Of a DNA stretch of 64,000 bases, positions 1 through 64,000 are shown piece by piece. The position numbers and the translations under genes are program-made. The stretch's first letter is position 1, and the number at the start of each line of letters is the position of its first letter. The notes under the pieces are model-generated. The model worked only from the letters and a program-made list of their open reading frames with translations, had not been told where the DNA came from and did not search any database. This DNA comes from Lentibacillus sp. JNUCC-1. Its GTDB lineage: Bacteria > Bacillota > Bacilli > Bacillales > Amphibacillaceae. Location: the NCBI RefSeq assembly GCF_009741735.1, contig NZ_WHOH01000001.1, positions 434,001 to 498,000 of the forward strand, in the 5' to 3' direction.

Positions 1-1430
1 AGATTCATGATCGAACTCTTGCCTGAACCGGTATGACCGACGAAAGCAGCCGTCTGGCCTGGTTTAATCTCAAGAGTAATATGATTGAGCACATAATCCG
101 TTTCATTATAACTGAAAGATACATCGTCAAATCGAATATGACCCCGGTATTTGGCCACTTCTGTGTTATTAATCGTTTCTCCTTCATGATCCATCAGTTC
201 AAATACACGCCGTCCAGCTACCCGTGCCTGTTCAATGAGGGGAAGCTGGTTAACAATATCAGTCACAGGCTCAAACAGCCTGTTCAGCAAATCAACCACC
301 GCATAGAGCATTCCAATTGATAAAAGAGCTTCCGGCTCAAAGGAAAATATACCGAAATACCAGATGAACCCAACAAATGCTAAATTACGGATGACTGTAA
401 CGAGGTTATAAGAAGTCAATGCATTTAGTTTCACCAATTTACGCTGATATGTGTAATGACGTTCATTAAGTACGTCGAATTCCTGTTTGGTTGCTTTTTG
501 TCTTAAGAAAGCCTGGATAATTGGCATGCCTTGGATGGCTTCATTAATATGAGCATTCAGGGAGCTGATCGTCGAGCGAATAACCGTGTTATAACGGGTT
601 CCAAAAGCCTTATACGCTCTCATCCATCCAAATATAATGGGAATGAGGACCAAGGAAAAGGCACCTAGTTTCGCATCGAGAATAAATAAAGCGACAAATA
701 TTCCTGCCATATAGATCAAACTCGCTACAACAATGGATAGAACCCGTTCGTATAAATCCCTGATTGCTTCTGTATCATTCGTTACCCTCGAGACAATCGC
801 TCCAGCCGGTTCATTAACATAATAGTCGATCGGAATGCGCTCCGTATGTGCGAAAATATCATTTCGCATTTGTTGCACAATACGATTGGACGCTTCCTGA
901 AGCTTGTAAGTCTGGTAATACTGAAACACCCCTGCAATCAGAAGCAGCCCCATATACAAACCTAGCAATAATAATATGGGCTTTTGCTCAGGCTTGAAAA
1001 ATGGATACATGTCTTTTAAGGATAACCTCTCCCCTGAAAAGGTTTGGGTAGTTTCGCCGGTTTCAATCGAAATAACCCCGTCTTTTACAGAGCGTTTGCC
1101 ATTAAGTGGGACTGCTTCGTCCACCATGTAGTAACTTCTGTCTGCTTGCAGAATGGTAACCTTTCCAGTTGTTTCTTCGCCTTTAATACGATCCGTTCGT
1201 TTATACAATTGATTATCATATTCGACCGTATACCGGTCATTTTCAACTTTAACCTGAGACCATTCCCCTTCCACCCCTAGAATATGGTCATCGATGACGG
1301 TCTTGGCGATCAGCGGACCTGCCAGTTCTAATGCTGTCGCAATGACAAGGCAAACGATTCCAATTAAGATGCCTTTTCTAAACGACCAGGCATAGCGCAT
1401 CAACCGCATCTCAGCAGAACGTTTTTTCAC
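1..1430 (-). CDS. bmrD: BmrD/YheH-like half of a heterodimeric multidrug ABC exporter (partial, C-terminal end off the window)
   Basis: Only the first ~476 codons are in the window. The start is GTG at 1430 behind AGGAGGTGGA, and it overlaps the stop of the upstream half-transporter by GTGA. The translation has a first membrane helix, then a ~100-residue polar insert before the second helix, then the long cytoplasmic ABC_membrane loops, and it reaches the Walker A motif GHTGSGKSS just at the left edge. A large extracellular insert between helices 1 and 2 is characteristic of B. subtilis BmrD as opposed to BmrC. With its neighbour it should form an inner-membrane drug-efflux heterodimer. The ATPase domain is not visible, so completeness cannot be judged. 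Confidence 0.85.
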   Translation of the reverse strand, partial: MKKRSAEMRLMRYAWSFRKGILIGIVCLVIATALELAGPLIAKTVIDDHILGVEGEWSQVKVENDRYTVEYDNQLYKRTDRIKGEETTGKVTILQADRSYYMVDEAVPLNGKRSVKDGVISIETGETTQTFSGERLSLKDMYPFFKPEQKPILLLLGLYMGLLLIAGVFQYYQTYKLQEASNRIVQQMRNDIFAHTERIPIDYYVNEPAGAIVSRVTNDTEAIRDLYERVLSIVVASLIYMAGIFVALFILDAKLGAFSLVLIPIIFGWMRAYKAFGTRYNTVIRSTISSLNAHINEAIQGMPIIQAFLRQKATKQEFDVLNERHYTYQRKLVKLNALTSYNLVTVIRNLAFVGFIWYFGIFSFEPEALLSIGMLYAVVDLLNRLFEPVTDIVNQLPLIEQARVAGRRVFELMDHEGETINNTEVAKYRGHIRFDDVSFSYNETDYVLNHITLEIKPGQTAAFVGHTGSGKSSIMN

Positions 1431-3180
1431 TGCTCCACCTCCTCATCTGACCCTTCAAGCTGCTGTTGAATATACTGTCGACTATACCAGCCGCCTTCAC
1501 CCATGAGTGTGTCATGAGTTCCCTTTTCAGTGATTTTTCCGTTTTCAATCACAATAATCTGGTCTGCATGCCGAACGGCTGATAACCGGTGGGCTGCGAT
1601 AAACGTTGTTTTACTCTGGCGCTCTTTTCGCAGATGGGCAATGATATTCGCTTCGGTTTTACCGTCCACAGCAGATAAGGCATCATCCAATATTAAAATA
1701 TCAGGATCTTTAATAAACGCCCGTGCCAGGGCCACACGCTGTTTCTGGCCGCCTGAAAGCGTCACACCACTTTCCCCGACCTCTGTATCCAGACCTTTGG
1801 GCAAGGCTTTAATGTCATCCAGAAAATGAGCGAGCTCCATTACTCGAAAAATCTCTTGATCAGTAGCATCAGCTTTGCCGAATTGTATGTTTTCCCGAAT
1901 GGTTTTGGAGAACATCATTTGATCTTGTGGAACATATCCAATCCATGAACGGATGTCAGTAAGTCGGATGCGTGATAATTCAACACCAGCAATCTCAATT
2001 GAGCCTGTATAACGGGGGTATTGTCTAAGCAGCAGTTTGAACAAAGTTGTTTTACCTGCACCAGTCTTACCGACAACACCAATGGTATCTCCCTCACGCA
2101 CGCAAAGATTCAAATCGGTTAATTGGTTAACCCCAGTTCCTATGTAAGAAAAACTTAGATGTGCAATATCAATTGATGTGGGTTTGTTGACAAGTGTCGG
2201 GTGGCCAACATCCGTTACATCCGGTTTATAATGCAATGTTTGATTCACCCTGTCTAGGGAGGCATTCCCCCGCTGCAAAATATTGATTAACTCACCGACA
2301 GCAAACATTGGCCAGATTAGCATGCCAAGGTACACGTTGAATGTCACCAGATCACCGAGAGATATCTTATTTTCAAAGACCTGAATCGCTCCGTAGCCAA
2401 GACCAATTGTATAAGAGAAGCCAACGAGAATCTTCATTGTCGGTTCAAATAATGCTTCAATTTTGGCAACCTGCATGTTTTTCTCATAAACATGTTCTGT
2501 CATACTTTCAAACCGTTGTTGATCACGCTCTTCCTGAACAAAAGCTCGAATGACACGAACCCCTTTTATCGATTCAAGGACATTGTTGTTCAAATCACTA
2601 AAAGCCGCTTGAGCCTCTGTAAAGCGTGAGTGGATCGCTGTCCCATATTTATTCATGATGAGTGCCATAATGGGAAGCGGAATAAGTGCGGCTAGCGTTA
2701 AGGACCAGCTAATGGTGAAACCCATCATAGCAACAAGCATCAGCATAAATGTCGTTGAATCCACAAGGGTCAAGATTCCGAATCCAGCAGTCAGAGAGAT
2801 CACTTTCAAGTCATTGGTCGAACGTGCCATCAAGTCCCCTGTTCGGTATTTGCCGAAAAAAGTGGGAGACATATTAAGAAAGTGATCCATTAACATGCTG
2901 CGCATTGAGCGCTCGAGTATAACCGCACCGCCAAATAGTGTGTAATCCCAAAGGAAAGAAATAGCGTAATGTAAGAGCGTCAATGTAATGTAACCAAGGA
3001 TTACAGATGTCAAAAGAGCCATCGTTAAAGTATCAAATTGGATCTGATCGATCACATAGCCACCAGTTTTGGAGGGATTAATCCAATGGCACTTGCTGTA
3101 ATCAACGCAACAACGGCAAATAGATACCTCTTCCAATATTGTTTGAAAAACCAATCCAGTTTTTTAAATACATGAAACAA
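1427..3180 (-). pseudogene. bmrC: BmrC/YheI-like half of a heterodimeric multidrug ABC exporter, with a one-base frameshift near the N-terminus
   Basis: From a TTG at 3180 (GTAGGTGA upstream) the protein reads LFHVFKKLDWFFKQYW, as BmrC proteins begin, and runs to IPPKLV. The frame then breaks at about 3059-3062; one extra G would restore GYVIDQIQ and the remaining ~560 codons. Downstream are six transmembrane segments, Walker A GKTGAGKTT, signature LSGGQKQR and Walker B ILILDDAL. The catalytic Glu after Walker B is Asp, as in the degenerate site of heterodimeric exporters. An ATG at 3154 gives a 575-residue open frame, but its first ~33 residues are out of frame with the family. The cause is either a real inactivating deletion or a sequencing indel; reinitiation at an internal GTG is possible. 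Confidence 0.75.
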
Positions 3181-3200
3181 GCTAAATCACCTACACTTTC

Positions 3201-3233
3201 AAAAAGAAAAAAGCATACGTCTGTGACGCATGC
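3201..3233 (-). terminator. Intrinsic terminator in the exporter leader (candidate attenuator)
   Basis: On the minus strand a 9-bp stem (GCATGCGTC / GACGTATGC, one G-U pair, 3-base loop) is followed directly by TTTTTTCTTTTT. It ends about 20 bases before the TTG start of the BmrC-like gene, so it can only act on transcripts entering that gene. B. subtilis bmrCD is controlled by ribosome-mediated attenuation through bmrB; a similar role here is inference. Confidence 0.7.
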
Positions 3234-3246
3234 CCATAAATTACAA

Positions 3247-3264
3247 GGCCACACATATGTGGCC
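3247..3264 (-). promoter_or_regulatory. Perfect hairpin in the exporter leader
   Basis: GGCCACA and TGTGGCC pair around a 4-base loop between the leader peptide stop and the terminator. Its GGCCAC arm is also complementary to the GTGGCC at the ribosome binding site of the leader peptide (about 3373-3378), so alternative pairings are possible. Confidence 0.45.
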
Positions 3265-3292
3265 TATTGAATACAGTTTTTTTGATAAACGA

Positions 3293-3364
3293 CTATAGTT
3301 TTGAAGAGGCCATAACAAAATATGCAGTTTTAGAAATACATTGTGGGATTCTCAAACTTTTCAT
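3293..3364 (-). CDS. Leader peptide of the BmrCD-like operon (23 residues)
   Basis: ATG at 3364 is preceded by GAAAGGTGG at good spacing and downstream of a clear sigma-A promoter. It encodes a 23-residue peptide beginning MKSLRIPQC and ending SSKL, followed by TAG, about 60 bases before the terminator hairpin. I recognise no protein family. Its position corresponds to bmrB, the B. subtilis leader ORF whose translation controls readthrough into bmrCD. That the peptide itself is sensed is inference; no rare-codon run is obvious. Confidence 0.5.
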   Translation of the reverse strand: MKSLRIPQCISKTAYFVMASSKL

Positions 3365-3398
3365 TTTGTATGGCCACCTTTCAATATATGCTCAGCTA

Positions 3399-3427
3399 AG
3401 TATAGCCAATCATTTTCTAAAAGTAAA
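3399..3427 (-). promoter_or_regulatory. Sigma-A type promoter of the exporter operon
   Basis: TTTACT at 3427-3422 and TATACT at 3404-3399 are separated by 17 bases and point toward the leader peptide. The transcript would start around 3392, about 28 bases before the leader ATG. An inverted repeat CCCCAGG-N23-CCTGGGG at 3458-3494 lies just upstream and could bind a regulator. Confidence 0.6.
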
Positions 3428-3511
3428 GGATTTTTCGAAATGGAAACAACTTGTTCACCCCAGGACGACGTTGGAACTGAATGTAACCCTGGGGGCAGTG
3501 TTTATTGACAC

Positions 3512-3546
3512 AAAAAGAAGAGAACAGCTTTGCTCTCAGCTCTTCT
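3512..3546 (-). terminator. Terminator of the zinc/HTH small protein gene
   Basis: AGAAGAG and CTCTTCT pair around an inner AGC/GCT stem; on the minus strand the stem is followed by CTTTTTG. Confidence 0.6.
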
Positions 3547-3579
3547 CATCGGACTACTATGCCTATTCTCAGCTCATCC

Positions 3580-3819
3580 TCATTGTTGCGAAGTAGGTTC
3601 AGCAGGTTTCTTAGTACTCATCCCAAGTTGAATCATGTTGAGAACTTTACTATAAGAAACAGCTGTTGACTCGGCAATTTCATCTACAGAAGCGTGCGGA
3701 TGACTTAAGGTATATTGACGAATACGTTCACTATCCTGTAAACATTCCCGACACATGGTAAATGGACTGGCTTCCATTTCACGTTTGCACAAGCGACAAC
3801 TTCTGACAAAACGTTCCAT
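3580..3819 (-). CDS. Small zinc-ribbon plus helix-turn-helix protein, YvyF-like (79 residues)
   Basis: The N-terminal third has two CxxC pairs (CRLC near residue 8 and CREC near residue 23) that look like a zinc knuckle. The rest, from about residue 40, reads as a small helix-turn-helix (VDEIAESTAVSYSKVLNMI). This layout resembles the flagellar-operon protein YvyF family, but no flagellar gene is nearby. The start ATG has GGAAGGGGTGA upstream. It is monocistronic, with its own terminator. Role unknown; a regulator or chaperone-like adaptor are both possible. Confidence 0.6.
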   Translation of the reverse strand: MERFVRSCRLCKREMEASPFTMCRECLQDSERIRQYTLSHPHASVDEIAESTAVSYSKVLNMIQLGMSTKKPAEPTSQQ

Positions 3820-3950
3820 AAAATCACCCCTTCCGAGTCTGTGCCTTTACTTTATCATGATCCGCTTCGTATCACAAGCAGTTTTTTAACATTTTAAAAA
3901 AATGAGTCATTCAGCTTATTTAAGTGTTTCTCTAATAAGGTATAAATACC

Positions 3951-3984
3951 TAAAAAAACAAGTACAGCTTATGGCTGTACTTGT
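3951..3984 (-). terminator. Terminator overlapping the end of opuAA
   Basis: ACAAGTACAGC pairs with GCTGTACTTGT (11 bp); the TAA stop of opuAA lies in the loop and a run of seven T follows on the minus strand. Confidence 0.85.
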
Positions 3985-5201
3985 TGATCATTTCCATTTG
4001 ACTTATATTCTTCACTTTCATCAATATCCTCTGCAACAAGACCAGACATTACATGCACTCTAAGGATTATACCTTCCACACGATCAGTTTCGTCTGTCAC
4101 AACGAGCGGAAACGAGGATTCCAGTGCTTTCGGGATCAGTTCACTCACATACTCCTCTTTTTTAACGGTAGTAATGTCTTTACGAAGCACATCAATGAGT
4201 TGCTTCTTTTGATTGATCCCTTCAACAGCATCGTCTATTGTCACAAGACCTTGCAGTTTTCTGCTTCGATCCACAACGAACACACTGGATATACCGTTTT
4301 CTTCCATTTCCTTAATTGCCACTTTTAAACCGTCTTTTACTGAAACGAGCGCGTTTGGCTTCGTCATAATATGTTCAGCCTGAAAAACTTTTGACCGATC
4401 AATATCTTTAATAAACTCCGAAATATATTCGTTTGCCGGTGATTCGATAATCTCTTCAGGCGTTCCAACCTGGACAACACGCCCGTCTTTCATTACAGCG
4501 ACACGGTCTCCTAACTTGAAGGCTTCATTTACATCATGTGTAATAAAAACAATTGTTTTCTGAAGACGATTTTGAATATCTAACAGTTCCAGCTGCATCT
4601 CCCTTCTGATTAGAGGGTCTAAAGCACTGAAAGGCTCATCCATCAGCAAAATATCCGGGTCATTGGCAAGTGCACGCGCCAAGCCAACACGCTGTTGCAT
4701 ACCACCTGAGAGTTCATCCGGATATTTATCTTCATATCCTTTCAGCCCAACGATCTCAATATTTTTCATGGCAATTTCACGACGCTCTTCTTTTGCCATC
4801 TGTCTAATTTCAAGTCCATACTCTACATTGCCAATAATGGTTCGGTGGTTAAATAAGCCGAAATGCTGGAATACCATCGCTACTTTTTTCTGGCGGACTT
4901 CTTTAAGTTCGTTATTTTTATATGTCGTAATATCTTCATCATCAATATAAATAGATCCCGCTGTCGGCTTGTTCAGTAAATTGAAACATCTGATCAATGT
5001 TGATTTACCGCTGCCGGACAGGCCCATAATCACAAAGACCTCTCCATGATCAATTTCTAACGAAGCATCATATACACCGACTGTGTGACCGGTATCAGTA
5101 AGAATCTCTTCTTTAGATGCCCCTTGCTCCACCATGGGCAGAACTGATTTTGGTTTCGGACCAAAGACTTTAGAGACGTGTTCAAGTCTGATATGACTCA
5201 T
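3969..5201 (-). CDS. opuAA: Glycine betaine ABC transporter, ATP-binding subunit with CBS domains
   Basis: 410 residues, the usual length for OpuAA/ProV. An ABC ATPase domain with Walker [10 protein letters not shown] near residue 60, signature LSGGMQQR near 165 and Walker [10 protein letters not shown] is followed from about residue 275 by two CBS domains. Those domains act as ionic-strength sensors in the L. lactis OpuA and related systems. It overlaps the permease gene upstream by 4 bases (ATGA). Together with the permease and the lipoprotein encoded further upstream it should import compatible solutes under salt stress. The exact solute is inference. Confidence 0.93.
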
Positions 5202-6058
5202 TTAGCCACCCTCCTGTGTTTCTGAAATTTATCCGCAACACCATTTGTAATCCGGTCGATAATAATGGCCAAAAATACAATACTGATTCCTGCTTCAAAA
5301 CCAAGTGCAATATCAATCCGGTTAATCGATATAAGGACTTGTTCACCAAGACCTTTAGCACCAACCATGGAGGCGATAACCACCATCGCAAGCGCCATCA
5401 TAGTCGTCTGATTCACTCCAGCCATTATTGTCGGCAGAGCTTGAGGAAGTTGAACCTTCTTAAGCGTTTGCCATCTGGAAGAACCAAATGATTGAGCTGA
5501 TTCAACAACTTCCTTGTCTACACCGCGTATAGCGAGTTCGGTAAGACGTATAACCGGCGGTAATGCATAGATCAAAGTAGCAAAGATCGCTGAAACGTTT
5601 CCAAGTCCAAAAAAGAATATTGCTGGAATGAGATACACAAAGCTCGGCATCGTCTGCATGGCATCAAGCACAGGTGTGAAAATAGTCGAAAATCGCTGAC
5701 TGAAGGCCATCCAAACCCCGACTGGAATCCCCAAAATCAAGCAAATTAAGACGGCAGCCAGAATGATCGCGATCGTTGTCATCATGTCTTCCCATAAACC
5801 GAAAGAACCAATTAGGAAGACAAAAAAACCATAGAGTACACCTGACAAAACCGATTTAAAATACCAGCCCAGCAATATGATAATAGCAATAAACAACCAC
5901 CAGGGCAGCATCACAAGGAAATCATCAATGCCATTTATGGTACGAGAAGCAACAAAAAAGATAAATTCAAATAAACCTTCAAACGTACTGTCTAAGAATT
6001 TCACAAAATCATTAACGTAATCACCGATATTCGTTCTTATATCAGGAAAATCGAACAT
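5198..6058 (-). CDS. opuAB: Glycine betaine ABC transporter, permease subunit
   Basis: 286 residues with about six to seven transmembrane helices and the binding-protein-dependent transport motif ([19 protein letters not shown] EAA loop) around residue 195-215. The family is OpuAB/ProW. The ATG at 6058 lacks a good Shine-Dalgarno sequence at normal distance; AGAGGTGA lies ~30 bases upstream, so the start is less certain than the gene. It is co-transcribed with opuAA, and the binding protein gene lies 468 bases upstream rather than adjoining as in B. subtilis opuA. Confidence 0.9.
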
Positions 6059-6526
6059 GGGCAGACTGCAGCATCTTGTGCAGCCGTTTCACCTCTCTTT
6101 GTACAGTTTTTAAATTCATCCGTAAAGAAGAAACAGCCAACCAGATTGGTCAGCTGCTCTTATAAGAAATTAGAGCATTCTTGACTTTTTCTGTCTTGTT
6201 CCTGAAGTCTGATTTGCTTCTCTATTACACTACCGCTCTACGAAAATATAATGAAGTTGGATAATGATGAAAAGAAGAAAGCATAGAGGATGGGTTGGAC
6301 TAGTTAAAATAATATACAATTTCCACATAATACTCAAACCAGCTAACAGTTAGTATTTGGTGATAATCCTTCATAAACCCGAGGAATCAGCACTTATTAA
6401 GGAAATTTTAGCCTAATTATTATAAATCCTTCCATTAACACCAAATATGTCATGATAACATGATATAATAACATCAAAATACCCGGAACGATGCATAAAC
6501 AGCAGTGTTTCGAGTTTTTGAAAGCG
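6059..6526 (-). promoter_or_regulatory. 468-base gap between opuAC and opuAB, with candidate operator and promoter
   Basis: No gene is visible. On the minus strand an inverted repeat TCATG-ATAA-CATGA (6450-6463) lies just upstream of a TATAAT at 6424-6419, which has no strong -35. A stem CAGC-GACCAA / GTTGGC-TG follows around 6133-6157. I infer that opuAB-opuAA have their own start site and a possible repressor site here, with some readthrough from opuAC. Confidence 0.35.
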
Positions 6527-7525
6527 TTAATTTATGTTGAGAGCTTCTTGAACTTTGCTGCTAATGTCTTCTGGTAGCCAAGAAGTCCACACATCGGCAT
6601 GTTGCTTCATCCACCAGGCTGCAGTTTCTTCAGCTGTCGCATCGTTTTCATCCATATATTTCAACGCTTCTTCCGTTAGCTCGCTGCTTGTTTCGTAGTG
6701 ATCAAGAAACTCAGCAACCTCAAGCGCTTTTTCACGAAAATCTTTATGAACGGCAACGACCACATCGTTTGGCGGAAATTCTGTGCCTTTTGTTTCCTTC
6801 CATTCCGCCTCATCGTATTCTGGTTCTTCCAGCAGTGTCAGATCGTACTTCGCTGTCACAGCTGTTGGTTCCCAGTAATACCCAACCCATGCTTTGCCTT
6901 TCTCATAGGCGCCTGCCAATGACGTTGCAATTGCAGCATCTGATCCGGGCAGGAATTTATTGAAGGTTTCATCTAACCCATAATGGTCAAATTTGGCTGA
7001 TATTGCGGTATCCACCTCTTCCCATGCACTTGGGGAACTGATCACTCTTCCCTTTCCAGGGTCTTCTGGGTCTTCAAATACATCCGGATACTTCTTAAGA
7101 TCTTCAACCGTTTTCAAATCAGGTGCCATCGGAGAAATGCCTCTCTCTTCATCCCCTTCAATGACATATGTCGGGACGTATAACCCTTGCTTATTATCAT
7201 CAAAGTTAACGGAAACGACTTCGATATCGCCTGCTTCCATTGCTTTCTCATACAAATCAGCGAAATTATCAGTCCAGAATTCCATATAAACGTGGATGTT
7301 GCCCTCACGTAAACCTTGTATGGTTGCTGTTGTTGAACCTGTCATTTCTTCCGTTTCTATTCCATAGCCCTCTTCAATAATGGTGGAGGCAATTTCGTTA
7401 TGGATTTGAAGGCTGTTCCACTGGGCATCTGCCAGAACAATTTTATCAAGCTTTCCATCCGCATTAACACCGCAGCCTGTTAACACGATGATGCATATTA
7501 GAACTATTAAACTGTATTTTCGCAT
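6527..7525 (-). CDS. opuAC: Glycine betaine-type substrate-binding lipoprotein
   Basis: 332 residues with a lipoprotein signal ending LTGCG (Cys near residue 18), so it should be anchored on the outer face of the membrane. The OpuAC domain covers most of the rest, with several Trp and Tyr residues (MEFWTDNF, GYYWEPT, AAWWMKQH) of the kind that form the aromatic cage around quaternary ammonium groups. The start has AGGAGTGGATC. The order lipoprotein-permease-ATPase is the reverse of B. subtilis opuA. Which solute it binds cannot be read from the sequence. Confidence 0.88.
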   Translation of the reverse strand: MRKYSLIVLICIIVLTGCGVNADGKLDKIVLADAQWNSLQIHNEIASTIIEEGYGIETEEMTGSTTATIQGLREGNIHVYMEFWTDNFADLYEKAMEAGDIEVVSVNFDDNKQGLYVPTYVIEGDEERGISPMAPDLKTVEDLKKYPDVFEDPEDPGKGRVISSPSAWEEVDTAISAKFDHYGLDETFNKFLPGSDAAIATSLAGAYEKGKAWVGYYWEPTAVTAKYDLTLLEEPEYDEAEWKETKGTEFPPNDVVVAVHKDFREKALEVAEFLDHYETSSELTEEALKYMDENDATAEETAAWWMKQHADVWTSWLPEDISSKVQEALNIN

Positions 7526-7574
7526 GATCCACTCCTATGAGACTTTTTTCCTGATGTCATTCAGGTTATGTTTA

Positions 7575-7604
7575 ATTATGCCAAAGTTCTTTTTGATATA
7601 GCAA
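7575..7604 (-). promoter_or_regulatory. Candidate promoter of opuAC
   Basis: TTGCTA (7604-7599) and CATAAT (7580-7575) with an 18-base spacer, about 50 bases before the opuAC ATG. Confidence 0.4.
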
Positions 7605-7734
7605 GCACGTTAAAGCCGTATATTCTCGCATATTTGGCTATAATGTCCAATTATTGTATGTATCATCAGCTATAGCTACTTATCGTACAACATTCTAACA
7701 AATACGACGTGTTACCGATTTCAATTCTAAATAG

Positions 7735-7772
7735 TAAAAGGATCTGCTCCATTTATTTGGGCAGATCCTTTT
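7735..7772 (-). terminator. Terminator of murG
   Basis: GGATCTGCCC and GGAGCAGATCC pair across an 8-base loop; T-rich on the minus strand and also symmetric enough to work in both directions. Confidence 0.8.
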
Positions 7773-7773
7773 A

Positions 7774-8844
7774 TTATTTACTAGTCTGATTAATAATGTT
7801 GATTACTTTGTCCTTTGCCTTGTCGCTTCGGTACGCCTTCATGTGATCCCGCATGACCGGTGCAGTTTCTTTGAGACGTGTGAGTTCTTCGGCCAAGCGG
7901 ATTTCAGTCAGTTCTTCTTCTTCAAGAACACGGGCATATTGTTTGTCTTTGAATGATTCAGCATTAATGATTTGATCGCCCCGGCTTGCTTGGCGTGACA
8001 ATGGGATCAGGAGCATTGGTTTCTCAAGCGCCAGGAATTCAAAAATCGCGTTGGCACCTGCTCTGGACAGGACAAAATCACTTGCTGCCAGTATGTCTTT
8101 CAGCGTTTCATTTACATAATCGAATTGGGCGTACCCTTTTCTATCAATAGTTTGATCAACTTTTCCCTGACCACAGATATGAATAATTTGAAAGTCTTTC
8201 AGCAGGTCATCAAGGGTTTGCCGCACTTTTTCATTGATAATTTGGGCACCACCACTGCCGCCCATGACGAGAAGGACAGGTTTTTCCTCATTCAGTCCCG
8301 CGAGCTCGAGACCCTTGCTGCGATTTCCCTGAAATAATTCATCACGAATAACTGCTCCGACATATTCAGCTTTGTTATCTGGCAAGTATTTCACTGTTTC
8401 GGGGAATGTGGCCAAAACTTTCTTAGCAAATGGAATTGCAATCTTATTGGCAAGCCCTGGTGTAAAATCAGATTCATGAATAATTGTGGGTACCCCGCGT
8501 AATTTTGCGGCGAGAACGACGGGAACAGATACAAAACCGCCTTTAGAAAATATGACTGCCGGCTTTGTGCGTCCTATGATCCGCCATGCTTGCATGACCC
8601 CTTTTATCACTTTAAAAGGATCTTTGAAATTTTCTTTGGACATATAGCGACGAAGCTTACCGGTGGAAATACTATGATATGTAACGCCTTCAAGTGGTTC
8701 AATCAGTTTTTTTTCAATGCCGTCGTGTGATCCGATGTAATCAATCGACCAGCCATCTTTCTGGTAAACGGGGATAAGTGCCAGGTTGACCATAACATGC
8801 CCTGCAGTTCCCCCGCCTGTAAATAAAATATGTTTATGCTTCAT
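7774..8844 (-). CDS. murG: UDP-GlcNAc:lipid I N-acetylglucosaminyltransferase MurG (staphylococcal type)
   Basis: 356 residues. N-terminal FTGGGTAGHV loop, a central IHESDFTPGLANKIA block and a C-terminal SRAGANAIFEFLAL block are the GT28/MurG signatures. MurG transfers GlcNAc to lipid I at the inner membrane face, making lipid II. The sequence pattern (ISTGKLRRY, TPGLANKIA) is closest to the form found in staphylococci, where murG also lies outside the dcw cluster. It is alone here between terminators. Whether another MurG exists in this genome cannot be seen. Start ATG follows GAAGGGGCC. Confidence 0.93.
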   Translation of the reverse strand: MKHKHILFTGGGTAGHVMVNLALIPVYQKDGWSIDYIGSHDGIEKKLIEPLEGVTYHSISTGKLRRYMSKENFKDPFKVIKGVMQAWRIIGRTKPAVIFSKGGFVSVPVVLAAKLRGVPTIIHESDFTPGLANKIAIPFAKKVLATFPETVKYLPDNKAEYVGAVIRDELFQGNRSKGLELAGLNEEKPVLLVMGGSGGAQIINEKVRQTLDDLLKDFQIIHICGQGKVDQTIDRKGYAQFDYVNETLKDILAASDFVLSRAGANAIFEFLALEKPMLLIPLSRQASRGDQIINAESFKDKQYARVLEEEELTEIRLAEELTRLKETAPVMRDHMKAYRSDKAKDKVINIINQTSK

Positions 8845-8955
8845 AAATGTTGGCCCCTTCTCTAATTAGCGGACTCCAAAGATGGAGCTGTGTTTTAAAC
8901 GAACCATCTTCAATGATAATGGAAAATCCAACAAAAAGGAAGCACAGAATGAAAA

Positions 8956-8990
8956 TATCGGCGCTCGGGAGGTTTTATCGGCGCTCGGGA
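8956..8990. repeat. Two copies of a 15-base repeat, 20-base period
   Basis: TATCGGCGCTCGGGA occurs at 8956-8970 and 8976-8990 in the murG-odhB intergenic space. No other copy was noticed in this window. Confidence 0.6.
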
Positions 8991-8992
8991 TG

Positions 8993-9028
8993 AAAAAACC
9001 TGTCAGGACAAGTCCTGACAGGTTTTTT
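8993..9028 (-). terminator. Terminator of the odhAB operon
   Basis: AACCTGTCAGGA and TCCTGACAGGTT form a strong stem flanked by A6 and T6, so it can stop transcription both ways. Confidence 0.9.
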
Positions 9029-9036
9029 CGATCTTA

Positions 9037-10344
9037 TTATCCTTCGAGCAATAAATCATAAGGATCTTCCAACAGCTCTTTTACTCTAACAAGGAATTGA
9101 ACAGCGTCTTTGCCGTCAACAATTCTATGATCATAAGAAAGTGCGATATACATCATCGGGCGCACTTCAATGGAATCATCTGGCATAACCATAGCACGTT
9201 TCTGAATGTTGTGCATCCCAAGAATACCGACTTGTGGAGCATTCAGGATTGGCGTAGACAGCATTGACCCAAAGATGCCACCATTTGTAATGGTAAACGT
9301 CCCGCCTTGTAAATCACTCAAGGCAAGTTTGTTGTCGTGTGCTTTTTTGCCGAGTTTGCCAATTTCTTTTTCAACACCGGCAAAATCCAGACGGTCCGCG
9401 TCGCGAACAACAGGCACAACAAGCCCATCTTCCGTTGATACGGCAATGCCAATATCGTAAAATTGTTTCATGACGATTTCGTTGCCTTGAATTTCAGCAT
9501 TTAAAAGCGGGAAGTCTTTCAAAGCACCGACGACAGCTTTTGTAAAGAACGACATGAAACCAAGTTTAACATCGTGCTTTTCCAAGAACTTGTCTTTGCG
9601 TTGGCTGCGAAGTTTCATCACTTCGGTCAGATCGACTTCGTTAAATGTTGTCAGCATTGCAGCTCCTTGCTGTGCTTCAACAAGACGGTTGGCGATTGTC
9701 TGACGGCGACGCGACATTTTCACACGCTCAACTGGCTTTGAGAATTCTGTTTTCTCGCTGCTCTTGGATTTGTCTTCCTTGCTCTTTGTTTCTTTTTTAG
9801 GTGCAGATTTTGCCTCTTCTTTTGTGCGGGCTGCTTCGTCCACATCTTCTGGACGAACACGGCCGAGTGGATCACGCGGTTTTACGGAACTCAGATCTAT
9901 GCCCAGCTCGCGTGCCCGTTTACGTGCTGCAGGTGAAGCAACGACTTCTTTATCTGATCCCTCAGATTCTGTTTCTGATGTTTCCTGCTTAGACTGGGAA
10001 GTTTCTTCTTTTTCCTCAGTTTTGGCTGGTTCAGTTTCTTTGGCATCAGAAGCGTCAGATGTCTTTTCTTCTGTTGTTTCAGAGGACGTATCTTCGCCTC
10101 CTGCTTCACCATTCTCGTCAACCTTGGCAATCACATCGCCAACTTCAACATCGTCGCCCTCTTCATGAAGAACCTCAGCCAATACACCTGCATAATCGGA
10201 ATTGACTTCGACGTTGACTTTGTCTGTTTCAAGTTCAACGATTGGATCGCCTTTCTCAACCTTTTCTCCTTTTTTAACTAACCATTGTGAAATGGTCCCT
10301 TCCGTAATTGACTCAGCCAGTTCTGGAATTTTAATTTCTTTCAC
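9037..10344 (-). CDS. odhB: 2-oxoglutarate dehydrogenase E2, dihydrolipoyl succinyltransferase
   Basis: 435 residues. A lipoyl domain with the modified Lys in ETDKVNVEV (near residue 42) is followed by a charged Glu/Ser/Lys linker, a peripheral subunit-binding domain starting at [13 protein letters not shown] (about 137), a second acidic linker and the catalytic acyltransferase domain with SYDHRIVDG (His near 406). It carries the succinyl group to CoA in the TCA cycle complex. It overlaps odhA by 14 bases, so translation is probably coupled. The shared E3 subunit is not encoded here. Confidence 0.96.
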
Positions 10345-13192
10345 TGGAATTTCCTCCTTTGGACGGGTTTATCGCTTCTTGTATGATTTGATTCTGTTCA
10401 GCTTTATGCACATTTGGTTCTCCGACAGCAGGAGAAGATCGATCAGGACGGCCAACATAACGCAGCGTTTGACCCTCTTTAAGAAGATCGCGGAGATAAT
10501 CATCAACGAAATCCCAGCTGCCCATGTTTTTAGGTTCTTCCTGTATCCAAACAATCTCTTCCAAATTTGGCAGTGCCTTCAGTTCTTTTTCCAGTTCTTT
10601 AGCTGGGAATGGATAAATTTGTTCAAGTCTTAAGGCTCTGAGCCACTCAAATGATTCATCTGCTTCGTCTATCGCTTCTTCAACATCAACCATCACTTTA
10701 CCGGATCCAATCAACAGCCGTTTAGCATTTTTCTTGGAGACTTTAAGATTCGGTTGGTCACGCAACGGCCTAAAGCTGCCTTCTGAAAATTCTTCTGCAG
10801 AAGAGGCCACACGCTGGTTTCTTAATAGACTTTTAGGTGACATAACCACCAATGGACGGGCTTCCTCACGTCCACGCATAGATGCCTGACGTCGCATCAA
10901 ATGGAAGAATTGTGCAGATGATGTTACATTTGCAACAATCCAGTTATTCTCGGCAGCCATTTGCAAGAAACGCTCAAGACGTGCGCTGGAATGTTCAGGG
11001 CCCTGTCCCTCATACCCGTGTGGCAGAAGCATGACCATATTGGAAATGTCCCCCCATTTTGCACGAGCTGATGAAATGAATTGGTCAAAAATGACTTGGC
11101 CCGCATTGGCAAAATCACCAAATTGAGCTTCCCAGATTACAAGTGTTTCTGGTGATTGTACACTATACCCGTATTCGAACCCGAGTACGCCTGCCTCGGA
11201 TAATGGACTGTTACGAATGTCAAATGAAGCCTGTGCCTCTTCAATACCGTGGAGTGGACAATACGTGTCGCCTGTCTTAACGTCATGCAAAACCAGATGA
11301 CGATGCGCAAATGTGCCACGTTCAGAATCTTGACCTGTTAGCCTAATTGGAATACCGTCACTCAAAATAGAAGCATATGTGAGAGCCTCTCCGGCACCCC
11401 AGTCTGCTTTATTCCCTTCATCAAGCATTTTTTCACGGCGTTTAAGGATTTTTTCCAGTTTCTTGAACGGTGTAAACCCTTCTGGCCGCTTCAATAAGCC
11501 TTGATTTAGTTGTTTCAGTTTTTCAAGCGGATAAGTGGTATCATAATCTTCCAGACTATTCGTCAGCGCTTTTGGCATCGTGAGCGGCTCGAGTTTGCTT
11601 GATTCCGTTTCCTTCATGCCATCATATACGTTGCGCAGCTCTTCCTGAGCATTTCTCTTCACTTGCTCGAAATGATCCTTATCAATAACACCATCAACCT
11701 CAAGTCTTTCAGCAAAGATATGTGCTGCGGTCGGATGCTCATCTATAATTTGGTACAACTGCGGCTGTGTGGTCCGCGGTTCATCCATTTCATTGTGACC
11801 ATATCTTCTATAACCTACAAGATCAATTAGAAAATCCTTTTTGAATGTTTGTCTGTAATCATAGGCGATCTTAACAGCCTGAATACACGCGACAGGATCA
11901 TCAGCATTCACGTGAATAATCGGAATTTCAAATCCTTTGGCCAGATCACTGGCATACCGTGTAGACCGGCCTTCATGGCGGTTTGTCGTATAGCCTACAA
12001 GGTTGTTGGCAATAATATGAACGGAACCACCCGTGTCATAACCAGGCAAATTGCTTAAGTTCAACGTCTCAGCAACTACCCCTTCACCAATAAAAGCAGC
12101 ATCACCATGGATCAGAACAGGAAGTGCTTGATTAAAGTCCTGTTTCGGATAGCCTTTTTCAAGGCGATTGTCTTGCCCGGCACGTGCAAATCCTTCTACA
12201 ACAGGGTTAACAAACTCCAAGTGTGACGGATTATTGGCGAGCGTAATGCGGGTAGTCGTTTCATCTCCGCCCTGAACTTCTTTGACAGCACCGAAATGAT
12301 ACTTCACATCACCTGTCCAGCCATAATTAATACCGGTTGAACCTTCAGATGGAACCAATTCTTTATCCGGTGAATGCTGGAATTCAGAAAAAATCCTGTC
12401 AAAAGGTTTACCAAGTACATGTGCAAGCACACTTAAACGACCACGATGCGCCATACCCATCATGATGTGTTCGACGTTGTCCCGCGTTGCGTACTTGACA
12501 ATACGGTCAAGCATCGGAACCATTGCTTCCAGTCCTTCAATCGAGAACCGTTTTTGGCCAACAAATGTTTTTTGCAAAAATTGTTCAAAGCCTTCAACCT
12601 GCGCGAGACGCTCCAGCAATTGTTTTTGCTCGTCATTTGATGGGTCAAATTGGTGGGCGCCTGTTTCAATTCGTTCGAGCAGCCATTGCCGCTCTTCATC
12701 GCTATTAACATGATCAAATTCAAATGTAATAGGTCCGGAATAACGTTCTTTTAAATGTTTTACAACATCAAGACCATTATCAACACCGTTTGGCGCTTCT
12801 TCCCAAAGCCAATTGGCCGGGATATTACGCAGTTCGTCTTCCGTCAGTCCGTATGATTCCGGTTGAACAAGATTACTTTGACGGTCTTCTTCACTTACAG
12901 CATAAATTTTTGCTTCGAGATGTCCGTAACGACGGATGGCCTCCACAAGTTTCATTGCCGAGGTAAGTGTTTTTACTTGTTCGATTGATGTAGCAGGTTG
13001 TGTATCCTGGGACGATCCAGCGGCACCTTTTAGCCAATCTGGAGCACCGTGCTTTTCAAACACCGCTCTAATCGATGATTCAACAGCATCTGGATCTTCC
13101 TTGTAAAGTTCATATTGTTCTTCAACATACCCTCGGTTCGGGCCGTGAAAATCCCCCCAGAATCTGTCATAAGATTCTTCATTCTGTGCCAC
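10331..13192 (-). CDS. odhA: 2-oxoglutarate dehydrogenase E1
   Basis: About 953 residues, the usual size. It has the thiamine-pyrophosphate region ([15 protein letters not shown]), GMAHRGRL and the C-terminal transketolase-like half of OdhA/SucA. It decarboxylates 2-oxoglutarate and passes the succinyl group to OdhB. I choose GTG at 13192, behind GGGGGT. The more upstream ATG at 13255 lies inside the -10 box of a strong promoter and has no ribosome binding site, so a start there is implausible. From GTG the protein begins [14 protein letters not shown], as in other OdhA proteins. Confidence 0.95.
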
Positions 13193-13253
13193 GTCTATAC
13201 CCCCAATAGTCGTTAACATTTCTTTCGGTGGAAAGTGTTCAAATCCATATCTC

Positions 13254-13282
13254 ATTATAGGCTTGATGACTTATTTCATCAA
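13254..13282 (-). promoter_or_regulatory. odhAB promoter with overlapping inverted repeat
   Basis: TTGATG (13282-13277), 17 bases, TATAAT (13259-13254): near-consensus sigma-A. An inverted repeat TGATGA-N6-TCATCA (13264-13281) covers the -35 and spacer, so a repressor bound there would block polymerase. Expected start near 13247 gives a ~55-base leader. Confidence 0.75.
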
Positions 13283-13390
13283 CTAATATCACTTATTTAT
13301 TCAATGTTTATTTCCCAGTGGATCAAAGACCTGCGAAAAGGGATTTTTTTAAAAAAATATACGGTTTCAGCGAGATTAAATGGTTCTTGG

Positions 13391-13419
13391 TTCACAAGGA
13401 GCATTTTTTCCGTTATAAT
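13391..13419 (+). promoter_or_regulatory. Promoter of the 33-residue lipoprotein gene
   Basis: TTCACA (13391-13396), 17 bases, TATAAT (13414-13419), about 70 bases before the ATG. It is divergent from the odhAB promoter. Confidence 0.5.
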
Positions 13420-13487
13420 AGACACATAACTGAAGCAAAAAGCACTTATATTAAATACATAAAGGTTGATCAAAGGAGGCTAATTTC

Positions 13488-13589
13488 ATGAAGCTTGCCC
13501 TTTTAGCTGGCGTAATCGTTGTATTCCTTACATCTTGTTTCACGTCTGGTTATGAAGCCAAACCCGGCGTTCCTAAAAAGAATCAATAG
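13488..13589 (+). CDS. Very small lipoprotein (33 residues)
   Basis: ATG at 13488 follows a perfect AAAGGAGG. The peptide has Lys2, a hydrophobic stretch and a lipobox FLTSC (Cys17), leaving a 16-residue mature tail TSGYEAKPGVPKKNQ after the Cys-Phe. Promoter and terminator both frame it, which supports a real gene. It is too short for most gene callers. I do not recognise a family; after processing it would be little more than a lipid-anchored peptide, so a released signal-peptide fragment is another possible product. Confidence 0.6.
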   Translation: MKLALLAGVIVVFLTSCFTSGYEAKPGVPKKNQ

Positions 13590-13598
13590 TAAAAAGTT

Positions 13599-13638
13599 AA
13601 AAACTGCCGGTGCAGATTATCCTGTACGGCAGTTTTTT
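13599..13638 (+). terminator. Bidirectional terminator between lipoprotein gene and trmL
   Basis: AAAACTGCCG and CGGCAGTTTTTT enclose a 17-base loop. It ends 12 bases before the stop of the convergent trmL. Confidence 0.8.
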
Positions 13639-13649
13639 GATGGTGTTTT

Positions 13650-14123
13650 TTAAGAAAGGCCTGGAAAATTCTGTTGGCGCAATACTTCGTAGACTATGAC
13701 AGCAGCAGTGTTGGACAAGTTAAGACTTCTCACTTTGTCATTCATATGGACACGCAGGCATTTATCTTCTTTACCTTTAAGCAATTCGTGTGGAATACCA
13801 TTGGTCTCCCTGCCGAATACAAAAAACCAGTCTTTATTAGAATCACTGAAATCGAAATCAGTGTAATGCCGGGTGCCGAAGTTTTCGATATAATAAAAGT
13901 CACCGTGCGGGTATGTACGGTACACGTCATCGATTGCTGGATATTCCTTGATATCCACATCTTTCCAGTAGTCGAGCCCCGCCCGCCGCAACATCCGGTC
14001 ATCTGTAGAAAAACCAAGCGGATGAACCAAATGCAGTGTAGCATTCGTAGCATGACATGTTCGAGATATATTCCCCGTATTAGCCGGAATCTCTGGTTGA
14101 TATAACACAATATGAAGCCCCAT
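13650..14123 (-). CDS. trmL: tRNA (cytidine/uridine-34 2'-O)-methyltransferase TrmL
   Basis: 157 residues, SPOUT superfamily. The SAM-binding trefoil-knot motifs are present: FVFGRETNGIPHELL near residue 95-110 and SLNLSNTAAVIVYE near 135-148, with the N-terminal LYQPEIPANTGNISRTC block. It methylates the ribose at position 34 of certain tRNA-Leu species. The B. subtilis homologue is cspR, and its association with yhbA (queG) and yhbB is conserved here, though repeat copy A now lies between trmL and the amidase gene. Confidence 0.95.
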   Translation of the reverse strand: MGLHIVLYQPEIPANTGNISRTCHATNATLHLVHPLGFSTDDRMLRRAGLDYWKDVDIKEYPAIDDVYRTYPHGDFYYIENFGTRHYTDFDFSDSNKDWFFVFGRETNGIPHELLKGKEDKCLRVHMNDKVRSLNLSNTAAVIVYEVLRQQNFPGLS

Positions 14124-14210
14124 AAAAACCTCTCACTTTCATCTCATCTATATATTATTCCTACCTAAAAATCATCAATCAACAACACCCGTAAAGTAAC
14201 CAGGCAAATC

Positions 14211-14437
14211 AAGCTCGGAGAAAACACGGAGACTCCAGCGGGAAAATAAACCTCGGTGAAACCCCACAGCATGGTATAGGGGAAGGAAGGCTAAGAACGC
14301 GACGTCTTGTCGCAAAGCCTTCATGATCCACTTCCTGTGGGCACGAGGCTCAGCAGCGCTCGCGGAAAGTGCAGTGTTTTCCCAGAGCGGATGCCAGAAG
14401 CAGTCATACAATTCTTCGTTCGTTCGCTGTTTGTGTC
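14211..14437 (+). repeat. Structured intergenic repeat, copy A (long-core subtype, left part missing)
   Basis: The core begins CTCGGAGAAAACACGGAGAC and ends GTGTTTTCCCAGAG; these ends pair to close a long hairpin. The tail GCCAGAAGCAGTCAT and a TTCGCTGTTTGTGTC end are shared with the other copies. A ~60-base insert in the middle of the core is shared with copy D only. The left module seen in copies B-D is absent. It fills most of the 336-base gap between trmL and the amidase gene. Short frames inside it are not genes. Confidence 0.8.
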
Positions 14438-14459
14438 TTAGTACGCATATAAGGGTGTG

Positions 14460-15302
14460 TCAGCCGATGTGGAAGAATTTGTACTGGGTGTCGGGGGTCC
14501 AGGCTAGAGAGTCTTCGTATGACCAGTAACGCATGCGGCTGTTATCTGTGTGGGCGTTGACGAGAGGCATGCCGTTATTGTCTTTGCTGACAACTATGGT
14601 GTTGTGGTCCCACCTGCCGTCGCCCTGGAAATCATAGCAAATAATGTCTCCCAGCTCCAATTCACTCGCCTCACTGACTTCCGACCCTTTAAGACCTTGT
14701 GTTGCCCCACTTAGATACCACCGCAGCGAATGGGCGACAGACCAGCTGTAACTCCAATTGTCGCCTTGATACCACCAGCCTCTATCCCGTTTAGGGGCGC
14801 CATGCATTGGCGCGCCTCCAGCATACAGGCATTGGGAAACATAATTTGTACAATCCACATCGAAGCGCCGATATGCGGGGTTATAGCTGTTCCACCACCG
14901 CTCAGCATATTTCACAGCAGCCTGTCGATCATAGGTGAACCTTTGATGTGCTTCAGGGCTTATTTCCCTTGTCAGCACTGGCGATGTCTCCTCATCCGCT
15001 GACGAAATCCCGCATATCCGGTGATGAACAACGTTTCCTCTTTCCACATTAAAAACAAAAGGAACCGAAAGCTCTTCAATATAAAAGTGATCCCTTTTTT
15101 TCAAGAGAATGGACAGATGCATAAGATATTCATGTTCAGCAGTGGGGGCATAACGCAAAATTCGATACAATTCCCCGCGTCCCCGCACTCGAAGCATTTC
15201 ATATCCTCTTTGGTGGTACACCGTACACTTTTTATGCCACCACGCATCACGCTTATTTTCATTCTCAAACATACGCATCCAGATATTCTGAAGTTGGTCC
15301 AA
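14460..15302 (-). CDS. YhbB-like protein with C-terminal amidase domain
   Basis: About 280 residues. The C-terminal ~150 residues match the putative amidase domain family (PF12671 type): YDRQAAVKYAERWWNSYN, then DCTNYVSQCLYAGG with the likely catalytic Cys, and a later WDHNTIVV with a likely His. There is no signal peptide. The likely start is TTG at 15302, seven bases after GGGGAGGG; a longer frame to 15347 lacks a ribosome binding site. B. subtilis yhbB has the same place beside yhbA and cspR. Substrate unknown; wall peptide hydrolysis is a guess from the domain. Confidence 0.8.
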   Translation of the reverse strand: MDQLQNIWMRMFENENKRDAWWHKKCTVYHQRGYEMLRVRGRGELYRILRYAPTAEHEYLMHLSILLKKRDHFYIEELSVPFVFNVERGNVVHHRICGISSADEETSPVLTREISPEAHQRFTYDRQAAVKYAERWWNSYNPAYRRFDVDCTNYVSQCLYAGGAPMHGAPKRDRGWWYQGDNWSYSWSVAHSLRWYLSGATQGLKGSEVSEASELELGDIICYDFQGDGRWDHNTIVVSKDNNGMPLVNAHTDNSRMRYWSYEDSLAWTPDTQYKFFHIG

Positions 15303-15356
15303 TTGCAATCCCTCCCCTTTATATTTATGCCGGGAGGGCTTGCACATATTTATAAT

Positions 15357-15896
15357 TTAAGACCTGTGCAAAGACACGCGGTCTAGTTGTTCTTGTTCAT
15401 GTTTCAGAAGGAACTCCTTTTTATCAAGTCCCCCATTGTAGCCAACAAGCCCGCCTTTTTTTCCGACTACACGATGACATGGGACAACGATCGACAATGG
15501 ATTTTTATTAACCGCACCACCTACAGCCCGGACTGCTTTTGGCTTGTTAATGATTTCAGCAATGTCTTTATAGGATCTGGTGCCCCCATAGGGAAGCGTC
15601 ATATAAAGTGCCTGCCACACTTTTTTCTGAAAGTCTGTTCCATAGTAATAAAAAGGGAACGAGAAATTAAACAGCTTCCCCTCAAAATAGTCCCCAAGTT
15701 CAGCCGCTGCTAGATCAATGGCATTATTGGAATTCGGTAAAAAATCTGTACTTCCGATCTGCCGGCTGCTCCACGAATCCCAGACTGGTTTCAGATCAGA
15801 ATAAGGTCCATAGTCGATCCGCACCACATGGGTGTCACTTCCAGCTATTGTTATTGGACCAAGTGGCGTTCTCGTCTCTTTGTATAGCAACTTCAT
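15357..15896 (-). CDS. ogt: Methylated-DNA--protein-cysteine S-methyltransferase
   Basis: 179 residues with the active-site motif IVVPCHRVVG (Cys near residue 140) and the preceding helix-turn-helix AEIINKPKAVRAVGGAVNKN. It transfers O6-alkyl groups from guanine to its own Cys in a suicidal reaction. It reads leftward 9 bases after queG and is probably co-transcribed with it. Confidence 0.95.
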   Translation of the reverse strand: MKLLYKETRTPLGPITIAGSDTHVVRIDYGPYSDLKPVWDSWSSRQIGSTDFLPNSNNAIDLAAAELGDYFEGKLFNFSFPFYYYGTDFQKKVWQALYMTLPYGGTRSYKDIAEIINKPKAVRAVGGAVNKNPLSIVVPCHRVVGKKGGLVGYNGGLDKKEFLLKHEQEQLDRVSLHRS

Positions 15897-15905
15897 CGTT
15901 TCCCC

Positions 15906-17066
15906 TCACTCCCTCGCTTTATCCGCTTGTAAGTGGCTGGCTTCAAATTGGAGCCCCTTGTCCATTTCAAATAGAACATCTTCATCTGTTTCATTTTCCA
16001 TTGCTTTTTTTATAGCAGCAAATGCTTCATCTGTCCCTATTTTGCCAAGCGTCCAGGCTGCAGTGCCACGCATCACAGGTCGTACATCCTCGGTCATTAC
16101 ATGAATGATGTCAGGAACAGCAGTTGTTTCTTTATAATGAGCAAGAGCCAATAGAGCATTGCGCTGCAAAGGTTTTTTACCCCGCCATGAGCCGGCCACG
16201 TGTCCAAATGTTACTTTAAACTGTCTGTTGGAAATCGTCAAAAGCGGTACAAGTTTTGGTTTAGCCACCTCGGGTTCTGGTTCAAGTTCTGGATGCAGGT
16301 GAAAGTCCACTTTCTTATTATAAGGGCAAACAACCTGACATGTATCATATCCGTACAGGGCATTTCCGATTTTGGAGCGGTAATCATCTGGAAGAAAATC
16401 CTTTGTTTGGGTTAGAAACGCCAGACACTTCTGGGCATTCAGCCGGCCGCCTTCAATGAGCGCACCTGTTGGGCAGGCATCCAGGCATTTCGTACAATCT
16501 CCACAGCCATCTTCAAGCGGCTGATCCGGTTCAAAAGAAATATTTGTCAGCATTTCTCCCAAATATACATATGAGCCGAATTCCGGTGTGATAATGGCTG
16601 TGTTTTTTCCGCTGAAGCCAATACCTGCCCGTTCAGCTACAGCGCGATCAGATAACTCGCCTGTGTCTACCATAATTTTGGTTTCTGCTTCTGGTTTCTG
16701 TTCTTTAATAAAAGCAGCAAGCTGCTCTAATTTATCTCTTAACACAACATGATAATCTGTGCCCCATGAGGCACGGCAGAAGATGCCCCGGCGGTTGCCT
16801 TTTTCACCTTTTGGCGGATTCGGCATACGGGAGGGATAGGCGATGGCAATCGAAAGGATCGACTGAGCTTCTGTGAACAAACGTTTTGGTTCGGTTCGTT
16901 CTTCAATACTCCCTTTTTCAAATCCAGATTGATAGCCAAGTTCTTGCTGTTCTTTCAGTCTGTTTTTTAATGCTGTAAAAACGTCAGCTGTCGTAAAACC
17001 GATCTTATCAATGCCAATTGATTTACTGTAAGCAATAATCTTCTTTTTCAATGATGCTTCAGACAT
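15906..17066 (-). CDS. queG: Epoxyqueuosine reductase QueG
   Basis: 386 residues. Two [4Fe-4S] cluster motifs are present, CGDCTKCLDACPTGAL near residue 190 and CQVVCPYNK near 245, after the cobalamin-binding N-terminal DUF1730 region. The C-terminal ~100 residues are HEAT-like repeats that bind tRNA in this family. It makes the last step of queuosine synthesis in tRNA. Start ATG follows GAAAGGAGG. B. subtilis homologue: yhbA. Confidence 0.96.
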   Translation of the reverse strand: MSEASLKKKIIAYSKSIGIDKIGFTTADVFTALKNRLKEQQELGYQSGFEKGSIEERTEPKRLFTEAQSILSIAIAYPSRMPNPPKGEKGNRRGIFCRASWGTDYHVVLRDKLEQLAAFIKEQKPEAETKIMVDTGELSDRAVAERAGIGFSGKNTAIITPEFGSYVYLGEMLTNISFEPDQPLEDGCGDCTKCLDACPTGALIEGGRLNAQKCLAFLTQTKDFLPDDYRSKIGNALYGYDTCQVVCPYNKKVDFHLHPELEPEPEVAKPKLVPLLTISNRQFKVTFGHVAGSWRGKKPLQRNALLALAHYKETTAVPDIIHVMTEDVRPVMRGTAAWTLGKIGTDEAFAAIKKAMENETDEDVLFEMDKGLQFEASHLQADKARE

Positions 17067-17105
17067 CGGGGCACCTCCTTTCGATTGTTCGGTAGTTTTT
17101 GTACG

Positions 17106-18809
17106 TTAGGCTTGTATCACCAGGGCTGTGCGCATCCGGTTAAACACTGCTGCGATTTCATGCCGGCGAGGACGTGCCAAGTCACCTGGGTGCTGCTTTG
17201 GAAAAGGTGTAAATGATGCCAGGCCTTTTTGATCGATCTGGCTTTCAATCTCGTCAAGCATGTCATTTAGCGTTTGTCCTTTCAAGCTACCTCGTTGTTC
17301 CAAATGCTGGATGATTTCAGCAATCATGCGTGTCTGGGATGCATCCACAAGTTGTTCCGTTTCATTGAAAGAAATATCCGTGCGCCCCATTAAAATATGG
17401 GTCTGTCCCTTAGCTTGTGTCTTAGAACGTTTGCCTTTTTGAGTTTGCAGTGTTTTCGGGTCAAATGACCGGTGCGTGATTGGACCGAATGTTGAGTCAG
17501 TATTGATGTTCTGTTTTAATGGATCTGCCTCCATAATCTTCTTAGCTTGCTGGGTGACATCATAAGGCAAATATTCATCCATCATAATAACAGTATCTGC
17601 AACAGAGAAATAATCACCCGAACCACCCATGACGAGCATGGTGGACACGTCAAGGTCATCAGATAGTTGTTTGATTTTCTGAATGAACGGGGTGATCGGT
17701 TCTTTATCTTTATGAACCAACTCCTGCATACGGTGGTCTCTGATCATAAAGTTCGTCGCACTTGTATCTTCATCGACAAGAAGGATTGATGCACCTGTTT
17801 CAAGCGCCTCCATGACGTTCGCAGCTTGTGATGTGCTCCCGCTTGCATTCTCAGTCGAAAAGTTATGCGTGTCCTGTCCATGAGGCAAATTATTAATGAA
17901 AGGTGAAATGTTAACCCCCGTTATATTTCGTCCATCTTCTGCCCGGATTTTAACTGCATCAGGGTCCGTCAGAACATATTCCCTACCATCTTCAGCTATA
18001 TGATGGTAAATACCACGCTCAATCGCTTGCAGAAGGGTGCTTTTTCCGTGGTAGCCGCCTCCCACGATTAATGTGATCCCTTTTCCGACAGCCATCCCTT
18101 TTACAGGGGACGCTTGATGAGGCACAGAAATCTCCGTTTCCAGTTCAGGCGGACTTTGAAAGGGGACTGCATTGTTCATTGGTCTGTCACTAATACCGCT
18201 TTCCCTAGGGAGAATCGATCCATTAGCAATAAAAGCAATCCAGCCTTTATCTGACATTTCTTTTCGAATCGCCTGTTGCTGATCAGCAAGCTGTACAGCC
18301 GATTCAATCGTTTCATCTTTTACTGTTAAAATGGAATGCTTCATAATATCGATCATCGCATCCGTTAACAGTTTGATCGCTTCTCCGCCGTTGATACGGC
18401 GTCCGTTAGCAGGCAGCCCTACTGACAGACATACGGTAATTTTTTCAGGAGTAATCTGCACTGCACTTCTTTCCAGCACTTCCTGGTGAGGGGCGTCAAA
18501 TTGAATACGTCCGCTTTTACCTGAACCTTTTACCGTTGTTCGGTTATGGCGAATGGCTTTGCTTACGGATCGGGCCAGTGTGTCTTCTGCAGCTGTTTGA
18601 CGGTAACGCTCTTGAAACCAATTGTCTTTCAGCGCTCGCTTGTCTGTCGGGATCACAAGTCTGATTTTTGAGGGAGCTGCAAAGGGGTCTCCTTGAACGT
18701 GATCTATATACAATGTGAAATTGTTGAATTCATAAGTTCCCCTAATGTCTTTATATGCTTTATAACTGTTCCCATCGATTCGCTTCAACGTTTGCAAAAG
18801 TTTATTCAT
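17106..18809 (-). CDS. ABC-class ATPase of unknown role (PF09818 family)
   Basis: 567 residues, a normal length for this family of soluble ABC-type ATPases with no membrane partner. Walker A is GGGYHGKSTLLQAIERG near residue 250, followed by a Walker B-like ILLVDEDTSATNFM near 335 and a D-loop-like GGSGDY. It stands alone, between queG and tRNA-Gly. Function is not established in the family; nucleic-acid-related roles have been suggested. SD is GCGAGGTATT. Confidence 0.85.
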   Translation of the reverse strand: MNKLLQTLKRIDGNSYKAYKDIRGTYEFNNFTLYIDHVQGDPFAAPSKIRLVIPTDKRALKDNWFQERYRQTAAEDTLARSVSKAIRHNRTTVKGSGKSGRIQFDAPHQEVLERSAVQITPEKITVCLSVGLPANGRRINGGEAIKLLTDAMIDIMKHSILTVKDETIESAVQLADQQQAIRKEMSDKGWIAFIANGSILPRESGISDRPMNNAVPFQSPPELETEISVPHQASPVKGMAVGKGITLIVGGGYHGKSTLLQAIERGIYHHIAEDGREYVLTDPDAVKIRAEDGRNITGVNISPFINNLPHGQDTHNFSTENASGSTSQAANVMEALETGASILLVDEDTSATNFMIRDHRMQELVHKDKEPITPFIQKIKQLSDDLDVSTMLVMGGSGDYFSVADTVIMMDEYLPYDVTQQAKKIMEADPLKQNINTDSTFGPITHRSFDPKTLQTQKGKRSKTQAKGQTHILMGRTDISFNETEQLVDASQTRMIAEIIQHLEQRGSLKGQTLNDMLDEIESQIDQKGLASFTPFPKQHPGDLARPRRHEIAAVFNRMRTALVIQA

Positions 18810-18905
18810 AAGTTAAATACCTCGCTTTGCTTAAGTTGTATGTTAATCGATTGCCGATCAGCTTTCTGTTTAAACCTATCATACACCCAGCCAGTAGGCT
18901 GAACA

Positions 18906-18942
18906 ATAAAAAACGCAACACCTCGTGGTCAGATCCACGAGA
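18906..18942 (-). terminator. Terminator downstream of tRNA-Gly
   Basis: CTCGTGG and CCACGAG stem with 6-base loop; TTTTTT follows after GTGTTGCG on the minus strand. Confidence 0.65.
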
Positions 18943-18959
18943 TACTGCGTTGGTATGTA

Positions 18960-19033
18960 TGGAGCGGGTGAAGGGAATCGAACCCTCGTCATCAGCTTGG
19001 AAGGCTGAGGTTTTACCACTAAACTACACCCGC
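18960..19033 (-). tRNA. tRNA-Gly (anticodon UCC)
   Basis: The minus strand folds as a complete cloverleaf: acceptor GCGGGTG / CACCCGC, D-arm with AGTGGTAAAA, anticodon loop CTTCCAA giving UCC, T-arm GAGGG-TTCGATT-CCCTT, discriminator T and an encoded CCA. It stands alone. It is 71 nt before CCA. Confidence 0.97.
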
Positions 19034-19186
19034 AAAGAGCTTTGCTTTTGACGTATTAAGTAGTATATCAGGAAAAACGACATGATTCAACATTTTTTTG
19101 GTTAAAAAAAATGGAGGTGCTGTAAGATGCATAATACTTAGCACAAAACCCAATTATTGTCTTTCCAAAAAAAGAAATAATCATGC

Positions 19187-19192
19187 TATAAT
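19187..19192 (+). promoter_or_regulatory. -10 box upstream of the D-amino acid aminotransferase gene
   Basis: A perfect TATAAT lies 60 bases before the start; no good -35 at 16-18 bases, the nearest being TTTCCA at 19. Confidence 0.4.
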
Positions 19193-19252
19193 GGTCATGC
19201 ATACTTTCATACAATTACATAGAATGTAAGTTTAGCAATTAGGAGGCTAACA

Positions 19253-20134
19253 ATGACCCAATATCCAATCATCATGTCCCAAACAGGTTTTACCCATAAG
19301 GATAATCTAACGTATCCCTTTGAAGAACGCGGCCTGCAATTTGGTGATGGTGTTTATGAAGTAATCCGCATCTATAATGGCCAGTATGATTTATTTGACG
19401 AGCATGTCAACAGACTATTTCAATCGGCAGAAGCTATTAAACTTGAACTGCCGTTTACGAACGAAGAGCTTAAGACATTGCTTATTGAACTTCTGGAGAA
19501 GAATGATATGAGAGCAGACGGCACGGTTTACTTACAAGCAACACGCGGCTCTGCTCCAAGAAATCATCTATTCCCGGCAGATGCGAAAACAAATGTGTAT
19601 GCTTATATCAATGACTTGCCGCGCAACGAAGAGCACCTGGAGCATGGTGTCTCCACTATAACCAAACCCGACGTGCGTTGGAGCTATTGCTACATTAAAA
19701 GCTTGAACTTATTGCCAAATGTGCTTGCCAAACAGGAAGCTCGCCAACAAGGTTGCTATGAAGCCATCTTTCACATTGATGGTGAAGTCACAGAGTGCAC
19801 CTCGTCAAATGTCTATTTGGTACACGCTGGAAAGATTTATACGTTCCCTGCGACTAAACGCATTTTGCACGGTTGTGTACGCAGGCGTGTTGAAAACTAC
19901 GCAGATGAGTTAGGCATCCCTTTCGTTGAAGACGGTTTCACAGTTGAAGAGATTACCACAGCTGACGAAATGTTTTTGACGAGTACAACATCAGAGATCA
20001 TTCCAATTACAAAAGTTGATCAGACAATCGTTGCTGACGGTAAGCCTGGCCCTATTACACGAAAACTTCAAGAACGTTTCAGTGCACAAATACAAACATA
20101 CAGAAAAAAGGATCCTCAGTTTATTCAATCATAG
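19253..20134 (+). CDS. dat: D-amino acid (D-alanine) aminotransferase
   Basis: 293 residues, fold-type IV PLP enzyme. Motifs: FEERGLQFGDGVYEVIR near residue 22-38, the PLP lysine in YIKSLNLL (about 146), and YEAIFHIDGEVTECTSSNV for phosphate binding. The RGLQFGDGVYE pattern separates Dat from IlvE. It interconverts D-alanine and D-glutamate, feeding wall peptide synthesis. The ATG has AGGAGGCTAAC upstream. It has its own terminator. Confidence 0.93.
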   Translation: MTQYPIIMSQTGFTHKDNLTYPFEERGLQFGDGVYEVIRIYNGQYDLFDEHVNRLFQSAEAIKLELPFTNEELKTLLIELLEKNDMRADGTVYLQATRGSAPRNHLFPADAKTNVYAYINDLPRNEEHLEHGVSTITKPDVRWSYCYIKSLNLLPNVLAKQEARQQGCYEAIFHIDGEVTECTSSNVYLVHAGKIYTFPATKRILHGCVRRRVENYADELGIPFVEDGFTVEEITTADEMFLTSTTSEIIPITKVDQTIVADGKPGPITRKLQERFSAQIQTYRKKDPQFIQS

Positions 20135-20189
20135 GTCCAAAACTCTGTTCCTTGTTTAATAGAAATTATGTAAATGACGGATACAAAAT

Positions 20190-20224
20190 AAGACCCGGAT
20201 ACCATTGAGTGTTCGGGTCTTTAT
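20190..20224 (+). terminator. Terminator of dat
   Basis: AGACCCGGAT and GTTCGGGTCT stem followed by TTTATAT. Confidence 0.75.
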
Positions 20225-20309
20225 ATCTTTAAGATTTGATTCGCCACCCGAAATAGATTAAAATAAAGAAAAGTTGTTATAATCTGAAGCGAAATGAGGA
20301 GGAATTAGC

Positions 20310-22316
20310 ATGACAGAACACACACTGCGCCCAATTGCGGCAGAAGATTTCAAAAAACTCGATATATACAGTGATCCGCAAATTGCCCCTGATGGCAGCG
20401 GATATGTCTTTGTATCAACAAAAGTGAAAGATGATGACTCGTATGAATCACAACTCTTTTTTCAAAATCTATCAGAAACCAATCCACAACAGTGGACATT
20501 CCACAAAAGCAAACAAAGTCACCCGCGCTTTTCTCCGGATGGCAAGTCCATCGTATTTCAGTCTGACCGGAGCGGTGTGCCACAGTTATGGCTTCTCCCG
20601 GTTGAGGGCGGTGAAGCGAGGCAATTAACCACCTTTAAAAATGGTGCTGTTAATCCTGAATGGTCAAAAGATGGAAAGTTTATTATTTTTACAGCCATGC
20701 TTGAAGCTGATGACGATGTTGAGCGTCAAAAGGAATTATCAAAAGAAGAGCGTCAGAAAGAAGCCCAAGAGAAAAAGAAACAGCCAATTGTCATCGATCA
20801 GCTGAAACATAAATCTGATGCCAGCGGTTTTCGGGATGCAAAACGCAGCCAGATCGTATTGTATGACATTGACAATGAGTCTTTTACGCAACTGACTTCA
20901 GCTGATGCAGATCACGGATTTCTTGATATTTCACCAGACGGGCAGACCATCCTGTTTGCTGCTAACTTAAATGAACAAGCTGATCGTGAACTCATTAACG
21001 ATATATATAAATTGGATACAGCCTCCAAGCAAATTGAAAAATTAACCAATGGCAAAGGCAGCTATGGCGGAGGAGTATTCTCGCCTTGCGGAACGAAGGT
21101 TGCTGTTGTCGGCCATGAACAGCAATACGCCGGAGCGACATTAAATGATCTGTATGTATACGATTTGAAAACAAATGAACGGACATGTCTCAGTTCCGAT
21201 TGGGATTTTCCTGTAGGCGATTTAATGATCGGGGACACCAGACTGGGGGCCTCTGAAGCTGGGCCAGTTTGGAGTGAAGATGGAGAAACCTTGTATTTCA
21301 TTGGCACAGACAGAGGCGCAACCGGCTTACACTCTGTTACATTAAATGGTGAACTGTCTACACTTTATAACCGCGACAATCATGTATTTGGGTTCAGTTA
21401 CCATAAATCATCACATACGTTTATTATAGGCGTCAGCACGCCTGTAGACCCGGGTAATTTTTACAAGCTCGGCACTGATGGGATGTTTGAGCAAATCACG
21501 ATGGCGAACGCCGGATTTTTGGCTGATGTACATCTTGCTGTACCTGAAGAACTGACGGTAACCGCTGAAGATGGATGGGAAATCCAAGGTTGGCTGCTGA
21601 AACCATACGGATTTGAAGAAGGCAAAAAATATCCATTCGTTCTTGAAATTCATGGCGGTCCGCATATGATGTATGGACAGTCATTCTTCCATGAAATGCA
21701 ACTTCTCGCGGCAAAAGGATATGTCGTTCTTTATACGAATCCGCGCGGCAGCCATGGTTATGGTCAGCACTTTGTAGATGCTTGCCGTGAGGACTATGGT
21801 GGCAAAGATTACACAGACCTGATGAGCGCTGTTGATTATGCATTAGAGAATTACAGTTTTATCGATGAAGAACGGCTTGGCGTTACAGGTGGAAGCTACG
21901 GCGGCTTCATGACCAACTGGATTGTCGGCCACACGAACCGCTTTAAAGCAGCCGTCACTCAGCGCTCCATCAGCAATTGGCTCAGTTTCTATGGTGTAAG
22001 TGACATTGGGTTCTTCTTCACCAAATGGGAGCACGGCCTGAACCTGTTGGACGATCCTGAAAAACTATGGGATTTCTCACCCTTGAAATATGCAGCTAAC
22101 GTTGAAACACCGCTTTTAATTGTCCATGGTGAGCAGGATCTTCGCTGCCCAATCGAACAAGGCGAGCAGTTGTTTATCACACTGAAGCATCTTGAAAAAG
22201 AAGTGGAATTCGTCCGTTTTCCAGGTGCAAATCACGAACTGAGCCGCAGCGGTGCGCCATATATGCGAATCGAACGTCTGAATCATATCTTAAGATGGTT
22301 TGAGACATATTTGTAA
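20310..22316 (+). CDS. yuxL: S9 family serine peptidase, YuxL-like
   Basis: 668 residues. The first ~400 form a beta-propeller with repeated TolB/WD40-like PDGKSIVFQSDRSG units. The C-terminal ~250 are an alpha/beta hydrolase with Ser in GGSYGG (about 530), Asp in HGEQDLRCP and His in GANHELS. The family includes acylaminoacyl peptidases and dipeptidyl aminopeptidases. No signal peptide, so cytoplasmic. Start ATG follows GAGGAGGAATTAGC. A TATAAT lies at 20278-20283. Confidence 0.9.
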   Translation: MTEHTLRPIAAEDFKKLDIYSDPQIAPDGSGYVFVSTKVKDDDSYESQLFFQNLSETNPQQWTFHKSKQSHPRFSPDGKSIVFQSDRSGVPQLWLLPVEGGEARQLTTFKNGAVNPEWSKDGKFIIFTAMLEADDDVERQKELSKEERQKEAQEKKKQPIVIDQLKHKSDASGFRDAKRSQIVLYDIDNESFTQLTSADADHGFLDISPDGQTILFAANLNEQADRELINDIYKLDTASKQIEKLTNGKGSYGGGVFSPCGTKVAVVGHEQQYAGATLNDLYVYDLKTNERTCLSSDWDFPVGDLMIGDTRLGASEAGPVWSEDGETLYFIGTDRGATGLHSVTLNGELSTLYNRDNHVFGFSYHKSSHTFIIGVSTPVDPGNFYKLGTDGMFEQITMANAGFLADVHLAVPEELTVTAEDGWEIQGWLLKPYGFEEGKKYPFVLEIHGGPHMMYGQSFFHEMQLLAAKGYVVLYTNPRGSHGYGQHFVDACREDYGGKDYTDLMSAVDYALENYSFIDEERLGVTGGSYGGFMTNWIVGHTNRFKAAVTQRSISNWLSFYGVSDIGFFFTKWEHGLNLLDDPEKLWDFSPLKYAANVETPLLIVHGEQDLRCPIEQGEQLFITLKHLEKEVEFVRFPGANHELSRSGAPYMRIERLNHILRWFETYL

Positions 22317-22322
22317 GTTTTG

Positions 22323-22370
22323 AAAATGAGACAGGGCTTCCCTTATTGCCAGGGACCCTGTCTCATTTTA
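22323..22370 (+). terminator. Bidirectional terminator between yuxL and hydrolase gene
   Basis: AAAATGAGACAGGG pairs with CCCTGTCTCATTTT; overlaps the stop of the convergent gene. Confidence 0.85.
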
Positions 22371-23327
22371 TTCTACATATTGATCTAAAAAGGCGTTCAA
22401 TTTATTCAAATACGCTTCTCGGTCTACAATATAGGATTCTCCGTGATTGGCGCCTTCCACCGTAAGAATCTCAGCCGGACTGTTGGTATTTTCATAGAGT
22501 TCAAGCGCCATTTCTGTCGGGACAAATGTGTCTCCTTCACCTGCAATATAAAGGATTGGAACATCGGCTTTTTTCACCTGGTCCATAGCTGAGGCTTCAG
22601 TAAGTGAATACCCTGCTCGCACTTTTGAAACAACGCTTGTGCTGTCCAGAATCGGAAATGCCGGTAAGTGAAACATGCGCTTCATCTGATAAGCAAACAA
22701 GTCATACACACTTGCATACGGGCTGTCGGCCACAATCGCATGCACCTCTTCAGGCACCTTTTCCCCACTTGCCATCAGGACGGATGCTGCTCCCATTGAC
22801 AAACCATGCCAGACGACTTCAGTGTCAGTTCCCAGCTTTTCAGTGAGGATTTTAGTCCAGTCGATCAGATCAAGCCTATCATGCCATCCGAAGCCGTAAT
22901 AATCCCCTTCACTTTGTCCGTGTCCCCTGGCATCTGCCATAAAGATGTTGTAGCCCAGCTCTTCATAATAGTATTTTCCATAAAGTCCCATTTGCTTACC
23001 ATTTCCAAGATAGCCATGCGTCAAAATAACCAGTTTATCAGTCGGTTCGTCTGCCGGCAGGAAATAGCCTTCCAGCTTGAGCCCGTCATATGAGGTCAAG
23101 GTCATCGATTCAAACGGCTGTTCACGCACCCAGTCACGCCAATCACCCTGAGTGAATTCAGCCATCGCTTCCGCTGAAACCTCAAGATCTTTGTTTCCTT
23201 GCAGAAAATCCTTGGTTTCCTCTCGTTTAATTGCTAAATTATAGAAAAACAGGCTGGCACCAATATCAATGACCAACACAAAAAGTACCAACCCAATTAT
23301 GATTTTCAGCCACTTTTTACGTCTCAT
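22368..23327 (-). CDS. Membrane-anchored alpha/beta hydrolase
   Basis: About 319 residues. An N-terminal basic stretch RRKKWLK and one hydrophobic helix (residues ~8-28) anchor it; the rest is an alpha/beta hydrolase with oxyanion loop THGYLGNG, nucleophile GLSMGAAS, acid in GEGDTFVP and His in GANHGES. It resembles B. subtilis YqkD/YfhR-type hydrolases. Start ATG at 23327 follows CAGGGGGAATAGC; the longer frame to 23360 has no ribosome binding site. Substrate unknown. Confidence 0.85.
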   Translation of the reverse strand: MRRKKWLKIIIGLVLFVLVIDIGASLFFYNLAIKREETKDFLQGNKDLEVSAEAMAEFTQGDWRDWVREQPFESMTLTSYDGLKLEGYFLPADEPTDKLVILTHGYLGNGKQMGLYGKYYYEELGYNIFMADARGHGQSEGDYYGFGWHDRLDLIDWTKILTEKLGTDTEVVWHGLSMGAASVLMASGEKVPEEVHAIVADSPYASVYDLFAYQMKRMFHLPAFPILDSTSVVSKVRAGYSLTEASAMDQVKKADVPILYIAGEGDTFVPTEMALELYENTNSPAEILTVEGANHGESYIVDREAYLNKLNAFLDQYVE

Positions 23328-23427
23328 GCTATTCCCCCTGAGTTTTGCCTCTTCATCCATTATAATATGAAAATAGATACTTATGGAGATTTTTTAGCAA
23401 AAGCTCACTGGAACTTGTTTACAAGAC

Positions 23428-24528
23428 TTATATATGTCTTTTTTCCATTAAATGAATGCCAACACCTGCCATCAAGACCCCCATAAAAACAAGCATGGCC
23501 ATTGGGAAAAGAGCTTCCGAAAATGAGTGCCCGTAAACGACAATATCTTTAATCAAACTTAACCCATAAGATGTTGGCACCCCCTTAGACAGCATGAGCA
23601 TAATATCCGATTCTACAATTTCAAGCGGCCAGAATAATCCTCCGATCATTGCTATCGCAAGTGCGACGATGCTGATCACCGCATTAAACTGTTGTCCTGT
23701 TTTAACAATACCGGTTAGCAATATACATAATGCAACAATCGCAAACACGTAAGCTGATATCGCCAGCAACATCTCTGTAAATTGCCCTTTGAAATCAACA
23801 CCAATCACATAGTTAAATACAATGAACACAATTGCAACCTGGATGTATCCGATTAAAAAACTGTAGAGGAAGTTGCCTGTGTAGACCTGCCACTTTTTTA
23901 CAGGTGAAAGAATTAATCGATCCCAAACGCCCATCTCTTTTTCAGCTAATATTTGAAACACACTGTTGCCAATTGTATAAATGACAAAAAACAACGTGAA
24001 ACCGAACAATGCATGATAAGCCTGATTATAAGAAGCGCCTTCTTCCTTTCCAGCGTTCTCAACTTCCAATTGAAAAGGCCCTGCCGAAACAGCTTGATGT
24101 AGGTCATCCAGCTGAACAGTTTTCCCACTTGATGCCGCTGCTTCCACAATATTTTTGTCCTGCATGGTGGTTCTGTACACCTGTTCAATATTCTGTTGCA
24201 CCAGATTCACAAAACCGGATTGAACGCCGACAAGCACCTCAAATTCCTCATCATGAAGAATAACACCCATTTCCGCCTTGCCGCTTTCAATTTGCTTAAT
24301 AAGATTTTCCTTGTCCATCCACGTAAAAGAATATCCATTTAGCTCAGAAAGCTGTTGCCCAAAGGAGTCCCGAACACCCTCATCCGCTTCGTATGCGGGA
24401 ACCTGCACACTGCCTTTGTCCCCCATACCAACAACAAAAGCAAAGATAAATGTCATAATGGTCATGCTCAGAAGCATCCCTGGTTTACGATAAATTAATT
24501 TAAACTTTGCTGACAGTATGCCAATCAT
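23428..24528 (-). CDS. lnrN: ABC-2 type permease, LnrN-like
   Basis: 366 residues: one N-terminal helix, a ~150-residue external domain, then five more helices from about residue 165, the standard ABC2_membrane_3 layout. It overlaps the upstream permease gene by 4 bases. With its partner permease and ATPase it matches the linearmycin-resistance exporter LnrLMN (YfiLMN), which removes membrane-active polyenes in B. subtilis. The gene symbol is by order and family; drug specificity is inference. Confidence 0.75.
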   Translation of the reverse strand: MIGILSAKFKLIYRKPGMLLSMTIMTFIFAFVVGMGDKGSVQVPAYEADEGVRDSFGQQLSELNGYSFTWMDKENLIKQIESGKAEMGVILHDEEFEVLVGVQSGFVNLVQQNIEQVYRTTMQDKNIVEAAASSGKTVQLDDLHQAVSAGPFQLEVENAGKEEGASYNQAYHALFGFTLFFVIYTIGNSVFQILAEKEMGVWDRLILSPVKKWQVYTGNFLYSFLIGYIQVAIVFIVFNYVIGVDFKGQFTEMLLAISAYVFAIVALCILLTGIVKTGQQFNAVISIVALAIAMIGGLFWPLEIVESDIMLMLSKGVPTSYGLSLIKDIVVYGHSFSEALFPMAMLVFMGVLMAGVGIHLMEKRHI

Positions 24529-25796
24529 ATGTGAGCACCTCTTTTCGGAAAGACCGCTAACGCCGCAATTAAGAGAACAAGCGCAGCAATACCCAGGGCA
24601 CTTGCATAAGGCAGAATATCCATTAAATCTCCACCGCGCATGATGGTTAAATAAGCTGTCATGCCTGCTCCGTTTGGTGTCAAATTGCCCATTTTGCCTA
24701 TAATTTCCGCCACATCACTGACAGGGAAGAAACTCCCGCCCAAAAATGCAAACATATAAATGACAAAAGAACTGAATAAACTGGTGACAGCGAGCGAATC
24801 GAGCTGGTAACTGACGGCTGATAACAGCGCCGCCAAACCACCCACCGATAGCGCAAGTGTCCCTGTTACAAACATAAACAATCCTATATCAGGCCAATAG
24901 ACTTTAAACAGCAACACCGAAATACCAAATATCACTAAAGCTTGCAGTAATGCATACAGGCTGCCGGCAGCAAAAATTCCAAGTACATATTGCCGCCTTG
25001 TTGTATCGCTGATGATCATGCGGTTAAATATGTGATTTTCGCGCTCATGATAGGCCCACATAGCAATTGAAGTGGCCACAAAAAGCATGTTCATCGTCAC
25101 CATTCCTATGGCATAATATGTCTTTGCAGATATAGGTTCAGCATGACCAATACTTTGTGCCGCCCCAATTGCAGACCCCATTCCGGCTGTGAGCATATCC
25201 TGATTCAAGTCAAGTTTTTGAATATATATCGATCGTGCCAGCTGTTCTTTGTAGGTCTTGAATAAATCAACAACCATTTGAGCCTTCTGTTGGTTATCTT
25301 CATTCTTGATAATATGGAGCTGTGCCTGTTCCTCCTGTGCTTCATTTAAAAAAGCCTGTTTCAAAGTCTGTACAGTAAAACCTTTCGGCACCTCGATCAA
25401 AGCAGCATATTCATCATTTTCGAGAACAGCACTTTTCTCACTTGGATCAACCCTATCAATCGTTACAGCGCCGTCAAGCTGATCGGAAACAATCTCTTTA
25501 AACATCCCGATCGGCGCAAAAGATACAGCTTTATTTTTCAGCTCTTGTATGTGTTCAGGTGGTAGTCCTTGATCATTAAGCTCTTGAATAAATTGATTGA
25601 TCTGTGTTTCTTCATTCTCGTGTTCCACCAACGCTACTTTCACTTGAAATGACGTCGTCACATCCCCACTCATAAATCCTTGCAATGAAAACCCTAAAAT
25701 AGCAATCAAAATTAACGGTAAGCCAATCAAGAGTTGCATATGGGAGTGGTTGCGCCAGAATAGAAGTCCATGCTTTTTTATGGTTGACCATATCAT
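24525..25796 (-). CDS. lnrM: ABC-2 type permease, LnrM-like
   Basis: 423 residues with the same topology as its neighbour: N-terminal helix, long external domain (about residues 40-215), then about five helices. It starts 12 bases after the ATPase gene and is translated with it. Heterodimeric permease pairs of this size are characteristic of the LnrMN/YfiMN type. Confidence 0.75.
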   Translation of the reverse strand: MIWSTIKKHGLLFWRNHSHMQLLIGLPLILIAILGFSLQGFMSGDVTTSFQVKVALVEHENEETQINQFIQELNDQGLPPEHIQELKNKAVSFAPIGMFKEIVSDQLDGAVTIDRVDPSEKSAVLENDEYAALIEVPKGFTVQTLKQAFLNEAQEEQAQLHIIKNEDNQQKAQMVVDLFKTYKEQLARSIYIQKLDLNQDMLTAGMGSAIGAAQSIGHAEPISAKTYYAIGMVTMNMLFVATSIAMWAYHERENHIFNRMIISDTTRRQYVLGIFAAGSLYALLQALVIFGISVLLFKVYWPDIGLFMFVTGTLALSVGGLAALLSAVSYQLDSLAVTSLFSSFVIYMFAFLGGSFFPVSDVAEIIGKMGNLTPNGAGMTAYLTIMRGGDLMDILPYASALGIAALVLLIAALAVFPKRGAHI

Positions 25797-25808
25797 TTCA
25801 CTTCCCTC

Positions 25809-26741
25809 CTAATCCCTTAATGCCCGGCCTGTTAAATGCAGAAAGACATCTTCAAGTGTCGGTGATTGGATCGTTACAGCCATCAGTTCTGTTTGAGTTT
25901 CTTCCGCTGCATGTGATATGACTGGGAATAAATTAAGTTCACGTGGTACAAGAGCTGTGATCATTTCTTCTTCCACCGTCACATGCTGAATGGTTGGATC
26001 TTCATTAAGCCTTTCCAAAAAGGCATCATTGATCTCAGAAGTCCGTATCAAAACTGTTTTTTCAGCTGACATAATGTGTTTGATTTCCTCTGTTGTGCCG
26101 GATGCGATCAGATTTCCCTGGTCCATGATGTAAATCCGGTCACAAAGAAATTCAACTTCTTCCATATAGTGACTTGTGTATAAAATGGTTACGCCTTTCT
26201 CCTTGTTCAGACGCTTGACGGTTTCTAGTATATATTTACGTGATTGCGGATCAATCCCTACTGTCGGTTCATCCATCACAAGCAATTCCGGATCATTCAT
26301 AAGGCCAACACCGATATTGAGCCGCCGTTTCATCCCCCCTGAAAAAGTCTTCACCACTTCATTTTGTTTATCTGTTAATCCGACGATGTTGAGCACTTCA
26401 GTAACACGTTCTTTCAGCACTTGCCCAGACAGTTTATAAAGTTTCCCAAAAAACTTCAGGTTTTCAGACGCCGTCAAATCCGTGTACAAGGCAATTTCCT
26501 GGGGGACAATCCCAAGAACTTTTCGAATGGGGCCCGGTGATTTAAGGATGCTATTATTAAACAAGCGCACATCTCCGTTTGTTGGTTCAATGAGTGATGA
26601 CAAAATGGATATAGTAGTGGATTTCCCTGCTCCATTTGGACCAAGCAGACCGATAATCTCTCCTCTTTCAATAAACATACTTACATTTTTCACAGCTTGA
26701 TTCTTCTTAAATCGCTTTGATACCTCGATTAATTCAAGCAT
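25809..26741 (-). CDS. lnrL: ABC transporter ATPase, LnrL-like
   Basis: 310 residues, equal to B. subtilis LnrL. Walker A GPNGAGKST near residue 36, signature TFSGGMKRRLNIG, Walker B LLVMDEPT, then the C-terminal domain typical of drug-export ATPases of the NatA/DrrA type. ATG follows GGGGGAAGAGGCT. In the expected operon order it should directly follow the response regulator; here 3.7 kb of repeat and IS sequence intervenes. Confidence 0.85.
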   Translation of the reverse strand: MLELIEVSKRFKKNQAVKNVSMFIERGEIIGLLGPNGAGKSTTISILSSLIEPTNGDVRLFNNSILKSPGPIRKVLGIVPQEIALYTDLTASENLKFFGKLYKLSGQVLKERVTEVLNIVGLTDKQNEVVKTFSGGMKRRLNIGVGLMNDPELLVMDEPTVGIDPQSRKYILETVKRLNKEKGVTILYTSHYMEEVEFLCDRIYIMDQGNLIASGTTEEIKHIMSAEKTVLIRTSEINDAFLERLNEDPTIQHVTVEEEMITALVPRELNLFPVISHAAEETQTELMAVTIQSPTLEDVFLHLTGRALRD

Positions 26742-26865
26742 AGCCTCTTCCCCCGTTCATGGTTTCTAACTCTAGTTTATAGGAGTTAAGACAAAAGGAA
26801 TACTGCCTCCAGTCATGATTTAAACACAAACCATATGACCTAAGTCATGTTCTAAAACAACTCAC

Positions 26866-26898
26866 AAAAAAAGCCCGATAACCAAGTTACCAAGCTTT
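26866..26898 (-). terminator. Intrinsic terminator upstream of lnrL, in the operon direction
   Basis: On the minus strand AAGCTTGGTAAC pairs with GTTATCGGGCTT (one G-U, two mismatches) and is followed by TTTTTTT. It would stop transcripts coming from the response regulator or the IS elements before lnrL. Confidence 0.6.
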
Positions 26899-26930
26899 TG
26901 TATCATTATAAGCATAATATAAGTAAACTG

Positions 26931-27070
26931 CGAACTAATTAGATCCACTATAATTTTATGAGAGGGTCGTGATTTGCGCTGCGGGAAGTCGCTTTAACTT
27001 CATCACAGTTCAAGTGCGACATCTGTTCAAGAAAACTACTTTCACACTTAGTCGACCCTCCCTAATGTAC
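26931..27070 (+). repeat. Structured intergenic repeat, copy B, left part
   Basis: Starts near AAGTAAACTGCGAACTAATT, which is the reverse complement of the right end of copy C, and continues with GTCGTGATTTGCGCTGCGGG and TCGACCCTCCCTAATGTAC. The IS3-family element cuts it after GTAC at 27067-27070. The rest resumes at 30116. The exact outer end is uncertain by some 15 bases. Confidence 0.8.
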
Positions 27071-27102
27071 TGCACTGGACCCATAAAATTGGACACTCGG
27101 TT

Positions 27103-27196
27103 TTATGCATTTAACTCAAAGAGCTTACGATAAGCTACTGGGGTTTTTCGATTTAATCTTGATTTGATTCTTAAATGATTGTAGTAATAAATATAG
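27103..27196 (-). pseudogene. C-terminal fragment of IS3-family OrfB
   Basis: The minus strand encodes YIYYYNHLRIKSRLNRKTP and on to FELNA-stop, the standard end of IS150-type OrfB. It is the continuation of the frame that breaks after KKELED at 28805, separated by the IS256-family element. Confidence 0.85.
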
Positions 27197-27316
27197 GAGA
27201 GTGTAAAATAGTTTGTGTAAATAGAAATGACGATTAAACGATCTTCATTTAAAAAAGGAAGCCCCTTTCTGTAGAATAGAGTTAGCGACAACATTCACAG
27301 AAAAGAGGTCTTCCCT

Positions 27317-28510
27317 ATGAACCATCTTACTACAGATTTAATCGAAGCACTAGCCCAAAAACAAGACATTGAAGAGGTTTTTCGTCGCCATCTTGAGACA
27401 GCTGTTAATCAGTTGTTAAAACATGAACTAACTGCTTTTCTGGATTATGAACCCTATGCCCGCGAAGGATTCCATTCTGGTAACTCACGGAACGGATTCT
27501 ACGATCGCACCTTTAAAACAGAATATGGTGAACTTCAGCTTGCGATCCCCAGAGATCGAAATGGTGAATTCCAACCGGAAACTCTCGCTCCGTATCAGCG
27601 TTCCAATGACACGTTGGAACAGTTTGTCATTCATCTTTATGAAAAAGGCATCACAACCGATGAAATTGCAGATTTGATGGAGCGAATGTATGGACATCAT
27701 TATTCCAGACAAACCGTATCCAACTTCACGCAGCTGGTTGCGGAAGATGTACAGGCTTTTCATGAACGGAAACTGGAGAAACGATATGTCTGCATCTATC
27801 TGGATGCAACGCACATTCCCATTCGTCGTCAAACGGTTGAAAAGGAAGCCGTTTATATTGCCATCGGCATTACCGAGGAAGGAACGAAAGAAGTCCTAGA
27901 CTTCACCATCGCACCAACAGAATCGACGCATGTTTGGGAAGAAATGATCCAACACCTACAAGCGAGAGGATTGGAACAAGTCCTTCTATTCATTTCGGAC
28001 GGTTTACCCGGCATGACGGACGCCATTCACCGTGTTTATCCAAAAGCCAAGCATCAGGTCTGCTGTGTTCATGTTGCCCGCAACATTGCCAGTAAAGTGC
28101 GGGTGAAAGACCGCCCAGCCATTCTGGATGATTTTAAAAACGTCTACCAAGCCAAGGATCGGGACGAAGCCGTGGATGCCTTGAATGCATTCCAGGACAA
28201 ATGGAAAAAGATTTATCCACGTGTGATTGACGCGGTGGTTGGGAACGAACAGCTATTAACGTTTTATGATTTCCCTGCTTCCATTCGCCGTAGTATTTAC
28301 TCAACCAATCTCATCGAAGCATTTAATAAGGAAATTAAGCGATACGTGAAACGCAAAGAACAATTTCCCAACGAAGATGCCTTGGAGCGATTCCTGGTTA
28401 CTCAATTCTTAGATTATAATCAAAAATTCGGTATCCGTTGCCACAGGGGATTTGATCAAGCTAAGCCAGAATTACTGCATATGTTTGAAGATCAACAGGT
28501 GCAGGCTTAA
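27317..28510 (+). CDS. IS256-family (mutator type) transposase
   Basis: 397 residues, full length. DDE residues sit in CIYLDATHIP (near 167), ISDGLPGM (near 234) and STNLIEAFNKEIK (near 335), with the CCVHVARN Cys-His motif between. ATG follows AGAAAAGAGGTC. No frameshift or stop is visible, so the element may still move. Confidence 0.95.
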   Translation: MNHLTTDLIEALAQKQDIEEVFRRHLETAVNQLLKHELTAFLDYEPYAREGFHSGNSRNGFYDRTFKTEYGELQLAIPRDRNGEFQPETLAPYQRSNDTLEQFVIHLYEKGITTDEIADLMERMYGHHYSRQTVSNFTQLVAEDVQAFHERKLEKRYVCIYLDATHIPIRRQTVEKEAVYIAIGITEEGTKEVLDFTIAPTESTHVWEEMIQHLQARGLEQVLLFISDGLPGMTDAIHRVYPKAKHQVCCVHVARNIASKVRVKDRPAILDDFKNVYQAKDRDEAVDALNAFQDKWKKIYPRVIDAVVGNEQLLTFYDFPASIRRSIYSTNLIEAFNKEIKRYVKRKEQFPNEDALERFLVTQFLDYNQKFGIRCHRGFDQAKPELLHMFEDQQVQA

Positions 28511-28525
28511 TCTCAAGTTCGCCAT

Positions 28526-28694
28526 CCTTGACCATGTTTCGCGGTCGTGGTGGTGCATGAATGGAGAGATGGCAAAAATAAAGCCCTAAGGGCTCCATCC
28601 GCACCACGACCGATCTTTTTCTCCGCTCTCGCTGGTCGGAAACCCTGAATCCAACATAACAAATCGCAAAGAAGAGGCAACAATATGGTCAAGG
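28526..28694 (+). repeat. Palindromic block between transposase gene and right end of the IS256-family element
   Basis: Outer arms CCTTGACCAT (28526-28535) and ATGGTCAAGG (28685-28694) are perfect complements. Inside, CGGTCGTGGT and its complement (28542 and 28601-28612), ATGGAG/CTCCAT and AGCCCT/AGGGCT nest further. No protein frame fits. It may be a structured RNA, a small palindromic insertion or a cis-acting end. The function is unknown. Confidence 0.6.
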
Positions 28695-28804
28695 ACAAGC
28701 AGCTGTCACTGTGGCTCAAAAAGAAATTTTCCTGAATTTACCTATCAGCTAGCCGTTCTACCAGAACAGGGTTATTTACACAAAATTATTGACGCACCCA
28801 AATA

Positions 28805-29554
28805 TTAGTCTTCCAGTTCTTTTTTAAAGTGCTCAATGCTGTCAAATTCCTCTAAATACAGGAATTCATATTTTAGTATCCCAAAAAAGTTTTCTATGAC
28901 GGCATTATCATAACAGTTCCCCTTGCGGGACATGCTTTGTGTAATGTTATGTTGCTCGAGCTTTTTCCGATATCGGGGGATTCGATAATGCCAGCCCTGA
29001 TCAGAATGAATTAACAGTTCGTCGCTGTCCTTTTTGTGTTCCAAGGCTTGATCTAACATCTTTTCCACCAGATCGAACGTAGGCCTGTTTTGAAGTGTGT
29101 ACGTAATGATTTCCCCGTTGAACAGGTCCAATACAGGTGAAAGGTACAGTTTTTCGCCAAACAGCCTGAATTCCGTTACATCAGTAACCCATTTTAGATT
29201 CGGCTTTTCTGCTTTGAAGTTACGCTCAAGAACGTTTGGTGCTGCCTTGCCTGATGAGCCTTTATACGACTTGTATTTTTTCATTCGGACGACACAATGG
29301 ATCCCGAGCTCTCTCATTAACCGAAGTACTTTTTTTTCATTTATTTCATGGCCTTTTTCTTTAAGGACATCTGTTATGCGACGGTAGCCAAGACGGCCTC
29401 TGTGTCGGTGATAAATAAAATTAATTCTTCTTTTCCACTTGCGATCAGGGTCCGGTTGTTTTAAAAGATTGACGTTGTAGTAATAAGTGTTTCTTTTAAT
29501 ACCTGCAACCTTTACAAGCTTACTCACCGGGAATTTATGCCTTAGTTCAAGTAT
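28805..29554 (-). pseudogene. IS3-family OrfB (integrase catalytic part), truncated by IS256-family insertion
   Basis: Reads from the -1 frame after OrfA (KVILELRHKF) through HTH_21 and the rve domain: WVTDVTEF, HSDQGWHYRIP and the DDE glutamate in NAVIENFFG. It runs to KKELED, then stops in the TSD. The last ~31 codons lie on the far side of the inner element. The OrfA-OrfB junction has an A4CA4G slip site (about 29556-29568), as expected for -1 frameshifting. Confidence 0.85.
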
Positions 29555-30063
29555 TACTTTTGTTTTGGTTTTGTTGGTGATTGGTCTTCTTGAACCAAGG
29601 CTCTCAACTTTTTTAAATAAGCATTCTCCATACGAAGGTATTCGAGCTCTTTTTCCATAGCTTCTATTGATTGATTCTCAGGTTCCTGCTTGTTCTTTTG
29701 AGTGCGAGAATTCATAACAGAAGGCCCCTTTCTTGATTCAAGGGCATCTTCTCCACTTTTCTCCCACTTTTTCCTCCACCTTCGAACCATAGAAGGATCA
29801 GGTATATGGAAAATGGCAGATGCCTCTCGAATGGAATAATGCGTTTCATTAATGAATTCTATTACCTTTAGTTTAAAGGCTCTCGAATAGTTTGTATAGG
29901 GAAAATCAAATGCCTTATCACCATGGTGTTGAAATAACAACACCCAATACCTAATCACAGATTCATCAATGTTGAGTTTATTTGCCAGGTCTCGGTAACT
30001 GAACTTTCCGCCCACATAGTCTTTAGCTATTTGTAACTTAAAAACTTTGGTAAACTTGGACAT
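29554..30063 (-). CDS. IS3-family OrfA (DNA-binding part)
   Basis: 169 residues with two helix-turn-helix regions (FSYRDLANKLNIDESVIRYW and YSIREASAIFHIPDPSMVRR) and a C-terminal leucine-rich coiled coil (EAMEKELEYLRMENAYLKKL) that mediates dimerisation in this family. ATG follows TAGGAGGTATAAAA. Complete. Confidence 0.92.
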   Translation of the reverse strand: MSKFTKVFKLQIAKDYVGGKFSYRDLANKLNIDESVIRYWVLLFQHHGDKAFDFPYTNYSRAFKLKVIEFINETHYSIREASAIFHIPDPSMVRRWRKKWEKSGEDALESRKGPSVMNSRTQKNKQEPENQSIEAMEKELEYLRMENAYLKKLRALVQEDQSPTKPKQK

Positions 30064-30115
30064 TTTTATACCTCCTAATGTTGGATATGGTGTCCAACAT
30101 TAGGGGTGCAGCTCA

Positions 30116-30413
30116 GTACGCACTGCGGGGTCTTCGGACTCGTGCTTTTCCCGCAGGAGTCGACTTCCCTCCGCTCCAATCACTCTATGTAATTCAGTGG
30201 CTTGGACGGTTCTGCACACGTATTAATTTGGGACATTAACACTCCTTACCAAGCTCGGGGAAAACACGGAGACTCCTGTGGGAGCAAAAGCCTAGATGAG
30301 ACCCCGTAGCGCGCAGCGCGAGGAGGCTCATCAGCGCCCACTGGACGCGGAGTGTTTTCCCCGAGCGGTTGCCAGAAGCAGTCATTCAAGTTTGCATTAG
30401 TTCACTAAAAGCT
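30116..30413 (+). repeat. Structured intergenic repeat, copy B, right part
   Basis: Resumes with the GTAC duplication, then CTGCGGGGTCTTCGGACTCG as in copies C and D, and the core from 30254: CTCGGGGAAAACAC pairs with GTGTTTTCCCCGAG. Short-core subtype, nearly identical to copy C over ~130 bases. Ends in GCCAGAAGCAGTCATTCAAG. The 408 bases up to the response regulator hold no gene. Confidence 0.85.
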
Positions 30414-30471
30414 TATGCTATAAAGTAACAATCTTTTAGAATAGATACTTTTATAAAATGGGCATAGTGGG

Positions 30472-31131
30472 TTATTTTTCACTGGTCAGTCCATTTCGGA
30501 TAGCATAGATGGCGAGCTGGGTCCGGTCACGGAGATCGGTCTTCTGCAATATTTGAGTCAAGTAGTTTTTCACGGTGCCAATCGATAGAAAAAGTGTGTC
30601 GGCAATTTCTTTATTCGTTTTGCCTTCCCCAATAAGCTTCACGACTGCACGTTCTCGCTCTGATAGTTCGATATTACAGTCCTCTTGTGCAATGGGGTTC
30701 TTTTCAGGAGCACTTTCAAGCAAACGAGGCATGACTTTTGCAGCCACTTCGTCATGAATGGTCATGCCCCCTTGCATGGTGCTATATACAGCTTCAATCA
30801 ATTTGCCTCCATCTGCTGTTTTAAGCATAAAACCACTCGCCCCTTCACGCAGCGCCTGCATAGCGTATTCGTCATCGTTAAATGTTGTCAGAATGAGCAC
30901 CTTTATATGCGGCCAACGCTTTTTAATCAACCGAGTTGCTTCTATGCCGTTCATCACTGGCATACGAACGTCCATCATAACAAAATCAACGATATGCTTC
31001 TCCAGCAAATCAATTGCCTCTTGTCCGTTTTCTGCTTCCTGAGTCACTTTAATCTGGTCATCCTGCTCAAGAATAACCTTCAAACCTTGTCTAACAATCG
31101 CTTGATCTTCAACAAGCAATACCCGCCACAT
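30472..31131 (-). CDS. lnrK: NarL/LuxR-family response regulator, LnrK-like
   Basis: 219 residues. Receiver domain with VEDQ acid pair, phospho-Asp in VMMDVRMP (near 53) and Lys in MLKTADGG; C-terminal LuxR-type HTH (SERERAVVKLIGEGKTNKEI to about 205). Starts ATG behind GGGGGAG. It follows its kinase by 27 bases. In B. subtilis the same pair (LnrJK/YfiJK) senses linearmycin-type antibiotics and activates lnrLMN. Confidence 0.85.
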   Translation of the reverse strand: MWRVLLVEDQAIVRQGLKVILEQDDQIKVTQEAENGQEAIDLLEKHIVDFVMMDVRMPVMNGIEATRLIKKRWPHIKVLILTTFNDDEYAMQALREGASGFMLKTADGGKLIEAVYSTMQGGMTIHDEVAAKVMPRLLESAPEKNPIAQEDCNIELSERERAVVKLIGEGKTNKEIADTLFLSIGTVKNYLTQILQKTDLRDRTQLAIYAIRNGLTSEK

Positions 31132-31158
31132 CGGCTCTCCCCCTTTGCCATAGTTATG

Positions 31159-32238
31159 TCAATCACTCGGTATGGTTCCTGAAACGATAAACTTTGTTTC
31201 GGTTTGATAGATGCTGATGGTGCCGCCTACTTCTTCTACGCGCTTTTTCATATTGCGAAGCCCGAATCCAGGTATGTAGGGTTTCTTGGCATGATGAGCA
31301 TTCTCAATTTCAAATGAGATGTCATCAATCGCTGACTTGCCAAGCGTCATCTGAACCTCTCGTGTTTGGCCATGCCGCATGACGTTAGTCAGTGCTTCCT
31401 GGAGCACTCGATACAAGACAACGCTTTTGGCATTTGAAAGTGGTGTGGATAAGACACCTTCTTTAATTGTAAATTGAATCATGATATGGCTTTCAGCTTC
31501 AAGCTTACGAATGAGATTAATGACAGTAGCCAGGCCTTCCTGTTCATCACTTTGAAGCGTTTGTACAGCATCTCTTGTTTCTTTAAGTCCATCCTCAGCC
31601 AATTGTTTTAATGAACGATACTCCGGATTTTTTTCTTGGATTGCCAACATTTCCAGTTTCATAATAAGTGATGTGAGCTTATGCCCCACTGAGTCATGCA
31701 GATCACGAGCAATACGTGTGCGTTCTTGAATCCTTACCGTTTGATCTGCCTTTACATTCAATCGTTTCAGTCGGTGGTATTCGCTAAGCAATTCTTCATA
31801 TAACTCTATTTGCTTATCACGAGCAAGAACTGCTTTATTTAGCAGCACAGCCATAACGACCAGAAACAAGCCAGTGACAGCTGCATCAATCGAATGCTTA
31901 TCCTGCAGGAAGGACAGGGCTATTAATATCAATGCGTTAACACCAACATAAAAAGTGAAAGCACGGCCCTTATGGCGATACGCAGCGTGCCCAACTACAC
32001 TTCCTAAGATTAAACTTGAGACAAGTACATGCTCAGTCAACAATAGAGCATGGAGCATTATAACAGCCGAGAGCGTGTAGTAGATCCAAATATGTACATT
32101 TTTTATGGATAGAAAAAAATAAAGACTCAATGCTGCAGCAAAGAATAACAAACTGATAGCTGCATTTTCACTGTATTTAACAATCAACAGCGTCCATAAT
32201 CCAACGAAAGTCAAGAGACGCAATGTAAAAAAGGGCAA
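31159..32238 (-). CDS. lnrJ: DesK-type sensor histidine kinase, LnrJ-like
   Basis: About 359 residues: five to six transmembrane helices in the first ~150, a coiled region, then HisKA_3 with phospho-His in ARDLHDSVGHKLTSL and the HATPase end FGLRNMKKRVEEVGG. It has no large extracellular sensor, as in kinases that sense the membrane itself. I choose TTG at 32238, eight bases after AAGGAGGG; the frame could extend to 32259. Divergent from the SDR gene. Confidence 0.85.
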   Translation of the reverse strand: MPFFTLRLLTFVGLWTLLIVKYSENAAISLLFFAAALSLYFFLSIKNVHIWIYYTLSAVIMLHALLLTEHVLVSSLILGSVVGHAAYRHKGRAFTFYVGVNALILIALSFLQDKHSIDAAVTGLFLVVMAVLLNKAVLARDKQIELYEELLSEYHRLKRLNVKADQTVRIQERTRIARDLHDSVGHKLTSLIMKLEMLAIQEKNPEYRSLKQLAEDGLKETRDAVQTLQSDEQEGLATVINLIRKLEAESHIMIQFTIKEGVLSTPLSNAKSVVLYRVLQEALTNVMRHGQTREVQMTLGKSAIDDISFEIENAHHAKKPYIPGFGLRNMKKRVEEVGGTISIYQTETKFIVSGTIPSD

Positions 32239-32332
32239 TCGCCTTCCCTCCTTTTGCAAACGTATTATAATTTGAAAGCCTTGTCAGATTAATAACTTAC
32301 ACCTATATTTAGTAGAAAGGAGGTCATATATC

Positions 32333-33430
32333 ATGCACACTTTTTTCATGACTGGGTATCCCGGTTTTCTTGCTCAGCGCCTTTTAAGACAGCTTTTGAA
32401 TGATCACGGAACACATATTGACCATATTTACTTACTCGTATTACCCTCTTTGGAAGGACAAGCCACACAGGACATTCACTACTTTGCTAAAAAACACAGC
32501 CTAAATCCAGGTATGTTTTCAATTTTGCCTGGGGATATCACCCAACCTGACCTCGGTCTTAACCGGGAACATACAGCACACCTGATTCAAACCGTTACAC
32601 ACGTTTTTCATCTGGCGGCCATTTATGATTTGGCGGTGCCCGAAACCTTGGCTTGGAATGTGAATGTTGAAGGCACGCGTCACGTGAACAACTGGGTCCA
32701 AACCATTTCTTCACTCAAACGTTATGTATATGTAAGCACAGCTTATGTGTCAGGCAGACGCGAAGGTGACATTTATGAGCATGAGCTGTCGTGCGGCCAG
32801 ACATTTAAGAATCATTATGAAAGAACAAAATTTGAAGCAGAAAGACAAGTCGACCACTTAAAGTCGGTTATCCCATTAACCATTATTCGGCCGGGAATTG
32901 TGAAAGGGCATGCTGAAACTGGTGAAACAATTAAATTTGACGGGCTGTATTTCATGTTGAATTTTCTTGACAGCATCCGCCACCTGCCTGTGCTTCCCTA
33001 CCTTGGAGACGGGAAGGCAGAAGGGAATTTTGTGCCAGCTGATTATGTATTAAAAGCAACAAGTTTTCTTTCTATGGCGGATATAGGGGTAGGAAAAACG
33101 TATCATCTTACAGACCCAAATCCCTATAAAATGCGTGACATTTATAAGTTGCTCGCCTACTACTATCTCGGCAGGACGCCATCGGGACACATGCCCCTTC
33201 CAATGGCAAAAATCGGCCTGTCCTTCAGCCTAATGCGAAAGTATACCGGAACAGAACAAGAAGCCCTGGATTACTTTACGACCGAAGCTCGTTTTGACTG
33301 CAGCCAGGCACAAAAAGATCTACAGAAAAGTGATATCACATGTCCTGACCTTGTAGACACAATTCCGAGCATGGTCAGTTTCTATCGCCGATATAAGGAC
33401 GACTACGCAAGACAGATCAACATCATATAG
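32333..33430 (+). CDS. Extended SDR oxidoreductase (fatty acyl-CoA reductase / NAD_binding_4-like)
   Basis: 365 residues. Rossmann loop TGYPGFLAQRL at the N-terminus, VTHVFHLAAIYD, active-site Ser in YVYVSTAYVSG and catalytic YERTK near residue 163. This is the thioester-reductase/male-sterility branch of extended SDRs. ATG follows AAAGGAGGTCATATATC. It is divergent from the lnr-like operon and its substrate is unknown. Confidence 0.85.
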   Translation: MHTFFMTGYPGFLAQRLLRQLLNDHGTHIDHIYLLVLPSLEGQATQDIHYFAKKHSLNPGMFSILPGDITQPDLGLNREHTAHLIQTVTHVFHLAAIYDLAVPETLAWNVNVEGTRHVNNWVQTISSLKRYVYVSTAYVSGRREGDIYEHELSCGQTFKNHYERTKFEAERQVDHLKSVIPLTIIRPGIVKGHAETGETIKFDGLYFMLNFLDSIRHLPVLPYLGDGKAEGNFVPADYVLKATSFLSMADIGVGKTYHLTDPNPYKMRDIYKLLAYYYLGRTPSGHMPLPMAKIGLSFSLMRKYTGTEQEALDYFTTEARFDCSQAQKDLQKSDITCPDLVDTIPSMVSFYRRYKDDYARQINII

Positions 33431-33496
33431 TGTCCAAACTTATGCATGATCTTAAGCAGTCCCGCTCACCATATAGGTATGAAAGGGGCTGTTTTT

Positions 33497-33931
33497 ATGG
33501 AAGGCTTCATAAAACTGTTGGGCATTCTTTTGATTCTAATATTGGTGTCCCTTAGTATTGATTATGTGTACGCTGAACCGCCTTATGCCAAGTGGGGCAA
33601 GCTTGCGATGAAAGAAGTCAAAGCAGCTTATCCTAATGCTGATATTGTAGACTATCTTCACAAAGGTAAGCGCCAAACTGACACAACGTCCATTCAGTCC
33701 TTTAAATTATGGCTGATCGAAAATGAACAAGAATTCGGTGTCGTTGTAGACATTGAATTCGATTCTGATACTGAAGAGATCGTCGACATCATAATAACCA
33801 AACAAACGCTATCTATTTTGGAGCTCAGCTTTCATGAGTGTGTTTTCCGCAGCCACATATTCATGACTTTGTCTGCAACCGTCTCCAGCCGCAATGAATC
33901 GGTATTAGCAAGCAGCACAATTCCAAGTTGA
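33497..33931 (+). CDS. DUF3889 (YqzG-like) small exported protein with an extended tail
   Basis: From ATG 33497 (AAAGGGG upstream) a hydrophobic signal (GFIKLLGILLILILVSLSI) precedes a YqzG-like domain: PPYAKWGKLAMKEVKAAYP, then VVVDIEFDSDTEEIVDI. Relatives end soon after this block at ~100 residues. Here the frame runs ~48 residues further, the last 100 bases lying antisense in the end of the beta-lactamase-like gene. The tail looks non-native, so a stop may have been lost. Function of the family unknown. Confidence 0.7.
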   Translation: MEGFIKLLGILLILILVSLSIDYVYAEPPYAKWGKLAMKEVKAAYPNADIVDYLHKGKRQTDTTSIQSFKLWLIENEQEFGVVVDIEFDSDTEEIVDIIITKQTLSILELSFHECVFRSHIFMTLSATVSSRNESVLASSTIPS

Positions 33932-34950
33932 TAGTCAGGTATCATTGCTGCAAAACTGCTCACACCGGGATATCCGCCCGCATGGCTAACAATTTTCACC
34001 CCGTCCTTCGACATGATTTTCCACCCCAAGCCATAGCTCAAGCCTTCCTTTCGTTTGGCGAAGGGCGTTTGCATCTCTGCAAAGCTTGTCTCGGACATGA
34101 TCCGCTCATCTGACTTCATATGTGCCTGGAGGTAAATCAATAAATCTCTTATCGTCGAATACATGAAGCCCATTGGTGCACCGACTGCGTTTTTTGGAAG
34201 AGGCGTTTCTATAGGGGCATCAATTGTTTTTAAATAATAGGATGCGATGTTCTCCTCTTCCGCGACAAACGACGGGGTGACCATAGTCCGTGACAGGTCA
34301 AGCGGGTTCAAAATATGGGTTGCTACATACGCTTCCCAAGATAAACCGCTTACCTTTTCCAAAATATCTGCAGCAATGACATAGGCATCCGTACAATAAG
34401 CCCATGACTCACCCGGTATATAACTTAAATCGATCTCGGCAAAATACCGGGTGATATCCTCTCTTGACCCAAATCGGGTCAGAAATTGCTCTACATCTGG
34501 AAACTTTTCATCCAAAAAGCGGTACTCCGGCATATCCTTAGCAAAGGTCATCATAGCACTGTCAAGCAGTGACGCTACCCAGACATCTTCTGGAAACCCA
34601 GCTGTATGGCTCAAAATATGCCGAGTCGTTATCTCGTGAAATGCGCCACTTTTCGTTCGGAAATAAGGCAGATAGTCGATGACCGGCCGATCTAGGTTAA
34701 AATCTGTGTGTTCAGCAAGATGCACAAGGGCACTGGCTGTAAAGCTTTTCGTAAGACTTTGGATGGAGAAAATCGTATCAGCGTTGACCCGGCTGTACAA
34801 ATCATTTATCTGTCTAACGCCAAATCCTTTTACAAAAACCGTGTTTCCATTAGCGGTCATACCGACGGCCAGACCAGGAATTTTCTTATAATGAACGTAA
34901 TTATTGATATAGGTAATGATCTCGGTCAGGGTGTCTTTAGGCACACTCAT
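33832..34950 (-). CDS. Serine hydrolase of the beta-lactamase / penicillin-binding class C family
   Basis: 372 residues. SxxK nucleophile motif SLTK (near residue 68), a Tyr motif YCTD in place of the usual YxN (near 188), and HAGGYPG as the third motif. There is no signal peptide, so a cytoplasmic esterase-like role fits better than antibiotic hydrolysis. It overlaps the carboxylesterase gene by ATGA, so they form an operon. Confidence 0.85.
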   Translation of the reverse strand: MSVPKDTLTEIITYINNYVHYKKIPGLAVGMTANGNTVFVKGFGVRQINDLYSRVNADTIFSIQSLTKSFTASALVHLAEHTDFNLDRPVIDYLPYFRTKSGAFHEITTRHILSHTAGFPEDVWVASLLDSAMMTFAKDMPEYRFLDEKFPDVEQFLTRFGSREDITRYFAEIDLSYIPGESWAYCTDAYVIAADILEKVSGLSWEAYVATHILNPLDLSRTMVTPSFVAEEENIASYYLKTIDAPIETPLPKNAVGAPMGFMYSTIRDLLIYLQAHMKSDERIMSETSFAEMQTPFAKRKEGLSYGLGWKIMSKDGVKIVSHAGGYPGVSSFAAMIPDYQLGIVLLANTDSLRLETVADKVMNMWLRKTHS

Positions 34951-35708
34951 TCATTCCTTTGCTTTTCGATAAAATCAAGACATTCAGAGACGATGAGCGG
35001 CATATCGTTATCGAGTGTGGCCACATGATAACTGTTTTTCATTGCAATGATTTCCTTATCATGCGAGCCAATAGACCTGTAGATCATCTGTGCGTTTTCA
35101 GGCGGAACGACATGGTCTTCGTCTGATGAAAAAATGAGCGTCGGCGTTGTTACCTTTGATAAGTTCTCTCTTACTTGTTTCATCAATGCAACCAGTTCTC
35201 CCATCGCTTTAACCGGGGTTTTCTCATAAGCAAGTTCAGTGACACCCTCTTTTTTAATGTCTGAACCAATGCCTTCAACAAACCGTTCTCCTGATGCTTG
35301 CAATTGCTGGTATCCTGTTTCAAATTCACTCATATCAACTGCGCCGTTAATGGTCATGATACCTGAAATTTCAGGATGTTCCTCTGCAAGATAAAGGGTT
35401 AACGTTCCACCCATGGACAGCCCGACAACAAATACCGTTGAACAAGTCTCCTTTAACTTTTCAAGTCCTGCTTCTACATCATGGATCCAATCCTGATAAG
35501 TGGCTTTCTCCATATCTTCTGGATCTGTCCCATGCCCAGTCAATCTCGGGCCATATACTGTATAGCCTGCCTCAGCAATTTGTTTTCCGACTTCACGCAT
35601 ACTTTGAGTCGTTCCTGTAAAGCCATGACTGATCAAAACTCCAATGTTATTACCAGGGTAATAGAACGCTTCTGCTTCTTTCATAACGGGATATTTTTCT
35701 TTCATCAT
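34947..35708 (-). CDS. Carboxylesterase, Est30-like alpha/beta hydrolase
   Basis: About 253 residues. HGFTGTTQSM oxyanion loop, nucleophile GLSMGGTLTL (Ser near residue 93), Asp in SSDEDHVVP and His in SYHVATLD: the pattern of thermostable carboxylesterase Est30. Two adjacent ATGs at 35708 and 35705 follow GAGGGAGG; the frame to 35753 lacks a ribosome binding site. Confidence 0.9.
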   Translation of the reverse strand: MMKEKYPVMKEAEAFYYPGNNIGVLISHGFTGTTQSMREVGKQIAEAGYTVYGPRLTGHGTDPEDMEKATYQDWIHDVEAGLEKLKETCSTVFVVGLSMGGTLTLYLAEEHPEISGIMTINGAVDMSEFETGYQQLQASGERFVEGIGSDIKKEGVTELAYEKTPVKAMGELVALMKQVRENLSKVTTPTLIFSSDEDHVVPPENAQMIYRSIGSHDKEIIAMKNSYHVATLDNDMPLIVSECLDFIEKQRNE

Positions 35709-35790
35709 CAACGCCTCCCTCAATAGATAATTCTCATAAGTCAAATATATCACACCTCCTCGATTAGAGGAAATGTCCTATTTGCAGAAT

Positions 35791-35828
35791 AAAACCGAGA
35801 CGGATCAACAGGGATCCACCTCGGTTTA
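35791..35828 (-). terminator. Terminator of the TIGR04104 gene
   Basis: AAACCGAG and CTCGGTTT with an inner GGATC/GATCC stem; symmetric enough to act both ways. Confidence 0.75.
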
Positions 35829-36146
35829 TTATTGATCTTTTTGTTTTTCATGTCCTTTGAGTTCGTATCTGGATTCATATTTCAACACAAAAGGTAAAAG
35901 CAAGGAAACGACAAATCCGGCACCAAAGATACCCGCCACCCTTAGCGGCATAGACAACTCCGGTACAAAGAAGCCGACAATCACAGCCGGCACGACAATT
36001 GCAATGGATCCGATCACTCTTGACGCATAAACAATCTTGTGTTTTGTCCCGCACACTCGACATGGTACCGGTCTGTAACCACTCCAGATGTTTAAAAAGA
36101 TCTGTACCCATTTAAACCGTGTTCCGCATTCATCACATTTAGTCAT
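35829..36146 (-). CDS. CXXC-20-CXXC small membrane protein (TIGR04104 type)
   Basis: 105 residues. CDECGTRFKW near the start and CRVCGTKHKI about 24 residues later form a zinc-ribbon spacing typical of this Bacillaceae family; two transmembrane helices (about 45-65 and 70-92) follow and the tail is charged. It lies 21 bases after the MFS pump gene and may be co-transcribed. Function unknown. Confidence 0.8.
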   Translation of the reverse strand: MTKCDECGTRFKWVQIFLNIWSGYRPVPCRVCGTKHKIVYASRVIGSIAIVVPAVIVGFFVPELSMPLRVAGIFGAGFVVSLLLPFVLKYESRYELKGHEKQKDQ

Positions 36147-36167
36147 TTAAGTATATCCCCCACTTGA

Positions 36168-37580
36168 TTAGGCATTCAACTGAGCTTTCTGTTCTTCCGC
36201 AGGTTCCACTCTTGATATGCCGCTTTTCATCTTAAACGCCATGAGCAGACCTACGAATGTTAACCCAGCCATTACATAGAAAGCAAGATTTACACCATGC
36301 ACCATGTCGCTCGGCATAATTCCCTGATTTAATGCGCCCATAGTCATTACTGTGATCAAAACCGCCGTGCCGATGGAAGCTGCCACCTGCCGCATCGTGT
36401 TGGTCATAGCTGTGCCATGTGGAATCAACCGCTTTGGAAGCTGGTTCAGCCCAGCAGTCGTTACCGGCATCATAACCATTGATAATCCAAACATCCGAAT
36501 GGCAAACACGACTGATAAATATACAAAGGTTGTCTCAGGCGTTAACCTTGTGAACATCAGCGTTGTGATTGTCAGAATCGACAAACCGGTAATTAAAAGA
36601 AGCCTTGCCCCATACCGGTCAAATATCCTTCCCGTTATGGGCGACATCAGCCCCATTAAAAGAGCACCTGGCATCAACATAATACCTGATTCAAACGGCG
36701 TAAACCCAGCCATGTTTTGCATGTAAATCGGCAAAATGGTCTCGGAGCCAATCAGACCAAGAAACGCGATCATTCCGATGACCGTCGAAATCGCAAATGT
36801 TTTATACTGAAAAACCCGAAATTCCAAAATGGGCTGCTTCAATTTAAGCTGGCGGCTAATGAATAATACAAGTGACACAATTCCTACGACGAGCGGACCA
36901 ATAACAAGACTGCTTGCCCACCCATGATTTCCAACACTGCTGAACCCAAACAACAAACCCCCAAAACCTAATACAGACATAACAATTGAGATGATGTCCA
37001 CTCTAGGGAAGGTGCGTTCAGTTACATTTTTCATTAATAAGTATGCAAACAAAATATCAAGTAATGCAAGCGGCAAAATGATATAAAACATAATTCGCCA
37101 TGGATAATGATCAATCACCCAGCCGGATAATGCCGGACCGATGGCAGGAGCAAATGAAATCGCAAGCCCTACCAAGCCCATTGCCGAACCGCGTTTTTCC
37201 ACGGGGAAAATGAGCAAGAGCACCGTCATCATGAGCGGCATCATAATCCCAGCACCAGCGGCTTGCACCACCCGGCCAGTCATTAAGATGGCAAACGTTG
37301 GGGAGAGTGCACAAATAAGTGTCCCCACTGCAAACGTTGACATTGCTGTTAAAAGCAACCCCCTTGTCGTAAAGCGTTCAATCAAGAACGCTGTTACCGG
37401 AATCATAATCCCGTTAACGAGCATAAAGATTGTTGTCACCCATTGTGCCGTATTTTCTGTAAGGCCGTATTCATCCATAATCGGTGGAATTGCTGTTGCG
37501 AGCAGCGTTTGGTTCAGTATGGCAAGAAAAGCGCCCGAAATCAATATAATTACAATCAGCATTTGTTGTTTTTTCTCCAT
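36168..37580 (-). CDS. MFS drug transporter, DHA2 (LmrB/EmrB) type
   Basis: 470 residues with 14 predicted helices. Motif A-like region GRIFDRYGAR and the motif C region QAAGAGIMMPLMM near residue 105 mark a proton-driven exporter. Relatives include B. subtilis LmrB. ATG follows AATAGGTG. No regulator gene adjoins. Confidence 0.9.
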   Translation of the reverse strand: MEKKQQMLIVIILISGAFLAILNQTLLATAIPPIMDEYGLTENTAQWVTTIFMLVNGIMIPVTAFLIERFTTRGLLLTAMSTFAVGTLICALSPTFAILMTGRVVQAAGAGIMMPLMMTVLLLIFPVEKRGSAMGLVGLAISFAPAIGPALSGWVIDHYPWRIMFYIILPLALLDILFAYLLMKNVTERTFPRVDIISIVMSVLGFGGLLFGFSSVGNHGWASSLVIGPLVVGIVSLVLFISRQLKLKQPILEFRVFQYKTFAISTVIGMIAFLGLIGSETILPIYMQNMAGFTPFESGIMLMPGALLMGLMSPITGRIFDRYGARLLLITGLSILTITTLMFTRLTPETTFVYLSVVFAIRMFGLSMVMMPVTTAGLNQLPKRLIPHGTAMTNTMRQVAASIGTAVLITVMTMGALNQGIMPSDMVHGVNLAFYVMAGLTFVGLLMAFKMKSGISRVEPAEEQKAQLNA

Positions 37581-37620
37581 TGCAACACCTATTTTCTAGT
37601 TCATTTACACATTTAAACTA

Positions 37621-37653
37621 AAAACCGACTTCCCTAGAAGGGGAAATCGGTTT
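37621..37653 (-). terminator. Terminator behind the 6S RNA gene
   Basis: AAACCGATTTCCCC pairs with GGG-AAGTCGGTTTT around TTCTA, then TTTTAG on the minus strand. Confidence 0.8.
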
Positions 37654-37657
37654 GTCA

Positions 37658-37851
37658 TCTTCATATGTAACGAGCCACAAATGCCGTATTGATCATAGAA
37701 AGTTTTAAACCACCACATCTTCCAGGTGGGTGTCTGCAGAAACCATCCTGTCCTCCGCTCACAAACGGCTTGACATTGAGGCTCCGATGTTAAACTCCCT
37801 AATATTTAGGTAGAGGTTTAAACTTAAATAAATACGCACATCGTAGCTTGT
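37658..37851 (-). ncRNA. ssrS: 6S RNA
   Basis: The minus-strand transcript from about 37851 pairs its two ends over a long range: CAAGCTACGATGTGCGTAT with ATACGGCATTTGTGGCTCG, then AAGTTTAAACC with GGTTTAAAACTT. This leaves a large central bubble (ACATCGGAGCC side and CCCACC side) and an apical stem, the secondary structure by which 6S RNA mimics an open promoter and holds RNA polymerase. Length ~190 nt fits Bacillus 6S RNAs. It has its own promoter and terminator and no protein frame. It lies between glycerate kinase and MFS pump genes. Confidence 0.75.
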
Positions 37852-37857
37852 AGTTCC

Positions 37858-37886
37858 ATCATACACCTGAACTGTCATTAAATCAA
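37858..37886 (-). promoter_or_regulatory. 6S RNA promoter
   Basis: TTGATT (37886-37881), 17 bases, TATGAT (37863-37858). The -35 overlaps the stop of the glycerate kinase gene. Expected start about 37851. Confidence 0.65.
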
Positions 37887-39025
37887 TAGCAAATATTGCT
37901 TTTTCGAGCTGACTGCCATAATTGCATAACCTGAACAGTCTGATTGAACAACAACTTTTCTGTATCTGTCATTGATTCTTCAAGCGTCAACGGTTTATGA
38001 ACAATCGAAAAACAACCTGCAAAACGATCCCTCAATATGTCCATGTCATCACTAAGTGCACCTGATATCAGCACTGCGGGCACGTGATGCCGTGCTGCAA
38101 GTTCACCTACATATCCGGGTGCTTTCCCGTACAATGTTTGTCTGTCACTTTGCCCTTCCCCTGTCAAAACAAGATCAGCATGCCGAATCGCTTCTTCTAA
38201 TTGAATATAATCGGCAATCAGTTTTGCGCCGGGTTTCAAATCTGCACCGAGTGCCAACAGAGCAAAACCAAGTCCACCGGCCGCCCCGGCGCCAGCTTGA
38301 TGCATAAATGATCCTTTAAATGTTTTTTCGATCATTTGCCCAAAGCTGGCTAGTCCCTTATCATACAGAGTTATTTGTTTAGGGGTGGCACCTTTTTGAG
38401 GACCATACACAGCAGTTGCGCCATTGTCACCGCATAACGGGTTATCGACATCGTTGGCAACTTTCAGGTTGACATTGGCAAGTCTGCCATCCATCTGAGT
38501 ATTGTTAATGGCGTCAACACAAAGCATATCTTTGCCAAATAGGCCGCATAGGTTTCCAGCTTGATCAAATCCCTTAAGACCAAGAGCCTGCAACATCCCA
38601 AACCCACCATCATTTACAGCACTGCCGCCGAGCCCGAGAATAATGGTGGAACACCCTCGATCAATTGCGTTTAACATCATTTCACCTATGCCAAACGACG
38701 TTGTATAATCTGGATTACGCAACTTCTCTGGTACTTGTGTCAGGCCGGCAACTTTCGCACATTCAATGACAGCAGTTTGGGCCTCAACAAGGGCATATGA
38801 CGTCTGAATAGGTTCCCCAAGCGGTCCAGTGCACGTTAAAGGGATCTCAGTTCCTTCCTTTGCAGTGCTTATCGCTTCCAGCGTCCCTTCACCACCGTCT
38901 GCCATCGGCTTTAGTGACACATAAGCACTCTTAGTAACTTCCAGAACCGCTTGCTTCATCACTTCTGCGGCTTGGGTAGCTGTTAGACTTCCTTTAAAGG
39001 AATCAGGCGCAACAACAATGTTCAT
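37883..39025 (-). CDS. glxK: Glycerate kinase
   Basis: 380 residues, GarK/GlxK family. PDSFKGSLTA at the N-terminus, LGLGGSAVNDGGFGML near residue 128 and LTGEGQSDRQT near 285 are the family signatures. It phosphorylates D-glycerate. ATG follows AAAGGAG. No glyoxylate-pathway genes are adjacent. Confidence 0.94.
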   Translation of the reverse strand: MNIVVAPDSFKGSLTATQAAEVMKQAVLEVTKSAYVSLKPMADGGEGTLEAISTAKEGTEIPLTCTGPLGEPIQTSYALVEAQTAVIECAKVAGLTQVPEKLRNPDYTTSFGIGEMMLNAIDRGCSTIILGLGGSAVNDGGFGMLQALGLKGFDQAGNLCGLFGKDMLCVDAINNTQMDGRLANVNLKVANDVDNPLCGDNGATAVYGPQKGATPKQITLYDKGLASFGQMIEKTFKGSFMHQAGAGAAGGLGFALLALGADLKPGAKLIADYIQLEEAIRHADLVLTGEGQSDRQTLYGKAPGYVGELAARHHVPAVLISGALSDDMDILRDRFAGCFSIVHKPLTLEESMTDTEKLLFNQTVQVMQLWQSARKSNICY

Positions 39026-39057
39026 GCAGATAAGCTCCTTTGTTCATTTTTACCTCA

Positions 39058-40347
39058 TTATATCGTCCACATATCCCTTACCACAGCAACTAGTTTCCAT
39101 TTTCCACTATCATCCTTTTCATACACAAGAATGATACTGGACCAGTCAATACCGGCGTATTCCTCTGAACCGCCATCATAGTACTCAATGATCTTGGAAT
39201 CCGGAAATGTTTCTTTCACGTTATTTACCGTGTTGCCGCGGTGCTGCGGATCATCAATTAGCACTTCATCAGGATCATTCAAGTACTTGCTGACGTCGAG
39301 GAATTCATCGAAATAGGCTTTAGGCGTCAATTCTATCGGTTTTCCGCTTCCGTCATAGTGTCCCCACAGCCGCTGATCCGGTTCCTGCATGAGATCTGAC
39401 AGTTCATCCTTACTGACATTAACTGCATTTTCCTCAACATAAACATAAGGAGAAAAGAGAACACCTTTGTCAGGATGAGCCATCTCTGCAATGGACTTCA
39501 TATCGCGTTGCTTAATAGCTTGCAAAATCTCGTCGGACGCCTCACGTATATCAAATGATTCTTCCAGACTCTCAGAATCAAGACCAGAAACAACCCATTG
39601 ATCTTTTCGCTGTTGTACGTAATAGGTCATATAACGGTGTCCGCCATACTCATCGTTACGCTCCTGTCCGATCGTGTATTTCCCATCTCCTGTCTGTTCA
39701 AGTTGGAATGCCTGATCGGGATCCAGCCAAGTCGGCGCACCTGCTCCGATTAAATAGACTTGGCCATCCCTTTCCTCAATATAGGCATCTGTTATTTCTT
39801 GGGCAAGTTTCTCAGTCATTATTTTCATGAAGTGGGTTTTAACATCTTGTTTGGAATCAAATTGTTCGAGTTCGCCATTTTGTCCCGTAGTGTCACGCAA
39901 ATCCATGAGAGAAGCTTTAAAATGCTCCATTAAGGATTTTGCTTTTTGTTTGTCCATCGTCATTGGCAGTTCTACAGTGTCATTGGTTTCTGTATCTTTA
40001 GACTCGGTATCCGCTTCTTTTGTATCATTTGTTTGCTGCTCTGGCTCTGATTTATCCTCCAGAATGGTTTCTGATTTTTCCTGAGACTGACTGCTGGTTG
40101 TATCTTTATTTTCATCAAGCAAATAAAAACCGCCCAGCAACCCAAATAACATGAGTGCAGCAACACTTGCAGCCCATGCAGTTATATGCTTAATGCGGCC
40201 CTTTCTGGTTGGTGAGTTAGCGCCCGCCCGTGTTCGGGAGTGTTGTGCCTGCATTAACTGATCATGAATCTGCTTTTTCTTCTCGGAGCTTAAACGATGC
40301 TTCGGGAAGTTTTTAAGCTGCTTTTCAATATCCCGCTGTTTTCGCAT
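39058..40347 (-). CDS. Anti-sigma factor-like membrane protein of the ECF pair
   Basis: About 429 residues: a cytoplasmic N-terminal ~65 residues rich in Lys/Arg/Gln, one transmembrane helix (AWAASVAALMLFGLLGGFY), a Ser/Thr/Glu/Asp-rich spacer, then a ~300-residue exported domain. This is the RsiX-like arrangement. ATG at 40347 follows AAAGGAGA and overlaps the sigma gene by 23 bases, so they are translationally coupled. It should hold the sigma factor at the membrane; the signal is unknown. Confidence 0.75.
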   Translation of the reverse strand: MRKQRDIEKQLKNFPKHRLSSEKKKQIHDQLMQAQHSRTRAGANSPTRKGRIKHITAWAASVAALMLFGLLGGFYLLDENKDTTSSQSQEKSETILEDKSEPEQQTNDTKEADTESKDTETNDTVELPMTMDKQKAKSLMEHFKASLMDLRDTTGQNGELEQFDSKQDVKTHFMKIMTEKLAQEITDAYIEERDGQVYLIGAGAPTWLDPDQAFQLEQTGDGKYTIGQERNDEYGGHRYMTYYVQQRKDQWVVSGLDSESLEESFDIREASDEILQAIKQRDMKSIAEMAHPDKGVLFSPYVYVEENAVNVSKDELSDLMQEPDQRLWGHYDGSGKPIELTPKAYFDEFLDVSKYLNDPDEVLIDDPQHRGNTVNNVKETFPDSKIIEYYDGGSEEYAGIDWSSIILVYEKDDSGKWKLVAVVRDMWTI

Positions 40348-40861
40348 CCTGCCCATCTCCTTTTTCACTCATTTGCTTTTGCAAAGCTTTAATAGCTCTG
40401 TGATAGGTTGTTTTCACTTTTGACTCCTTCCAGCCGAGAATAGCGGCTGATTCAGCTATACTGCACTCATTAATCGCACGCATCATCACGACATCCCTGT
40501 AACTCGTTTTCAGCCGATTGATGGCTTCATAAAGTGCTTGTTTTGTTTCATCCGATAAAAGCTGCTCTTCAGGTGTACGTCTTTCAGCAGCTGCACGTCC
40601 GTCATCGTATTCGACAGCCTCATCCAGCCCGCGTCTTTTTTTCTTTCGGGACTCATCAATCGCCACACGTCTGGCGATTGTGAACAGCCACGTCTTCGGA
40701 CTGGATTCATTTTTAAAGTTAGACATCCCGCGTCCTGCTTTAATAAATACCTCTTGTACGAGATCTTCCACATCCCTCGAACCGGCATAATAAACCAGAA
40801 AATGATAAACATCATCACTATAAAGCTCAAACCATTCTGATAAAGTTTGTTGATAGTCCAT
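40325..40861 (-). CDS. ECF sigma factor, SigX-like
   Basis: About 178 residues. Region 2 (YHFLVYYAGSRDVEDLVQEVF, then KTWLFTIARRVAIDESRKKKR) and region 4 (RLKTSYRDVVMMRAINECS to WKESKVKTTYHRA) of an ECF sigma. ATG at 40861 follows TTGGAGGAACC; an upstream ATG at 40888 lacks one. The promoter upstream looks ECF-type, so it probably activates itself. SigX-like by overall pattern; SigW or SigV types cannot be fully excluded. Confidence 0.85.
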   Translation of the reverse strand: MDYQQTLSEWFELYSDDVYHFLVYYAGSRDVEDLVQEVFIKAGRGMSNFKNESSPKTWLFTIARRVAIDESRKKKRRGLDEAVEYDDGRAAAERRTPEEQLLSDETKQALYEAINRLKTSYRDVVMMRAINECSIAESAAILGWKESKVKTTYHRAIKALQKQMSEKGDGQDAKTAGY

Positions 40862-40894
40862 ATATGGTTCCTCCAATATTGGATTCATGCATTA

Positions 40895-40920
40895 GACGTT
40901 CTTTTACATTAAAAGTAACA
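40895..40920 (-). promoter_or_regulatory. Candidate ECF (self-activated) promoter of the sigma operon
   Basis: TGTTAC (40920-40915), 16 bases, CGTC (40898-40895): the spacing and CGTC -10 match B. subtilis ECF promoters; the -35 differs from the usual AAC core by one base. Confidence 0.5.
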
Positions 40921-40995
40921 ATTCAATTAAAAATCTTTCACTTTAATATACTGGTAACTGTATTTAACTATACTTTTACTGGCTCAGCAAGGCCT

Positions 40996-41096
40996 GTCTT
41001 AACCTGTAAAACCTACATTTGCAGGTGAAGTTAAGACATAAATAAGGTATACTTAATTCAGGTTCTATCTACAGCGATTTGAAGACGGTCTTCAAA
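40996..41096 (+). promoter_or_regulatory. Two inverted repeats ahead of the molybdopterin oxidoreductase gene
   Basis: GTCTTAACCTG pairs with CAGGT-GAA-GTTAAGAC (about 40996-41036), and a perfect 19-base palindrome TTTGAAGACGGTCTTCAAA lies at 41078-41096. Between them is TATACT (41048-41053) without a good -35. This fits an activator- or repressor-controlled promoter; no T-run follows, so neither is a terminator. Confidence 0.4.
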
Positions 41097-41136
41097 CGTT
41101 TCAGCCTTTAAATGATCATTTACTGGGGGAATGAAA

Positions 41137-43488
41137 GTGGGAAATACTAAACATACCGGGCCTATAAAACTATCGAAGAAACCGGATCCAAGTCTTTGGG
41201 CAAGTAAAATACCTTTTGGCCTCGGAAAAATTAAGCCGCACCATATTCGTGATACGATGAAAGTTGTCTGGGAAAATAAAGATAATCTGCCTTATGCTAC
41301 ACGGATTTTGACAAAAGGCGTATGTGACGGGTGTGCGCTCGGTGTTGCCGGATTGCAAGACCAAACACTGGCAGGGCCGCACTTATGTACAACACGTCTT
41401 AATGTTCTTCGGTTGAACACGATGAGCGCCATCAAACCTGATATTTTGCACAAAGACATCGATGAACTCAGAAAAATGGACAGTACAGAACTGCGTAAAT
41501 TGGGTCGCATCCCCTATCCACTGATTCGCAAGCCAGGTGATCGCCAGTTTAGTCGCCTGTCATGGGATGACGCACTTGATTTAATAGCTGATAAAATGAA
41601 AGCGGTTCAGCCGAAGCAGTCAGCTTTTTATCTGACTTCACGCGGTATTACGAATGAATCTTATTATACCGCAGCAAAAGTGGCGCGTTTTCTCGGTACC
41701 AACAACATTGACAATGCATCACGCATTTGTCACTCCCCGTCGAAAACAGCACTGAGCCGTTCACTCGGGATTGGAGCGTCAAGCTGTAACTACAAAGACT
41801 GGATCGGCACCGATGTCCTCGTATTTTGGGGGTCTGTTGCTGCCAACAACCAACCCGTATCGACAAAATACATGTACGCCGCCAAACGAAAAGGCACAAA
41901 AATTATTATTATCAACCCTTACCATGAACCTGCCATGGATACATATTGGGTTCCATCAATTGCTGAATCCGCATTGTTCGGAACTAAAATTGCTGATGAC
42001 GTGTACCAGGTTAACATTGGTGGTGACATCGCGTTCATGCACGGTATTATGAAGCATTGGTTTGAGATGGAAGAACAATCCCCTGGATCCGCTGTTGATC
42101 ATGCTTTCGTTCAAGAACATGTGAACAATTACGATGAGCTTAAGAACAAAGTTGCAGCATATGACTGGGAACAGCTTGAACAATCTTCAGGCCTTTCCAA
42201 AGAGAGGATGATTGAGTTGGCGGAGCTTCTTGCCAAATCAAAATCTGCCGTTTTCGTCTGGTCGATGGGACTTACACAACATCGATTCGGTACAGATAAC
42301 GTCTCTCAAGTAGCAAACCTGGCACTTTTACGCGGGTTTATTGGACGTGAGCACTGTGGCGTTATGCCGATCAGAGGACATTCCGGTGTCCAGGGTTCAG
42401 GTGAAATGGGAGCTGACCCGTTTGTTTTGCCGGGCGGTGATATGAATGAAACGAACCAAAAGCGAATTGGGGACTTGTGGGGTTTTGATATTCCTGAATG
42501 GCAAGGAGATATTGTCGGTGTGTCACTAGAAAATGCGGTGCTCCCTGAGGATCATGAACGAAAACTCAAACTTTACTATATGTCAGGCGGAAACTTTCTG
42601 GAAACAATGCCTGACCCAGATTTCGTGAAAGAATGTCTCGAAAATGTCGATATCAGGGTTCATCAGGATATCATTTTTAACACATCAACATTTGTTGATG
42701 CCAAGGAAGCGGTCATCGTTCTGCCTGCCATGACCCGTTATGAGCAGCCCGGTGGCGGAACATCCACTTCCACAGAACGAATGGTTTACTTTTCACCGGA
42801 AATCAAAGGGCCTCGAATCGAGGAAGCACGGTCTGAATGGGAAATTTATGTTGATCTCGCTAAACGTGTCAAACCGGACCAAGCCAGTTTGATTGATTTT
42901 AAACATGCTGATGAAATCCGTGAAGAAATAGCAAAAGCGAACCCGAACTATGACGGCATTCAGCATCTGAAAGAAAGTGGTGATGTCTTTCAATGGGGTG
43001 GTGCTTGGCTTTGCGAAGGCGGGAGCTGTCCAACTCCCGATGGGAAAGGCAACTTAATTCCGGTGGAAATACCGGAACTGCGTAAACCTGAAGGACACTT
43101 TTACGTTACCACGAGGCGCGGCAAGCAATTCAATTCTATGATTTACAGTGAAACAGATCCATTTAATGATGCTGACCGGTATGATATTCTAATGAATGAA
43201 GAAGATGGCACGGAGCTTGGGGTAAAAGAAGGCGATGCCATTGTAGCTTATAACGCATATGGCTCCATGACAGGCCGTGCAAAGTTTGTTGAGGTTAAAC
43301 AAGGGAACATTGAGGTCCATTGGCCTGAAGGAAATGTTCTTATAGAAAAAGGCATCTATGAATCTTTCGCCGGCATTCCGGAATACAACGTATCTGCTAT
43401 TGTAGAAAAAGCAGAAACCTATTATGCCCACAAAGATACAAAATACGTGGAAAAACGTGTCGAAGAACTCGAAATGGACATAAGCTAA
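41137..43488 (+). CDS. FdhF/YdeP-family molybdopterin oxidoreductase
   Basis: About 783 residues. The N-terminal CDGCALGVAG Cys motif, the ICHSPSKTALSRSLG block and the C-terminal molydop-binding domain (FYVTTRRGKQFNSM) mark the YdeP branch of formate dehydrogenase H-like enzymes, as in B. subtilis YrhE/YjgC relatives. No N-terminal ferredoxin extension is present. GTG at 41137 has GGGGG at seven bases; the ATG at 41131 is one base from it and unlikely. FdhD, needed to sulfurate such enzymes, is encoded next. Electron acceptor and substrate are unknown. Confidence 0.88.
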   Translation: MGNTKHTGPIKLSKKPDPSLWASKIPFGLGKIKPHHIRDTMKVVWENKDNLPYATRILTKGVCDGCALGVAGLQDQTLAGPHLCTTRLNVLRLNTMSAIKPDILHKDIDELRKMDSTELRKLGRIPYPLIRKPGDRQFSRLSWDDALDLIADKMKAVQPKQSAFYLTSRGITNESYYTAAKVARFLGTNNIDNASRICHSPSKTALSRSLGIGASSCNYKDWIGTDVLVFWGSVAANNQPVSTKYMYAAKRKGTKIIIINPYHEPAMDTYWVPSIAESALFGTKIADDVYQVNIGGDIAFMHGIMKHWFEMEEQSPGSAVDHAFVQEHVNNYDELKNKVAAYDWEQLEQSSGLSKERMIELAELLAKSKSAVFVWSMGLTQHRFGTDNVSQVANLALLRGFIGREHCGVMPIRGHSGVQGSGEMGADPFVLPGGDMNETNQKRIGDLWGFDIPEWQGDIVGVSLENAVLPEDHERKLKLYYMSGGNFLETMPDPDFVKECLENVDIRVHQDIIFNTSTFVDAKEAVIVLPAMTRYEQPGGGTSTSTERMVYFSPEIKGPRIEEARSEWEIYVDLAKRVKPDQASLIDFKHADEIREEIAKANPNYDGIQHLKESGDVFQWGGAWLCEGGSCPTPDGKGNLIPVEIPELRKPEGHFYVTTRRGKQFNSMIYSETDPFNDADRYDILMNEEDGTELGVKEGDAIVAYNAYGSMTGRAKFVEVKQGNIEVHWPEGNVLIEKGIYESFAGIPEYNVSAIVEKAETYYAHKDTKYVEKRVEELEMDIS

Positions 43489-43591
43489 CCCCCCCCCGTC
43501 ACTTCACAACCCACGGGGCCCGTATCCAAGAATGACCAATGACCTATGTAAGGATTTGTTGCTTTCAAAAACATATTTAAAATGAATAGTT

Positions 43592-44148
43592 GACACAAAC
43601 TACGAACTAGAGAAAACTTGAATGACTGCTTCTGGCAACTAACTACCACAATGAGAGTATCGTGATTTGCGCTCCGGGAAGTCGCTTTAACTTTATCACA
43701 GCTCAAGTGCGACATCTGTTCAAGAAAACCACTTTCACAGTGTCTTCTAGCCGCGGGCACGGCCTCAGCCTCCTTGCCCCGGCAAGGGGTATGTCGACGT
43801 TGCCCGCAAAGGGCGGTTTTAGTCGACCCTCCCTAATGTAACGCTGTGGGGTCTTCGGACTCGTGCTGTTCCCGCAGGAGTCGACTTCCCTCCGCTCCAA
43901 TCACTCTATGTAATTCAGAGGCTTGGACGGTTCTACTCACATAAGAGTTAGAGAATAACCTCTCATGTCTAGCTCGGGGAAAACACGGAGACTCCCGTGG
44001 GAGCAAAAGCCTAGATGAGACCCCACAGCGCGCAGCGCGAGGAGGCTCATCAGCGCCCACTGGACGCGGAGTGTTTTCCCCGAGCGGTTGCCAGTGGCAG
44101 TCATAAAATCCCAAATTAGATCTAACTAGTTAGTTCGCTGTTTACTTA
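43592..44148 (+). repeat. Structured intergenic repeat, copy C (full length, short-core subtype)
   Basis: Left end ACTACGAACTAGAGAAAACT then ATGACTGCTTCTGGCAAC, which is the reverse complement of the right-end module of the same family (GTTGCCAGAAGCAGTCAT). Left module GTGATTTGCGCTCCGGGAAG, middle TCTTCGGACTCGTGCTG, core 43973-44090 bounded by CTCGGGGAAAACAC / GTGTTTTCCCCGAG, right end TAGTTAGTTCGCTGTTTACTT. It fills the gap between the oxidoreductase and fdhD genes. A run of C residues lies just left of it (43489-43497). Confidence 0.85.
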
Positions 44149-44220
44149 AAGACTGAAAGTAGGGCATATTTTCAGCAACAATTTATTATGATGACAGTTA
44201 TGTTTAAAGAAGGTGAAGGA

Positions 44221-45030
44221 ATGACCGATTTCGTTAAACAAGAATGGCAGATTATCCGGTTTGATAACGATATTGCTTCTGAAATACAAGACACAGTGGC
44301 GATTGAATATCCGTTAACCGTTTCATTAAATGGTTCTGAATTTGCAACAATGGTCTGTTCTCCCACGCACCTGCAGGAACTTATCATCGGGTTTCTCGCA
44401 TCAGAAGGGGTCATTCGTTCCACTAAGGACATCCAATCCTTACAAATAGATGAAACCGGTGGCTTTGCCCATGTAGAGCTTGTCACACCCATTGATCCTA
44501 AGAACGTTGATCATTCCAAGCGCGTGATCGGCTCCTGCTGTGGAAAAAGCCGGCAATTTTATTTTCAAAGTGATGTTAAAACAGCTAAAACCATTATGAG
44601 CCAGCTGACCATTCGTGTTGATCAATGCTTCAAACTAATGGAAGCCCTGCAGCTTCAATCAGAGCACTTTCACGATACAGGAGGCGTGCACAACGCGGCA
44701 CTTGCCACTGCAGACGACCTTCTGTATGTCCATACCGATATTGGACGTCATAATGCACTCGATAAAGTATATGGACGCGTTTTAACTGATCATGTTCCTT
44801 TAAAAGATAAAGTGATTGTCTTCAGCGGCCGCGTATCTTCGGAAGTGTTGCTGAAAGTCTCAAAAATCGGGGTTGGCATCATCATTTCCAAATCCGCTCC
44901 GACCGATCTGGCCTTGGAGCTGGCCAGAGACTTGAATATTACTGTTATCGGATTTGCTCGAGACCAAAAAATGAACGTTTACACCCACCCTGAAAGAATC
45001 TATGAAAGGGTCAGTTCCCAAGGTCTTTAG
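44221..45030 (+). CDS. fdhD: Sulfurtransferase FdhD for formate dehydrogenase
   Basis: About 269 residues. The Cys pair in IGSCCGKSR (near residue 110), GGVHNAAL, HTDIGRHNALDKVYG and FSGRVSSEVLLKVSKIG are FdhD signatures. It passes sulfur from a cysteine desulfurase to the molybdenum cofactor of its client, here presumably the YdeP-type enzyme upstream. Likely start ATG 44221; a frame from 44188 is open but less well placed. Its TAG stop sits in the loop of the terminator. Confidence 0.92.
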   Translation: MTDFVKQEWQIIRFDNDIASEIQDTVAIEYPLTVSLNGSEFATMVCSPTHLQELIIGFLASEGVIRSTKDIQSLQIDETGGFAHVELVTPIDPKNVDHSKRVIGSCCGKSRQFYFQSDVKTAKTIMSQLTIRVDQCFKLMEALQLQSEHFHDTGGVHNAALATADDLLYVHTDIGRHNALDKVYGRVLTDHVPLKDKVIVFSGRVSSEVLLKVSKIGVGIIISKSAPTDLALELARDLNITVIGFARDQKMNVYTHPERIYERVSSQGL

Positions 45031-45048
45031 GCCTTGGGGACTGACCCT
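45007..45048 (+). terminator. Bidirectional terminator between fdhD and the isoprenyl transferase gene
   Basis: AGGGTCAGTTCCCAAGG pairs with CCTTGGGGACTGACCCT over 17 bases (one bulge); the loop holds the fdhD stop codon. Confidence 0.85.
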
Positions 45049-45049
45049 C

Positions 45050-45750
45050 TTATATTTCTTCAGGCACTCTTTTGTTAAAGCAATGATCAATAATTTCCTT
45101 GAGCATGTCGCTGGTAAAGTCAGGAAAATAGACATCAGAGAAATACAGTTCTGACATGGAAGATTGCCAAAGCAGAAAATTACTCACACGTTTTTCGCCA
45201 CCTGTTCGGATAATCAGGTCCGGATCTGGCAAATCGCCTGTATATAGAAATGTATGAACAACGTCTTCATCAATATCATCGAGGCTGAGTTTGTTGTTTT
45301 TAACTTCCTGCCAGATTCCGCAGACAGCCTGAACAATGTCTGCTCTGCCACCATAGTTAAATGCGAAGTTAATAATAATGCCATTATTAAGGCGCGTTTC
45401 AGCAACAGCTTGCTCAAGCGCTGTTTTGTGCCTTTGGGCAAGACGGCAATATTACCTGAAATGCGAATCTGGCAATTTCTCCGTTTAAATTCGGGAAGCT
45501 TCTGCTTAAAGTATTTGACCGGAAGCTGCATTAAATAATTCACTTCATCTTGCGGCCTTGACCAGTTCTCTGAGGAAAATGCATACAAAGTTAAAACTTT
45601 AACACCGAGTTCAATTCCTGCATCAATCACCCGCTCCATTGCTTTCACGCCGGCATAATGCCCTTCACTTCGCGTTAATCCTCTCGTTTTTCCCCATCTG
45701 CCATTTCCATCCATTATGATGGCAATATGATCCGGTACATAAGATCGCAT
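45050..45750 (-). pseudogene. Isoprenyl (cis-prenyl) transferase, UppS-like, with a one-base frameshift
   Basis: The first part (to PKGTKQ) has the UppS motifs IIMDGNGRWGKTRG and LTLYAFSSENWSRP. At about 45420-45425 the frame shifts; one extra G would give ALEQAVAET, NFAFNYGGRADIV and then DPDLIIRTGGEKRVSNFLLW through the end in another frame. The combined length (~233 residues) is normal. The usual uppS lies near cdsA-dxr, so this may be a second copy. Real decay and a sequencing indel look alike here. Confidence 0.8.
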
Positions 45751-45774
45751 GTAGAACCAACTCCTTAACTTTGG

Positions 45775-47244
45775 TTAAAATTCCATACCTTCCATTCTTT
45801 CCTTGACTCTATCCCGTGTCATGTTAAACGATTGCCATGAGTCATCTTCTTTACCCTTAAGATGCTGCTTCTGTTTTTCTAAATATTCCTCCAGCCCCGG
45901 ATATTCAGGGTCCAGTTCATACAGATCCATAAGACCAGCGAGCCCGGTCCATGAGAGATTTTTAAAATAATCTATATCAATTTTCCCATTCGCTTCATAA
46001 CGTTCCAGGTTGTTCTCGACAACAATCTTTTCAATACCTGCCGCGTTTATACCTGTATAAAACACAAGCCCTACAATAAGATAAAAATGCAACAAGGCCA
46101 AACGTTCAATCCAGATTCGGATAAACGTGTATGCGAAGATGACCATTAACAAAAGCATACATGCATGGGCCATAACACGTTCTACTGTATACCCATAGGC
46201 TGCTTCATATAACCCAAGGCGCTGGTAACTGGACAAAAGCATCACAGCACTGACTGCAACCAGGAGGGCGTACATCAACCTTAGCACCCGTTTCATCCAA
46301 CGGCCTTTCATGTTTACCATTTTTAAGAAGGTGATCAGCAGACTCCAATTGATCAGGGTGACAAACAGCAATTCAAAAAAACCCCGCCTTGCATATTCTG
46401 CATACGTAAAGCCATCTTGCAATCCCTCACCAAAAAAGTACTTAAACTGGATGACCGTGAAAATCACATACACAGAATTTAGGAGAAACAGTATTGTCAA
46501 CGGGGTTACAGCATTCCATCGTACCCTGCTTTTGAGAAGTTCTCTCCCCTCCGTGCCGTTTTGTTCATCAGATCGTTTAAGCACCTGGAAAACCCCGAAA
46601 AACAAGAGTCCCATTAGTAATGCAATAACCCCGTGAACAACATTTTGAAGCGCCCTGGCATCGAATAAAATTGATGGCAATTTTAACATCACATCAGCAA
46701 AGACGCGGTCAGCAGACATCAACAATAATGTCATAGCAAACAAAATCGGCAATCCAAGAAGAAGCCCAATTGTAACCTGTTTGGCAACCCCAGCAGCACG
46801 GGTGTTCAAGCGCTTAAACACTTGAGACGTCATCTGATTAATAAAAGCCGCTGCATACATGATGCCTTCTTTTATCTTCTGTAAAAGCAAGAAAACAAAG
46901 TTCAGTTTGCTCCACTTAACATGCGTGGGCCTGGTAATGAGCACGACATGAAAGAAAGTCAGTACTGGTATGAGCAAGACATTTAACTCATAAAATATAT
47001 GCTGATCATAAAAAGCGTATGTGCCTGCAAGAATCCAAATCGAAGCCATTATCAGTATTCCAATACGCCGATTGGAAAAACCAAGCCCGAACCGAATAAG
47101 CAGGACAGCATAAAATCCACTTATAAAAATCAAAAAGGACATCCCAATCTGCTCATGGAAGAAACTCAGTTCTCCCAAAACCCCCAGCAACAAACAAGTT
47201 ATAAAAAACAACACCTCACGCCAGCGAATTTGCCGCTCCATCAT
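45775..47244 (-). CDS. Polytopic membrane protein, DUF4153/DUF4173 type
   Basis: About 489 residues, with roughly twelve hydrophobic segments and a soluble C-terminal ~90 residues (NGKIDIDYFKNLSW, LYELDPEYPGLEEYL). It resembles the DUF4173 family. It lies downstream of the PadR-HAAS pair, 77 bases away, read in the same direction, and may share their control. Function unknown. ATGs at 47244 and 47241 both follow AGGGTGATTG. Confidence 0.75.
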   Translation of the reverse strand: MMERQIRWREVLFFITCLLLGVLGELSFFHEQIGMSFLIFISGFYAVLLIRFGLGFSNRRIGILIMASIWILAGTYAFYDQHIFYELNVLLIPVLTFFHVVLITRPTHVKWSKLNFVFLLLQKIKEGIMYAAAFINQMTSQVFKRLNTRAAGVAKQVTIGLLLGLPILFAMTLLLMSADRVFADVMLKLPSILFDARALQNVVHGVIALLMGLLFFGVFQVLKRSDEQNGTEGRELLKSRVRWNAVTPLTILFLLNSVYVIFTVIQFKYFFGEGLQDGFTYAEYARRGFFELLFVTLINWSLLITFLKMVNMKGRWMKRVLRLMYALLVAVSAVMLLSSYQRLGLYEAAYGYTVERVMAHACMLLLMVIFAYTFIRIWIERLALLHFYLIVGLVFYTGINAAGIEKIVVENNLERYEANGKIDIDYFKNLSWTGLAGLMDLYELDPEYPGLEEYLEKQKQHLKGKEDDSWQSFNMTRDRVKERMEGMEF

Positions 47245-47323
47245 CAATCACCCTACCTTGTAATTCTACATACATTGTTTTTCTAGGTATAAAGTTAAAA
47301 AATAACACAGCCGTGGACTCATG

Positions 47324-47959
47324 TCAGACTGAATCACGTCTCCCCCATCTGTATCCGATCCATGATACAGGATACAAAATAGCCGTCAGCCCTGTACACA
47401 ATAGGATAAAAGGCATGCTGATCATCGAGCCAAACCAAGCATGGGGAATCAATTTAAATATGATCAAATACATCAAACCCAGATTTGGTAAAATTGACAG
47501 GAGAAATGTCTTCTTGAGAAGTTTTTTCCCTGCATGGCCAAATTCACGGCCGATTTCATAACCTAAAAGCCCCCAAAACAACATGTAAATCGTCATAACC
47601 ACAAAAGATAAATCGGTGATGACATTCCAAACTGTGCCAAGCCACGTCCAATGAAACAGATTATAGCCAGCTGTCAGGAGTCCGCCACCCACAAACAAGG
47701 CGATGTTTAGGAGCACAAACAACCATTGCATCTTGTTCTCTGTCAGTTTTGATTCGTCATGCCAGACAGTAGCAATCTCCTTGGGGGTACCAAGCCTTTC
47801 AACCAGATATGGATACACCTCATCTGACTCAAGTGTTTCGTGTTCCTGCAGAAGATCTGTAACATGGGCTTTATATTCCTGCATGAGCGATTGTTTCTCC
47901 GGATGACGCCCAATTTCCCGTGATAATTCATGCAGAAATGTTTCAGCACCATTTGTCAT
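47324..47959 (-). CDS. HAAS-domain (DUF1700-like) membrane protein
   Basis: 211 residues. The N-terminal ~75 form a HAAS-type helical domain ([28 protein letters not shown]), followed by four transmembrane helices. Such proteins are typically paired with PadR regulators, as here, with an ATGA overlap. They are thought to adjust regulator activity; this is family-level inference. Confidence 0.8.
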
Positions 47960-48288
47960 GATTCACTTCTTCCAATCAATTTGTTCATTACTTGGACGTA
48001 TTGATGCCATTCATTTGTCCGTTCTGAGAGTAACGCCTGCCCTGCTTCGGTAATCCGGTAATATTTACGTGCCGGTCCCCGGTCTTCATGACTCCAGTAA
48101 TGTTCGACATAAGCCTGTTTTTCAAGTTTATGAAGTGCAGGATACAGTGTTCCCTCCTTCATCTGAAAGGTATGGTCACTTCGGCGATCCATTTCTTTCA
48201 CCAGCTCATACCCGTACATATCCCGTTCATCCAGCAATTGAAGTACAAGAAGAGATGTACTGCCTTTAACAAGTTCCCGATTAAACAT
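47956..48288 (-). CDS. PadR-family transcriptional regulator
   Basis: 110 residues. Winged HTH with [21 protein letters not shown] and the wing [20 protein letters not shown]. The C-terminal helix makes the dimer. ATG follows AGGTGATAAA. The perfect inverted repeat over its own start site suggests autorepression, and it heads the HAAS operon. Confidence 0.92.
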
Positions 48289-48297
48289 TTTATCACC

Positions 48298-48350
48298 TAC
48301 CTAGAATTAATAGGTATCTGCATCATATGCAACTTTAAATCAAATGTCAA
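48298..48350 (-). promoter_or_regulatory. Promoter and likely PadR operator
   Basis: TTGACA (48350-48345), 17 bases, TATGAT (48327-48322) is near consensus. TACCT-N9-AGGTA (48298-48316) covers the expected start site, so bound PadR would block initiation. Confidence 0.7.
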
Positions 48351-48437
48351 TACCTTTATTTAAAGTTTTTACACGCGTTTTCTCTTTTTTTCTGCTATAA
48401 TACTATTAAAATACAGAGATAAAAGAGGGCATAAATT

Positions 48438-49415
48438 ATGTGGTTGAAAAATGTGTTTATGAGTCTTTCTCAAAATCAGGCCTTGAATAAATTGGCCCAA
48501 AAGTATGGTTTCAAACTTGGAGCACAAACTGTTGTCGCCGGTACAAACATCACTGAAATGATTGAAAGCGTTAAAGAACTGAACGCTCACGGCATTGCCG
48601 CAACAGTTGATAATCTGGGTGAATTTGTATATGAAAAATCTGAAGCTATTGAAGCAAAGGATCAAATTCTGGAAGTCCTTGAGGCTATTCATGAACATCA
48701 GGTCGATGCTCACATTTCACTTAAACCAACCCAGCTTGGTCTTGATATCGACTTTGATTTTTGTTTAGACAACCTTACAAGAATCGTTGCTCAAGCCGAC
48801 GAATATAATATTTTCATTAATATGGACATGGAAGATCATGCCCACTTAAAGCCATCATTCGAGTTGTTTGACACGCTAGCAGCCAAATACCAGAACATCG
48901 GCACCGTGATTCAAGCATATTTTTATGAGTCCACGGAACTGATTCAAACATATAAAGAGCATCGCCTCCGTATTGTGAAAGGGGCTTATAAAGAATCTCC
49001 TGAGGTCGCATGGCAGCAGAAAAAAGATATAGATGAGAATTTCATTAAGCTGATTGAATACCATTTGCTAAGTGGAAAATTCACATCAATTGGCACACAC
49101 GATCATCATGTTATTAATCACATTAAACAATTTGTAGAAGATCATGATATACCAAAAGATAAATTTGAATTCCAGATGCTTTATGGTTTCCGGAAAGATA
49201 TGCAGCTTGACCTTGCTAAAGAGGGCTATCATTTCTGTACATACGTCCCATTTGGCAACGACTGGTATGGATACTTTATGCGCCGCTTGGCAGAACGGCC
49301 GCAAAATCTAAACCTCATTACAAAGCAAATGTTTAATAAAAAAACGAATACACTTCTGATCGTCAGCTTATTAGCATTTGTTTTGGGTCGTTTAAGCAAA
49401 CGGAAAAAGAAATAA
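48438..49415 (+). CDS. Proline dehydrogenase with C-terminal membrane tail
   Basis: 325 residues. PRODH TIM-barrel motifs: HISLKPTQLGLDID, MDMEDHAH, IVKGAYKE, FQMLYGFRKDMQ and WYGYFMRRLAERPQN. After the FAD domain (about 303 residues) there is a hydrophobic segment LLIVSLLAFVLG and RLSKRKKK, suggesting membrane attachment. It oxidises proline to pyrroline-5-carboxylate. The P5C dehydrogenase gene is not here. TATAAT lies at 48396-48401; SD is AGAGGGC. Confidence 0.9.
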   Translation: MWLKNVFMSLSQNQALNKLAQKYGFKLGAQTVVAGTNITEMIESVKELNAHGIAATVDNLGEFVYEKSEAIEAKDQILEVLEAIHEHQVDAHISLKPTQLGLDIDFDFCLDNLTRIVAQADEYNIFINMDMEDHAHLKPSFELFDTLAAKYQNIGTVIQAYFYESTELIQTYKEHRLRIVKGAYKESPEVAWQQKKDIDENFIKLIEYHLLSGKFTSIGTHDHHVINHIKQFVEDHDIPKDKFEFQMLYGFRKDMQLDLAKEGYHFCTYVPFGNDWYGYFMRRLAERPQNLNLITKQMFNKKTNTLLIVSLLAFVLGRLSKRKKK

Positions 49416-49492
49416 GACAAAAACAAAACAAATGTGGAAACACCTTGATCATCCCAGAAAACTCGGTGGATAGGCGTTGGAGCTAGACGTGG

Positions 49493-49530
49493 ACATCAAA
49501 AAGACGCTATTTAAGCGTCTTTTTTGATGT
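49493..49530 (+). terminator. Terminator of the proline dehydrogenase gene
   Basis: ACATCAAAAAGACGCT pairs with AGCGTCTTTTTTGATGT; long palindrome with internal T6. Confidence 0.85.
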
Positions 49531-49606
49531 ATAGATTCTGCTATGCAGTGGATCATAAGAACAATCGGGAAATGAATCCTATTTAACCAGAAAGGGGTAT
49601 GTTCTT

Positions 49607-49702
49607 TTGAGTAAAGGAAAAAAGAAGAAGAACAAAAGTAAAGAAGAATTAAATGCCATGAAAGATGATAAAAAATACCGGCAAAACCGGCCTCCACGGT
49701 AA
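49607..49702 (+). CDS. Very small Lys-rich protein (31 residues)
   Basis: TTG start at 49607, with GAAAGGGG at 49590-49597 (spacing nine). The product begins MSKGKKKKNKSKEEL and ends RQNRPPR. It has its own space between two terminators. It looks like small basic proteins seen in Bacillaceae, some spore-associated, but I cannot name a family. Too short for most gene callers. Confidence 0.5.
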   Translation: MSKGKKKKNKSKEELNAMKDDKKYRQNRPPR

Positions 49703-49707
49703 TATAT

Positions 49708-49749
49708 CAAAAGACCAACGCCTGAATATCCCATGGCGCTGGTCTTTTA
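49708..49749 (+). terminator. Terminator downstream of the Lys-rich small protein
   Basis: AAAAGACCA and TGGTCTTTT with an inner GCC/GGC stem. Confidence 0.65.
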
Positions 49750-49783
49750 TTAAGGGGGGAATTAACACAATGAGAAATACATT

Positions 49784-50299
49784 TTAGCCTAAAAGCTTCA
49801 ATGCTTCCTTGTTGAATGCAGGAATGTCATCGGGCTGTCTGCTCGTCACAAGTTGATCGCCGCATACGACCACTTCCTGATCCAGTACTTTTGCCCCGGC
49901 ATAATCCATATCAACTTGGATGGATTTGAAGCCAGTGGCATGCCGTCCTTCCAGAGAACGGGCTGTAATAAGAAGCTGTGGCCCATGACAGATGGCGAAA
50001 ACCGGCTTTTTAGCATCCATAAATGACTTGGCAAAAGAAACAAATTGATCATCTCCGCGCAGCTGATCAGGCGAAAAGCCGCCTGGAATAAAGAGCGCAT
50101 CATAGTCATCCGGATTGGCATTTTCTATTGCTTCATCAGTTGTTACAGAGGTATTCCCTTGCTTTCCAGTCACTTGTTTGCCTTTTTCCCATTCAATCGT
50201 TACAACTTTATGACCTGCATCTTTAAACGATTGAGCAGGTTTGTCGTATTCCACATCTTCAAACATATTTGTTAGAACACATGCTATTGTTTTACTCAT
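49784..50299 (-). CDS. DJ-1/PfpI family protein, YfkM-like
   Basis: About 171 residues. The nucleophile elbow FAICHGPQLLI (Cys near residue 105), the acid motif ALFIPGGFSP and the C-terminal VTSRQPDDIPAF are typical of the PfpI/YfkM general stress group. These act as deglycase or protease-like enzymes; the reaction is debated. ATG at 50299 follows AGGAGGTTGAATATA. Confidence 0.92.
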   Translation of the reverse strand: MSKTIACVLTNMFEDVEYDKPAQSFKDAGHKVVTIEWEKGKQVTGKQGNTSVTTDEAIENANPDDYDALFIPGGFSPDQLRGDDQFVSFAKSFMDAKKPVFAICHGPQLLITARSLEGRHATGFKSIQVDMDYAGAKVLDQEVVVCGDQLVTSRQPDDIPAFNKEALKLLG

Positions 50300-50371
50300 T
50301 ATATTCAACCTCCTAAAACCAGTTTCATTTAGTGTATTGCCAGGTTGAATGACGTTTAAACATATTTAAGG

Positions 50372-50515
50372 TTAAGGAGCTCTGCCGCCTGTTACAAGTC
50401 GAATGATTAAAACGATGACGGCTATAACAAGCAGAATGTGGATTAGGCCGCCTACATCAAATGAGAAGCCTACTAACCATAAAATTAACAATATCGCAAT
50501 GATCGTCCAAAGCAT
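50372..50515 (-). CDS. lmo0937-family small membrane protein (47 residues)
   Basis: ATG at 50515 follows AAGGAGGG. The peptide MLWTIIAILLILWLVGFSFD then VGGLIHILLVIAVIVLIIR and TGGRAP has two hydrophobic helices with a short GG turn, the pattern of the lmo0937/DUF5670 family. Often sigma-B or stress-linked in Firmicutes. It lies 72 bases upstream (in the sense of the sequence, right) of the DJ-1 gene but has no shared reading overlap. Confidence 0.8.
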   Translation of the reverse strand: MLWTIIAILLILWLVGFSFDVGGLIHILLVIAVIVLIIRLVTGGRAP

Positions 50516-50601
50516 CTGTTACCCTCCTTCGTTTGCTGTTTAGTGATACATACCTCTTTATCTATAAGCATAAACCTCTGGTTAGAAAAATTACCCAAAA
50601 C

Positions 50602-50632
50602 TAAAAGAGCGATTCGGGGCTGAACCGCTCTT
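50602..50632 (-). terminator. Terminator downstream of the coiled-coil protein gene
   Basis: AAGAGCG and CGCTCTT stem, with TTTTAG on the minus strand. Confidence 0.65.
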
Positions 50633-50789
50633 GACCAGTGAGGAGCCTAACGAGGTGTTTGGAGGATAATTAAAGAAGAAACACCTTATTAATTTATGAT
50701 GGTACCGGCTAAACACATGTCTTGGTCTTCCAAATAGTGGGCTTGGAAATAAACATATAACCGGCAACCATCATTTAGTTGCAAGCTCT

Positions 50790-51095
50790 TTATACGAAGT
50801 GAATGCGCTTAGAAATCGATTTTGGTAAAGGGTCGCTATGGAGGGCTTGGGGGGCTATTTCCAACAAGTCCGTGACCATTTTGTTTGTTGAGCCGATGAT
50901 GTTAATCAGCTGTGCGATAAATTGCTCCTGTTGGGTGGACACTTTTTGGAGCTGTTTAAGGTGGTTATAATGAAGATAAGACTGATGCTCCAATTCTGCA
51001 ATTCTGCCATCCATTAACCGTTGCTTTGTTTCCACTTCATGAAGACGATTCACAATACGTTTTAATTTATTTTCCGCTTCACGATCCGACTTCAA
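50790..51095 (-). CDS. Small coiled-coil protein of unknown function (101 residues)
   Basis: The residues from about 5 to 75 form a continuous predicted coiled coil with heptad Leu/Ile (KLKRIVNRLHEVETKQRLM, IAELEHQSYLHYNHLKQLQK). No signal peptide or known domain. The C-terminus carries SKRIHF. I do not recognise the family. It stands between two intrinsic terminators; the ribosome binding site is GGAGGAGCAGATC. Confidence 0.55.
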   Translation of the reverse strand: MKSDREAENKLKRIVNRLHEVETKQRLMDGRIAELEHQSYLHYNHLKQLQKVSTQQEQFIAQLINIIGSTNKMVTDLLEIAPQALHSDPLPKSISKRIHFV

Positions 51096-51142
51096 TTTGA
51101 TCTGCTCCTCCTTTCACTTTGCTATTTTATTTATATCATAAA

Positions 51143-51170
51143 ATAAAAAAATAGCCTAATAGGCTTATTT
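51143..51170 (-). terminator. Hairpin with T-run upstream of the coiled-coil protein gene
   Basis: AATAAGCCTA pairs with TAGGCTATT and TTTTTTA follows on the minus strand. It may back up the next terminator or attenuate the gene below. Confidence 0.5.
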
Positions 51171-51314
51171 GATAATTGATCTTAAATTCGACATTTTCGA
51201 CCATAACATAATGATAACCTGACAATATGACATTGTTAAAGTTAAATTCACAAAATAATTGTACTTAAAACGAGAAAAATCTTGAACAATACGACACAAT
51301 TCGACATCACTACT

Positions 51315-51342
51315 AAAAACCCTGTAATTAAACAGGGTTTTT
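51315..51342 (-). terminator. Terminator of the DUF1659-DUF2922-YvrJ operon
   Basis: AAAACCCTG and CAGGGTTTT with an 8-base loop. Confidence 0.8.
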
Positions 51343-51348
51343 ACAAGA

Positions 51349-51486
51349 TTAAACTTTTAGTTGATCCGGTATGGCATGGATCGATTCAATCAGAACATTA
51401 AGTTTCCCCTCAATCCGGTGCAGCAAATAGAAAGTCACCGCAATAGGAAAACCCACTTCTGTTACGAATGAAACCCAGTTTTCCAT
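51349..51486 (-). CDS. YvrJ-family small protein (45 residues)
   Basis: ATG at 51486 follows GGAGGAGAGATTC. WVSFVTEVGFPIAVTFYLL is a membrane helix, then RIEGKLNVLIESIHAI, an amphipathic tail; this is the YvrJ pattern. The frame in the same phase to 51552 is less plausible. It is the last gene of the trio with DUF1659 and DUF2922. Function unknown. Confidence 0.82.
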   Translation of the reverse strand: MENWVSFVTEVGFPIAVTFYLLHRIEGKLNVLIESIHAIPDQLKV

Positions 51487-51647
51487 CTGAATCTCTCCTC
51501 CTGTCTTTATAATGAAAACCATGATGCATAGTAGCACCATCCATGCTCCCATGCATCACAGTCCTGTATCTAAGTTTGAATCTGCTTCTCATCAAGGGGT
51601 TAAACTGTAAAGTATAACCCTTAGACGAGAATCTGAATGTCTGGACG

Positions 51648-51866
51648 TTAGATTCCCAGATCAATTTCTTCAACGGAACGTTCTACAACGCGCGCACTTT
51701 TTTTCTCTACAATGTTACCGCCGGTTGAAGTAAAAGCATTTCGTGAAATGATTTCATCCATCGCCTGATGAACTGCCGCTGTATCAACAGGTTCAATTGG
51801 TTTGTCTAAGGTGTAAGTGACTGTTTTGCCTTCTTGATTTACAAACTTTAACTCAAGTTGTTTCAT
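51648..51866 (-). CDS. DUF2922 protein (72 residues)
   Basis: ELKFVNQEGKTVTYTLDKP then VDTAAVHQAMDEIISRNAF and SARVVERSVEEIDL match the small DUF2922 family of Firmicutes. ATG follows AGAAAGGAGGCATACTC. Cytoplasmic, single domain. Function unknown. Confidence 0.88.
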   Translation of the reverse strand: MKQLELKFVNQEGKTVTYTLDKPIEPVDTAAVHQAMDEIISRNAFTSTGGNIVEKKSARVVERSVEEIDLGI

Positions 51867-51913
51867 AATGAGTATGCCTCCTTTCTGTTAGATGTTTAGT
51901 TGACTCTGGTTTA

Positions 51914-52138
51914 TTACGCTTGGTGAATGTTTGACGTATCTCTGCGCTCGATGTTGCTGAGCGGTCTTTCTTGCAAAGCAGCCAGAGCATTTGCGATTGC
52001 GTACAACTGATCTGCAGTTGCATCTGTCTTAACATTGTTAAACGTTTTGGCTTTGTAAATCGGCTTCCCTGTTACCAGATCGTCCCCATCGTATAGAACG
52101 AGTCGCAAGGAAGAATTCACTTTATCTTCTACACCCAT
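51914..52138 (-). CDS. DUF1659 protein (74 residues)
   Basis: LRLVLYDGDDLVTGKPIYKAK then ADQLYAIANALAALQERPLSNIERRD is a DUF1659 sequence. ATG at 52138 follows AAAGGAGGTGGCACAC. First gene of the conserved trio DUF1659-DUF2922-YvrJ, all read leftwards within 800 bases. Function unknown. Confidence 0.88.
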   Translation of the reverse strand: MGVEDKVNSSLRLVLYDGDDLVTGKPIYKAKTFNNVKTDATADQLYAIANALAALQERPLSNIERRDTSNIHQA

Positions 52139-52201
52139 GTGTGCCACCTCCTTTCACCCTTATAATCGAACGATGCAAGGAAAAAGGGGCATAAACGATA
52201 T

Positions 52202-52231
52202 AAAAAAAGAACCAGCCGCATTGGACTGGTC
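52202..52231 (-). terminator. Terminator of the Nudix gene
   Basis: ACCAG and CTGGT stem with T7 following on the minus strand. Confidence 0.65.
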
Positions 52232-52245
52232 TGTTTCGTTCATTT

Positions 52246-52893
52246 TCAAGGCTTAACAATGTTGATCAATCTGGTAATCAAGTATGCTGTAAGACCCCAA
52301 ATGACTTTATCTTCATATTTAAAAAAGAGTTCTTCTATATAACGCTTCTGCCAATTATAATTCTCTCCGCCCTGAATCAAATCAAGTGGAAAGTCCTTTT
52401 CGGGTATAGCGCGAAAACCGACCTGATACCTTTCAGGGGTTGTGGTCATGAAATAGTCGAGCGGGGCAGTGAATACATGGTCCACCTCGCCCGGGTCAGG
52501 ATTTAAGGGATCTTCTGACGGAATAAATCCTGTAAACAAATGAATAATCCGCCCTTCTGATATGACATGGCCCAGCTTATGGATATTATGAATTTGAGAA
52601 GGTGTCAGCCCAATCTCTTCGCATGTTTCTCTAACAGCGCAAGCTTCCGGGTTTATATCCCCGTCTTCCATTCTGCCACCCGGAAAACATACATCGCCGG
52701 GCTGACTGCGCATATTCATTGCACGTACTTCAAACAAAAGATGAATCTCGCCTTTCACCATGATGAGGGGAATTAAGATCCCATACTCTCTGTAATGCTC
52801 CTTACCTAGGAGCGATGGCGAATGCTGATCCACTCGCTTTATAAGTTCTTCTGCACGCAACATCTCACCTCCAGCATCAATACATGTTATCAT
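52246..52893 (-). CDS. Nudix CoA pyrophosphatase (YeaB-like)
   Basis: 215 residues. The Nudix motif GGRMEDGDINPEACAVRETCEEIGL (near residue 75-100) carries the REx-EE-GL core, and the CoA-hydrolase signature lies just upstream (RAMNMRSQPGDVCFPGG). It cleaves CoA and derivatives to 3',5'-ADP and 4'-phosphopantetheine in this family. The ATG is near 52893 with GGAGG at normal distance not obvious; the start may be slightly downstream. Confidence 0.9.
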   Translation of the reverse strand: MITCIDAGGEMLRAEELIKRVDQHSPSLLGKEHYREYGILIPLIMVKGEIHLLFEVRAMNMRSQPGDVCFPGGRMEDGDINPEACAVRETCEEIGLTPSQIHNIHKLGHVISEGRIIHLFTGFIPSEDPLNPDPGEVDHVFTAPLDYFMTTTPERYQVGFRAIPEKDFPLDLIQGGENYNWQKRYIEELFFKYEDKVIWGLTAYLITRLINIVKP

Positions 52894-52947
52894 TATAGTA
52901 CGTTACAAGACAGAACAACACTTTTTAACTTCAAAAGGAGGAGACCC

Positions 52948-53058
52948 ATGTCACAGCAAAAATACCCATTCTACAGAAATATACTATTCTGGCTCTTTGT
53001 CCTCTTCTTGATTATCATGGTTATCGGATTTGTTGTAAGAGCTGTCACAACTTGGTGA
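52948..53058 (+). CDS. Very small single-helix membrane protein (36 residues)
   Basis: ATG at 52948 follows AAAGGAGGAGACCC. MSQQKYPFYRN precedes one hydrophobic helix ILFWLFVLFLIIMVIGFVV and RAVTTW. No family recognised. It could be co-transcribed with yfmR, whose start is 62 bases downstream. Confidence 0.6.
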   Translation: MSQQKYPFYRNILFWLFVLFLIIMVIGFVVRAVTTW

Positions 53059-53120
53059 ACAGCCTACATTCATGATAAAGTAAACGCATAGAAACCGTCC
53101 ATAAGAAAGCAGGTTATAAG

Positions 53121-55010
53121 ATGTTAACAGTAGAACAACTCTATCAATCCATCGGAGATAAAACATTATTTGATCATATCTCATTTATAATTGGTAAACA
53201 CGATCGCATTGGTTTGATTGGTGTTAATGGCACAGGTAAATCAAGCTTGCTAAAAGCGATTGCCGGCATCGAACCACCAGAGAAAGGCACCATCAAGGCA
53301 CCTGGTGATTATCATATTGAATATTTATCTCAGGAAGTTGAACTTGATCCTGCTCTGACAGTCATCGAGCAGATTTACTACGGTGAATCCGAAGTTATGA
53401 AGGCCATGCGCCATTATGAACAAGCGCTGCTGGAGCTCCAACTTAATCCCAACAGTTCATCAGCCCAAACAAATCTTATAAAACATCAGCAAAAAATGGA
53501 TGAAATCAATGCTTGGGAAGCCAACACACAGGCAAAAACCATCCTGACTAAATTAGGAATTGCTGACTTCGATAAACCGGTCACAGCATTATCCGGGGGC
53601 CAGAAAAAGCGCGTCGCTATTGCCAAAGCATTGATTCAGCCTGCTGATTTACTGATTTTAGATGAACCCACAAACCATTTGGATAATGAAAGTGTTCAAT
53701 GGCTTGAATCCTATTTACAAAATTATTCAGGAGCCTTGTTAATCGTTACGCATGACAGATACTTTCTCAACCGCGTTACAAGTCGGATTTTCGAGCTTGA
53801 TCACGGTAATCTTTATACGTATGAAGGCAATTATGAATTATTCCTTGAGAAAAAAGCAGAACGTGAAGCACTGGAGAAGCAGCTTGAGGCCAAGCATCAA
53901 AATACATTGAGACGGGAATTAGCCTGGCTGAAACGAGGCGCCCGGGCACGGTCCACCAAACAAAAGGCCAGAAAAGACCGGATCGCCGATATGCAGACCC
54001 AAACCTTTCAAACGGAGTCCGAACAAGTTGCATTTCAGGCAGGCTCGGCCAGGCTCGGTAAACAGGTGATCGAGATAACGAATGTGACGAAATCATTCGG
54101 CGGCAGGATTTTATTGCAGGATTTTAGTGACTTGATTATTCCAGGAGATCGAATCGGCATTATCGGTCCGAATGGTTCGGGGAAAACAACCTTATTAAAT
54201 ATGATGGCGGAGCGAATCACACCAGACAGCGGTGATATAAACATTGGTTCAACCGTTAATATTGGTTATTATACTCAAGAAGATGCCGAACTGGACGACA
54301 ATCAACGTATTATTGAATATATTAAAGAGGTCGCTGAAGTGATTCACACGAAAAACGGGGAAGTGATCACGGCCGAACAAATGCTTGAAAGATTTTTGTT
54401 TTCCCGCCCACAGCAGTGGACATATATCAGGCGTCTTTCTGGAGGCGAGCGCCGCCGGCTCTATTTGCTCAAAGTACTAATGGGTGAGCCGAATGTCTTG
54501 TTCCTCGACGAACCGACAAATGACCTTGACACACAGACACTCGGGGTTCTGGAAGACTATCTCGAACAATTCCCCGGGGTCGTCGTAACTGTGTCTCACG
54601 ACCGTTATTTTCTTGACCGTGTCATCGACCGTTTGATTATCTTTGAAGGCGGCGGAAAAACGTCACGTTATATTGGCTCGTACAGTGACTATATGGAAGA
54701 GCAGCGTCTGGCTTCTTCTTCGCCTGAACCATCATTTCAAACTCAACAAAAGGACATTGCTGCTGCAACACCACAAAAGAAAAAGAAATTATCCTACCAT
54801 GAACAACAAGAATGGGCGGTTATTGAAGATGAAATTGCTGAATTGGAACAAAAGATAGATCAGCTCCAAACTGAAATCTCAGAAGCAGGAAGTGATGCTG
54901 AGAGAGTGCAGAGCCTTTTTGAAACACAACAAGAAACAGAGGAAGCTCTGGAAGCAAAAATGGAACGTTGGGAAGAACTGACTTTGCTTGTCGAGTCATT
55001 TGAAAAATAG
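53121..55010 (+). CDS. yfmR: ABC-F ribosome-acting ATPase YfmR
   Basis: 629 residues, the exact length of B. subtilis YfmR. Two ABC domains: Walker A GVNGTGKSS and GPNGSGKTT, signatures LSGGQKKR and LSGGERRR, Walker B LLILDEPT and VLFLDEPT; the linker (AWLKRGARARSTKQKARKDR) and a C-terminal coiled coil (550-629) are in place. No membrane domains. Uup/YfmR proteins relieve ribosomes stalled on proline-rich stretches. Confidence 0.93.
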   Translation: MLTVEQLYQSIGDKTLFDHISFIIGKHDRIGLIGVNGTGKSSLLKAIAGIEPPEKGTIKAPGDYHIEYLSQEVELDPALTVIEQIYYGESEVMKAMRHYEQALLELQLNPNSSSAQTNLIKHQQKMDEINAWEANTQAKTILTKLGIADFDKPVTALSGGQKKRVAIAKALIQPADLLILDEPTNHLDNESVQWLESYLQNYSGALLIVTHDRYFLNRVTSRIFELDHGNLYTYEGNYELFLEKKAEREALEKQLEAKHQNTLRRELAWLKRGARARSTKQKARKDRIADMQTQTFQTESEQVAFQAGSARLGKQVIEITNVTKSFGGRILLQDFSDLIIPGDRIGIIGPNGSGKTTLLNMMAERITPDSGDINIGSTVNIGYYTQEDAELDDNQRIIEYIKEVAEVIHTKNGEVITAEQMLERFLFSRPQQWTYIRRLSGGERRRLYLLKVLMGEPNVLFLDEPTNDLDTQTLGVLEDYLEQFPGVVVTVSHDRYFLDRVIDRLIIFEGGGKTSRYIGSYSDYMEEQRLASSSPEPSFQTQQKDIAAATPQKKKKLSYHEQQEWAVIEDEIAELEQKIDQLQTEISEAGSDAERVQSLFETQQETEEALEAKMERWEELTLLVESFEK

Positions 55011-55015
55011 CAACG

Positions 55016-55060
55016 AAAAAAGCATGGATTTCGAAGGCTGCTCCGAAATCCATGCTTTTT
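55016..55060 (+). terminator. Terminator of yfmR (also of the rhodanese gene)
   Basis: AAGCATGGATTTCG-AA-G stem with GAAATCCATGCTTTTT. Confidence 0.85.
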
Positions 55061-55064
55061 ATAT

Positions 55065-55373
55065 TCACTGGTCTTTCTTAACAGTGTCTTCCTTCCATTC
55101 AAGCATTCCGCCATCAACATTAATAACATCGTATCCGTGTTCATCCATAAATTCACTTGCCTTGCCGCTTCTGCCACCGGATCTGCAAACAAGATAATGG
55201 GTCTTGTCTTTATCAATTTCACTTAGACGATGTGGGATTTCTCCCAAGGGAATATGCCTGGCTCCCGGAATCATGCCGTTAGCGACTTCTTCGTCTTCAC
55301 GTACGTCAATAATGCTTATGTCCGCATCTTCTTTTTGTTTTTCAGCCAGTTGTTTTGTTGTTATTTCTTTCAT
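55065..55373 (-). CDS. Rhodanese-domain protein
   Basis: 102 residues, one rhodanese domain (ISIIDVREDEEVANGMIPGARHIP) with the active Cys in YLVCRSGGRSGKA (near 66). Single-domain sulfurtransferase of the PspE/YqhL kind, cytoplasmic. ATG follows AAAGGAGACATAATCCC. Confidence 0.92.
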   Translation of the reverse strand: MKEITTKQLAEKQKEDADISIIDVREDEEVANGMIPGARHIPLGEIPHRLSEIDKDKTHYLVCRSGGRSGKASEFMDEHGYDVINVDGGMLEWKEDTVKKDQ

Positions 55374-55470
55374 GGGATTATGTCTCCTTTCATCTTTTCA
55401 GACATTCCCATCATAAACACTGGCACGTATAGCGTCAACTATTGACTACAGCAAATGAGTAGATGCTCTT

Positions 55471-56985
55471 TTACGACAGGTACACACCTACACCAGGACC
55501 GAATGGGATACCTGTATAGGCGAAAATTAAGAGTAATACGATCCAGATGCCCAGGAAAATCAGACTGTATGGCAGAATGAGAGAGATCAATGTGCCGATG
55601 CCTGCATTTTTATCATATTTCCGCATGAAAGCAAGGACGATTAGAATATATGGATTTAGCGGCGTAATGATATTGGTTGACGAATCCGCAATTCTGTATG
55701 CGGCTTGAATAAATGCCGGGTTATAATCCAGCAGCATAAACATTGAGATGAAAATCGGAGCTTCTAGCGCCCATTGTGCAGAGCCGCTGAACACTACAAG
55801 ATTCAATAGGGCAGTTAACAGCACGAATCCTATGATCACCGGCATCCCTGTCATATTAATACTGGTCAAAAACTCAGCACTGTTTACAGCTACATATGTT
55901 CCAAGATTGGTCCAGTTAAAGTAATTGATGAACTGGGCTGCAGCGAATATGAGCACAATGTAACCCGACATATCCTTCATGGCCTCACCCATATATGTTG
56001 GAATGTCATTGGACGACTTAATTTTTTTGACAGTTATACCGTACGTGACACCTAGTGTAATAAAGAAGAAAAGAAGAATCGGGACAATTCCGCTCAAGAA
56101 TGGAGAAGGGACGATCTTACCTCCTTCACCTCTCAATGGGGAATCCGGCCAGAAAAGTCCGATAGCTAGAATTAGCAGGAATACAATTGCCGCAATGACG
56201 GCATTACTCAATCCTCGGGACTCCAATTTGGTCACTTCTTGGACCTCACCATCGAAATCGCCTTCATATTTACCCAGTCTGGGTTCAATAATTCTTTCGG
56301 TTATAATAGCGCCGACAACAGACAAAATAACAACCGAAACGATCATAAAGTACCAGTTGTCAACTGGTGTAACATTGATCGTGTCATCAATGGCTTTAGC
56401 TGCTTCTGTTGAAATCCCTGATAAGAGGGCGTCGGTACCAGCAATAATAATATTGGCGGTGAAACCTGCCCCAGTACCCGCAAACCCTGCCGCTAACCCT
56501 GCAAGCGGATGACGTCCAACCGTGTAGAACACCATGGCAGCAAGAGGCGGAACGAGAACAAACGCCGCATCCGAAGCAAGGTTGCCGAGGATGCCCACAA
56601 AAATAACGGCATAGGTGACAAGTGGTTTTGGAGCATTTAAAATAGACTTTTTAATGGCAGTTTCAAGTAGACCGACTTTATCAGCAATACCGATCCCAAG
56701 CATCATGACCAATACGAGGCCAAGCGGTTTAAAACCAGTGAAGTTATCGAGCATGGAGTCTAAAATATATTGGATACCTTCACCAGACACAAGACTTTTA
56801 ATCGGCAATTCTTCTTGTGTACCAGGATGTACAACAGTTGCGCCTAAACTGCTGATCAGCCAGGATACTAATACAACAGCTACTGCCAAATAAACGAATA
56901 TGAAGAATGGATTTGGCAGCTTATTCCCCAAGCGCTCAACTGCGCTCAAGAACCCCTTACTTTCTTTTTCTTGTGATTTTGCCAT
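55471..56985 (-). CDS. abgT: AbgT-family p-aminobenzoyl-glutamate transporter
   Basis: 504 residues (E. coli AbgT has 508) with about twelve hydrophobic segments and the conserved GNxxSDAAFVLVPPLAAMVF and GVGxxxANIII-like regions (GILGNLASDAAFVLVPPL near 130). Last gene of a five-gene unit with M20 hydrolases. Some family members export sulfonamides instead. ATG follows AAAGGGAG. Confidence 0.92.
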   Translation of the reverse strand: MAKSQEKESKGFLSAVERLGNKLPNPFFIFVYLAVAVVLVSWLISSLGATVVHPGTQEELPIKSLVSGEGIQYILDSMLDNFTGFKPLGLVLVMMLGIGIADKVGLLETAIKKSILNAPKPLVTYAVIFVGILGNLASDAAFVLVPPLAAMVFYTVGRHPLAGLAAGFAGTGAGFTANIIIAGTDALLSGISTEAAKAIDDTINVTPVDNWYFMIVSVVILSVVGAIITERIIEPRLGKYEGDFDGEVQEVTKLESRGLSNAVIAAIVFLLILAIGLFWPDSPLRGEGGKIVPSPFLSGIVPILLFFFITLGVTYGITVKKIKSSNDIPTYMGEAMKDMSGYIVLIFAAAQFINYFNWTNLGTYVAVNSAEFLTSINMTGMPVIIGFVLLTALLNLVVFSGSAQWALEAPIFISMFMLLDYNPAFIQAAYRIADSSTNIITPLNPYILIVLAFMRKYDKNAGIGTLISLILPYSLIFLGIWIVLLLIFAYTGIPFGPGVGVYLS

Positions 56986-57001
56986 GTTTTCAACTCCCTT
57001 T

Positions 57002-58342
57002 TTAATGATCTCTCTGTTTAAAATCTCCCTTGTCGACTGTCCATTCGAATGCTTTTTCTTCTAACTGATACACACGTCGCGGCCGGCCCCGCTGACCTGA
57101 TTCTTCGCCGACCACTCTTACAAACCCGGCCCGTTCCAGCGCTTGTAAAACACGCCTGGCGTTGCGTTCAGTTCCTTGAAGCCAGCCTGCCAGTTCCTGA
57201 GCGGTAAATGTCTGTTTTTCATGATGTTGAGCCAATGTAAACACGCGCATCGCTTGTGTTGCGCTGACTTCGAGTCCCTCAAATTTCTCTCGGACTATGC
57301 GCTGTTGAAGCAGTGTGCTTTCTGATGAGCCTCTGAGTTCACTCACCTCCTTGTCTTCATTAACGATGATCAGATTGTGTCGGTTATCCTGTCTCGCATA
57401 ATCAAAAGCAATATGCACATGTTCATCAGCTTCAAGAACGGTATGTCCATAGCCAATACCAACCCGGACACCAAGACTGCTATGCCTTTTAATGTCCTCG
57501 ACAAACGTTTCAAGTGAGTGTGTGCGACGGTAGAATTCAAGTTCGCCGCGGGTCGTATACACAACATATTTTCCATTGCCAATCTTAGCGAGTGACCCAT
57601 TAACTTTTTCAGTAAATTGAAGGAGCTGGTGGTGCAATTCAAGTTCTGAATGCTGAATTTTATAAGGAATAAATCCGTCTTCTATAGCTGATGGGTAAAT
57701 GACTTCAAAACCAATGATTACGAGTTGTTTCTTTCTGTATGATAATTTCTGCTGGCGCTGGCGCAGGTAGTCAATGGCGAGCTGGACGGCCAGTTCAGAT
57801 GGAATGACTCTGTACACAGGGATGTTTCGAGCCTGCAGTTGGTGATAGACACCATTGATACATGTAATTGCGACAGTGGTTTCATTTGCACGGTAAAGAG
57901 CTTCGTGAAATGCAACAAGCTTATCTTTAGGCACATATCCGGTTCCGGGATATTGATGAATCTTCAGGTGATTAATATCTGTGCCGGGTTTAACGGATCG
58001 CAGCTGGCTTTCATCAATAGAGTCGAGACTAATGGATGGAATTAGCTGTTGTCTTTCCATCGAGGCAGTTAGCAGAACGCCCAATAGACTGGAACCGTGT
58101 AGCGTCGCATAAATGCCTTCATCTGGATTGATAAAGTCATTTTGTACCGCAAAGTCATAGGGCACGGGACCGGAAAAAAACCACTGATCCACCAAATGTC
58201 GATTTCTCTCAATAATAATCCCCGTATCCTCAGTCGCTTGATACACAAATGGTTTGATATCAACATCTGTGTATTGCTGGCCGACTTCCATCACCCGTTG
58301 AACTGAATCAGCAGGACCGATGGCACCTATTCGAATTGGCAT
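57002..58342 (-). CDS. Transcriptional regulator: sensor, GGDEF/GCH III-like middle and winged HTH
   Basis: 446 residues. Residues ~1-200 have no motif I know. About 215-330 look like a GGDEF or GTP cyclohydrolase III-type fold (NGSLAKIGNGKYVVYTTRG, GVRVGIGYGHTVLEADEHV) but lack the GGDEF signature. About 355-435 are a winged HTH (FTAQELAGWLQGTERNARRVLQALERAGFVRVV). It overlaps the upstream hydrolase gene by 16 bases. It probably controls the abg-like operon, with a purine/pterin-like or folate-related ligand as the natural guess. Confidence 0.65.
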   Translation of the reverse strand: MPIRIGAIGPADSVQRVMEVGQQYTDVDIKPFVYQATEDTGIIIERNRHLVDQWFFSGPVPYDFAVQNDFINPDEGIYATLHGSSLLGVLLTASMERQQLIPSISLDSIDESQLRSVKPGTDINHLKIHQYPGTGYVPKDKLVAFHEALYRANETTVAITCINGVYHQLQARNIPVYRVIPSELAVQLAIDYLRQRQQKLSYRKKQLVIIGFEVIYPSAIEDGFIPYKIQHSELELHHQLLQFTEKVNGSLAKIGNGKYVVYTTRGELEFYRRTHSLETFVEDIKRHSSLGVRVGIGYGHTVLEADEHVHIAFDYARQDNRHNLIIVNEDKEVSELRGSSESTLLQQRIVREKFEGLEVSATQAMRVFTLAQHHEKQTFTAQELAGWLQGTERNARRVLQALERAGFVRVVGEESGQRGRPRRVYQLEEKAFEWTVDKGDFKQRDH

Positions 58343-59583
58343 GGCGCTTCACCAGCTTCAGATTCAAAATACGCCTTCAAAACCTGAACACCTTTTTCCA
58401 AATTTTCAAGAGAAGCGTATTCTGCAGGGTGGTGGCTAATGCCGTTCTTACAAGGGATAAATATAAGGCCCGCAGGCCATTTCACTGCCATATTCATAAC
58501 GTCATGACCCGCCCCGCTGTGCATGGGATGGATCGTCAGCCCGGCTAATTCTCCCGCTTTATGCAACTTTCTGCTGATGTCCCGACCCAAGAAGATAGAG
58601 GCGTTATTCACCCGTTCCTCCACATGTATCTCGACATCATGAACCCGGGATAATTCCAGACACTCCCGTTTAATGGCGGTCGCAACATGTTCTTTCAGAT
58701 CATCATTAACACTGCGAATATCAATGCCCATTTCCACTTTTCCCGGTATGACATTCATGGCGTTTGGCTCTAATGACAGCATACTGACTGTTGCTACAAC
58801 GGGAATGGTTTCGTGTCTGTTGCATTGTTTTGCATAATCATGAACAAACTGGACGAGCGGACTGATCGCGACAAGTGCGTCTTGCCGATGATCCATCGGG
58901 GTCGTTCCTGTATGACCTGCCTGACCTTCCGCTGTAATCACCAGTCGGATCGGGGTGGCAATACCTTCGACAATTCCTATATCTTTACCGGCATTCTCAA
59001 TAAGCATCCCTTGTTCAATATGCAGTTCAACAAAAGATTTTAGTTCTTCCATGTCTCGTTCAGCATCAGAAAATGCATTCCAGTCAAAACCGCATTGTGT
59101 TACAGCTTCTTTAATCGAAACGCCTTGCTGATCAACCACAGAACCAATCTCAGACGTATGCAATCCGCTCATCGCCTTGCTGCCAAGAGTTGAAATGCCG
59201 AAGCGAGCTGATTCTTCCGAGCGGAACACAATAACTTCTATCGGGTAGTTCGGCTGAAAACGATGGTCTTTCAGCTGCTTCACCGCACCAAGTGCACACA
59301 ATACGCCTGCCAGACCATCATAGCCACCGCCATTGGTGACGGTATCAAGATGTGAGCCTGTAGCAACTGCCGGAAGGTCCGGCGTTGTTCCCTCCCAGCG
59401 GGCTATGACATTTCCCGCCAAGTCCTCACGAATGCTGAGTCCCAGTTCTTTAGAAATTTGTTTAAACATCTCAATAGAAATAGATTCTTCTTTTGAATAA
59501 CCGTGTCGGGTGAAGCCCTTGATGTAATCCATCTCTTGTGTACCATTTAATTTCAACAAATGGGTTTCAAGCCACTTTTGCAT
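58327..59583 (-). CDS. M20 family Zn-dependent amidohydrolase (N-carbamoyl amino acid / allantoate type)
   Basis: 418 residues. Metal and catalytic motifs: GSHLDTVTNGGGYDGLAGV (near 78), RSEESARFG, ELHIEQGMLIE and AGHTGTTPMDHRQDA; SGAGHDVMNMA near the end. This is the HyuC/AmaB (hydantoinase/carbamoylase) branch. The surroundings suggest an aminobenzoyl or folate-derived substrate rather than allantoin. It lies 12 bases downstream of the AbgA-like gene. Confidence 0.88.
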   Translation of the reverse strand: MQKWLETHLLKLNGTQEMDYIKGFTRHGYSKEESISIEMFKQISKELGLSIREDLAGNVIARWEGTTPDLPAVATGSHLDTVTNGGGYDGLAGVLCALGAVKQLKDHRFQPNYPIEVIVFRSEESARFGISTLGSKAMSGLHTSEIGSVVDQQGVSIKEAVTQCGFDWNAFSDAERDMEELKSFVELHIEQGMLIENAGKDIGIVEGIATPIRLVITAEGQAGHTGTTPMDHRQDALVAISPLVQFVHDYAKQCNRHETIPVVATVSMLSLEPNAMNVIPGKVEMGIDIRSVNDDLKEHVATAIKRECLELSRVHDVEIHVEERVNNASIFLGRDISRKLHKAGELAGLTIHPMHSGAGHDVMNMAVKWPAGLIFIPCKNGISHHPAEYASLENLEKGVQVLKAYFESEAGEAPCQFE

Positions 59584-59595
59584 GTGATCCCTCTC

Positions 59596-60915
59596 CTATT
59601 CAATTAAATGACTGCCAAACTCGTTGAGATAAGCAATCATACTTACAAATGCGGCAACTGCTGTCGTCATCGCGTGTTCCTCAAAATCAAAAGCTGGGTG
59701 GTGATGTCCAGCGGGAAGCGGGCTCGGAAACAGCATAAATGTTGCCTTACCGCCCTGTTGCTGCACAGCTTCCATCATGTATGTCACGTCTTCCGAGGCT
59801 CCGAGTTCTCCATGCTCCCAAACATCTGTAACAACAGACGTCTCTTTTAAAGCTTCTGGAATGATTGTTTTCCATACAGGGTCACACTTCCCATTCAATG
59901 CTCTCCCCATCATATTGATGTGTGTTTCAACACCATGTAAATCACCTGAGGCTTTAAGAATACGTTTGGCTTCAGTTTGCATATAATCATCGAGCACCGT
60001 TGTTTCTCCGCGTGTTTCCAAAGCGATATGGGCTGTGTCAGCGATTGCATTACGGCCAGATCCGGCCTTCATAGTGCCAACATTTACGCGTGTTGCCCCG
60101 TCTTTATGACGTGGAATGGCATGCAAGTGCAAAGCGGCAGTCGCTGCGGCGAGAAGAGCATTGTTCCCGGCATTCGGCTCAAGCCCAGAATGAGCTGACT
60201 TGCCTTTAAAATGCACATCCAGTTTTGAACTTGCCAGGAACCTTTCAGTCGTGGCAGCGACTGTACCTGCAGGGGCTTCCATAATCCCAAGATGCCCACT
60301 CAAAAAAAAGTCGACACCCTCAAGCCATCCTTTTTCGACCATTGCTTTGGCACCTTTTCCGCCTTCTTCTGCTGGCTGGAATAATAAAGTATAAGTACCG
60401 GTTAATTGGGTTTTGAATCTGTTAATAAACGCTGCCACAGCAAGACCAATTGAAGTGTGACCATCATGCCCACAAGCATGCATTGCTCCATGATTTTGAG
60501 AGCAAAACCCGTGTTTGACAGGGATATGATCATCAGAATCTGTTTCAATAATCGGCAAGGCATCAATATCAAAACGAAGCGCAATATGAGGCCCTGGCCG
60601 GCCGGTATCCAGCTTTGCAACACAGCCCGTGTGCCCGCCTGACATATGATCGAGCATCTCTACTGGAACACCCGCCTTTGCAGCTTCTTGTTCAGCTGAC
60701 TCGAGGGTCTCCTGATCAGGCACAGCGTATCGACTGTCAGAATCAAGCGCATCTCGTCCGTAGTAAACTGTAAAAGCTGTATTGTTCAATTGGTTGACAA
60801 TGTGCCATGTGGTCACATATTCCGTAAAACCCACTTCTGGGATTGTGTGCAGCATACGTCGGTTTTCAATCAATTCATCCGTTATACCTTCAATAAATTC
60901 ATTGATATCAATCAT
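59596..60915 (-). CDS. abgA: AbgA-like M20 amidohydrolase
   Basis: About 439 residues (E. coli AbgA 436). Metal motif HACGHDGHTSIGLAV (near 150), QPAEEGGKGAKAM (near 188), and a C-terminal SEDVTYMM. The N-terminal ~110 residues carry the extra segment seen in AbgA (GRDALDSDSRYAVPD) and not in simple amidohydrolases. AbgA and AbgB together cleave p-aminobenzoyl-glutamate; here one partner may be replaced by the HyuC-like enzyme. ATG at 60915 follows AAAGGAT. Confidence 0.8.
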   Translation of the reverse strand: MIDINEFIEGITDELIENRRMLHTIPEVGFTEYVTTWHIVNQLNNTAFTVYYGRDALDSDSRYAVPDQETLESAEQEAAKAGVPVEMLDHMSGGHTGCVAKLDTGRPGPHIALRFDIDALPIIETDSDDHIPVKHGFCSQNHGAMHACGHDGHTSIGLAVAAFINRFKTQLTGTYTLLFQPAEEGGKGAKAMVEKGWLEGVDFFLSGHLGIMEAPAGTVAATTERFLASSKLDVHFKGKSAHSGLEPNAGNNALLAAATAALHLHAIPRHKDGATRVNVGTMKAGSGRNAIADTAHIALETRGETTVLDDYMQTEAKRILKASGDLHGVETHINMMGRALNGKCDPVWKTIIPEALKETSVVTDVWEHGELGASEDVTYMMEAVQQQGGKATFMLFPSPLPAGHHHPAFDFEEHAMTTAVAAFVSMIAYLNEFGSHLIE

Positions 60916-62092
60916 AATGACCATCCTTTAAATCTTTCAGAATATCTAAAGCGAGTTGTCTCATCAAGGTAACACCTTTTTCAAGCGCTGCCTCGTCTAG
61001 CATAAATCCGGGGTCGTGAAGCGGCTTTTGTCCTTCTCCAATTGAGGTTCCAAGCCAGTAATAGACACCTGGATATCGTTCCAAAAACCTTCCGAAGTCT
61101 TCCCCCCCTAAGCTGGGGCTTACTTCAGGAACCTGTTGGGCACCGAATTCCCGCGCAGCTGTTTGTTTTACACGCCTAGCCCACCGCTCAGTATTAACTG
61201 TAGCCGGATACCCGTCATAGTATATGATGTTCGCCTCGGCTTGCATTGAACTGGCCACACCCTGGACAACTTCATGGAACCTGTGTTTAATAATGTGTTT
61301 CATAGCATCAGATTGTGTCCGGATCGTTCCCTCCATCACAACTTCATCGGCTATTACATTGTACCGGTAGCCGCCTTCCATTTTTCCGACTGTAATAACG
61401 GCTGGATCAAATGGATTGGCATTTCGACTGACAATGGTCTGCAGCGCGGTGAATATCTGATTTGCAGCAGCCAACGCATCAACTGTGTCATGCGGCATTG
61501 AGGCATGACCGCCAGACCCGCGCACTGTAATTTGGAAGCGGTCGGAGTTGCCCATAATCGGTCCTGGCACAACACCGATCTGGCCAGCTGGAAGTGACGG
61601 CCACACATGCTGTGCCACCAATACATCAGGTTGATGTTCGGCAAAAACGCCGTCTTCCAGCATTTGCGCTGCTCCGCCTGTTGGTGAATCTTCTTCAGCC
61701 GGTTGAAAAATCAACAAAACTTTTCCGGCAATGTTGTGCCGTTCTGCCATCAAAAGCCGACCTGTTCCCAGCAGCATTGCTGTATGAGCATCATGACCAC
61801 AGGCATGCATAACACCGTCAATGGTTGAGCGAAAGGCTTCATCAGTTTTCTCTGTAATTGGGAGAGCGTCAATATCGGCTCTCAATCCCACTGTCGGCCC
61901 GGGTTGATCGCCTTCAATGATGCCAAGTACCCCTGTTCCAGCAAAACCAGTTTGATAGGGGATACCGTATTCAGCGAGTTTCTCTTGTATTTTGCGTGAT
62001 GTTTCATATTCCTCACCAGACAATTCCGGATAGCGGTGTAAATCCCTTCTGAACGCTATAACATCTTTCATGATGTTCATCATATTTGTCAT
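60908..62092 (-). CDS. M20 family amidohydrolase (N-acyl amino acid / hippurate hydrolase type)
   Basis: 394 residues. Metal motifs HACGHDAHTAMLLG (near 104), FQPAEEDSPTGGA (near 138), and SLGGEDFGRFLE near the end. The peptidase family M20D includes AmaA, YxeP and AbgB. It overlaps the AbgA-like gene by 8 bases and is the first gene of the unit. ATG at 62092 follows GGAGAG. The exact acyl group is unknown. Confidence 0.88.
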   Translation of the reverse strand: MTNMMNIMKDVIAFRRDLHRYPELSGEEYETSRKIQEKLAEYGIPYQTGFAGTGVLGIIEGDQPGPTVGLRADIDALPITEKTDEAFRSTIDGVMHACGHDAHTAMLLGTGRLLMAERHNIAGKVLLIFQPAEEDSPTGGAAQMLEDGVFAEHQPDVLVAQHVWPSLPAGQIGVVPGPIMGNSDRFQITVRGSGGHASMPHDTVDALAAANQIFTALQTIVSRNANPFDPAVITVGKMEGGYRYNVIADEVVMEGTIRTQSDAMKHIIKHRFHEVVQGVASSMQAEANIIYYDGYPATVNTERWARRVKQTAAREFGAQQVPEVSPSLGGEDFGRFLERYPGVYYWLGTSIGEGQKPLHDPGFMLDEAALEKGVTLMRQLALDILKDLKDGHYD

Positions 62093-62163
62093 TCATCTCT
62101 CTCCTTGCACAGACTATTCCGTATTTTCATTAGGGAAAATGTCCATATATGTTCCGTTAATCC

Positions 62164-62192
62164 ATAATAGCGCTTACAAACACATTTGTCCA
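62164..62192 (-). promoter_or_regulatory. Promoter of the abg-like operon with overlapping cre-like site
   Basis: TGGACA (62192-62187), 17 bases, TATTAT (62169-62164). In the same stretch TGTAAGCGCTATTA (62178-62165) matches the CcpA cre consensus at all but one core position. CcpA would therefore repress the operon when glucose is present (inference). Confidence 0.6.
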
Positions 62193-62284
62193 GATGTTTT
62201 ATGAAATTTTTTGATAAAACACACAAACATCCCATCAATCCTCCAAACAGAAAACATTATCTCTTGCAAGGACAAAATTTCCCT

Positions 62285-62945
62285 AGACAGCGAACTAACT
62301 AAGCATATTTTGACTGTCACTAAGCCCCTTCATATGTTTAAATGAGTACCGTGATTTCCGCTGCGGGAAGCCGCTTTAACTTTACAACAGCTCAAGTGCG
62401 ACATCTGTTCAATAAACCCACTTTCACAGTGTCTTCTTTGCCAAGGGGCCTGCAGGACGCAGATCGTTCGATGTTGGCGCAGGACGCGCTGGTTTAAATC
62501 GAACATCCCCTAACGCCTCCTTGCCCCTGCAATGGGGTATGTCGACGTTGTCCGAAAAGGACGGTCCCAGTCACCCCTCCTTAATGTCCTCGCTGTGGGA
62601 TCTTCGGACTCGTGCTGTTCCCGCAGGAATCACTTCCCCCCGCTCCAATCACTTTATTTAATTCAGTGGCTTGGACGGTTCTACTCCTATAAGAGTTTGA
62701 GAATAACCTCCCAAACCAAGCTCGGGGGAAACACGGAGACTCCAGTGGGAGAACAAGCCTCGATGAGACCCCGGAGGTCGCTATAGGGGAAGGAAGGCTA
62801 AAACCGCGACGTCCTGTCGCAACACCTTCATGACCCACATCCTGTGGCCCCGAGGCTCAGCAGCGCCCGCGGAAAGCGCAGTGTTTCCCCGAGCGATTGC
62901 TAGAAGCAGTCATTCCAAGTTTTCTCTAGTTACAGTTTGTCTTGT
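62285..62945 (+). repeat. Structured intergenic repeat, copy D (full length, long-core subtype)
   Basis: Left end AGACAGCGAACTAACTAAG and TGACTG, left module CGTGATTTCCGCTGCGGG, then an extra segment with GGACGCAGATCGTTCGATG, the module ATCTTCGGACTCGTGCTGTT, and the core 62721-62893 with the same ~60-base insert as copy A. Right end GCTAGAAGCAGTCATTCC and AGTTTTCTCTAGTTACAG. It occupies the gap between the abg-like operon promoter and the amino acid transporter genes. No gene is inside. Confidence 0.8.
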
Positions 62946-63000
62946 GTTTTCATTAAAACTTTCCGTCAAAGCAAGGGGTTATTGGGTTATGAATACATTT

Positions 63001-63042
63001 AAAAACACGGAGCTTCAAGGTTATTGAAGTCTCCGTGTTTTG
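63001..63042 (-). terminator. Terminator of the amino acid transporter operon
   Basis: AAAACACGGAG-TTCAA pairs with TTGAAG-CTCCGTGTTTT; about 16 paired bases. Confidence 0.85.
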
Positions 63043-63051
63043 ATTTTGTTT

Positions 63052-63777
63052 TTATTTGCCTAAGAAGGCTTTTGTTCGTTCTTCTACAGGATTTTCAAAA
63101 ATCTGGTCTGCGGGTCCTTGTTCTGCGATGACACCCTGATCCATAAACACAATCCTGTCGGAAACGTCTCTGGCGAAGGCCATTTCGTGTGTCACGATTA
63201 ACATCGTTAGTCCGGATTCAGCAAGTTGTTTCATCACTGTCAGCACTTCGCCGACCATTTCGGGATCAAGTGCTGAGGTTGGTTCATCAAATAGAAGCAC
63301 ATCTGGCTCCATAGCCAATGCTCTTGCAATGGCTACCCTTTGTTTCTGTCCCCCGGAAAGCTGCTTTGGCTTGGCATGGATAAACTCACCCATTCCTACA
63401 TGATGCAAAAATTTCATCGCAACTTCTTCAGCTTCTTGTTTGGTGCGCTTGAGAACTTTTCTCTGACCGACAACACAATTCCCTAAGACGTTGTGATTGT
63501 TAAATAAATTAAATTGTTGAAAGACCATGCCGACGTTTTTACGGTAAGTGCCAAGGTCATTAGCGCCTGCGAGTATATTTTGACCCTTATAGATAATATC
63601 TCCGCCTGTTGGCCGCTCCAGCAGATTGACACAGCGGAGCAAGGTTGATTTCCCTGATCCGGAAGAACCTATGATGGAAATGACTTCACCCTTATGAACG
63701 GAGAAATCAATATCTTTAAGTACTTCATGATGCCCAAATGATTTTCTTAAATGTTGTATTTCTATAAGTGGTTGCAC
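63052..63777 (-). CDS. Amino acid ABC transporter ATPase (GlnQ-like)
   Basis: 241 residues. Walker [10 protein letters not shown] near 37, signature LSGGQKQR near 140, Walker [16 protein letters not shown] near 160; PAAT family ATPase of the GlnQ/ArtP type. GTG start at 63777 follows AAGGAG at nine bases. Specificity (cystine, glutamine, arginine) cannot be read. Its permease partner is just upstream. Confidence 0.92.
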
Positions 63778-63792
63778 AATGTATGACTCCTT

Positions 63793-64000
63793 CTAAGATT
63801 GCCCTTCAATTTGAGGTGTGTTGACCTGCATTTGATTCCCGGCCATGTTGTAGTTGTCAGGTCCATCGAGTTTCTTTTCGATCAGACGGAGCAACCGGGT
63901 CACTGCAAATGTCATGACAAAATATATGGCACAGGCAATCAGAAATGACTCGAAGTATTTAAAGTTATTCCCAGCAATTGTTTTCGTTTGAAAATAAAGC
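63793..64000 (-). CDS. Amino acid ABC transporter permease (C-terminal part; start is off the window)
   Basis: The last ~68 codons are in the window: LYFQTKTIAGNNFKYFESFL then IACAIYFVMTFAVTRLLRLIEKKLD, the final transmembrane helix of a PAAT permease, and a polar tail ending QIEGQS. It ends 16 bases before the ATPase GTG. The rest lies beyond the right edge. Confidence 0.9.
   Translation of the reverse strand, partial: LYFQTKTIAGNNFKYFESFLIACAIYFVMTFAVTRLLRLIEKKLDGPDNYNMAGNQMQVNTPQIEGQS

Follow-up and report, generated by a model that had tools for sequence, protein, structure and literature searches.

The BOX elements of pneumococcus are intergenic repeats of modular build, in which some inner modules are optional. 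In Bacillus halodurans, intergenic stem-loop repeats named Bhal-1 and Bhal-2 measure 74 and 76 bp, respectively, according to excerpts of Petrillo et al. (2008, PMC2267715), and REP sequences serve as targets of IS110 elements, according to excerpts of PMC11208160. Bacillaceae-1 RNA (RF01690; Weinberg et al. 2010, PMC2864571) is classed in Rfam as Gene; sRNA, and excerpts of a 2022 review (PMC9029176) rank it with the most abundant families of sRNA.

The window analyzed here, a stretch of 64,000 nucleotides from Lentibacillus sp. JNUCC-1, holds four copies of a repeat that can be set beside these systems. Like MITEs, the repeats are short, gene-less, bounded by inverted ends, present in high copy number, and mostly intergenic. 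Unlike MITEs, the JNUCC-1 units show no target duplication and no partner was found for them; their nested cassettes are exchangeable, and target duplication does occur in sister carriers elsewhere. With REP/BIME sequences and their RAYT genes they share palindromic and modular construction, inverted arrangement, and use as landing sites by IS110-family elements, but they are larger, and the JNUCC-1 Y1 genes are not flanked by them. They are BOX-like in having optional inner modules within a modular intergenic repeat, a likeness of general description only, and differ from BOX in sequence and host. Bhal-1 and Bhal-2, compared only by description in the excerpts cited, are near the inner module in size and also have a Bacillales host. 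Taken as a whole, the family is very probably a modular, non-autonomous mobile DNA repeat.

Four copies in the window

An initial annotation of the window had described four copies, A to D, and all four lie at the positions it gave. Their features are as follows.

14210..14389, plus strand: copy A, R cassette carrying the Bacillaceae-1 module
14275..14341, plus strand: copy A, Bacillaceae-1 (RF01690), 66.3 bits
14420..14437, minus strand: copy A, a-type end, 2 mismatches
26922..26945, plus strand: copy B, b-type left end
27009..27035, plus strand: copy B, left box of LM cassette
27071..30112, no strand: IS3-family element interrupting copy B, with an IS256-family transposase gene inside (limits approximate, by eye)
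30253..30366, plus strand: copy B, R cassette without module
30361..30385, plus strand: copy B, right-end motif, 0 mismatches, followed by a decayed outer end
43592..43609, plus strand: copy C, a-type left end, 1 mismatch
43702..43890, plus strand: copy C, LM cassette
43776..43838, minus strand: copy C, Bacillaceae-1-like module, decayed (32.6 bits, under the cut-off)
43829..43834, no strand: copy C, point hit in other copies by IS110-family element type 1
43876..43877, no strand: copy C, point hit in other copies by IS110-family element type 2
43973..44088, plus strand: copy C, R cassette without module
44134..44146, plus strand: copy C, b-type right end
62285..62300, plus strand: copy D, left end, decayed (by eye)
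62391..62632, plus strand: copy D, LM cassette of class 244, two module units
62449..62514, minus strand: copy D, Bacillaceae-1 (RF01690), inverted, in LM cassette, 52.7 bits
62720..62897, plus strand: copy D, R cassette with module
62782..62848, plus strand: copy D, Bacillaceae-1 (RF01690) in R cassette, 68.2 bits
62889..62945, plus strand: copy D, right-end motif with 2 mismatches; outer end decayed

Copy B is a single copy split by the IS3-family element, within which an IS256-family element seems to be nested. The cores of A and D do carry an insert that the cores of B and C lack, as first described, but that account of its distribution missed a second, inverted insert in D (62449..62514) and a decayed one in C (43776..43838). 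The inverted right end noticed at the left of copy C is likewise present. The proposal of GCCAGAAGCAGTCAT as the right end itself had to be abandoned, as the unit continues past it as far as GTTCGCAGTTTGTGTC or GTTCGCAGTTTAC.

Family size and architecture

Cassette-bearing loci number 168 in the examined stretches of the 3.69-Mb JNUCC-1 genome, and the modules occur in other genera too, so that the expectation of further copies was borne out. Across this genome the repeat unit starts with GACACAAACTGCGAAC and finishes with GTTCGCAGTTTAC. Both ends were recognized in 63 units, each with one a-like and one b-like end by score and thus with inverted terminal repeats; these units are 249 to 881 bp long (median, 540 bp; n = 63). 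The inverted repeats, AAACTGCGAAC, are 11 bp and subterminal, with a few bases outside them. The right-end pattern CCGAGCGGTTGCCAGAAGCAGTCAT, with up to 3 mismatches allowed, gave 107 matches in the genome against 0 for a reversed control. A left-box pattern gave 60 against 0. The hairpin cassettes, one or two per unit, are related imperfect palindromes, R (the "core" of the initial annotation) and an inverted LM; modules are nested in cassettes, which fall into size classes, and cassettes in units. The unit contains no gene and lies mostly between genes. Three over-long loci that were checked hold IS4-, ISL3-, and IS3-family insertions. When the flanks of all copies are pooled, similarity fades over about 60 bp with no abrupt stop.

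The Bacillaceae-1 module

The insert of about 60 bases in copies A and D is RF01690 by Rfam's own score, with three matches in the window above the gathering score of 35. The insert had been presented as part of a nameless element; it already had a name, and a known Rfam family was matched by the insert only, whereas for the whole element no published name was found in the literature searched. The module is a twin hairpin of about 60 nt. Where Rfam lists an sRNA gene, the JNUCC-1 genome shows a repeat module: among 56 strong RF01690 matches, 54 lie in cassettes by a motif test and 1 more by inspection (55 of 56), and the remaining match is solitary, within a tnpB gene. In our best reading, Bacillaceae-1 is one module of a modular non-autonomous repeat, and perhaps mobile by itself. 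More tentatively, it may well be, though we would not assert it, a stand-alone mobile twin hairpin of about 60 bp that inserts precisely, without target duplication, into hairpin tips, repeats, and occasionally genes, and that has spread throughout the Bacillales via unrelated MITE-like carriers. If so, the abundance of the family among sRNAs would be due to its being a transposable repeat. Either way, an unexplained Rfam family, RF01690, gains a home.

Evidence of movement and target sites

The description of the repeat as MITE-like and non-autonomous held up: besides the inverted ends and lack of genes, close pairs of copies have sharp boundaries (one pair is identical over 443 bp), and in a congener the corresponding intergene is element-free, with divergence too great to place the exact junction. 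Insertion sites in JNUCC-1 resemble the palindrome TAAnnnAYARTn|nAYTRTnnnTTA, and palindromy of single target sites beyond this consensus reached z values of at most 2.1. The target duplications that had been suggested as a check were not seen in the JNUCC-1 units by three tests, with fixed and floating offsets, the observed values equalling those for mismatched pairs; the best fixed-offset scores (z of 4.9 and 4.5) come from 8 and 3 units, respectively, and stand isolated among the tens of thousands of offsets screened. In other genera the modules are the same, the ends differ, and target duplications are present, measuring 8 to 10 bp in 7 of 7 sister carriers in genome G014 and 4 bp in 17 of 21 in genomes G029 and G043. 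In G014, tandem copies separated by single bases were considered as a clue to mechanism and rejected, since these bases are N and thus an assembly artefact. A search for carriage on plasmids or phages gave one weak plasmid match and no phage match, and the one exact motif searched in viral contigs was absent.

These observations are consistent with a gene-less unit with subterminal AAACTGCGAAC repeats that would be spread by a recombinase encoded elsewhere. In JNUCC-1 it sits mostly between genes, at palindrome-like sites and with no detectable target duplication, and contains R, inverted LM, or both, in which the twin-hairpin module lies; the modules are not bound to one set of ends and in other genera travel with others. 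With their known empty sites, the repeats are a natural setting for studying the transfer of hairpin modules from one mobile element to another, unrelated one. Movement by a transposase elsewhere, as first proposed, is plausible, but the 100 listed a-end matches (of 104) in the JNUCC-1 genome include no autonomous partner with the unit's ends, nor was one found with the G014 ends, and the JNUCC-1 units show no target duplication.

Conserved pairing and alternative explanations

Covariation in the R cassettes, one of the checks first suggested, is strong (12 of 29 pairs). It is possible, though doubtful, that the compensatory changes are functionless, products of gene conversion among copies and of template switching that corrects DNA palindromes; the near absence of G-U intermediates beside 76 double-changed cells speaks for this, but R pairing is retained in 20 further genomes spanning many genera, which calls for continued mobility or selection. 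DNA hairpins are the likeliest basis of the conserved pairing, which would be maintained by the enzyme that moves the unit or through palindrome correction as the DNA is copied.

Subterminal inverted repeats, absence of target duplication, and a palindromic target, all found in the JNUCC-1 unit, are traits of IS1111 elements. The subterminal repeats of IS1111 members also figure in a paper title in the reference list of PMC11208160. An origin of the unit as a miniature form of an IS1111/IS110-type element, mobilized in trans by such a recombinase, is nonetheless unlikely: the genome has 15 IS110-family genes (two repeated types and one single), and the inspected loci, one of each kind (L263, L270, and L261), have no end motif except those of interrupted host copies.

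It is distinctly improbable that the cassettes are a functional non-coding RNA family, transcribed and with the RNA fold under selection, as the Rfam label would have it. The folded RNA suggested by the initial annotation gains from the strong covariation, the pairing kept by compensatory change, and the strong predicted folds of R cassettes on both strands. However, G-U cells number 11 against 5 A-C cells in R cassettes (P = 0.21), indicating no strand, and 3 against 4 of 663 cells in the Bacillaceae-1 alignment; with G-U pairs so few and strandless, we do not take the covariation as demonstrating an RNA role. Units are oriented eight one way and eight the other relative to codirectional genes, a lone module interrupts tnpB, and the copy D LM cassette has a weak predicted fold (z of -1.35). 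A general caution follows, that covariation alone does not prove RNA if the pairing is strandless.

A REP-like nature of the modules, with a Y1 (RAYT-like) transposase as their mover, is very improbable: they are palindromic, intergenic, and without duplication, and the genome has a Y1 gene (a 268-aa frame), but neither Y1 locus holds a cassette, end motif, or RF01690 match, and, of the control genomes, Bacillus subtilis appears in the set with RF01690 but is missing from the set with PF01797.

Landing sites for IS110-family elements

The preferred reading, a mobile DNA repeat, includes a second role for the copies, as landing sites for other transposons, chiefly two IS110-family elements. The type 2 leader was considered as a guide to its target; the two have words in common, but equally long shared words arose in 341 of 2,000 shuffles, so the match is suggestive at best. 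Two IS110-family elements with fixed natural targets are now on offer for study, having landed in the LM cassette in 6 of 6 and 3 of 8 copies, respectively.

Copy number and architecture of the repeat

The initial annotation had placed four copies of a repeat in the window (G000:C1:434001-498000, part of a genome of 3.69 Mb in three contigs), and all four positions were confirmed:

14211-14437, copy A
26931-27070 plus 30116-30413, copy B
43592-44148, copy C
62285-62945, copy D

Genome-wide, the right-end pattern gave 107 matches and the left-box pattern gave 60, versus 0 for the reversed control in each case, and the repeat family therefore stands far above chance. In the genome stretches that were examined, the motif matches cluster into 168 loci, and a named sequence collection yielded an exact match to the repeat motif in Aquibacillus halophilus. 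Each gene-less unit is limited by two related ends, inverted relative to each other, type a being GACACAAACTGCGAAC and type b (outward) GTTCGCAGTTTAC. Among 63 units chosen where both ends were recognized, all had, by score, one end that was more a-like and another that was more b-like (32 in one direction and 31 in the other), and their lengths ranged from 249 to 881 bp, with a median of 540. Inside the units lies the R cassette, CTCGGGGAAAACAC ... GTGTTTTCCCCGAG, which is the hairpin core of the initial annotation; a related cassette of opposite orientation, LM, is present in many copies. The window also holds a 6S RNA (RF00013, 77.9 bits) on the minus strand at 37668-37852.

The Bacillaceae-1 module inside and outside cassettes

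The core insert of about 60 bases described for copies A and D was borne out, and these 60 common bases are the Rfam family RF01690, Bacillaceae-1 RNA. Among 100 listed of the 107 right ends, the R cassette measured 100 to 116 bases at 60 and 165 to 190 bases at 23, the remaining 17 being odd or unmeasured. Judged by eye, 21 of these 23 long cassettes have the module beginning at their hairpin tip; one exception (187 bases) differs, and the other is read from the other strand. LM cassettes fall into sizes of 123 to 134, 183 to 187, and 240 to 244 bases (9, 25, and 7 of 41 measured), which we read as none, one, and two modules, with the inner module decayed. Of 110 RF01690 matches listed in this genome, the 56 scoring at least 47 bits were classified by a motif test as lying in R (39), LM (13), both (2), or neither (2). 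One of the last two, C3:314141, proved on inspection to lie in an LM cassette at a different site; the other lies within a transposon gene and has no surrounding cassette:

G000:C1:244782-244847 (fetched locus L136, 1501-1566), Bacillaceae-1 module alone, interrupting an IS605-type tnpB gene of which intact homologues exist

Compared with an intact plasmid homologue, homology breaks off 2 bases to the left of the module and returns 4 bases to its right; the interval between measures 72 bases here versus 13 in the homologue, a net gain of 59. A match to the Rfam family BsrG (62.1 bits, gathering threshold 55; L136 2179-2453) adjoins this tnpB gene. In another genome, G029, locus L325 has an additional Bacillaceae-1-like module (61.6 bits; about 58 nt by eye) that is absent from L322, L324, and L326.

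Carriers in other genera

RF01690 was found in 66 of 100 genomes including this one, several having many equal-scoring copies, and copy C was matched in 46 of 61, again including this one, with at most 10 candidates scored per genome. In genome G014, LM, a linker, and R are arranged between TAACGGGTTCTCT ends, both of which are present in 7 of 9 loci. All seven two-ended loci have target duplications, 9 to 10 bases long in six, whereas that of the seventh has 8 bases, or 10 if one mismatch is allowed; a floating-offset test gave these carriers 8 to 10 bases versus a mean of 4.0 and a maximum of 5 for mismatched pairs. Three G014 loci (L239, L240, and L242) consist of tandem pieces with a single N at each join, likely assembly artifacts of high-copy repeats. 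By eye, the ends are AGGCTGGGACA-like in G023 and G007 and AAACTGCGACG-like in G030. In G029 and G043, RF01690 is carried in GTGCGTGTTCAAAAAG elements; of 21 loci fetched, 17 have identical 4-mers on the two flanks (compared strand-wise, 26 of 30 were identical versus 2.9 expected). Bacillaceae-1 is also carried by GCGCAAGCGCCC ... GGGCGCTGGAGCTAGAC elements in G090 (L327-L330), a further carrier type. The loci tested from G029, G043, and G090 had no R-cassette match. Among 29 Bacillaceae-1 loci taken one per genome (L293-L321), 4 had a match to the R cassette no more than 150 bases from positions 1501-1567; 28 loci were properly tested, the match of L301 lying elsewhere.

Mobility and target

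A MITE-like element, possibly moved by a transposase encoded elsewhere, had been proposed, and part of this stands. Units at C1:1986124 and C1:2030028 are identical over 443 bp, with identity stopping 6 and 2 bases past the end motifs; several further close pairs end near the same boundary, and some match only partly. At the copy C locus, a congener keeps the flanking genes (77% and 68% DNA identity) and has 57 bases between the matching stretches versus 710 here. However, neither fixed nor floating offsets revealed a target duplication in this genome, and no partner gene was found at the a-end matches listed (100 of 104). Outward bases 15 to 26 of both ends share a preference, nAYTRTnnnTTA, yet in close pairs these bases are not carried along with the unit; this is most simply explained by a palindromic target. 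With all copies pooled, flank similarity declines over some 60 bp, and either a preference for certain targets or an outer element now decayed may account for this. A weaker, GTTGCTTTT-like motif, perhaps such a decayed element, lies beyond the a- and b-ends in part of the copies and also in G030 (L250-L253).

Folding as RNA or DNA

A folded RNA had also been proposed, and the pairing is kept by double changes. Of 43 candidate R rows, one misoriented and three LM-type were left out, leaving 39 (11 from this genome and 28 from 20 others), in which 98.1% of cells pair and double changes occur at 12 of 29 pairs (76 cells in total). Shuffles did as well in 0 of 500 cases on four of five measures and in 3 of 500 on the fifth. 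Yet neither strand of R is preferred, as G-U and A-C occupy 11 and 5 of 1,131 cells (p 0.21). In Bacillaceae-1 they occupy 3 and 4 of 663 (the 39 of 56 matches exactly 67 long). G-U intermediates are usually far commoner in RNA families. Folded as single sequences, the R cassettes of copies B and C gave strong structures on either strand (z -5.5 to -6.8). Those of the D copy's R (z -2.8) and of LM of C (z -2.9) were moderate, and that of the D copy's LM was weak (z -1.35). Unit orientation shows no preference either. A simple caller placed reading frames on both sides of 43 of the 63 units, 22 convergent, 5 divergent, and 16 codirectional, the last split 8 and 8; by its output, 14 of 63 units overlap a frame 100 codons long or longer.

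Relation to described repeats

The family is real and large, modular, nested, and mobile-looking, and its general kind is already known. Bacillaceae-1 was a candidate RNA in Weinberg 2010 (PMC2864571) and is counted among abundant sRNA families in a 2022 review (PMC9029176). The initial annotation knew no name for the repeat; its insert is already named, as RF01690, but no description of the whole, or of Bacillaceae-1 as a mobile module, appeared in the literature searched, chiefly abstracts. Bhal-1 and Bhal-2 of Bacillus halodurans, reported by Petrillo 2008 (PMC2267715), were set beside the present repeats by description. The reinterpretation of RF01690 is the most valuable part of these results.

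Insertions of other transposons into the repeats

REP repeats are known to receive IS110-family insertions (PMC11208160). Here, all six copies of a first IS110-family type (412-codon frame; L270-L275) sit at one LM base in a single orientation. A second type (456-codon frame in most; L263-L265) has 3 of 8 copies at a second LM site and 5 elsewhere. Copy B contains IS3 and IS256 genes, and further copies are interrupted by IS3-, IS4-, and ISL3-family elements. Relatives of the type 2 IS110 transposase, 44 to 78% identical, occur in three viral contigs (L359-L361).
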